Shown here: positions 1 to 41,774 of the stretch, piece after piece
How the letters are laid out: the number at the start of each line of letters is the position of its first letter
Position numbering within the stretch: position 1 is the first letter of the stretch
NCBI GenBank assembly: GCA_026770585.1
Contig: MU646528.1
Coordinates: forward strand, 177,287-219,060
Direction of reading: 5' to 3'
Length of the DNA: 41,774 bases
From: Baffinella frigidus
Taxonomy: Eukaryota > Cryptophyceae > Cryptomonadales > Baffinellaceae
Translations under genes and position numbers: made by a program
The notes under the pieces: model-generated
Databases searched by the model: none
The model's input: only the letters and a program-made list of their open reading frames with translations
Told to the model about the DNA's origin: nothing

Positions 1-160
1 AGGGTTTAGGGATCGGGGTTTAGGGTTTAGGGTTTAGGGTTTAGGGTGTAGGGTTTGGGGTTTAGGGTGTACGGTTCAGCGTGTACGGTTTAGGGTTTAG
101 GGTTTAGGATTTAGGGTTTAGGGTTTAGGATTTAGGGTTTTAGGGTTTAGGGTTTAGGGG
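1..160. repeat. Degenerate TTTAGGG block
   Basis: Plant/alga-type telomeric unit TTTAGGG with many variants (TTTAGGA, TGTAGGG, GTGTACGG). The variants and the gene beyond it argue for interstitial repeat rather than a chromosome end. Confidence 0.85.
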
Positions 161-168
161 GTTTTCAA

Positions 169-436
169 TACCTCCGAATGGATACACCGGCGATCCTCAA
201 GCCAATTCGAAAAAAAAAAACTCGTAAATTTTTGGATCACTCGTCTCAAGGCGTGTGACTTATAACGAAAAAGGAGGTAGAGACCTCCGAGAGGATCAAC
301 CGCCGGTCCTCAAGCCAATTCGCGAATAAGTTTTCAAGTTTCGGGTTTCGGGTTTCGGAGTTAGGATTCAGGGTTCGGGGTTAAATACCTCCGAATGGAT
401 CAGGCGGCGGCCCTCGAGCCAATTCGCGAAAAAGGC
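169..436 (-). repeat. Three donor-side copies of IQ-gene exon 6
   Basis: Segments at about 388-435, 283-329 and 169-210 repeat the last ~45 nt of exon 6 plus its donor (peptide ANWLEDRRLIHSE then GT), with increasing decay away from the exon. They lie downstream in gene orientation. The exon head is absent from all three. Confidence 0.82.
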
Positions 437-494
437 TCATAACCTCCATCTTCAAGCGCGAGAGTAGAGTGATAAAGAAGAAGGGGGTAAATAC

Positions 495-1985
495 CTCAGA
501 ATGGATCAACCGGCGATCCTCGAGCCAATTCGCGAAGAAGCGCGCCATGCCGTGGCTCTGCCGCTCCTCGTACGCCCGGAGCGCCGCCAGCCCTTTCTGG
601 TACCGCCGCCGCTTTACAAACCTGGATCAGGTGTGTCGCTTTACAGAGCTGGTTTGTGGCTCTGCCGTTCCTCGTACGCCCGGAGCGCCGCCAGCCCTTT
701 TTGGTACCGCCGCCGCTTTACAAACCTGGATGGGGTGTGTCGCTTTACAGAGCTGTTTTGGGGGTGTCGCTTTACAAGCGGTACCACAAAGGCCAAGGCC
801 AAGCCAGGCCTTTCTGGTACCGCCGCCGCTTTACAAACCTGCATGGGGTGTGTCGCTTTACAAACCTGGATGAGGTGTGTCAATTTACAAATCTGGATGA
901 ATTTCGTCGCTTTACAAAGCTGGTTTGGGGTTGTAGCTTTACAAATGTGGTGTGGGTGTATGGAAACCCCGCACGTGTTTGTGGGCGTGGCCTTGCTGGT
1001 ACCGCCGCCACTTTGCTGGGTTGGGGGTTGTCGCTTTACACACTGGTTCCTGGTTGAGGTGTGTCGCTTTACAAAGCTGGTTTAGGGTTGTTGCTTTACA
1101 CATGTGGTGTGGGTGTATCCAACCCCTGTGCACGTGTGTGGTCGGTGTGCGACAGCAGCATCAAATGGCAGCATCCAACTGAAGTTTCAGACGTGGGCGG
1201 TGCTGCACGCACTCGTGCGCTGGCCAAAAGATGGAAACCCTTAACTTCAGAGAGCGGCGAGCCCTAAACCCTCAACCCTAGACCCTAAGCTCTGAACCCT
1301 GAACCCCTAAAGTTCGCAGGGCGGGCAGACAGACCTGCGCGCGAGCTTGGTACTCCTAGTGCGGCCTGTTGAGACCAGGGAGGGGTTTTGCTGCCAGGTC
1401 CTCGCCGTGATTTCTATGGGAATTTCTCTGGGCGGTGCTGCACGCACCAATGCGCTGGCCAAACGATGGAAACCCTCAACTTCAGAGAGCGGCGAGCCCT
1501 AAATCCTAAACCCTAGACCCTAAGCCTTGAACCCTTAAGTTCGGAGAGCGGGAAGACGGACCCACGCGCGAGCTTTGTGATTTTTGTAGCGGCCTGGTGC
1601 TGTCCAGGCGTCGCCGTGATGAACATGTGCTCGCACTTGTAGTCGTCGGCGTTCATATGCCGGTAAGTGGTACAATGCACCTCCTTCTCTGGGGCAACAC
1701 CAACGTAGACCCAACGAAGAAATGTGCCACGACTACTACTGCCATGATCCGATTGTGTAACTACTGCTATGATCCAATTGTGCAGTAATTTTCGTTGGCC
1801 GAAACGCACGAGTTCATACATTCTCTCGGATCAACACTTCAGAGAGTGGCCCCTAAACCCTACACCCTACATCCTCAACCCTAAACCCTAAACCCTAAAC
1901 CCTAAACCCTAAACCCTAAACCCCAAACCCTAAACCCTACACCCTAAACCCTACACTCTACACTCTACACCCTACACCCTACACC

Positions 1986-2031
<46 letters not shown>

Positions 2032-5000
2032 ACCCTAAACCCTAAACCTTACACCAGGAACGTCCCGCGGGCGCTGCACAACATCATGGACAGCATCAAC
2101 TCCGTCATGGTGCGGCTTTGCCCTAAACCCTAAATATATATAGTGCAATATAACGAAAGTTATATTGTGCAATATAACGAAAGTTACAACGCAAATGCTA
2201 CATCTCGGTTTGAAATAGGCCCCTCTAGCATTCTCGTGTGGGACGCACCCGCGCGCGAGCTTGGTGATTTTTGTGGCGGCCTGGTGCTGCCCGGGCGTCG
2301 CCGTGATGAATATGTGCTCCAGCCCCACCGATGCATGGCGCGGGCCAAAAGATGGACAGCGCCAAACAATGCAAACCCTAAACTTCGGAGCGCCGCGGGC
2401 CCTAATCCTTGAACCATAAAACCCCGAAACCCCGGAGGCAAGCGGACCCGCGTGGGAGCTTGGTAATGCTCATCTCGAAAGATAACTGAATCAGTTCCCT
2501 AATTAGCGTTTTCATTCAATTAGGAGGCCTAATTGAATTTACTATGCCCTAACTAATTTCTCCTATTCAACCTCATACTGAATAGGAACTGATTCAGTTA
2601 TCTTCCGAGATGAATTCGCGGCGCGGCCTGGTGCTGCCCGGGATAAACGTGTCCTCGTGAGAACCCCAGGTTGACTGAGGCAGAGCGAGGAGCTAGCCAG
2701 TACAACCCAGGTGCTTGGGACAGCGGGGCGGCCGACCCACCGGCTACATATCGGTTCTAAATAGGCTCCTCTAGCATTCTCGTGTGGAACGCACCCGCGC
2801 GCGAGCTTGGTGATTTTTGTCGCGGCTTGATGCTGTCCGGGCGTCGCCGTGATGAAGATGTGCTCCAGCCCCACCTGGTTGAGGGTTGAGAGTTGAGGGT
2901 TGAGGGTTGAGGGTTTAGGGTGAAGGGTTTAGGGGTTTCCCTAAACACTGTGTTAGGGGAAACCCTGTTCAGGGTTTAGGGTTCAGGGTTTGGAGTTTAG
3001 GGTTGATGGATTTTTAGGGTTCAGGGTTTAGGGTTCAGGGTTCAGGGTTCAGGGTGTAGGGTGTAGGGTGTGGGGTTTAGGGTTTAGGGTTTAGAGTTTA
3101 GGGTGTAGGGTTCATAATTCAGGGTTTAGGGTTTAGGGCAAAGCCGCACCATGACGGAATTGATGTTGTCCATGATGTTGTGCAGCGCGCGCGGGACCGA
3201 CCTAGAGAGTTCCACAGCAGAATGCTAGAACCTTACACCCTACACCCTACACCCTACACCCTACACCCTACTGGGGTTAAGGCTTCAAGGTTTAGGGGGT
3301 TTTAGGATTTAGGGTTTAGGTTTTAGGGTTTAGGGTTGAGGGTTTGGGGTTTTGGGTTTAGGGCTTCGTTTTTAGGGATTCGGGGTCATGAATCATGGTG
3401 TATGGTGAAGCCCAACCATGACGGAGTTGATGTTGTCCATGATGTTGTGCAGCGCGCGCGGGACATTCCTGGTGTAAGGTTTAGGGTTTAGGGTTTAGGG
3501 TTGAGTGTTGAGGGTGTAGGGTTTAGGGTGTCGGGTTTAGGGTTTGGGGTTTAGGGTTTAGGGTTTAGGGTTTAGGGTCTAGGGTCTAGGGTCTAGGGTG
3601 TAGGGTCTGGGGTTTGGGGTGTAGGGTTTAGGGTTTAAGGTTTAGGGTTTAGGGCTTAGGGTTTGGGGTTTAGGGTTTGGGGTTTAGGGTCTAGGGTTTA
3701 GGGTTCAGGGTTTTGGGTCTAGGGTTTAGGTTTTAGGGTTGAGGGTTTAGGGTTTAGGGGTAAGACTGTTTCGGGGGCGCGTCGGGTTTGCCCGCGGATG
3801 CGGCGCCGGTTAGCGGGCCTGCGATCGAGAGCCCGGTTGAGTAATCCTGCCAGCAGTTGAGTGATGCTGCCAGCAGTTGACTGATCCTACCGGCGGTTGA
3901 CTGATCCGGGTAGCGTGTGTACCGGGACGATGCTGAACCGGGTGCGGTTAGTACCGGGAAACGGGTGGATTAGTCAACTGGTGTGAGTGTCAATGTTTGC
4001 AGATGGATTATTCGACGGTGGCACGGGGGGGTGTCAGGGGAGAACCGCAAGGCTCCCACGACGCTTGGACAAAAGGTGGCATGGCTTTTGCCAGTACAGT
4101 AAACGAACCCCCGGGATGGGTGCAGGGTTCAGGGTTCAGGTCTCAGGGTTCAGGCTTCAGGGCTCAGAGTTCAGGGTTCAGGGTTTAGGGTTCAGCGTTC
4201 ATAGTGCAGGGTTTAGGGTTTAGGGTTTAGGGTGCAGGGTTTAGGTTCCAAGGTCAGGGTGTAGGCACCGGTGGTTGGGCGCGTGGGCGCTGCGGACACG
4301 TGGCCGGCGAGGATCGGTGTCTCGCCGCGCAGCATGTTCACCTGCGTCGGTCGACACCATTTTAATCGATTCAGGTTCGCGGGGTGTTGACCTGCGGCAA
4401 TATCCGTTTTCTCCGCCTCCTCCCCACCGCCACCTTAGACCCTGAAGGGTTATACGACCAAAAGCCGCTGGCCGAGTCGCGTGGAACCTCGTAGTACAAA
4501 TCGGTTGCACTCGCTGTGAATTGCTTTAAAGGATTGGCGGCCAACCTGTGGTGCAAATAATTTGGCCGAAACCTGAACCCTGAACCCTGAACCCTGAACC
4601 CTGAACCCCGAACCCGTGGTTGTTTTGTACATCGGTGTGTACAAACAATTTGTACCAGAAGGCGCCACGAAAGAGCCTCGAGCAGAGAAAGGGGGCGGGT
4701 TTAGGGTGCAGGGTTTAGGGGTGCAGGGTTCAGAGTTTGGGGTCTAGGGTTTAGGGTTTGGGTTTAGGGGTTTGGGGTTTGGGGCTGGGGGCGTGGGTTC
4801 TAGGGTTTAGGGTTTAGGGCGCAGGGTTTAGAGATTAGGGTCCAGGGTTTAGGGTTTAGGGTTTAGGGGGCGACCTCGTCGCCGATCATGGCGATCTCAT
4901 CCGCCGCCGACGCCGCGCCGCCCTCGTTGCCCATCACGTGGCCCAGCACCTGCGATCGAGCGTCCACCGCCTGCAGCCGCTGCGCGAGCGCGTCCAGCTT

Positions 5001-5459
5001 CGCGTTCAGCGCGGTGAGCTTCACGTCGCTCCCGGCCTCCCCAACGGGCGTCGCGCGCCGCCCCAGCCCTTGCGAGGTCATCGGCCGCTCGCCCTCGGGC
5101 GCCTTTGCGCGGCGGCCGCTCCCCTGCGAGTTAGGAGTGCTGCTCCGGGCGCCGGGCAGCGGTTCCTGCACCATGCGCGATGCCGCTTCGAGGTGCTCGT
5201 GGACGCGCTGCTGCGAGCGCGAGTGGAGCACGCCGCCCTGCATCGGGGCGATCGACGTGCGGGGGCGCTGGTCGTGCGGCGAGCCATAGATCCGCTCGGG
5301 GAAGACATTGGGGATTCGGTCGCTTGCCGACTTCCAGCGCGGGAGCTCTGCCTCGCGGGCGTTGGCGACCGCCTGAACCGCCCGACGAACCAACACAACC
5401 TCTTCGACGCTCTTGATGCGCGGGTCCGTGGACGAGGAACGCTGCTTGGGGTGGTGCAT
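495..5459 (-). CDS. IQ-motif protein with predicted helical segment, six exons found, 3' end outside window
   Basis: Exons on the minus strand, in order: 5459-4875, 4341-4269, 3818-3767, 3468-3417, 2874-2795, 621-495. All borders are GT-AG and all phases agree (0,1,2,0,2,0), giving 323 codons with no stop; the gene continues past the left edge. The long first exon has polar, Ser/Arg/Gly-rich stretches, then a heptad-like LNAKLDALAQRLQAV segment near residues 160-175 that could be a short coiled coil. The exon 5/6 junction builds ITKLARGFVKR (residues 275-285), which fits the calmodulin-binding IQ consensus IQxxxRGxxxR except for T in place of Q; a charged helix follows (YQKGLAALRAYEERQ). I do not recognise the family; IQ proteins often work in cilia or cytoskeleton, but that is inference. 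The ATG at 5459 is the first in-frame Met of an open exon facing HSPA13; an exon further upstream cannot be excluded. Exons 4, 5 and 6 have partial copies nearby. Confidence 0.74.
600..1110 (-). repeat. Acceptor-side copies of IQ-gene exon 6, grading into a minisatellite
   Basis: 656-732 and 804-847 repeat the exon head (RRRYQKGLAALRAYEERQ) with its acceptor. Further upstream in gene orientation only the junction motif is amplified, as ~30-bp units built on CGCTTTACAAACCTGGATG (minus-strand reading CCAG|GTTTGTAAAGCG). Each unit therefore carries an AG acceptor. Confidence 0.82.
1840..2055 (+). repeat. CCCTAAA-type block before the inverted exon-4 copy
   Basis: CCCTAAACCC, CCCTACACC and CCCTCAA units on the plus strand. 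This is opposite to the orientation found in the rest of the IQ gene, and it ends directly at the acceptor of the inverted exon copy. Confidence 0.85.
2051..2127 (+). repeat. Inverted copy of IQ-gene exon 4
   Basis: The plus strand reads CTTACACCAG|G followed by NVPRALHNIMDSINSVM and a GT, i.e. exon 4 with its acceptor and donor, inverted. It follows a block of plus-strand CCCTAAA-type repeats (1850-2050), just as the true exon follows such a block on the minus strand. Confidence 0.8.
2471..2612. mobile_element. Palindromic element in IQ-gene intron 5
   Basis: Inverted ends CATCTCGAAAGATAACTGAA / TCAGTTATCTTCCGAGATG and inner arms with CAATTAGG; 142 bp, MITE-like. Confidence 0.78.
2878..3765. 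repeat. TTTAGGG-type blocks before IQ-gene exons 5 and 4
   Basis: 2878-3130 and 3270-3765 are telomere-like on the plus strand, hence CCCTAAA in the sense (minus) strand. The first ends as ACCCTCAACCAG at exon 5 and the second reaches exon 4 as CCTTACACCAG. A short block at 3235-3270 (CCCTACA) runs the other way. Confidence 0.85.
3136..3195 (-). repeat. Donor-side copy of IQ-gene exon 4
   Basis: Repeats RALHNIMDNINSVM and the following GT donor of exon 4 (3468-3417), about 270 bp downstream on the minus strand. The acceptor side is replaced by unrelated sequence. Confidence 0.78.
4115..4872. repeat. TTTAGGG-type blocks in IQ-gene introns 1 and 2
   Basis: 4120-4260 (GGGTTCAGG and GGGTTTAGG variants) and 4690-4872 are telomere-like. 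4565-4615 is a short CCCTGAA run in the opposite orientation. The remainder is unique sequence holding exon 2. Confidence 0.8.
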
Positions 5460-5894
5460 TGCCGGAACCCGGCTTGCTGTTGGACAACAAACCTCGTCCT
5501 CTTACTCCCCGCGCCTGCGTCCCTGGCGAGTTCCTTGCGTCTCAGAACAAAATGCGGGGGTCAGCCCCGTTGCTACCTTGGGCTGCGCCCCAAAGAGTGT
5601 ACCTGTTACCCCTAGCGAAGAGTGCACCTGTTACCCCAAGCGCCCATCGATCTGAGACCGTTGGTGACAAAAAATAAACGAACGGCTCCAAGGACGGGCC
5701 CGGCCTGAGGCAGAAAAAAAGAAATCGCCAAAAGTTAACAAATGGCAGCTCCACCCTCGATTTGGTCCACTTCGGACGTGAGAAAGGCATCCAGGACTGA
5801 AAGTTCGTGTGTCGTGGATTCAGGACACCAGGATTGTGGGGGCCGGGTGGGTGCTTGTGATCTCTCTCTCTCGTGTGTGAGTTCTCGGGTCAAG
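5460..5894. promoter_or_regulatory. Divergent intergenic region, IQ-protein gene / HSPA13
   Basis: These 435 bp separate the start codon of the minus-strand IQ-protein gene from that of HSPA13. The stretch is free of the telomere-like and palindromic repeats that fill neighbouring DNA. It has A-rich patches near 5668-5735 and a short CT run at 5861-5874 before the HSPA13 start. I infer it carries the promoters and 5' UTRs of both genes. I see no TATA box that I would defend. Confidence 0.5.
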
Positions 5895-8800
5895 ATGAAG
5901 CAGGAAACTCTCATCACCGGGGCGCTGCTCAGCGTCGGCCTGTCCGCGATGTTTGCCGCGTACTTCAACCCGTTGCCGCCCAAGGCCGGGGTCGTGGGGA
6001 TCGACCTCGGGACCACGTTTTCCGTGATCGCGCTGTTCCACAACGGGTCCGTGGAGGTGGTGGCGGACCACTTGAATGAGAAGCTCACGCCGAGCATCGT
6101 CGCGTTCACACCGAAGGGGGTAGTGGTGGGTCGGGAGGCTAGGGAGTACGCGGTGCATCATCCAAAGAGCGTTGTGTTCGACGCGAAGCGTCTCATCGGG
6201 CACAAGTTCGACGAGGCCTCGGTGCAGCACGACATGCACATGTTCCCGTTCTCGGTCGTCGACGCCAACGGCTCCGCGCACATCCGCGTGCAGGATGGGG
6301 ACAAGGAGCTGACCATGTCGCCTGCGAGCGTCGGCGCACACGTTCTGCGAAAGATGATCAAGCAGGTGGAGAAGCACATCGGGCGCCCGGTCACAAAGGC
6401 CGTCATGGCGGTCCCCGCCGACTTCACGGAGGAGCAGCGCAACGCCACCATGGATGCGGGGCGGCAGGTCCAGCCATTGCTCAACCTGCCAGGTTCTGCA
6501 GGGAAGCGTTGATGCCGCCCGCATGGCACCGAGCCTTTGCAGACAGCCCTCGGGTGTATATGCTGTCGCTAGGCCCAGCGGGATCACCCAGCCACACATT
6601 TTCGGTGAGTCACGCGGCTGTTGACTGAACCGGACGCGTTTTGCACAGGGAAAATGACTAAATTCGGCTGGATTGGTTTCAGAAAGATCTCTTTCACCTG
6701 CATGCGGCGCCTTGAGATTCCACGGAACTTCCCACCAAACCTCCAAAACGAGCCAATCGCATCGTTTGTCAACCCCCGATTTATACCACGGGTCGCCTAT
6801 TTCCGGTGACCCCTGGTGCAAATCAGCCTGACGTCAAAAAACGATAACAATGGATTCACTTGGGAGGGCGCGTGGTCTAAGAGGTGCGGAATGGCACTGG
6901 GTACATCTCAAAACCCTAAACTCTAAACCCCAAACCCTAAACCCTAAATCCTAAACCCTAAACCACAAACCCTAAACCCTAAATCCTAAACCCTACACCC
7001 GGAACCCTAAACCCTGCACCCTAAACCCTGGCGCTGGGTACAGGAATACATGGTGGCCATGTTGGTTGCGATCCGTCGAGCGATTCTGGGAAATGCTGGC
7101 CGCTTTTTGTTTTGCTGGTTTGATGATTTGCAGATTTCATTCGTACCACAATTTTCGAAACGGTTCGTTTTAAAGGGCGTAAAACGTTTTTATGGTACAA
7201 ATGAAATCAGCAAAAATCGTCAAACCAGCAATTCAAAAAGCAGCCAACATTCCCCGGAATCGCTCTAACATGGCGGCCATATTAGTTTCGATCCGTTAAA
7301 ATCGCGGTTTACAGGCGGGGCTGGATGTGCTCCGGATCATCAGTGAGCCGACCGCTGCCGCGTTGGCCTACGGTCTGCAACAGGTCAAACCCTAAACGCT
7401 AAATCATAAATCATAAATTATAAACCCTTTGCCCTAAATCCTAAACCCTAAACCAAACCCTAAACCCTAAACCCTAAACCCTAAACCCTAAACCCTAAAC
7501 CCCAAACCCCAAACCCTAAACCCTAAACCCTAAACCCTAAACCCCAAACCCTTTGCTGTGTTGGTGCTAAGCCGGCAAATTACAGCCTCAAGAAGCGAAA
7601 TAAACCGTGATTTGAATTAAATATGTTTCCGCGTTAGATTCAATCTGGTTCCGCTTAAAATGAAATCGGTTTCCGCACTAGATCCCGACGGACGTTCAGG
7701 TGGCGGCTCAGAATCTCGTCCGGGTGAGTATTTGAGTCAAACACGATTCCGGAGATCTCCGAACCGATTTGCAACGAAAATTACTACACGGACGTGACAA
7801 ATTCCGGTGTGTAGTAATTTTCGTTGCCAGCTTGTTTTTGAGTCAAATACTCGACGCGATTAAATCATGTCTTCAGGTGTGCGGTTCAGGGTTGAGGGTG
7901 TGTGTGACGCTCCTCTCCTCATTAGTAGATCCCGGTGGTGAACTCCTGGTATACGACTTCGGGGATCCCCGATCCAATCAGTAACGAAACTTACTACACA
8001 ATTTTTGGGGGACGTGACTGGATGCGTCCCGTGTGTAGTAATGTCCGTTGCAAATCGGATTGGCGATCCCCGAAATCGTATTCAACTTGAAATAAATCGA
8101 TTTCCGTGGTAGATCCTCGCGGCGAACATCCTGGTGTATGACTTCGGGGGGCGGTCGAATCCATATTAACAGGGTAACGTCCTGAAAACCGGGTAGTTAG
8201 GCCTACGGTATTGCCTACGGTAGGCCGTAGGTTTCCTAGGACCTAGGTTTCGTAGGACCCCCCCTAGGCCCCTACGGCCTACCGTAGGCAATACCGTAGG
8301 CTTAACTACCCGGTTTTCAGGACGTTGGCCTATGAATATGGCGATTTTGTTATATTTAAACCACCTTGCCCCCATATTAGGGCTGGGTTTTATGCTATGG
8401 TCAAGCTACGCCGAGGCCGAAGGAATTCCTTCTGGCCGAAGGAAATGGCTCAAGCTCCAGCCTCGATTTGACTTACTTCGGGGGAATCTTTCGGCTCTAA
8501 ATGCAGTATTTGGGGGTGAAATATTTGGGAAATGAAATATTTGGGCTCTAAATGAATATTTTTCCGCGGTAGATCCCCGCGGCGAACATTCTGGTGTATG
8601 ACTTCGGGGGGCGGCCGGTGGAGCTCTGGCCGAAGGAAATGGCTCAAGCTCCTGCCTCGATTTGATCCGCCTCGGGGGGTCTCTCTCTCTCTCTCTCTCT
8701 CACTCACTCGCTCTCTCTCTCTCTCTCTCTTTCTTCATGAGGCTCTAAATTAACTCGGTTCCCGCGGTAGATCCCCGCGGCGAACATCCTGGTGTACGAC

Positions 8801-11800
8801 TTCGGGGGACGGTCGAAACATTATGGGGATTTTGTTACATTAACCACCTTTTTCTCAGGGGTGGGTTTTATACTATGGTCAAGCTATGCCGAGGCTAAGA
8901 CATCGAATTACAGACTCTAGATATCAAAAATACTGTGGATTGAATTAACTCTGTTTCCGCGGTAGATCCCCGCGGCGAACATCCTGGTGTACGACTTCGG
9001 GGGCGGGACGCTCGACGTCTCGCTCCTCTCCCTCGAGAGTGGCGTCTTCGAGGTACGCACACAGCGGGCTACGAAGGGATGTTTTGGCCAATATCTCATG
9101 CAAAAGTTGGCGGGAGACAACTTTGTCTCCCGCCAACTTTTGCATGTGTCCCTATGTCCCTGCGGATGGCCTATGCCCCGACGGATTGCCTGCGGTAGGC
9201 TGCTCGACGTCTCGTTCCTCTCCCTCGAGAGCGGCGTCTTCGAGGTACCCACAGAGCGGGCTACGAAGGGATGTTCTGGCCAATTATGGACGAGAATCGG
9301 TTAGGATGGCCGTAGGAACAACCCTGTATGTCCTTGCGGAGGGCCTACCGTAGGCTCGATGTCTCGCTCCTCTCCCTCGAGAGTGGCGTCTTCGAGGTAC
9401 CCACACAGCGGGCTACGAAGGGATTTTCTACGCACACAACGGGCTACTAAGGGATTTTCTGGCCGATTATGGACGGGAATCGGTTAGAATGTCCGTAGGG
9501 ACATAGGGTAGTGTCCCTACGGGTTTCCTACTGTAGGCTCGACGTCTCGCTGCTCTCGCTCGAGAGCGACGTCTTCAAGGTCCCTCCCGCATTCTCAAGT
9601 CAAATTGTTATGTCTGGTGGAGTTCTTGAAATTTCTGGTTGAGGTACCTCCCGCCCTTCGAAGTGATTTTTTTTTCGTCGTTTCGATTTGTTGGATTTGT
9701 AAAACCGGGGTTTCCACGCAAGAGTGGAGGGCAGAGTGCCGTGTAGGAAAAATAGCCAGATCTGGCTATGTTCAAATGTTCATAATTCAACATTCTCCCC
9801 AGAGAAAAATCGAAATTTCGGGAAGTTGATACAAAGTCCGTGTGAACTGACTTGTTTTCCCAGGTCTGTGTTACACTCTTGCGTGGTTCGTGTGGAAATC
9901 CGCCCTCGTTGAATGATGAAACGTTTACCCTTGAGAGGGCGAGTGGACTCCTGCTGGTTGCGGGTGGTCGCGTACTCCGCGCGACCACCGCAACCAGCAG
10001 GCCGCGCCAGGCCATAAGTCGGATTTTCATTTTACTACACCATCTACGGGTAAAGTTGATTCTCACCAGGGGAACACGCCAAAAGTGTTGGGAATTGGAG
10101 CCCTTCGTGGGCGCTACAATGATTTTTCAACCACCACTCGAGGCTAGAAATGTGACTATTTTAAAACAAGGATTCTTTTACAAGTGAAGAAAAAAATGTG
10201 TAGTACATTTCACACAAATAGGGGCGTTTGGTCACGTATCTGGGGGAATTCCCCCAGATACGTGACCAAGCCTGCCCGTGACTGGTACTAAATTCAACAA
10301 ACCCACATTTAAAATGGTCCCCTCTCTAGCCTCGAGTGGCAGCAGGAGTCCACTCGCGTACTCGCGTACTCCGCGGGAGTTCTGCAGGGCCATAAACTAT
10401 AGACCATAAACATGACGTATTAATTCATTAATACGTACAACTTCCGATTGCTTCAACACACGCAGGACAACCATTTTTGTCTACACAAACTTGATTAAGG
10501 AAACTCAAACCAAACAAAACCTCGATGAGACAAAAACGTGTTCCCGAAAAAATCAAGCTTATTCCCGAAAACTCAGATAAGAATCGACGTGTGCCCGGAT
10601 GCACGGGGTGGCCTCATGCGGGGATGAGCATCTGGTCTGGGGGGAGTATCTGACGCGAGGCGTCAGCTCGCTCCACTTTCATAATCGGAGGTCATAACTA
10701 TAGATTTGTAAAGTCGCTCGTTCCTGGTACAAATTTTAAAATTATTGTCTTTTTATAAAGGAATTGGAGCCGTTTCAAGTTTTGAAAAAGCTGGGTTTTA
10801 TCATTTTCACCACGAAAGCGACTTTACAAATTTATAGTTATGACCTCCCACTATTAACTTGTGGCGTGCATTCCCCCTGAAATCCGGGAAATTGACTTTT
10901 GCAACTGTTCCTCGTCTGATCGTGGGGGTGGGATGCAGGTGGTGGCTTCATGCGGGGATGAGCATCTGGGGGGGGAGGATTTCAACCAGGTCCATCCCAC
11001 CCTTCTCTCAAGTCCTCCCCTTATTTTCTCTAATTGAAGTGAATCCGCCTCAATCTGAATTCCCACCTTCTCTCCCGAATTTAAGTCCCGAATTTAATTC
11101 AGGCGGGGAATTTAATTCTCTGAAGTCCCCCCACTCTTTTCTCCCCTTGCTCGGATAGCGAGGGGTTGAACAGACGTTTTAGGGAATCGATTTAACGATT
11201 ATGATAAGCAAACACGTCCCCGTCACGTCCCCGTCAGCTGAAGGACGCATCTATACGAAACGTGTTTAAACAAGACGCAGAGACCATCGAGAAGATCCGA
11301 TAAGAAGGTCCGCCGTCTACCTAAAACGAGATCCGGCCCCTGGTGAAATGAGATGCGTCGCGGTTGAAATGGATAGGGGCGTATTTCACCCACGCGATAA
11401 GATTCGTGATCTTTACCACCTACGCGTCCTTTTTATTGGTCCGCGTGACCTGGAGATAAAACCTTAAGATAAGTACGTAGGAATTGGAGCCCTTTCTCAG
11501 TGCCCGATGGGCACTGAACTCCCTTGAAGCTGGACGTGACCAGAAAAGCTGACGATTTGTTCAACCCCTCGCTATCCGAGCAAGGAATTGAATTCAATCC
11601 GCCACAATCTGAAATCCCACTCTTCTCTCGAGTCCCCTACCTGAATTTAATTTGACTCGATCTGAATTATATTCACCTCAATTTGAATTCAAACCACCTC
11701 GCTCTGAAATCAATTCGCCTCAATCTGAATTGAATTCACCCTAGTCTGAATTGATTTCACCTCACTCTAAATTACACTCGCCTGGATCTGAATTCAATCC

Positions 11801-14800
11801 GCCTCAATCTGAATTAGATCCACCTAAATATGATCAAATTCGCCTAAATTCACCTCAGTCTGAATTACATCCGCTGCACTCTGAATTACATTCACCTGCC
11901 TCTATGTTAATTTTGCCTCAGTTTGAATTAAATCTGCCTCAATCTGAGTTCAATCCCCATCAATCTGAAATCAGATTTCAATCCACGAGAATCTGAAATC
12001 AAATTGATTTGATCGTCATAATAATGTCCAACAATCCTGCAGGAACTGGTGGAGCACTTGCTGGGGGAGTTCCAGGAGGGCACAGGCCTCGACGCCGGCA
12101 AGGTAGAGCAGCGTGTCTCTCCCACACGGCGGGCTACGAAGGGTCATTTTGAGCCGAGTTTCCGTTACCTTATCCGTAGGAACCCCCCTATGCCCCTACG
12201 GGTTGCCTACCGTAGGGTCGTAGGTCTTAATGCGTAAGGGTTATTCTGAAATCCCTTCGAAGTCCGCTGTGTGGTTAGTTGACACTTTTTCACCGACCTT
12301 GCCAGGCAAGGTCTCACCCCCAGTACCGTACATCTGGTACAAAAGCTGCTGTGGGCACAGGGTGCGACGCTGGCAACGTCTCTCATAAGTTGACACCTTT
12401 TCGCCCATAAGTTGAGGGTCCTATTTACATGTCGGGTTGTAAATATGTGTACCAGGATAGGGTGTTCCAACCTCGCGCCTAGACTAATTTCGCCTAGGCA
12501 CGTGACCAATCGACGAAATTGGAGAACCTACTGGGAGAGTTCCAGGAGGGCATAGGCCTCGACGCGGGCAATGTAGAAAGACCCGGTCCTAGGGGGGGGG
12601 GNNNNNNNNNNNNNNNNNNNNNNNNNNNNNNNNNNNNNNNNNNNNNNNNNNNNNNNNNNNNNNNNNNNNNNNNNNNNNNNNNNNNNNNNNNNNNNNNNNN
12701 NNNNNNNNNNNNNNNNNNNNNNNNNNNNNNNNNNNNNNNNNNNNNNNNNNNNNNNNNNNNNNNNNNNNNNNNNNNNNNNNNNNNNNNNNNNNNNNNNNNN
12801 NNNNNNNNNNNNNNNNNNNNNNNNNNNNNNNNNNNNNNNNNNNNNNNNNNNNNNNNNNNNNNNNNNNNNNNNNNNNNNNNNNNNNNNNNNNNNNNNNNNN
12901 NNNNNNNNNNNNNNNNNNNNNNNNNNNNNNNNNNNNNNNNNNNNNNNNNNNNNNNNNNNNNNNNNNNNNNNNNNNNNNNNNNNNNNNNNNNNNNNNNNNN
13001 NNNNNNNNNNNNNNNNNNNNNNNNNNNNNNNNNNNNNNNNNNNNNNNNNNNNNNNNNNNNNNNNNNNNNNNNNNNNNNNNNNNNNNNNNNNNNNNNNNNN
13101 NNNNNNNNNNNNNNNNNNNNNNNNNNNNNNNNNNNNNNNNNNNNNNNNNNNNNNNNNNNNNNNNNNNNNNNNNNNNNNNNNNNNNNNNNNNNNNNNNNNN
13201 NNNNNNNNNNNNNNNNNNNNNNNNNNNNNNNNNNNNNNNNNNNNNNNNNNNNNNNNNNNNNNNNNNNNNNNNNNNNNNNNNNNNNNNNNNNNNNNNNNNN
13301 NNNNNNNNNNNNNNNNNNNNNNNNNNNNNNNNNNNNNNNNNNNNNNNNNNNNNNNNNNNNNNNNNNNNNNNNNNNNNNNNNNNNNNNNNNNNNNNNNNNN
13401 NNNNNNNNNNNNNNNNNNNNNNNNNNNNNNNNNNNNNNNNNNNNNNNNNNNNNNNNNNNNNNNNNNNNNNNNNNNNNNNNNNNNNNNNNNNNNNNNNNNN
13501 NNNNNNNNNNNNNNNNNNNNNNNNNNNNNNNNNNNNNNNNNNNNNNNNNNNNNNNNNNNNNNNNNNNNNNNNNNNNNNNNNNNNNNNNNNNNNNNNNNCT
13601 CTCTCTCCCTCTCGCTCTCTCTCCTGACAACGGCCTCTCCACACACAGGATGTCGAGGCTGTCGAAAGGCTACGCGTCGCGGTGGAGAAGGCCAAGGTTC
13701 CATCCGTCCTCCCAACATTATCTCAGAAAACGAGTTCTAAAACTCGTTTTCTTAAGTCAATCCCCCTACAAATTCGTCAACTTATTCTTTACTCTCCGCA
13801 TAAGTTGACAAATTTATAGGGGAATTGACTTAAGAAAACGAGTTTTAGAACTCGTTTTCTGAGATAAAACAGAGACACCCTTTATTCCTTTCAACACGGC
13901 CGCCATGCCACACAGCGGGCCGCGAAGGGTTTTCTCTTCTTCTTCTTCTTTATTACCCTCACATGGTGTGCGCCATGGGGACCTCGAGAGAGGCCCCCCA
14001 GCCTTTTGAAAAGTGATCAACTTAAAACTACTCTAATACCGCGATGTTTTCTATCGCATGCTGGCCAAGCATCGCTTACGATATCCGTAGGACCAGCATC
14101 TGTCCCTGCGGCGTTGCATACCGTATTGTACTTTTCGGGTCAGCGCGGATTTTCTCGAGGTCGGGTCGGGGAGTCGGGAAATGAAAATCTCGAAAATCGA
14201 TGCGTCCATCTAAAGTTTTATGCTGTCTTATGCATTGATATGATGACAAGATGCACCCCCCACCCATAATATGTACAAATACTAGAAGCCCTTTTTCGAT
14301 ATTTTCGATTTTTCCCGACTTCCCGACCCCGACCCAAAATCCGCGCTGACCCGAAAAGTACAATAAGGTCCTGTGGATGATTCACGCGTGGGTCATGCAC
14401 GGTATCCCTTCGTAGCCCGCTGTGTGGTATGCACGCCCACATGTGCTATGTCACAAGCGGACTATTCGTGTCGTTTGCGGCTGGCGGATTTGTACCAGAT
14501 ATCCCCGATTTCGGGTAACCCCTGGTACAAATCGGGGGTTGGCCGAGCGTGTGGAGCGGCTGCACGCCACAGGGTTTGAGGTTGGGGGTTGAGGGTTTAG
14601 AGTGGAGGGTTTGGAAGGCCAGGTTCGGTCGGAAAGGCTGGAATCTCATCCGGGCGAGTATTTCATTTTAAATACTCGGTCCAGCAGGGAGTCCAATTTC
14701 CTGAGCCTAAATCAGGCTATGGAACTAGCTTGATTGGGCTAAGGTTTGGCTGAATTTTCCTATTTGATAGGAGCTGTCGAGAATATAAATTAAATCCGCG

Positions 14801-17800
14801 ATAAAATCGAGCAAGTGTTTTCGCCCTTACGGTATCGAAACGCGCAGGTGTCGTTGAGCGGGATGCAGAGCGTGGGGATAGCCGTGCTAGCTGCCTGATT
14901 CAATCTCGGAACTTCCCTGAATCACTTGCACTTTTATGCTATCTTATGCTTGAGGTTTATGCCTCAAATAGCACATACACCCTTATTGTAAGCGTTGGAA
15001 GCCTTAAGATGCGCCCATCGAAACGCGCAGGTGTCGTTGAGCGGGGAGCAGAGCGTGGGGATTGATGTGCCTGACTTCCACGGCGGAAAGGTGCCCTCCC
15101 TTTATGAGACTCTTCGTTTCAGCTAGGAAAAAGCAAGGACCCCCAGAACGTTTTGTCCTGGTTTTGTGTAGTGCCCTTCCCCACTGACTAAAACTAAAAA
15201 CTACAACAGGTTTCAGTTTTCAAAACACACCACACAACTGGTGGTTGTGCTCAAGTGGGACTGACTGGTTTGTTCTCTCACACAAACACGCCCTGGGCAG
15301 GAAATGTTGCATCGTATACCCCATAAATCAACACAGCATACGTTAATTACCTCGAGGAAATTAATACCAGCATACGTTAATTACCTCGAGGAAATTAATA
15401 CCGAGAGGCATTGCGCGCGCAGACCAGCTCACACTCACAACGTGTAGAGAGCACATGACCTCTCTCGCCCCCCCTGCTCAAACACAGCCTCAGTGGGGGT
15501 GCATACATCGCGTCATGCCGTGTTGGTAGAAACACTAGAGAGGCCTCTCTCGAATCAGCACCTAGAAACTCACGCGCCTTGCGACCTGACGCCCCCTCTT
15601 GTGGGTATCTATCTTTCTAGGCTCTAAGGGCACCCAAGCATGCAAGGTTATGAGGCCTCCAAAGTAGATTCACTTAGGAGTCCAAAGTAGATTCACTTAG
15701 GAGTCCAAAGTAGATTCACTTAGGAATCCTCACAAGCGTGCGTCCGTGATGCGGGCGTGGGCAAAGGATCTGAAAGACTCGCGATGCAGGAATGTTGGTG
15801 CACCAACATCCCTGCACCAACATTCGCGGTGCAGGAATGCACCGCGGGGGAGCATCGGGTAGGCGCGTGAGTCTCTAGATCCTGATGCGAGAGAGACCTC
15901 TCTAGTGTTACTAAAAAAAAGGCATGACGCCATGTATGGGGTACTCGAAATCGCCGTGGGTGGTAGTGATCAAGGTCTTTCTCTGACACACACACGACCT
16001 TGGCAGGGGCTTGCACGATTACTCAAATCCAGTACAGCATGCAAGGATATAACACCCAAACCCTACACCCAGGGGCTCGGGCTAGAGATGACGCGGGAAC
16101 ACGCAGAGGAGATCTGGAAACCGCTCTTCAGGTTACGAGCCTCCCTAACCGCCGGTTGACTCATCTCATGTGAAAACGGTTTTAAATTAAACCCGTGGGA
16201 GTCAATGAAAATTACTACTCGAATGCTTTAACATCACTAATACAGATCATGATGTGTAGTAAATTTCATGGCCCAAAGGTGTTGAATTAAAACCGTTTTC
16301 GTATGAAATCCGCATACGCCGGGTGGCTAATCGCTGATATACGCAGTACTACCTGTGCCCGGTTTAGCCATCGTCCTGGTACAACAACTGCCCGGGATTG
16401 GCAAGTGGGACTCTCGTTTGACCATGAGTTGGACCATTCACTCGTGAATGCTGTAGGGTCCTGTTTACATGTGGGGTTGTAAATATTTGTACCAGGATAG
16501 GGTGTTCCAACCTCGCGCCTGGACTAATTTTGTCTAGTTATGTGATCAATCAACGAAAGTTACCACACAAATGCCCACTTTTAAAAGGACATCGGTTTTA
16601 AATAGGCCCCTTCAACATTCTCGTGTGGATAGGGGTGTCACCCAGAGCCTCGGTGGGGGCGCATACCCACACGATGGGCTACGAAGGTTTCATTGGGGCT
16701 GGAATTCAAAGTGTAACGTGACCAAATTGCACCAGAAAATCCGTAAAGTCAACTACCTCAAGGCAAGTGGACTTTCGATGAAAGGTTCGTAGTCCACTGT
16801 GTGGAAGGCGGCTGCGTTTATACTAACAAAGGTCTCTCTCGGTGTGGAACCCTAAACCCTAAACCAAAAACCTAAACCCTAAACCCTAAACCAAAAACCC
16901 TAACCCCGAAACCCAAAACCCTAACCCCGAAATCCTAAACCCTAAACCCCAAACCCCAAACCCTAAACCCTAAACCATAAACCATAAACCATAAACCATA
17001 AACCATAAACCCTAAACGCAGCCGGGCGCTGTGGCCGATCGAGCAAGTGCTGAGCATCTCGGGGTATGAAAAGGAGGACGTCAACCAGATCGTCCTGGTA
17101 TTGCCCGCACACCCCCAGCGGTTTTCTGTTTCGAACCGTGCCTCCTCTCTCTCTCTCTCTATCTCTCTATCTCTCCCTCCCTCCCTCCCTCCCGTCCTTC
17201 CCAGCGGTTGTCTGTTTCGAACCGTGCCTGGTAGCGCGGTGTTCACGTCTGCTGGCCACGAAACGAATGAAACGTTTCATTTTGTTCATGGCCTCCAGAT
17301 GCGAAAACCGCTCCACCCAAGAATGACCAAAGAATGAAACGGTGCATTCAAAGAATGAAACGGTTCATCCAAAGAATGAAACGGTTCATCCAAAGAATGA
17401 AGCTGTTCGTTCTTCCGGGCTGTTGGCGGATCCGTGGGTGATTGCTGACAGCGGACTTCCCCGGTGCAGGTGGGTGCAACACACCCGTGGGCGTGAACAC
17501 CACACTTGTGGGAGTGAAGAACACACACGCGGTCGTGATTGCTGACGTTTTGGTAGTAATAACGGTCTTTCTATGGTCTCTGCTGACGGCGCGGACGCTC
17601 TCGGTGCAGGTGGGGGGCACGACGCGGGTGCCGAGGATACGCAGCATGATCCAGGACTTCTTCAATGGCAAGGAGCCCAACTGGCAGGTCCGTCCACGAG
17701 CCCTCCGAGGCGCCTCAAATCTCGGTTTTGACCTCTTGGCCCTCGGCCGGGCTTTTGAGCCATCTTGGTTCGAATTCGAACCGCGCAAAGGAGCCCAACT

Positions 17801-20054
17801 GGCAAGTCTCCTTCAAATATTTTCACAGCAATCTGCGTCCTCACCCGACGATCTCTGACCAAGCTCAGCTGCGAAAACGATTCAAAATATTGCTTTTCTG
17901 GCAACGAAATTCACTTCACAAATGCTTTACCATTCCTAGCAAAGGCCCAATTGTGTAGTAAATTTCGTTGGTAGAAACCCTTTCTAGAAAGCGTTATCTG
18001 AAATTCAATAAAAATATTGCTTTCGAATGACAGTAATATTTTTAATCGTTTCCGTAGCTGAAAACGGCTGCACCCTGGCAGGTGGATCCGGACCAGGCTG
18101 TTGCGTGGGGGACCGCCGTGCAGGCATCGCCCTCTCCCCCACACACACTAGGTTCGAAATCGTTCAGTCATGAAGGTCTTTATATTCCCTTGAAACTACT
18201 GTTAGATACCCCCTTTAACAGTTGGTATCCTTCTTTTAGATTTGAGGCTCGAAAGTTGACGGATTTGTCTTGGGACCGAGCAATTGTGAATAGGAACCAG
18301 GGGGGCTGCCGTGCAGGCAAACCGCTCCTCCTTCTAGCGCTGCCTCAGTCTGGTTGACGGACTGTTCTTAAGTTGACACTCAGGGTCTGTGGTACAAATT
18401 CGTCAACTTTGGGGGCAAAAAGCGCCCGGTCTCGCCAAATTGGCGAGACCAAATCAGACTACGACAGATCTAGGCAAAGCCCGTTCCCCCTTGGGAGAAA
18501 AGTTCGTTTATTACGGATCGATGCCAACATGGCCACCAGGTATTCCCTTCCGTAAAGGCCACAGCGAGAACGGCCTGCCACGCCAGATTCCTCGTGGTGG
18601 TTCGGCTCTTTCCGAGCGCACTTTTGGGCGCCGAACTATCCCAAAAGTTAAAAATCCCCTGATTTCTTGCGGGGAATCGACTTTTGGCGACACCTTCCAA
18701 GAATCTGGCGTGGTAGGGTCGCTTGGCGAGCGAGCAGGCAGGCCTTTTGACGGACAACCCCAAACCCTAAATCCTAGACCCTGGACCCTAAACCCTGAAC
18801 CCCAAACCCTACACCAGGCGGGCATTCTGACAGACGCGAAGGGGATCAAGATCGCGGCGACTGAGTACTGGGGCACCGGTAACCACTCAGTCCCATCTCA
18901 TACGAAAACAGGCTTGATTTATATCCATACGGAAACAGGCTTACTTCACATTCCCTATGAATTAAGCCTGTTTCCGGTACGGCACCGGGACGCGCCAAGC
19001 CCAGCGACTGTTTGGACGGGGTGCCGAAGGGCGAGGTGTGCGCCTATGCCGAGATCGAATCAATCCTCATGGTCCTACAGGGGTACCTCGCTCATAAGAA
19101 ACTGCCCCCCCCCCCTAGGACCACCGTAGGGCCCTAGGCATAGGCATGCTGGAGGGTCCTAGGGGGGGGGGCTTCCTTGTGAGAGAGGGGTCAAGATCGC
19201 GGCGACTGAGTACTGGGGCACCGGTAACCGCTGAGTCCCATCTCATACGGAAACAGGCTTAATTTATATCACTCGTATGCTATCGTAGGGGTGCGGTTTT
19301 GTCCCATCGCATACGGAAACAGGCTTGATTTATATTACCCGTATGCTATCTTAGGGGTGCGTTTTTTTTTGGCAGCGGTAACCGCTGAGCCCTTCTTCTT
19401 CATCTTTATTACTATCAACCCTTCTTCTTCTTTTTCTTCTTCGTCCTCTTCTTTTTCTTCTTGATTACTTCCAAGCCTTGGAGATCCAAAAGTCTATGAG
19501 CCTTACAGGGGTACCTCGCACATGAGAAACCGCCCTCCCCCTAGAACCACGCTCATAAGAAACCGCCCTCCCCCTAGGACCACCGTAGGGCCCTAGGGTA
19601 GGCCTACTGTAGTGTCCTAGGGGGGGGCGGTTTCTCATGAGCGAGGTACCCCTGTAACACGAGACCGGTTCGGTACAGTGCTGATCCCCGCCACTGTTCA
19701 CTACGGAAAAAGACCCGTATTGCTTCCAACACGGCCGCCATTTTTGCACCCCCTACGAGGCTGTGTCTGAGCAGGGGCGCCGAGAGAGGTCATGTGCAGG
19801 GTTTCCTCGAGACAACGGTCAGAGGATAAGCCTCAGGTACAGCATGAGTTTCCGCTGCATGTGACGTACAGGGGTTGCTCGAAAGTCGGGCCACGCACTG
19901 TCTCTAGGGTGGTCCTATGCTCCTAGGACTAGCCCTGCCGTAGGACCCTATGGCGGCGCGTGTCTTTCATACCGAGTAACCCCTGTACCCTCCGTGTTCA
20001 GGTGCCAAGAAATGCGACCCGCTAGCCCGCCCCAAGGCCAAGCCAGCAGCGTGA
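5895..20054 (+). CDS. HSPA13: HSPA13/STCH-type Hsp70 ATPase, complete, 13 exons, 438 aa
   Basis: Exons: 5895-6467, 7315-7383, 8966-9052, 10939-10989, 12043-12102, 13649-13696, 15031-15090, 16073-16131, 17022-17097, 17610-17687, 18083-18124, 18818-18878, 20002-20054 (TGA). They sum to 1317 nt in one continuous frame. A hydrophobic leader (residues 5-22) precedes the Hsp70 phosphate-1 motif [11 protein letters not shown] (34-44). Then come [10 protein letters not shown] (exon 2), phosphate-2 [12 protein letters not shown] (224-235), [11 protein letters not shown] (249-259) and the adenosine motif [11 protein letters not shown] (exon 10). The protein ends soon after [16 protein letters not shown], so the substrate-binding domain is absent, as in human HSPA13 (471 aa), a microsome/ER-associated Hsp70 ATPase. 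The C-terminus is Lys/Pro-rich with no KDEL-like signal. The ATG at 5895 starts directly at the leader; an in-frame ATG at 5742 would prepend about 51 unrelated residues. Intron 11 has a GC donor. Many exons have edge copies in the introns. Confidence 0.93.
6905..7555 (+). repeat. CCCTAAA-type blocks in HSPA13 introns 1 and 2
   Basis: 6905-7030 in intron 1 and 7385-7555 in intron 2; the second begins immediately at the donor of exon 2 (CAG|GTCAAACCCTAAACG). C-rich strand is in sense. Confidence 0.88.
7772..8050. mobile_element. Two F4 core elements in HSPA13 intron 2
   Basis: 7772-7826 and 7982-8050 have ends CAACGAAAATTACTACAC / GTGTAGTAATTTTCGTTG. The second is flanked on both sides by inverted copies of GACTTCGGGGATCCCCGATC, part of which is exon-3 copy sequence. 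Confidence 0.85.
8176..8326. repeat. 151-bp palindrome in HSPA13 intron 2
   Basis: Arms of about 55 nt: AACGTCCTGAAAACCGGGTA...GCCTACGGTATTGCCTACGG and complement, with a CCTAGG-rich loop. Confidence 0.88.
9097..9146. repeat. Perfect 24-nt-arm palindrome
   Basis: CATGCAAAAGTTGGCGGGAG... with a 2-nt loop, between the first two donor copies of HSPA13 exon 3. As RNA it would form a very stable hairpin. Confidence 0.9.
9202..9579 (+). repeat. Three donor-side copies of HSPA13 exon 3
   Basis: 9202-9244, 9355-9396 and 9538-9579 repeat the codons [14 protein letters not shown] and the donor (GAG|GTACCC, GAG|GTACCC, AAG|GTCCCT). The first two are followed by the same CACACAGCGGGCTACGAAGG-type sequence that starts the true intron 3. 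Confidence 0.9.
10230..10848. repeat. Inverted repeats in HSPA13 intron 3
   Basis: 10230-10267 is a perfect 38-bp palindrome (GGTCACGTATCTGGGGGAAT...). 10687-10717 and 10818-10848 are 31-nt inverted arms (GGAGGTCATAACTATAGATT) around a 100-bp loop. Confidence 0.85.
10608..10650 (+). repeat. Acceptor-side copy of HSPA13 exon 4
   Basis: Repeats the exon-4 head (codons VASCGDEHL) 330 bp before the intact exon at 10939, then diverges. The AG immediately before it has been lost (CACGGGGTGG). Confidence 0.78.
12122..12274. mobile_element. F6 element with CCACACGGCGGGCTACGAAG ends
   Basis: 153 bp with matching inverted end CTTCGAAGTCCGCTGTGTGG. Other copies: 16668-16804 and 40855-40992 (sharing an interior with GTGACCAAAT), and a possible composite 13910-14428. 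Single ends follow the HSPA13 exon-3 donors at about 9058, 9246 and 9404. Confidence 0.82.
12515..12572 (+). repeat. Second copy of HSPA13 exon 5
   Basis: Repeats [14 protein letters not shown] and a GT donor 410 bp after the intact exon. Its head is altered and abuts a truncated transposon-like element (12413-12514), so it has no acceptor. Confidence 0.82.
12602..13598. other. Assembly gap, 997 N
   Basis: Lies in HSPA13 intron 5 between a G-run and a CT microsatellite. No HSPA13 exon is missing here, because exons 5 and 6 join in phase and in sequence. Confidence 0.98.
13719..13867. mobile_element. F5 element, ~149 bp
   Basis: Ends TTATCTCAGAAAACGAGTTC, followed by TAAAACTCGTTTTCTTAAGTC, and the complement on the other side. 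A near-identical copy lies at 35936-36085, nested inside an F7 element. Confidence 0.88.
14125..14365. repeat. 241-bp inverted repeat in HSPA13 intron 6
   Basis: Arms of about 75 nt containing TGTACTTTTCGGGTCAGCGC and GTCGGGGAGTCGGGAAA, with a loop holding TATGCATTGATATGATG. It lies between two F6-like ends (13910 and 14428). Confidence 0.82.
14836..14880 (+). repeat. Acceptor-side copy of HSPA13 exon 7
   Basis: CGAAACGCGCAG followed by the exon-7 head ([11 protein letters not shown]) is repeated 184 bp before the true exon (15031-15090); the exon tail is missing. Confidence 0.88.
15340..15730. repeat. Short tandem duplications in HSPA13 intron 7
   Basis: CAGCATACGTTAATTACCTC is repeated twice (15336-15403) and AGTCCAAAGTAGATTCACTT three times (15654-15723). 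Nothing else recognised here. Confidence 0.75.
16203..16270. mobile_element. F4 core element in a palindrome, HSPA13 intron 8
   Basis: Ends CAATGAAAATTACTAC / GTAGTAAATTTCATGG. Flanked by inverted arms GAAAACGGTTTTAAATTAAA (about 16170-16310). Confidence 0.85.
16434..16628. mobile_element. F3 element, ~195 bp
   Basis: Contains TTACATGTGGGGTTGTAAAT and GGATAGGGTGTTCCAACC and ends AACATTCTCGTGTGG. The inverted copy at 35629-35837 splits a PDI exon copy. Fragments: 12413-12514, 2205-2248, 2752-2790 (the last begins 7 nt after the IQ-gene exon-5 donor). Confidence 0.82.
16846..17018 (+). repeat. CCCTAAA-type block ending at the HSPA13 exon-9 acceptor
   Basis: CCCTAAA, CCCCAAA and CCATAAA units run straight into AAACCCTAAACGCAG|C. 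A shorter run at 18757-18815 does the same before exon 12, and AACACCCAAACCCTACACCCAG stands before exon 8. Confidence 0.88.
17447..17806 (+). repeat. Edge copies on both sides of HSPA13 exon 10
   Basis: About 17447-17480 is a decayed copy of the acceptor region (GGTGCAGGTGGGTGCAAC against GGTGCAGGTGGGGGGCAC). 17786-17806 repeats the exon tail KEPNWQ with its GT. The intact exon (17610-17687) lies between them. Confidence 0.7.
17902..17970. mobile_element. F4 core element in a palindrome, HSPA13 intron 10
   Basis: Ends CAACGAAATTCACTTCAC / GTGTAGTAAATTTCGTTG. Flanked by inverted arms AGCTGCGAAAACGATTCAAA (about 17868-18061). Confidence 0.85.
18296..18322 (+). repeat. Donor-side copy of HSPA13 exon 11
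   Basis: ACCAGG...CTGCCGTGCAGGC repeats the end of exon 11 (GTAVQ) with the same non-canonical GC after CAG. Confidence 0.65.
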
Positions 20055-21543
20055 GAAAGATTCTTCTTCTTTATTAAGCTGGTACCGTGAGATAGATTGT
20101 TAAGACCGGAGTAGAGGTCGGGATCAGGCCTGGGATGTATGAATGAACAAGGGTCTCATCCGGACAAGGATCTTCTACAGGTCCACCCTGGAGGGGACTT
20201 GCGGCCAATCCCGAATAACCCTTTATCGCAAAAGTTGACAGGATTTGTACCACTAAAATACTTATAAGACCGTTTTGTACCAGATCCATTCATCACGGGG
20301 GACTGAGGGCTCAGTCCTTTTCAAGGGGAGTTGACTTAAGAATGCTCAAAATACCCCCACCCTGCCTCCAGGGTGGGTACCTCGTGCATAAGAAACCGCT
20401 CCCCACCCTTAGAACCACCATAGGGCCCTAGGCATAGATGCGCCTACTGCAGGGTCCTAGGAGGAGGCGCTTTCTTATGCGTGAGGTACCCCTGTAGGGG
20501 GAAATCCGAAGGTGTCGGGTTCTGGGTTTCGGGTTCCGGTTCCGGGTCGCACCTTGGGGGTCGGCGCGCGCATCCGAACAACACGATACAGGGGTGCCTC
20601 GCTCATAAGGAACGCCCCCCCCCCCCCAGGACCACCATAGGGCCCTAGGCATAGTCCTACTGTAGGGTCCTAGGGGGGGCCGGTTTCTTATGAGCGAGGT
20701 ACCCCTGTACGCCGCGCCCAAGTAGATTCATGGGGGCATGGCTCCATTGGAAGACACCACGTCTCCTTACATCGGGTACAGGGGTACCTCGCTCATAAGA
20801 AACCAACCCCCCCAGGACCCTACAGTAGGCCTATGCCTAAGTTCCTATGGTGGTCCTAGAGGGGGAGGGGGGTGTCTTATGAGCGAGGTACCCATGTACC
20901 ATTCGGTTACGGCCCTGTGGTTATCCTCGAGAGGGCAGCGTTGCCATGCAGTCGAGGTACCCCTGTGCGTAGGAGACATGCACCGCCCTAGGGTCCTACG
21001 CTTGGTCAAGTTCAACAAACTCTTCTCCCACACCAAAAACATCCTCTCTCACTACAACGTCTTCTCTCACCCCCTCAGGAGTAGATACGCTTTACACAAA
21101 AGCGCCCACAGAACATGTCCGTCCAGAAGGATTGGTGGGCCTGGCACTGAAGTTCTAGAGCCGGGGTACATGCACCAAAGCCTACCGTGCATGCACCAAA
21201 GCGCCTGCAGGTAGAAAATTTTGACTACCAACACGGCCGCCACGTGTGCACCCCCACCGAGGCTGTGTCTGCGCAGGACCTACGGGGGTACCTCGCTCAA
21301 AAGAAACGCCCACCCCCATAGGACCACCGCAGGGCCCTAGGCATAGGCCTACTGTAGGCTCGTCGGGGGTGGCGATTTCTTATGAGCGAGGTACCCCTGT
21401 AGAGAGAGGTCATAAGCAGTACAGGGGTACCTCGCTCCTAAGAAAACGCATCCCCCTAGGATCCTACAGTGAGCCTATGCCTAGGGCCCTATGGTGGTCC
21501 TAGGGGGGCGGCGCTTTCGTATGAGTGAGGCGCCCCTGTACAT
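19075..21543. mobile_element. Cluster of ~122-bp palindromic elements, family F1
   Basis: Ends are TACAGGGGTACCTCGCTCAT and its complement, the arms carry GTTTCTTATGAG, and the core is rich in CCTAGG and TAGGGCCCTA. Copies: 19078-19185 (right end lost), 19504-19656, 20375-20496, 20588-20710, 20777-20899, 21283-21402, 21420-21541. Each is an almost complete inverted repeat flanked by TA, as expected of a MITE with TA target duplication. No transposase is present. A related variant with TACAGGGGTTGCTCGAAAG ends is at 19868-19998. Confidence 0.9.
19187..19400 (+). repeat. Donor-side copies of HSPA13 exon 12
   Basis: 19187-19260 repeats GGGATCAAGATCGCGGCGAC-type exon tail ([12 protein letters not shown]), the donor CCG|GTAACC and the intron start with CATACGGAAACAGGCTT. 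A shorter copy with CAGCGGTAACCGCTGAG is at about 19373-19389. The first copy fuses directly onto a truncated CAGGGGTACC element. Confidence 0.85.
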
Positions 21544-21658
21544 ACACCTAGAGCCGGGGCGCACGCATGGCAGCACGCTTGTCCACCCCCCCCGAGGAGC
21601 GCCCTACCCCCCCCCCCGAATCCCCAGAATCCCCGGAATCTCCGGCAGGGGCCTCGGT
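20055..21658. other. Intergenic, HSPA13 3' end to Dabb 3' end
   Basis: Between two convergent genes. Apart from F1 elements it holds unique sequence, including 20990-21215 with a plus-strand open frame I do not recognise. No polyadenylation signal could be identified with confidence. Confidence 0.6.
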
Positions 21659-24219
21659 TCAGAACTCGTAGTCCATCGCCAGGGGGGGGGCTTCGAGGAG
21701 GGGCTTGATGAGGTTGGTGATCACTGCCTGGTGGTCTGCGTGCGGGCCGTACCTGTTAGGGGTGAGGGTTTAGGGTTTAGGGTTTCAAGGTTTAGGGTTT
21801 ACATGTAGGGTTTAAAGTTTAAAGTTGAGAGTTCAGGGTCTAGCTTTTAGGGTTTAGCGTTATCGGGGCGTACCTGCGGGAAGGAGGGAAGCATTGTTGG
21901 TTGGACTTAGGGTTTAGGGTGTAGGGTTTAGGGTTTAGGGTTTAGGGCTTAGGGTTTCGGGTTTAGGGTTTAGGGTTTAGTGTTGGAACAGAGCATCGTG
22001 GCAGGCGAAGGCGCGGTGCAGGGGGGGGCGTGAGGGCAGGCGCCCGAGTCCTTCCGGGGGGTATGTCCGGGAAGCGAAGAAACGCGTTTTTGGATGATGA
22101 ATTGGTACTCATCGGCGAAGGTGCGACGCAGGGGGGAGGCGTCAGGGCAGGAGCCCGAGTCCTTCAGGGGGGGGTGTTCGGGAAGCGAAGTTGCTACCCC
22201 CTCCCACCAGAAGCGAAGTTGCTACCCCCTCCCACGTGCAAGAGTTTTTCGACCGAAAAACGCTTGCACGTGGGAGGGCTGGTGGGAGGAGGTTTCGGGA
22301 TTCGGGATTGGGGTTTAGGGTTCAGGGTTTAGGGTTTAGGGTCTGGGGTTTAGGGTTTGGGGTTTGGGGTTTAGGGTTTGGGGTTTGGGACTTAGGTGCT
22401 AGGGTTTACGGTTTAGGGTTTAGGATGTGGGTTGAGGGTTGATTGTTTAGGATTTAGGATTTAGGGTTTGGGGTTTAGGGTTTAGAGTTTATGGTTGGGA
22501 CTTAGAAGTTAGGGTTGAGGGTTTCGGGTTTCGGGTTGAGAGTAGATTTTAAATTAAGTTGTGGGGGTTGGGACTTAGGGGTTAGGGTTTATGTGTCATG
22601 GTTTAGGGTTTATGGTTCAGGGTTTAGGGTTTTTTAGGGTTTGGGGTTTGGGACATAGGTTTAAGGGTTTAGATCTAGGGTTTGGGGTTTAGGGTGTAGG
22701 GTTAATGGTTTGGGTTTTATGGTTGAGGATTGAGGGTTGAGGGTTGAGGGTTGAGGCTGAGGGCTTATGGTTTAGGGTTTAGGGTTTAGGGTTTAGGGTT
22801 TCGGGTTTAGAGTAGATTATAAATTTGGGTTATGGGGTTTGGGACTTAGGGGTTAGGGTTTATGTTTGAAGGTTTAGGGTTTATGGTTTATGGTTGAGGG
22901 TTTATGGTTGAAGGTTTGGGGTTTGGGACTCAGGTGTTAGGGTTTAGATTTCAAGGTTTAGGAGTTGGGATTTAGTGTGAATTGTTTAGGGTTTAGAGTT
23001 TATGGTTCAGGGTTTGGGGTTTAGGGTTTAGTGTCTAGGGTTTGGGGTTTGGGGTTTAGTGTTTAATGTTTAGGGTTTGGGACTTAGGTTAAGAGTTGAG
23101 GGTTAATGGTTTGGTGTTGAGGGTTGAAGATTGATGGTTTCAGATCTAGGTTTTAGGGTTTAGGGCTTAGGGTTTAGGGTTTAGGGTTCAGGGTGTAGGG
23201 TTTCGGGTTTAGAGTAGATTTTAAATTTATGGTATGGGGTTTAGGACTTACGGATTAGGGTTTATGTTTCAAGGTTTAGGGTTGAGGGTTTATGGTTGAG
23301 GGTTTATGGTTGAGGGTTCGGGGTTTGGGACTTAGGCTTTAGGGTTTAGGTTTCAAGGTTTAGGAATTGGGGTTTAGGGTTAATTGTCGAGGGTTTAGAG
23401 TTTAGGATTTAGGGTTCGGGAGAACGTTGCTAGAATCGCGTGTGGTGCAGGAGCTCCAGGGTCTACCGCAGCCCAACGCTGGATGGAAACTACCTCGTTC
23501 TTGCAACGTTAGCCTGTCAGGACGGAGTAGTCAGGGTCTGTGGGTGGGGGGGGCGGGGGGGGGGTAGCGCACGTGTCGAGCGCCGCCGCGTCGACGAGGT
23601 CGACCGAGAGCGCGTGCGTGTACCCCTGGTGCCGGTCCGTGAACGTCTTGCCCATCGTCAGGTCTGTGATGCCCTCGATCTTGCCCCCTGCGAGTGGGTA
23701 CCCCAGGGTTCAAATCGCGCCGGTGGAGGCAGGCGCCTCGCCCCGGCCGCAGGTGCCAACCCCTGCTTCGAGCGAAGACTTCTAGAGGGGCGGTCCCATG
23801 AGCCTGCGTGGCTTCTCTGTGGACGTGATGCAGCAGGACTCAGGATGCGGGCTGGGGCTGATGATTCTGGTCTGAGATTTGAGCAGCATGTTGCCGAGCT
23901 GAGCATTCCGGTCAAAGGACCAGCGTTGGCTGGCAGAAAAACAAAGTAGGATCTCTGGATCTTCCGGGGGCATGGAGCCAGTCCACACAGAAACTATGGC
24001 GTGACTTGTCCCGCTCTCGAGCGATCTCCCGCTGGAGCCTTCCCCCTCTGACCTCTTCCTCCCCAGCAATCTCCAACCACAGTCACTGGAGATTTTTTTC
24101 TGGGAAGGTACAGCACCTTTCCGGGAGTCGAGCGCGGTCAGCGCAGCCTTGATCTCGTCGATCTGCGCCTCGGTCGCCGCCTCCTTGAACTTGAAGAGCA
24201 CGATGTGCTTGATCGGCAT
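21659..24219 (-). CDS. Dabb (stress-responsive A/B barrel) domain protein, complete, 3 exons, 103 aa
   Basis: Exons: 24219-24117, 23687-23573, 21752-21659 (stop TGA at 21661-21659). Phases are 1 then 2 and the total is 312 nt. The protein opens with MPIKHIVLFKFKEAATEAQI, the typical first strand of Dabb proteins. It continues with GKIEGITDLTMGKTF and HQGYTHALSV (family pattern GYTH), and ends PPLAMDYEF; in this family the C-terminus commonly ends in a similar acidic/aromatic stretch. Length matches the usual 100-110 aa. Dabb proteins are small dimeric barrels, some stress-induced in plants, others enzymes of polyketide or aromatic metabolism; the substrate here is unknown. No signal peptide, so probably cytosolic. 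Intron 2 (21753-23572) is largely telomere-like repeat and intron 1 is 429 bp. The gene converges on HSPA13, 1.6 kb from its stop. A second copy of the start codon and first codons lies about 0.5 kb upstream (24741-24776). Confidence 0.92.
21762..23430 (-). repeat. Large telomere-like field in Dabb intron 2
   Basis: 21762-21985 and 22305-23430 are TTTAGGG variants on the plus strand (CCCTAAA in the sense strand). Higher-order repetition is visible: blocks with GGGACTTAGG and AGAGTAGATTTTAAATT recur at about 22500, 22800 and 23200. The field ends at the exon-3 acceptor as CACCCCTAACAG. Confidence 0.88.
22005..22200. repeat. ~125-bp tandem duplication in Dabb intron 2
   Basis: GGGGCGTGAGGGCAGGCGCC...CCGAGTCCTTCCGGGGGG recurs 125 bp later with changes; a shorter pair AAGCGAAGTTGCTACCCCCT follows at 22185-22230. 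Confidence 0.78.
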
Positions 24220-24531
24220 TTTTTGATTTTTCTGAGATCCTGTCGGGAACTCCGACTTTTGGGGATTTCCCAGGTTATGAGTCCATGCTCTAAAGGACCT
24301 CTCTCTGTCTCTCTCGCTCGCTCCCTCCCTCCCTCCCTCCATCCCTCGCTCGCTCGCTCCCTCCCTCCCCCCCTCCCTCTCTCCTTCCCTGTCTCTCACA
24401 CACACAACTCCGACATTTTGAAAGTCATTTCAGCCTCTAAAAGTCGATATTTGCTCGTTCGCTCGTTCGCGGCTCGTTTGCGGTCGAGTGCTGACCTCGC
24501 TGCGCCGGTGATCAAGGTGCTGCAGCACATA

Positions 24532-24657
24532 ACAGGGGTACCTCGCTCATAAGAAAGCTCCCCCCCCTAGGACCACCATGGGCCCCTGGGCATAGGCCTA
24601 CTGTGGGGTCCTAGGGGTGGCGCTTTTTTTTTAGTTTTATAAGCGAGGTACCCCTGC
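24532..24657. mobile_element. F1 palindromic element upstream of the Dabb gene
   Basis: ACAGGGGTACCTCGCTCATA on the left and TATAAGCGAGGTACCCCTG on the right. The right arm has a T-run insertion. It lies between the Dabb start and its upstream copy. Confidence 0.88.
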
Positions 24658-24740
24658 ATTGCCGTGCAGTGTCACGGGGCAACGACGTGTCTGGGGATAA
24701 ATTTCATTTAGGCATACCCCTTAGGTCCTTTATTAAAGAT

Positions 24741-24776
24741 TTTGAAGAGCACGATGTGCTTGATCGGCATTTTTTG
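24741..24776 (-). repeat. Copy of the Dabb gene start
   Basis: The minus strand reads AAAAAATGCCGATCAAGCAC and on, i.e. the start codon and codons MPIKHIVLFK, about 525 bp upstream of the true start. It then diverges. Confidence 0.82.
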
Positions 24777-26447
24777 CTTTGTGTCCGCTTTTTTTGAGTC
24801 TGAGATCCCATTGGGACATTGATTTAGGTCATGACCCCATTTCTCTCTCCCCCCCCCCTCCGCTGTCTCTCTCTCTCTCGCGCGCGCGCGCTCTCGCTTG
24901 CACGCTATGTATCTCGCTCTGTCTCTCTCTTACGCGCACACACAGGCAGATCATTGGCAGTGATAAAAGATTAAAGGGGGGGAGACACTTTTTACCACTG
25001 ACTGCGTCTGATTTCTGATTGCTGGATCTAGTAGAGAGCACCCGGTTTTGCGTCGGACGGAAGGTATGCCGAGATCCGTTGGAAGTCGGACTTCGCGTGC
25101 GGGGCAACCAGCGGTGGGGGCAGAGTAGCGGAACACGCAAGGCAGTCACGACCGACCGTCTGGCTTCGGCGTCCGCGTGACCGGTCACGCGGGCGTTCAC
25201 GAGCCTGGTTTTGCGTCGGACGGAAGGTATGCCTACTTGGGACTTGCTCTACTTTAGGTCCTTTAGGTTTTAATTTCTCCCAACATAGCCCAACGACACG
25301 CCCTTCCGTAGAAAGGACTGCAGAGAAAGCATTTTTGGCTGACTTGCAGCTCCTTGTTAGCATAAGGAAACTTTATTATCCTTTTTTAACCTCTTTTGAA
25401 CTACAACAAAGGTCTTTGTCTTTGTCTTTTGTACATCACTTTTTCAGCACCAGCAAGGTGTTTTTCCAAAAATCCTATCGGGAACTCCGATATGTTGTAA
25501 GTAAACTCGGTTTCTCAAAAGTCTACACTGTCTTGTTCGCAGTCCGAGGGTGAGACGTTCTCCCACCACCACTTCCGTTAGGGGTGGTCGCAGGCTGCAA
25601 ATATAACTCGATTGAGTGATATTTGCAGCCCGCAAATATAACAACGCCCAATTGTGGACTACCGTTTAGCCGGTGTGTGCTGCGATCCTCTGCACCGGGG
25701 GGCTTGATGTGATCCGAAAGGAAGCGTGGCTTTTTTGCAGAACAAGTTGCAGTGTCCGCCTATGTTGGGAGCTCGAAGAACCTTGAGGAAATAAAGGACC
25801 GTCTCACGTCTCCGAAAGCAGGGGTCCCTTCTGAAATGGATGGCCCGGGCTCTCTAGCCTTCAATCTTGCAGCCAGCGCCATTCTTCTTTGTTTCTACTC
25901 TCACGGTGCAAAATTCCATGGGCTTTAAGACGGGCCCCAAGAGAGCCACCCTGTATCCCCTCTTCACGAGCCTCTGCACTGGAGAGCTAAACGCGATCCG
26001 AAAGCAAAAATGCGTTTTCTGCAGTCCTTTCTACGGAAGGGCGTGTCGTTGGGCTATGTTGGGAGCATGTAAAACCTAAAGGACCTAAAGGGCCCATCTG
26101 CGATGCAGAGCGAGTCCTCGAAAGTGGCCATCTTCAAAAGTGAACGTTCGCACGAAAGGAAGCATGGTCTTTCTACAGAGCAAGTTCCGGTGTCCGCCTA
26201 CGTTGGGAGCTCGAAGAGCCTCAAATCCCTAAAGGACGGCCTATGCCATTCCACATCGCATTTTCAATACATAAATTACATGTATGGCATTCCACGCTCC
26301 CCATAAGCCTGTTTCTGCCCCCCCCCCCCCCTTAGACTCACAACCTGAAAGAGTGTAGACTAGGTTATGAGTGTAGGGTAATTAGCCCACACCCACACTC
26401 CCTCGCCCTTTCACTCCCACTTGTCCCTCTACACCTGCTCGCCACGA

Positions 26448-26605
26448 GGAGAGAGGGAGAGAGGGAGAGGGAGAGGGAGAGAGGGAGAGAGAGAGAGAGA
26501 GCGCGCGCGAGAGAGAGAGGGAGAGAGGGAGAGAGAGAGAGAGGGAGAGAGGGAGAAAGAGTGTGTGAGAGAGAGAGGGAGAGAGAGGGAGGGAGAGAGA
26601 GAGCC
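26448..26605. repeat. GA-rich microsatellite
   Basis: About 150 bp of (GA)n/(GAGAGGGA)n. Similar CT/GA runs lie at 8680-8731, 13599-13623, 17140-17197, 24300-24405, 24841-24895 and 38857-38995. Confidence 0.9.
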
Positions 26606-26775
26606 ACGTGACGTGGGCCCCATCTGCTCCACGCCTAGTGCACGAACGGAGAAGGCGCTACTCCTTCCCCTCAACACTTATCCACATCCGTGCCCACCCG
26701 CTTCCGTTTTGCCGCCCCCGCATGCAGGGCAAACACGACGCCCGCCCACGCCGCGTTGCGCCCCTAGGACCCTAC

Positions 26776-26899
26776 AGTACAGGGGTACCTCGCTCATAAG
26801 AAACCGTCCCCCCCTAGGACCCTACAGTAGGCCTATGCCTACGGCCCTACGGTGGTCCTAGGGGGGGGGGCGGTTTCTTATGAGCGAGGTAGCCCTGTA
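26776..26899. mobile_element. F1 palindromic element
   Basis: Well-preserved copy. A second partial core follows at 26900-26945 (GGTGGTCCTAGGGG), and on both sides lie copies of a CACATCCGTGCCCACCCGCT / CACATCAGTACCCACCCGCT segment, i.e. a local duplication. Confidence 0.88.
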
Positions 26900-27500
26900 G
26901 GGCTATGCCTAGGGCCCTGTGGTGGTCCTAGGGGGGGGGGGGCTCGACCTCAACACTATCCACATCAGTACCCACCCGCTTCCGCTTTGCCACAGGAGCA
27001 GGAAGGGCAAACACGACGCTCGCCCACGTCGCGCGGCACCCCGGCCAGTCGTCAGAAGTCATGAACTGCGCGAAAAATGCTCGTACCATCCATCCGAAAA
27101 ATGCTCATATGCGCGGCCGACACTGTTGCCCTTTGACTCTTGGATTGTTGCCCTTTGACTCTTGGATTGCCCCTTGGGGAAAACCCCTACATTTGGTTGG
27201 TTGGACATCTGAGGTATCCGTGATTGGAGCTCCTGTGAGCCCAACGATGGGATATCATATGGGCCTTCAGCCGACTTGTGGTCCTAGTGTGTGGGGGGTG
27301 TGAGCCTTTGATTTTACTCTAACGCCCGATGAGGATACCCTTTAGCCGGTTTCTGCTGCGATCCTTTGCACCGGGGGGGGGGGCTGAATGTGATCCGACA
27401 GGAAACATGGCTTTTCTGCAGAACAAGTTCCAGTGTTCACCTATGTTGGGAACTCGAAAAACCTGAAGGACCTAAAGGACTCTAAAGGACCATTAGGCTA

Positions 27501-27955
27501 ATGGCCCAGAAAGACTCAGGATTCACCCAGAAAGCCTCAGTATTCACTCAGAAAGACTCAGGATTCACCCAGAAAGATTCAGGATCCAGTGAGGGTCACT
27601 CAGGATTGACTCAAAGAGACTCAGGATTTACACAGAAATACTCAGGATTCAGTCAGAAACACTCAGGATTTACCCAGAAAGACTCAGGATGAAGTGAGAG
27701 TCACTCAGGATTGACCCAGCAAGACTCAGGATAGACCCAGCAGGATAAGTTCCGATGTCCGCCTAGTCCGCCTACGTTGGGAGCTCGAAGAACCTAAAGG
27801 ACCTAAAGGAAAAACTCAGGATTCAGTCAAGAAAACTCAGGATTCACCCAAAAGACTCAGGATTCACCCAGAAAGGCTCAGGATTCACTCAGAAAGACTC
27901 AGGATTGACTCGGAGGGTCTCAGGATTGACTCAGAGAGACTCGGGAAAGAGTTTA
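27501..27955 (+). repeat. 21-bp minisatellite
   Basis: Unit GACTCAGGATTCACCCAGAAA (7 codons, readable as FTQKDSG) with variants, interrupted at 27738-27815 by an R1 copy. The frame is open for only 63 codons and there is no other sign of a gene. Confidence 0.85.
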
Positions 27956-28109
27956 CAGTTACCTTTTGCAGTGAAACACCCATTTCCCGCTAAAAACTGG
28001 GAGTTCTTACTAAAAACTGGTGTTTTGACTAAAAAAATAGCAAGTTTTATTGGTTGCCGAGCTTCAAAACTGATAGGCCACCTTCACCTTGACTCGTCGG
28101 CCACACTAG

Positions 28110-28620
28110 ACCCTACACCATAAAACCTGGACCCTCAACCCTGAACCTTCAACCCTAACCTCCAAACTCTAAAGCCTAAACCCTAAATCCTGGACCCAAA
28201 ACCCTAAACCATAAGTCATCCTAAACCCTGAACCCTAAACCCTAAACCTGAACCCGAAACCATCAACCATAAACCCTAAACCCTAAACCCTACATCCTAC
28301 ACCCTGAACCCTGAACCCTGAACCCTGAACCTTGAACACTGAACCCTGAACCCTGAACCCTACACTCCAAACTGTAAACTCTAAACCATAAACCCTAAAT
28401 CCTAAACCCTAAACCCTTAACCCTGAACCCTAAACCTTCAACCCTCAACCCTCAACCTTCGACCCTCAACCCTAAACCCTAAACCCTCAACCCTAAAACA
28501 TAAAACTTTCAATTCCTAACCCGAAACCCAAAACCCGAGACCTGAAACTTGAAACCCTTGAACTCGAAACCCCGAAACCCGAAACCTGAAGCCCCTTATC
28601 CTGAATCCCGAAACCCAACT
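28110..28620 (+). repeat. CCCTAAA-type block in the Dabb / membrane-protein intergenic region
   Basis: CCCTAAA, CCCTGAA, CCCTCAA and CCCGAAA units. It is the one large block not inside a gene I can define. Confidence 0.85.
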
Positions 28621-28918
28621 AACGCAAGCCCATTTCTTTCTTCGCGACTACCTTGTTTCGCAGATCCTCTTTGAGTCATCTTTGACCCCAAAGTCACTTC
28701 TTTTTGTTAAGTTCATATTTTGTAACTTTTGAGAGGCTTCTGAACGCAGCGCGATAGATGGCCAATCACAGGGCGATCGAGGGGCCTCGAACGGGGGCGA
28801 ACCCGTCCTTTCAAAAGAGCCATTTACGAAAAGAAAAACTTCGTTGCAATCCAATGCACACATGCCATACAGTCACGTAAGTCACTCCTTCATGTAGCTG
28901 GCTAATCCCTGGCTACTT

Positions 28919-29143
28919 ATGGCGACTAAGTGCACTGCACTAATTGGACCACTCTCAGTGTGGGCACAGACCGGAAGAAATTACTTCGTTGAGACGGACT
29001 TGCACTTTCTGAGCGTCCGTGCGCCGACAGGAGGGGAAATTCATTTTTTGAAAATCGAAGTTGCGTCTCACATAGTCTGGGCCAAGATTCCATCCGCGGC
29101 GAAGGACCACGCGCACATTGTTGAGCACAGGGGTATCCCTTAA
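28919..29143 (+). CDS. Hypothetical 74-aa open frame, doubtful
   Basis: A complete ATG-to-stop frame in the intergenic region, with ordinary composition (VWAQTGRNYFVETDLHFLSV in the N-terminal half). It has no family match I recognise, no visible introns, and it ends inside an F2 element. An overlapping minus-strand frame is equally long. It could be chance or a transposon remnant. Confidence 0.15.
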   Translation: MATKCTALIGPLSVWAQTGRNYFVETDLHFLSVRAPTGGEIHFLKIEVASHIVWAKIPSAAKDHAHIVEHRGIP

Positions 29144-30386
29144 GTGCCCAGTAGGCTCATACACCCTACGATAGGGCCCTAGGACCTGCCTAGGACTTCC
29201 ACGGGCGAATATTCGCCCTGTGGTCACTTCAGGGATAATGTACCTCACTCATAAGAACCTGCCCCACCCCTAGGACCACCGTAGGGCCCTAGACATAGTC
29301 CTACTGTAGGGTCCCATGGGGGGGCGCTTTCTTATGCGCGAGGTACCCCTGTACGGTACATGTAGGGTCGTAGGAGCGTGCGTGTTCTTGTATTCGACAT
29401 ACCACCGGTCAGCCCATGTAATGCTGCGTGCGAACCGCAGGGTGGGCTGGTGGTGGGACACTTTCGAGGAGAGACACGGGGAAGCAGGCGACAGCGTCGG
29501 CCCGTGAGGACTATCCGGGGGTACTTCGCTCAAAAGCGCCCTCCCCCGTAGAGACCACCTTAGGGCCCTATGCATACATGTAGCCCTACTATCCCTTAGT
29601 GGCGAGGGGTCAAAATGGACCCCCAAGAGGTCCCAGGCAGGGTCTAGGGCCCTACAGTAGGGTGTATGAGCCTACTCGCCACTTAGGGGATAGGGTCCTA
29701 GGAGGAGGCGGTTTCATACGAGCGAGGTACCCCTGTAGGCCCGCCCCGCCTCCATCAAGAGCTCCAAGAGCATTTCCACACAAAGAGCTCCCAGAGCTTT
29801 CGCACACCTAGTTGCCTACAGGGGTACCTCGATTACAAGAAAACGCCTCCCCGTAGGACCCTACAGTAGGCCTATGCCTAGGCCCCTATGGTCGTCCTAG
29901 GGGGGTGACGTTTTCTTGTAATCGAGGTACCCCTGTAATCACACCCGACACCGCCGTTCCTCGTAGAAGGCGCGAGACTTTACTCCATGTCTTTGGACAA
30001 GGCTCCTGCCGCGCCAAGGGTGCCTAATTACGGCATTCCGTAGGGTGCTACAGGGGTACCTCGCTCATAAGAAACCGCCGCCCCCCTAGGACCACCATAC
30101 GACCCTAGGCATAGGGCTACTGTAGGGTCCTAGGAGGGGGCAGTTTCTTATGAGCGAGGTAACCCTGTACCGTATGCAATACGGTAGGGTGGTACGGAAC
30201 GCCGGAATTAGGTTGACGCCGGAATTGGGTCGTCAACCCTTATGCACTGCGAGGCCCTCTCGCAGCATAGAGCCCACTCTATCCCTTGAGTGGCGAGAAG
30301 GCTCATACGTCCTACCGTAGGGCCCTAGGACCTGCCTAGGACCTCTTGGCAGTCAAATTTGACTGCCTGGCCACTTAAGGGATAAC
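29127..30386. mobile_element. Nested cluster of F1 and F2 elements
   Basis: F1 copies: 29127-29353, 29518-29738, 29817-29938, 30050-30170. F2 is a ~104-bp palindromic element with TATCCCTTAAGTGGC ends at 29134-29236, 29589-29692 and 30280-30384. The first two F2 copies sit inside F1 copies. The third sits inside another palindrome whose arms read GCAGCATAGAGCCCACTC. Confidence 0.85.
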
Positions 30387-30586
30387 ACTCTATTGTGAGA
30401 ATGGGTTCTATGCTGCGAAAAAGTCTTGAAGCAGAAGACGTCGAGAGAAGAGGGGCACAGAAGAGAGAGGAGGGGGGGGGGTTCTACAGGGACACTAGAG
30501 TCTACAGGGAGGCCAGCAACATGTTTTCATCATCAGGGGCCCCTGCAAAATTGTAAGGGCCCCTACGGCCTACGGGTGAAAACTAT

Positions 30587-31889
30587 CTACAGGGATTGGT
30601 ACGCGGCGTCGGAGGCGCGCCCGCCTCGCCGGTCGATGATCTGCTGCACGCCCTCCCGCGCTTTCTCCACGTACTGCACCGTCAGACGGTCTCCTCTCCG
30701 GTATGAGTAGAACACCTGGGGGGGGGGTTGGGGGTTTGGGGTTTGGAGTTTGGGTTTTGGGTTTTGGGGTGTGGGGTTTGGGGTTTGGGGTTTGGGGTTT
30801 GGGGTTNNNNNNNNNNNNNNNNNNNNNNNNNNNNNNNNNNNNNNNNNNNNNNNNNNNNNNNNNNNNGGGGTTTGGGGTTTGGGGGTTAGGGTTACCGCCC
30901 CGCCGAGCGCCCCGATGAACAACGCCATCCACACCTGGTTGAGGGTTGAGGGTTGAGGGTTTAGGGTTCCACTCGGCAGGCTACGGGGCACGAAATCCGG
31001 GGATGGACGTGACGAATTGCCGACATTTGGCGTGCCGACATTTGGCGTGTTTCTTGGGCAAGAATCCAATAATTAACTTAATCATGGTTCCTCGTAGTGT
31101 TCCCAGCGGTAGGATTTAGGGATTAGGTTTGGGTTTTAGGGTTTAAGTTTCAGGGTTTAGAGGTTAGGATTTAGGGTTCAGGGTTTATGGTTTAGGTTTT
31201 AGGGTCTAGTTAGGGTTAGGGTCTAGGGCTCACCATCTGCCCTACTGCGTTTCGGTACGCGCTCCCAACCGCGTCCATCTGGCCTGTATACCTGCACAAC
31301 GCCCAGCCAGGAGGGGTCCATCAGCGCCAGAAAATTGCAGCATACGGCCAAGTGGACCCCCCAGGGTTGGAAGCTGCTTGAAAAGCGGATCCGCCCAGAG
31401 AAGCAGGCGCCTCAAGGCGCTCACCGGTTTGGCACACGGCGTGGGGGATCGGGCAGGAGGGGTCGCGTACCGTGCGTCGTAGTTCTCGTCGGACGCATAG
31501 CCGCCCGCGCTGGAGGGAAATGTGCCGCCGGCCTGCTCCGTGCAGCCGTCCTGCTTGATCCACGTCATGTCTCCCTGCTGCTGCTCGATGCCGGGCCCCG
31601 AGCGCACCTCGTACAAACCAACGCCCAGCGAAATGGCGTCCTCGTCGCCGTACGCCGTCTTGGTGATCCCCCCGCACTCATAGCCAAGCGTGTTGCAGTG
31701 CTGCTCGGCTTCCTCAAGCGTCTCAAACGAGCGGCAATCGTCCACGCAGCCGTCGAGCAGCACAGCCTCGAAAGGCCCGTCGAAGCACGAGAGCGCGTGG
31801 TCGTCCTGGACCTGCCCGCGTACGCCCGCTACCAACCCTGCCACGCACAACACCAGCACCGCCCGCCGCGCCGCTGTCGTCCCACTCAT
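30587..31889 (-). CDS. Cysteine-rich type I membrane protein, complete, 4 exons, 214 aa
   Basis: Exons: 31889-31471, 31291-31234, 30934-30896, 30715-30587 (TAG), all GT-AG and in phase, 645 nt. The signal peptide covers residues 1-25 ([15 protein letters not shown]). The lumenal or extracellular part has cysteines in CFDGPFEAVLLDGCVDDC, QHCNTLGYECGGITK and KQDGC, plus LYEVRSGP and TWIKQ. This layout recalls small PAN/apple-like or lectin-type cysteine domains of protists, but I do not assign a family. Residues 160-177 (VWMALFIGALGGAVFYSY) form one membrane span, followed by YRRG (positive-inside) and a 36-residue basic, probably helical tail ending AAYQSL. The start at 31889 was chosen because the signal peptide begins there; an in-frame ATG at 32009 would lie across the divergent promoter. 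Head-to-head with PDI, 123 bp apart. An inverted partial copy of exon 1 lies at 37360-37650. Intron 3 holds a 60-N gap. Confidence 0.86.
30720..31230 (-). repeat. TTTGGGG/TTTAGGG blocks in membrane-protein introns 2 and 3
   Basis: 30720-30895 (mostly TTTGGGG, interrupted by the N gap), 30935-30985 and 31100-31230. In sense they read CCCCAAA/CCCTAAA; one ends as CCCTCAACCAG at exon 3. Confidence 0.85.
30807..30866. other. Assembly gap, 60 N
   Basis: Inside the TTTGGGG repeat of membrane-protein intron 3; probably a collapsed repeat. Confidence 0.97.
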
Positions 31890-32012
31890 TCTACCGCTGG
31901 TGAGCTGGTGACGGTGCGTCGATTTTGTTCGGTTGACTGAAATCCCGACGCGACCGGAATCCGGTCGTGCTTGCGCCTTCCCGCTGCGGGATCCTGAAGG
32001 AAGACGCAAGGC
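31890..32012. promoter_or_regulatory. Compact bidirectional promoter, membrane protein / PDI
   Basis: Only 123 bp lie between two outward-facing start codons. The stretch contains an inverted pair CGACCGGA/TCCGGTCG (31959-31974) and a second small dyad around GCCTTCCCGCTGCGGGA, with a TTGACTGAA-type box at 31933. Both transcripts must start here unless a 5' UTR intron lies further out. A near-complete inverted copy exists at 37207-37360, which supports treating the segment as one unit. Confidence 0.6.
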
Positions 32013-35000
32013 ATGCCTGAGCGCGAGGGCACGCCTCGTGCGTGGAGAGGGCTTGCACTGCTGCTCCTCGCCGTCGTCGTCGGGGCGGGCGAGAGCAGGG
32101 TGCGCGAGCTCACGAGCGACGACTTTTCAGCAGCCGTCGGACGGTCCCAGCATGTGCTGGTGCAGTTCTATGCGCCGTGGTGTGGACACTGCCGCGCGAT
32201 CGCGGGGGACTACGAGTGGCTGGCGGAGTTGTACGGGGATGCCGAGGACACACTCATCGTGAAGGTCGATGCTGACCGCCAGAAAATGCTGGCAAACGCT
32301 CACGAGATCGCGGGATATCCCACCATCAAGTTCTTTCCCAAGGGTGCCAGCACCGCCTCGGACGTTTACAACGGAGACCGCGCCGCCCAGAAAATGGTCC
32401 GCCTCCCCTCCGACCAGAAGCCGACCCGTCTTCTACCGCACTTTTCTCGACGCTCTTGTGCCCCTCAGCTGCAATCTCTGGCCAGCCATCCTCCCAAGAG
32501 GAGAGATATGATACACGGGTAAGGGTGTGGGACTCAGATGTTCCTTCCTGCACTCCAAAAGTACCACCCCGTAGCTGCAATCTCTGGCCAGCCATCCTCA
32601 TCACAAGAGCAGAGATACAAGGGTGTGGGACTGAGATCGAGCTCCTGTGGACAGGTGGCCTACCTCAATTCGGTGACTGGCAACAACGTATTGTACGACA
32701 CCCACCCCTCATTGCCCTGGCGGGCACCCTGCTGCATCCGCTCTTTTCATGGTTGCCTTGCAATCGGAAGGCGACGTCTAACTCTGTCCCAGTCTCATTC
32801 TTCCTCAGCAATTTGGTGAGCCCGGGCTCGTTTTCGCTCGAAAGTTGACGGATTGATACCGGAAACCCAGAGCGACAACTTGAGAATAGTTGGTGAACCC
32901 GATTGAGGCAGAGCTAGGAAGTTCAGGGCGGCATCGGCGTGGGTTGCTCTGCTCCCACCCCTAAAACCCACACCCTAAATTCTAAACCTCAACCCTAACT
33001 TCTGAGACCTAAACCCCACGCCCTGAACCCTGAACCCTAAACCATAAACCACAACCCCAAACCCCAAACCCCAAACCCCAAACCCCAAACCCTAAACCCT
33101 GAACCCTAGACCCTGAACCCTAAACCCTAAACCCTAATCCCTAAACCCTAGACTCTAACCCCCAAACCCCAAACCCAAAATCCTAGACCCTAGACCCCAG
33201 AACCTGAACCCTAAACCCAAAACCCCAAACCATAAACCATAAACCATAAACCCTAGACCCTGGACCCCAGACCCTAAACCCTAAACCCTAAGCCCTAAAC
33301 CTCTAACCCTGAACCCTAAACCCTAAACCCTAAACCATAAACCATAAACTAGACCCTAAACCATAAACCCTAAACCCTAAACCCTGAACCCCAAACCCTA
33401 AACCCCAAAACCCAAAACCCAAAACCCAAACCCCAAACCCAAAACCCCAAACTCTGGACCGTAAACCCTCAACCCTCAACCCTTAACCCTCAACCCTTGA
33501 CCCTGACCCCCAACCCCTACACCCTAACCCCTAAACCCTAGACCCTAGAACCCAGACCATCAACCCTAAGCCCTACGACCTAAACCTAAACCTAAACCCC
33601 AAACCCCAAACCCTCAACCCTAAACCCTAGACCCCAGACCCCAAACCCTAAACCCTAAACCCTAAACCCTAAACCCTGAACCCCAAACCCTAAACCAGAA
33701 CCCCAAACCCTAAACCCTAAACACTAAACACTAAACCCTAAACCCTAAACCCTAAACCCCAGATCCTAAACCCGAAACCCCAAACCCGAAACCCGAAACC
33801 CGAAACCCGAAACTCTAAACCATAAACCCGAAACTCTAAACCCCAAACCCCAAACCCCAAACCCCAAACCCCAAACCCTAAACCCTTAACCATATACCCT
33901 CTACCCTTAACCCAAACCCTAAACCCCGAACCCGAAACCCGAAATCCGAAACCTTAATTCCTAAACCCCCATCCCTAAACCTCAAACCCTAAACCCTACA
34001 CCCTAAAACCTGAACCAGGTTCAAGCCACAGTCGTCGGCAGTGGTGGAACTCGATGATGGCAACTTCGAAAGTGTGGTGAGCAAAAGTCATTTCCAGGAG
34101 CAAAGTCATTTTCATGAGCAAAAGTCATTTCCGTGTGGTGGGGCCAGGCTCTGTTGCAGTCTGTTTGATCTCACCAAGTTGGTGAGACCGTGCACTTTTC
34201 CGTTCCAAAATTGACGGATTTGTACCGCAGACCCAGCATGTCAACTTGAGAATAGTCGGTCAACCCAGGTGAGGCATGGCTAGGAGGCAACTTTGATGCT
34301 GTGGTGAGCAAAGTCATTTCCAGGAGCAAAGCCATTTCCTTGAGCAAAGTCCTTTCCATGAGCAAGTTCATTTTCAGTTGGAACCAGTGATTGATTCTGG
34401 GAGAAGGGTCCTTCTAGGGGCGCAAATCGGGGTTCTTGCTGCCATGTTATTGTCGAAATGGGCTCCGCGCGGAAAAAATCGAGGTCAGGTCAGCAACATT
34501 TTTTCAATTTTTTTGCCTTTTTGTGTCATCTTATGGGTGGGAGATGCTACTTTGAGATAAAAACCATGCCTAGGATAGCATGAAAGTCCATTTTTTGGAA
34601 ATCTTCTTGATTTCCTGACCTGACCTCGATTCCGCGCGAAGCCCATCTCGACAATACTACCCAGACTCCGTCACGTTAGGCTGAGAGAAAGCTACGTGGT
34701 CTCGAAGTCTTGAGGTTTGATTATTTCCCAAGTCATTTCCATTGGCCTTTTGTCTGAGAAACTCTCCAGACATCTGATTAATTCCTAAGTTATTTCCATG
34801 GGCCTTTTGCCCGAGAAACTCTCCTAAAGTGGCCATTTCTGTACCAAATAATAGAAAGAATCATACGACAATGTGAGCACGCGTAGAAATATCCCTCTAG
34901 AGGCGCACGGCGCGTTTGCCTGTCGCAGTTATTTTGGTCGCAGTTATTTATTTTTGTTGGTTGGGGGGCAGAGGGCAGTTTTGTAGGGAAGGGGGAAAGT

Positions 35001-38000
35001 GATGGCTCAGAACGAGAACGTTGAGGCGCATTCCCGGTCACACTTTTATCCGGGGAAATCTATTTTTCTTTCATTTGATGGCAATGAAAATTACTGCACA
35101 ATTCGCTCCTATTAGTAATATTAAAGCATTCGTGTAGTAATTTTCATTGGAATCAAATGAAAGAAAAACAGGTTTCCCCGGATAAACTTCGGAACACATA
35201 ATCATGGGAGCGTCTTCCTGAAAAGCAGAATCTCCGCTAAATTGAGACCGAGTTAATTCCAAGATGTTTTCTTCCCAGAACAGAGGGTGTCAGGGTAGTA
35301 ACATGGCAGCACCCCTGATTTTCAAAACCTTTAATCAGAGCCAAGCTCGGGACGAGCACATGAACCCTACATCCTAAACCCTAAACACTAAACACTAAAC
35401 ACTAAACACTAAACCTCATCCCTGATCCCTGAACCCAAACCCCTACACCGTGAACACGATACCCGAACCCCTAAACCCTAAACCCTAAACCCTAAACCCT
35501 ACGCCATACGCCCTAAGCCCAAACCCTTAAACCCTAAACCCTAAACCCTAAACCCTAAACCCCGAACCCAAACCCCTGCAGATGCTCGATGCAAAAAAAC
35601 ACGTACTCGTCCAGTTCTACGCGCCGTGCCACACGAGAACGCTAAAGGGGCCTATTTAAAACCTACGTGCTTTTAAAAGTGCGCATTTGTGTCCTGAAGT
35701 TTAATTTCCTCAAGGAAAGTTGACTTTTGATACGTGACTCTGCGAAAATTGCACAGTCAGGAGGTTACCTTACCTTATCCTGGTACAAATATTTACAACC
35801 CCACATGTAAATAGGATCCTCCAGCATTTTCGAGTGGTGGTGCAGGCACTGCAAGCGGCTAGCGATTCCCAGCGCTGCCTCACTCGGGTTGACCGACCAT
35901 CCTCAAGTTGTCATTCTGGGCGTTCGGTACAAACCTTATCTCAGAAAACGAGTTCTAAAACTCGTTTTCTTAAGTCAATTCCCCTGCAAATTCGTCAACT
36001 TATTCTTGACTCTCCGCATAAGTTGACAACTTTGTAGAGGAATTGACTTAAGAAAACGAGTTTTAGAACTCGTTTTCTGAGATAAAACCCGTCGACGTTG
36101 GGGCTGAAAAGATCCCGGGCGCACCGAATCGGTGAGCCCGAATAGACCGAGCCAGAGCTAGGCCTCGCATGGTGATACCGGTCCCATCACCTGATAGAGT
36201 TTATCTCAGATTTGGCTTGGCGCTCAAGTTATTTCGTATTTACATAGACTGAGGCAGGACGTCGCGTAGGGTTTCGACGCACAAAAAATACACGCCCCCG
36301 CGAGCACGAAACCCAACCCCTAAACCCTAAACCACTGTTGGTGCTCAATTCAAAAAAACACGCCTCCGTGAACACGAAACCCAACCCCTGAACCCTAAAC
36401 CCGTGTAGGTGCTCGATGCAAAAAAGCGCGCCTCCGTGAACACGAAACCCAACCCCTAAACCCCAAACCCTTGTAGGTGCTCGACGCAAAAATACACTCT
36501 TCCGTGAACACGAAACCCAACCCCTCAACCCCAAACCCCTGTAGGTTCTCGATGCAAAAAAGCACGTACTGGTTCAGTTCTACGCGCCGTGGTGCGGGCA
36601 CTGCAAGCGGCTAGCGCCCGCCTATGAGAAGGTGGCGAAGGCCTTTCGAAAAGAGGTGAGCGCCCCACCGTTCATTCGAGAATCCCACGACTCTAAACCT
36701 GGTAGGTGTGTTACTAAACCGGGTAGGTGTGTACCAGAATGTCCTCTGATTTGTCAACAGTTGTGGACTCTCGTGGATCCCAACACCCTGGGAGGTCAAA
36801 GTTCTCTTCACCGGCGCCCAACACCATGGCGGCATATGTTGGGGTCTACAGCAAGGGCCTGGATGGGCCGAATTTTCCGTCTCGGTGGGTCACCTCGTCG
36901 CGACAAGAAACCCTAAACCTTAAGTATCCACACCACGGCGTATAGAACTGCACCAGCACATTCTGCGACCGTCCGACGGCTGCCGAAAAGTCGTCGCTCG
37001 TGAGCTCGCGCACCCTGCTCTCGCCCGCCCCGACGACGACGGCAAGGAGCAGCAGTGCAAGCTCATCTCCACAAAAGTATTAATTGATTGCTTTTGGCGC
37101 AACGAAATTTACTACACAAACGCTCTACTATGATTTTTATGAGCAAATCGTGTAGTAATTTTCGTTGCCGAAAAGCAATTAATTAATACTTGTATGGAGA
37201 TTAAAGCCCTCTCCACGCACGAGGCGTGCCCTCGCGCTCCGGCATGCCTTGCGCCTTCCTTTAGGATCCCGCAGCGGGAAGGCGCAAGCACGACCGGATT
37301 CCGGTCGCGTCGGGATTTTTCAGTCAACCGAACGCACCGTCACCAGCGCGCTGATTTAGGATGGGTGGGACGACGGCGGTGCGGTGGGCGGTGCTGGTGT
37401 TGTGCGTGGCAGGGTTGGTAGCGGGCGTACGCGGGCAGTTGGAGCCCTTTGGACAGGTCCAGGACGACCACGCGCTCTCGTGTAGGACGTCCATTTGCTC
37501 TCGTGTAGGATGGCCATTTGCTCTCGTGTAGGACGACCATTTGCTCTCGTGTAGGACGGCCATTTGCTTTCGTGTAGGACGGCCGTTTTCTCTCGTGTAG
37601 GATGGTCACGCGCTCTCGTGCTTCGCCCTGGATTCTCAACCCAAAATCCCTGATCCTAGAAACACGCACTCCTTTCCTGGGTATCTAATCCTAAACCGCT
37701 TCCGAGCGAGAAGGGAACAGTCCATCTAAACGTAATCCATAGGCCCTACGGTAGGGACATAGGGGGTTCCTACGGAAAAGCCAAGGTCGATTTTCGACCT
37801 TGGCTTCTGATTTCATGCCAAACTCGCTCGGCAGCGGACTGGCCCTGGAAACACGCACTGCTTTCTCGGGCACGGGCCCTTAGAGGCTTAGCTGCGTCGT
37901 CGATTGCCGCTCGTTTTCTTTGCGGCCCTGAATAAATTTTATTTCAGATTTGGCTTGGCGTTTGAGCCATTTCGTTTTTTTCGGGCTTTAAAATACCAGA

Positions 38001-41000
38001 ATCTGTACCGGAAATCCTCTAGACAGACGTCTTGCGAAATATAATCTAGTAAGTGGCGCGATGAGTTCGCTGAGGCTCCTCAGCAGCGGGCGCGGGGTGG
38101 GTTCCAACATCATCCCGCCAGGCATTTAAATTCAATGCTCGAAATGTATACTTTTGGCGTCATGTTCTGGCTAAAGTGGCCAAATTGGCAGCTTCTGACG
38201 CCAAATGTATGCATTTCGAGCATTTGATTTACATGCCTGGCGGGATGAAATCCTGCGAGCAGGAATCGGTGGTGATTGCGGGGTGGGTTCCAACGCATCC
38301 CCCACGTGGAACAGCCCCGCCGGCAGGCTCTTGAGCGCCCGCGTGACCGGTCACGCGGACGCCGAAGCCAACTGTCCGAGGTGACTGCCTTGTCATGTCC
38401 CGAAACCCGAATCCTCCAGGTCCTCTCCATCATGATTGCGGGGTGGATTCCAACGCATCCCCCGAGAGCAGACAAGGGGGTTATGCACTTGTAAGAGTTG
38501 TGAAAACATGCATGGGCGGTTTCCAACGCACCCCCCCTGCGCAAGAGTGTAGGGCAGAGTGCCGTGTAGTAAAAATAGCCAGATGTGGCTATTTTGAAAA
38601 GTTCATAAGTCAACATTATCCGCCGAGAAAAATCGAAATTTCGGAAAGTTGGTACAAATTCCGTGTGAACTGACTTGTTTTCCCAGGTCCGTCTTACACT
38701 CTTGCGTGGCCGCGAGGTGGAGATGGCGGTTTGGATTCCAAGAAGTAGTCTGAGTGACTTTACATAAGTCCGGTAGCCTGTCGGGCCAGCCGGGGTGCGG
38801 GTGGGTTCCAACGCACATCCTGCGAGCAGGCATCGGTGGCGATGGCGGGGTGGCTCCGAGAGAGAGCGAGAGAGAGCGAGAGAGCGAGAGAGCGAGAGAG
38901 CGAGAGCGAGCGAGAGAGAGAGAAAGCGAGAGAGAGAAAAAGCGAGTGAGAGAAAGAGAGACAGAAAGCGAGACAGAGAGAGAGAGAGAGACAAACAGAC
39001 ATGCAGGCAGATTCCAACGCACTCCTCGCGAGCAGGGATCGGTTGTGATTGCGCGATACGACGCAGACCTGTTCAAGCCCTACGCGGAACGCTACAACGT
39101 GCAAGGGTGCGAACTGCCTCCTCCCCCCCCCCCCACACTTGCCTACGCCGAACGCTACAACGTGCAAGGGTGCGGACACCCCGACTCCCCGACACTCGTG
39201 ACACCTCCTAGCTCCGACCCAGTCTATTTGCGATCCCCAATTTGGTGGACCCGGGCTCTGTTCCGCCCCAAAGGTAACGGACGCTACAACGTGCAATGGT
39301 GCGCACTTCCCGCCTCCTAGCTGTGTGTCGCGGTCTATTTCGGCTCGTTTCCTCCCCAAAGTTAACGAATTTGTAGGCCTACTCAAGCCCTGCGCGGAAC
39401 GTTACAACGTGCAAGGGTGCGGACACCCCGACTCCCCGACACTCGTGACACCTCCTAGCTCTGACCCAGTCTATTTGCGATCACCAATTTGGTGATCCCG
39501 GTCTCTTTCCCGCTCTAAAGTTGACGGATTTGTACCGCACACACAGAATGTCAACTTAATGATAGTCGGTCAACCACAGTGAGGCAGAGCGACACCTCGC
39601 CGCGCGTGCAGCGCCCTAGGTTCGTCGCAGCGCAGAAAGGACAGCGGTACCGGATGGGCTGCGATGTTTAGGGTTTGGGGTTCAGGTGCACGCTGATGCC
39701 CCCTCCAGGCCGGACCTCTGTTGGTGGCTACTCTACTGTTCCTGCGGAAAGCGTGGGGGGGGGTGAGTGACGTCCCCCGCAGCCATCATATCAGCGCAGA
39801 GCTGATAACCTGATAAGTTCGCAGAGCCGATAACCTGATAAGTTAAGATATATGAGCTGATCTGAAGCTGATATCAAACCTGATAAGTCGCAGAGCTGAT
39901 AACCTGATGAGTTCCAGATATCTGAAGCTGATCTGAAGCTGATATCTTGGATGACCCTGATTTATCAGCGTCTGGCTCTGTTAAATCCGACCACTCTCCA
40001 GCTGACGACCCAACCCTACCTGTAGGTACCCTACAATCAAGTTCTTTGGGGTGGTGACCAGGGGGGGGGCACCCTCAACACCGCAGCCCGGTTTAGGGTG
40101 TAGGTGCAGGCTGGTGTCACCTCCAGGCCGGATCCTTGTTCGCGGCGTCCGTACTGTCCCGCAGTCATGTGAAAAGCTAACGCCAGTGAGGTACCTACAG
40201 CCTACGGATTGCCTACAGTAGGAGCCCCCCTCCCAGGACTTTTAAAGACATTTTTGTTTTAAACGTCGTAGGAGGAGGGGGGGTTCCTACCGTAGGCTAA
40301 GGGGTCCGCTGGCGTTAGCTTGTGGCATTAGCAGGACCGGAGAGAAAAAATGAGTGAGGCAAAAGGGAGCGAAAAAACGTTATGGGAGAATGAGTGACGT
40401 CCCCCATACCGGCAGGTATCCCACGATCAAGTTCTTTGGGGTGGAGACCAAGGGAGGGACGCCTTACGAAGGAGGGAGGTGAGCTGCTCCTCCGATTTCT
40501 AGCTCTGACTGAGTCGGGTTGACTGATCGTTTTCACGTCAAAACCTCCCTCCTTAGGAAGGAGGGAGGTGAGCTGCTCCTTGCCACACCAGAATGATCGA
40601 GGGAAACCGACGCCTTATCCACGTCAGATTCTACGTGGTTGACTTAAGTATTCAAGGGATTTCCCTTGAAAGATGTCAAAAGTGGATGTTTCGAGTGCCC
40701 TGGTGTGGTCGGTTTTCGGGTTTGGTGGTTAGGAACTAGGGTGTCGGAAGGGGTGGAGACCAAGGGGGGGACGCCTTACGAGGGAGGGAGGTGCGCTGCT
40801 CCTCTGCTGCTGTTTGCTAACCTCTGATGTTTCCTTTCCTCTGCTTTTTCCTAACCACATGGTGGACTACGAACCTTTCACCACAAGTCAACTTACCCAG
40901 GAGGTAGTCAACTTTAAGGATTTCCCAAAGAAAATTTGGTCACGTTACCGCTAAATCTAGGGGAACCGAAACCCTGGTAGCCCACCGTGTGGCCTCTGAT

Positions 41001-41774
41001 GTTTCTTAACCTGGACAGCATCCCGTAACCTGCCCCATGTGCCCCCTGCCACCAACCTCAAGATGATGCAACACTCTCTTTAGCTCTGCCTGGGTCGGGT
41101 TGGCTGATTTTTTTTCACGTCAAAGTTGACGAATATGTACTTCACACCCGGCAAATCAACTTCCAGTCTCCCCAAGGCTGGAGGGGACCAGATTAACTCA
41201 GGCGAAGCTAGTCTCTGTGTGGTGAGGACGCAAGAAGCCGCGTCCTGCTGACATAAACACAAGACGTGAGACTGGGGCCTCTGGCAGGGACCTGGTCTGC
41301 CAGAGGCCTGATGCGATCCGAAAGTAAAAATGCTTTTTCTGCAGATCTTTTCTACGGAAAAGCGTGTCGTTGGGCTATGTTGGGAGAAATCAAAACCTAA
41401 AGGACCTGAGCGTGGGCGCCGAAACGGTCTGCGTGCGGAAGGAAACCGCATTCCACGGGACTGAAACCTCTGGTGGCAGGGACAGGTGGAACAGCCCCGC
41501 CGGCAGGCTCGTGAACGCCCGCGTGACCGGTCACGCGGACGCCGAAGCCAACTGTCCGAGGTGACTGCCTTGCGTTGTACTGTAGTCGGAGAGTGGGGCG
41601 CACCGTTCAGGTGGGGCTGAAACCTCTGGTGGCAGGGACTTCTAGCTCCGCGTCACTGAGGTTGACTGACTATTCTCGAGTTGACATGCTGGGCGGCCTC
41701 TGGCAGGGACCTGGAGTCGTTTGTGACGTTCCTCAACGGGAAGGCACATACCTTCCGTACCGCTGACGGCACTC
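32013..41774 (+). CDS. Protein disulfide isomerase with two thioredoxin domains, seven exons, 3' end outside window
   Basis: Exons: 32013-32396, 32655-32687, 34032-34076, 36545-36655, 39036-39106, 40416-40478, 41707-41774 (runs off the window). All phases agree. A signal peptide (residues 12-26, [15 protein letters not shown]) precedes thioredoxin domain a with FYAPWCGHC (C57, C60) and cis-Pro GYPTIKFF. Exon 2 gives [11 protein letters not shown], exon 3 [15 protein letters not shown], and exon 4 the second active site [10 protein letters not shown] (C171, C174). Exons 5/6 give [19 protein letters not shown] and [17 protein letters not shown]; exon 7 gives [20 protein letters not shown]. The tandem a-a layout followed by a further C-terminal part is that of the PDI-D (ERp38/PDIL2) subfamily of plants, algae and other eukaryotes, which form and isomerise disulfides in the ER lumen. 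Whether a D domain and an ER-retention signal follow cannot be seen. Exons 3-7 all have edge copies in the adjacent introns. Confidence 0.93.
32777..32918. mobile_element. F7 element, ~140 bp, PDI intron 2
   Basis: Carries AAAGTTGACGGATTTGTACC-like sequence and ends GAGGCAGAGCTAGG. Other copies: 34146-34284, 39455-39590, 41081-41212, a copy split by F5 at about 35870-36155, and a half copy at 39208-39270. Confidence 0.78.
32945..34030 (+). repeat. 1.1-kb CCCTAAA-type field in PDI intron 2
   Basis: Almost pure CCCTAAA, CCCCAAA, CCATAAA and CCCGAAA variants. It stops at AAACCTGAACCAGG, just before the acceptor of exon 3 (34032). Confidence 0.9.
34284..34335 (+). repeat. Donor-side copy of PDI exon 3
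   Basis: GNFDAV codons, GTG|GTGAGC donor and the intron start (CAAAGTCATTTCCAGGAGC) repeat the end of exon 3 (34032-34076) 230 bp downstream. Confidence 0.82.
34449..34656. repeat. 208-bp inverted repeat in PDI intron 3
   Basis: Arms TGTCGAAATGGGCTCCGCGC...GAGGTCAGGTCAG and complement. Confidence 0.82.
35082..35149. mobile_element. F4 core element in a palindrome, PDI intron 3
   Basis: Ends CAATGAAAATTACTGCAC / GTGTAGTAATTTTCATTG. Flanked by inverted arms CGGGGAAATC...TTTTTCTTTCATTTGATG (35052-35182). Confidence 0.87.
35360..35580 (+). repeat. CCCTAAA-type block before the split PDI exon-4 copy
   Basis: Runs from CATGAACCCTACATCC to AACCCAAACCCCTGCAG, i.e. up to the acceptor of the exon copy at 35582. 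Confidence 0.85.
35582..35864 (+). pseudogene. Upstream copy of PDI exon 4, split by a 209-bp element
   Basis: After an intact CTGCAG acceptor, 35582-35628 encodes [15 protein letters not shown] and 35838-35864 continues with the GCAGGCACTGCAAGCGGCTA part of the active-site codons. In between, 35629-35837 is a TIR element with CCACACGAGAA...TTTTCGAGTGG ends and a possible TG target duplication. This copy cannot be used as an exon without a break. Confidence 0.85.
36270..36545 (+). repeat. 68-bp tandem array of the PDI exon-4 acceptor
   Basis: Units begin at 36270, 36341, 36409 and 36477, and the fifth runs into the real exon at 36545. Each unit holds CACGAAACCCAACCCC, CCCTAAA-type sequence, an acceptor-like TGTAG (lost in the 36341 unit) and the exon head GTGCTCGATGCAAAAAA. 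The period is 68 bp, so most upstream acceptors would put the exon out of frame. Confidence 0.9.
37100..37167. mobile_element. F4 core element in a palindrome, inside the inverted promoter copy
   Basis: Ends CAACGAAATTTACTACAC / GTGTAGTAATTTTCGTTG. Flanked by inverted arms AGTATTAATTGATTGCTTTT (37068-37200). It interrupts the copied PDI signal-peptide region. Confidence 0.87.
37464..37625. repeat. 23-bp minisatellite grown from copied coding sequence
   Basis: About seven units of the pattern TAGGACGGCCATTTGCTCTC. The unit derives from the duplicated membrane-protein codons GACCACGCGCTCTCGTG. After the array the copied coding sequence resumes (CACGCGCTCTCGTGCTTCG), so the array expanded inside the copy. 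Confidence 0.8.
38111..38247. repeat. 137-bp inverted repeat in PDI intron 4
   Basis: Arms CATCCCGCCAGGCATTTAAA...TGCTCGAAATGTATAC and complement. It directly precedes an exon-5 acceptor copy. Confidence 0.82.
38253..38853 (+). repeat. Acceptor-side copies of PDI exon 5
   Basis: 38253-38285 and 38821-38853 repeat TGCGAGCAGG-ATCGGTGGTG with GATTGCG, i.e. the acceptor and first codons of exon 5 (39036). Around them the intron tail motif GGGTGGGTTCCAACGCATCC recurs at about 38099, 38281, 38440 and 38800. Confidence 0.8.
39145..39423 (+). repeat. Three donor-side copies of PDI exon 5
   Basis: 39145-39180, 39271-39303 and 39385-39423 repeat YAERYNVQ codons; the first and third keep the donor CAAGG|GTGCGGACACC, the second is changed to CAATGGTGCGC. 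All lie downstream of the complete exon 39036-39106. Confidence 0.88.
39790..39970. repeat. Tandem GATAACCTGATAAGTT-type repeats
   Basis: Units around AGAGCTGATAACCTGATAAG and GATCTGAAGCTGATATC, five or more degenerate copies in PDI intron 5. Confidence 0.75.
40026..40060 (+). repeat. Acceptor-side copy of PDI exon 6
   Basis: TGTAG followed by codons YPTIKFFGV repeats the head of exon 6 (40416) 390 bp upstream, then breaks off. Confidence 0.88.
40174..40321. repeat. 148-bp inverted repeat in PDI intron 5
   Basis: Arms AAGCTAACGCCAG and GCCTAC-rich stretches with complement. A weaker inverted repeat with CCACACCAGAATG ends is at 40583-40708 in intron 6. Confidence 0.75.
40549..40803 (+). repeat. 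Two donor-side copies of PDI exon 6
   Basis: 40549-40581 repeats GGAGGGAGGTGAGCTGCTCC; 40749-40803 repeats the codons GVETKG...TPYEGG with donor GAG|GTGCGC. Both follow the intact exon. Confidence 0.85.
41277..41645 (+). repeat. Acceptor-side copies of PDI exon 7
   Basis: CCTCTGGCAGGGACCTGG at about 41277-41297, and shorter versions CTGGTGGCAGGGAC at about 41468 and 41627, repeat the acceptor and first codons of exon 7 (41707). The shorter ones could in part be chance. Confidence 0.68.

Follow-up and report, generated by a model that had tools for sequence, protein, structure and literature searches.

One-sided partial copies of exon edges in the long introns of a cryptophyte alga, probable relics of serial tandem duplication

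The window, a stretch of 41,774 nucleotides from Baffinella frigidus, belongs to an assembly of 382 Mb in 1,364 contigs and, judged on its sequence, is nuclear DNA of a cryptophyte alga. An HSP70-family gene, labelled HSPA13 in the original prediction and so called here, occupies 5895..20054 of the forward strand with 13 exons and a full open reading frame; the first ten relatives of its protein show 72–75% identity, the named ones among them being from the cryptophytes Rhodomonas and Hemiselmis. Its exons with edge copies are exons 3 (8966-9052), 4 (10939-10989), 5 (12043-12102), 7 (15031-15090), 10 (17610-17687) and 12 (18818-18878). On the same strand lies a gene for a protein disulphide isomerase (PDI; 32013..41774), with seven exons up to the window end: 32013-32396, 32655-32692, 34019-34076, 36545-36655, 39036-39106, 40416-40478 and a seventh from 41707 that is cut by that end. 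The spliced aligner and our hand model give the same PDI exons, and all seven match the 374-residue protein P0121, encoded on a contig of 1,213 nt, at 100% identity. Since the gene is spread over more than 9.7 kb, we infer that this contig must be RNA-derived. The reverse strand carries a small gene of three exons, which we take to encode a DABB protein (intact exon 1 at 24219-24117), and an IQ-like gene (5459-156), for which four exons were modelled with boundaries set from reading frame and phase, and one relative was found, covering 64% of the query. Internal exons are short, with a median of 60 nt (n=35), and likely GC donors follow HSPA13 exon 11 (at 18123) and DABB exon 2 (at 23571).

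Other genes of the same genome were modelled alongside these. HSC70, C190, C1204 and C1133 are HSP70 relatives retrieved by a Pfam search and chosen regardless of copies, and CCT1 came from a separate Pfam search, likewise not picked for copies; the names HSC70, CCT1 and DABB are presumptive, being assigned by resemblance. For C1133, 3 of 15 aligned pieces were used as the others looked unreliable, and C39, a second CCT-family gene with a partial model, was left out of the scoring.

The splice sites of these genes have distinctive surroundings. Of the 52 acceptors and 52 donors of seven genes, 21 and 19, respectively, have a CCCTAAA-like sequence no more than 33 nt away, as compared to 243 of 1,844 intron windows, and this is strand-specific, the reverse TTTAGGG being found at none of the 52 acceptors, none of the 52 donors and in 8 of the 1,844 windows; a sense-strand TTTAGGG would itself offer an acceptor. 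Examples of telomere-like repeats abutting splice sites are 7387-7552, 16848-17017, 18756-18815 and 33008-34016. After an intron, 15 of 38 exons start with GT, while inside exons GT follows G in 49 of 1,261 cases (six modelled genes), which fits either intron gain at proto-splice sites or a strong consensus. Further repeats include a fold-back core, 68 bp long except at 7772 (55 bp), that recurs at 7772, 7982, 16203, 17902, 35082 and 37100 in the middle of longer palindromes. At four of these six sites the outer arms are inverted, site-specific copies of the flank (scores 34–60; the other two score 12 and 26), and the core either targets palindrome centres or makes its flanks palindromic by inserting. 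A family of short inverted repeats with poly-G/C runs and ends like TACAGGGGTACCTCGC is present in many copies, among them 19076-19188, 19503-19657, 20375-20497, 20587-20710, 20777-20899, 21281-21401, 21420-21541, 24532-24656, 26778-26899, 29240-29358, 29817-29937 and 30049-30169. Minisatellites with a period of about 21 nt occupy 11641-12005, in an HSPA13 intron, and 27505-27946, in the 27-kb region.

Copies of exon edges were searched for up to 2.5 kb from each junction and were catalogued if they scored at least 36 and reached at least 6 nt into both the exon and the intron. In HSPA13, all on the forward strand, exon 3 is preceded by copies of its acceptor and head at 7925-7964, 8087-8154, 8561-8614 and 8748-8812, each with the AG intact; three of them hold nt 1–41 of the 87-nt exon and the copy at 7925-7964 holds nt 1–37 with only 4 intron nt, for which it was excluded from the crossing count. 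A weak fifth upstream copy is nearly pure intron. The same exon is followed by copies of its tail (nt 45–87) and intact GT donor at 9202-9274, 9354-9424 and 9537-9581, the last excluded as it holds 2 intron nt, and a 183-nt tandem array detected by Tandem Repeats Finder (9246-9581) overlaps these. Acceptor-plus-head copies also lie upstream of exon 4 (10597..10649, with AG changed to AC) and exon 7 (14834..14887), and tail-plus-donor copies downstream of exon 5 (12520..12577, exon nt 8–60 of 60, excluded with 5 aligned intron nt), exon 10 (17788..17808, a short copy of score 37, also excluded) and exon 12 (19186..19253).

In PDI, again on the forward strand, a tail-plus-donor copy follows exon 3 (34286..34331), and a copy of the exon 4 acceptor with nt 1–72 lies upstream in two parts, 35573-35628 and 35837-35864, with an insert of roughly 200 nt, read by eye, between them. 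A 68-nt tandem array (36282..36566) enters the exon 4 acceptor and head, its units containing copies of both. Exon 5 has two upstream copies of its acceptor and first 18 nt (38251-38280, 38806-38847) and three downstream copies of its tail and donor (39142-39177, 39278-39317, 39375-39424), and exon 6 has one upstream acceptor-plus-head copy (40003..40068) and two downstream tail-plus-donor copies (40551-40580, 40750-40804). A short acceptor copy upstream of exon 7 (41272..41295, score 41) includes 8 exon nt only. The segment 36918-37421 holds material of another kind, an inverted copy of PDI exon 1 (91.7% identity over 48 aa at 37061-36918 and 14 of 14 aa at 37245-37204) together with, by eye, the inverted start of the divergent neighbouring gene.

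On the reverse strand, the IQ-like exon at 495..621 is preceded by four crossing copies and a partial one, among them 755-656, 868-803, 922-884 and 1079-1032, and followed by three copies downstream (434-377, 330-262, 209-156), and a 104-nt tandem array (552-869) overlaps its region. The exon at 2795..2874 has downstream copies at 2328-2219, which spans the whole exon and reads CG for the acceptor AG, and at 1632-1556, which starts from exon nt 10. The same gene contains two near-identical exon-like copies, 3468-3417 and 3201-3150, each with AG before and GT after it, which are possibly exclusive exons, and an inverted copy was seen by eye near 2110. In DABB, junction-crossing copies were found at none of four junctions, and its start codon and exon 1 head are copied at 24742..24780 (reverse strand), upstream of the intact exon 1. 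Exon-edge copies in neighbouring introns, as originally predicted, are thus real in HSPA13, PDI, the IQ-like gene and other genes of the genome. The predicted numbers hold for HSPA13 exon 3 (five upstream, the weak one included, and three downstream), PDI exon 5 (two and three) and PDI exon 6 (one and two), and the "many" upstream and three downstream copies predicted for the IQ-like exon are those given above. The prediction had placed all of this within 7682..41645; the copies themselves are confirmed, with the IQ-like gene lying outside that interval.

With a self-match of HSPA13 exon 1 removed, the catalogue contains 33 crossing copies from 16 exons and 20 junctions; of the six genes involved, three lie in the window. 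All 18 acceptor copies lie upstream of the intact exon and all 15 donor copies downstream. In a separate alignment test, in which a copy had to cross the junction and simple repeats were masked, junctions were skipped if more than 25% of their 65-nt window was masked or N, leaving 85 tested of about 113 in the models; the IQ-like gene was left out of these 85 since it lacks transcript support. At a score of at least 40, a crossing copy was found at 19 of the 85 junctions of eight genes: 5 of 21 in HSPA13, 7 of 11 in PDI, 1 of 3 in C190, 2 of 3 in C1204, 2 of 23 in CCT1, 2 of 4 in C1133 and 0 of 16 in HSC70, besides the DABB null result. Of the nine genes examined (these eight and the IQ-like one), six have crossing copies in the stricter catalogue, and CCT1 has them in the test at a score of at least 40. 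The fixed polarity claimed for the copies was borne out at all 19 junctions: 11 acceptor junctions have a copy upstream and none downstream, 8 donor junctions have one downstream and none upstream, and acceptor copies downstream or donor copies upstream, though looked for, were not found. By comparison, for 2,104 control windows from non-dispersed intron, copies occur both upstream (174) and downstream (208).

The orientation and content of the copies constrain their source. Inverted crossing copies were found at none of 62 junctions (score 50) and none of 23 in CCT1 (score 40), and intron control windows read backwards gave no match at the same thresholds. As the copies hold intron next to exon sequence, genomic DNA was their source, and since none of 38 exon pairs from six genes has a copy across the spliced exon–exon join, that source was not mRNA; retrocopying was rejected on these grounds. 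If a tandem duplication crossed an acceptor, only the downstream unit would continue into the rest of the exon, and if it crossed a donor, only the upstream unit would continue the exon. The incomplete unit would hence fall on the side where it is observed, and the polarity follows without any further rule. Two expectations of tandem duplication are seen directly, namely the direct orientation and the incomplete unit on the predicted side (11 to 0 for acceptors, 8 to 0 for donors). Insertional duplication, in which double-strand breaks are filled with captured nearby DNA that includes exon edges by chance, would account for copies that are short and within 2.5 kb (the range searched), much like the vertebrate repair-mediated duplications described in PMC2671141. 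By our reasoning it should leave copies both before and after the exon and in both orientations, as against 0 of 19 on the wrong side and 0 of 62 and 0 of 23 inverted, which makes it highly improbable.

Accordingly, we consider it probable that the long introns grew through serial head-to-tail duplication of genomic DNA and that the exon-edge copies are its relics, and we predict that splicing ignores these copies as they are one-edged. The units would later have been separated by deletions and insertions. Three arrays, with periods of 104, 183 and 68 nt, still adjoin without a spacer, and their units hold the junction or its copy; most pairs consist of non-adjoining units, and in ten of these pairs the spacers of 27–412 nt are explained only in part. 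Some spacers do evoke transposons. Dispersed or inverted sequence makes up 64% of the spacer of HSPA13 exon 4, 64% of that of exon 12 and 92% of that of PDI exon 3, and pairs of inverted repeats lie inside the HSPA13 exon 4 and PDI exon 6 spacers, so that insertions of fold-back transposons, through long target duplications or induced repair, could have left an exon edge on both sides of the element. Against this origin, six of ten spacers contain 0% dispersed sequence and one contains 25%, as compared to 28% of introns overall, and the spacer-free arrays exist; it is thus quite unlikely for the copies as a whole, and the idea that the spacers are transposon inserts was rejected as a general one.

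An artefact of assembly, with false duplications produced by haplotype joining or short-read errors, might be suspected from the 1,364 contigs and the many stretches read as N. Yet there are several copies per exon, they have diverged by several per cent with indels, one of them is split by an insert, and more than two haplotypes would be required, leaving this explanation barely credible. Tandem duplication was also part of the original prediction, coupled to selection that keeps the one complete exon. The duplication is upheld by the polarity at all 19 junctions and by the consistent lack of inversion, while the selection is plausible only: none of the 33 crossing copies is a complete exon with both dinucleotides, as against about 8.6% expected from the block and exon lengths, a suggestive deficit with p about 0.05 by our reckoning. 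At HSPA13 exon 3 the acceptor copies stop at nt 37–41 and the donor copies begin at nt 45, and acceptor and donor copies are likewise free of overlap at PDI exon 5 and at C1133 exon 2; at PDI exon 6 they overlap, one donor copy beginning at nt 23 and the acceptor copy ending at nt 43.

The presence of copies is related to intron length. In seven genes, and with introns of untestable junctions counted as lacking a copy, copies are found in 0 of 20 introns shorter than 300 nt, 1 of 15 of 300–700 nt, 4 of 10 of 700–1,200 nt and 8 of 9 of at least 1,200 nt. The 13 introns with a copy have a median length of 1,228 nt and the 41 without one a median of 302 nt (p=8.8e-7). This relation to length is the strongest argument for taking the copies as traces of intron growth, and among the options that the original prediction had left open this is the one that fits best. 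Length may be a proxy, as it is confounded with gene identity and probably with expression.

A different question is whether junctions are special targets. Pooled over seven genes at a score of 50, 15 of 62 junctions have a crossing copy versus a permuted mean of 6.3 (p=0.0004), an approximately 2.4-fold excess; individually, PDI has copies at 7 of 11 junctions versus 83 of 286 non-dispersed intron windows, and CCT1 at 2 of 23 junctions versus 13 of 368 intron windows (score 40). These figures are what a mutational process aimed at splice junctions, for example through nicks or R-loops at exon edges, would yield by making crossing duplications commoner. In contrast, HSPA13 has no excess (5 of 21 junctions versus 90 of 336 non-dispersed intron windows), and HSC70 has no crossing copy. 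Coverage by blastn pairs, a measure set aside in favour of the alignment test described above, shows no clear excess, with 11 of 40 junctions covered versus 21% of intron positions in HSPA13 and 27% in PDI. Junction copies should stay visible longer, since a copy of exon sequence diverges on one branch and a copy of intron sequence on two, and by our reasoning an excess of up to roughly two-fold is predicted from this frozen exon side by itself. Where at least 15 intron nt are aligned (16 copies), the exon side shows 6.0% mismatch and the intron side 10.0%. The frozen exon side is therefore expected to explain part of the 2.4-fold excess; it may fall short of the whole, as the exon/intron difference over all 33 copies is small (7.2% versus 9.0%). 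We thus regard a junction-aimed process as unlikely and claim none, junctions being special only moderately. The original prediction treated junctions as extraordinary targets, which is not sustained since local copies are plentiful in plain intron too; what is extraordinary is how dense local duplication is in long introns, rather than the junctions by themselves. Runs of G were considered separately as a cause of breakpoints and dropped, 5 of 26 exonic breakpoints lying near a run of at least four G with 3.7 expected.

The real exons are spliced next to these near-perfect decoys. The decoy dinucleotides are intact in 15 of 18 (AG) and 15 of 15 (GT) cases, so that selection against them is not seen in the 33 crossing copies; by our reckoning this retention is about the chance level at 7–9% divergence. 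P0121 matches decoy-free splicing of PDI exons 1 to 7, although as one assembled product it leaves room for occasional use of a decoy. With short exons and long introns, splice sites are expected to pair across the exon (PMC6142364). A median exon of 60 nt and copy-bearing introns with a median of 1,228 nt supply the setting for such exon-wise pairing. Short exons between long introns would be recognized across the exon, and acceptor-only or donor-only pieces would stay unpaired; decoys may thus be tolerated by way of exon definition. The intact dinucleotides and the two complete exon-like copies of the IQ-like gene (3468-3417, 3201-3150) could also point to a regulatory role in splicing, with the copies serving as functional decoys or alternative exons. 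As retention is close to chance, PDI splicing is clean in P0121 and a complete exon is absent from all 33 crossing copies, such a role is very unlikely.

Going beyond these genes, we tentatively propose, as a possibility that we hold somewhat less probable than its converse, that introns of this lineage expand by tandem duplications that repeatedly re-copy the junction and that strict exon definition spares only the one-edged copies, producing a datable fossil record. Long introns are usually attributed to transposons; here the exon provides a fixed reference by which duplications can be recognized, oriented and roughly aged, and the strict one-sidedness separates tandem duplication from insertion. 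With real junctions next to diverged AG and GT copies, exon definition outside animals and plants becomes directly testable, and the echoes, if truly such, would be a natural experiment on how the spliceosome rejects near-perfect decoys.

A literature search on one-edged exon copies returned no description that we recognized as this pattern, and several known systems come near it. Duplicated or mutually exclusive exons and pseudoexons are exon-like intron copies with splice dinucleotides; unlike duplicated exons, the crossing copies here are one-edged, and none is included in the PDI protein P0121. Introner elements, for example those of Amoebophrya, are dispersed families that make whole introns. 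Both they and the echoes are repeats that shape the introns of algae or protists, whereas each copy here belongs to one exon edge. In intron gain by partial exon duplication, as set out in a 2010 study (PMC2891723), a piece of exon is duplicated and its copy turns into an intron. That system shares with ours the head-to-tail duplication of a gene piece including splice-site-like sequence; it differs in that here the exon–intron junction and intron are copied, often repeatedly, and never across the spliced joins of the 38 pairs. Repair-mediated duplications have a mean of 162 bp, a donor less than 5 kb away and one case of an inverted exon copy in an intron in a 2009 report (PMC2671141). They have in common with the present copies the short local copying and the exon sequence in an intron; they are insertions with the exon copy inverted, whereas here side and orientation are fixed. 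Thus, the pattern is a variant of known processes, well explained by tandem duplication during intron expansion.
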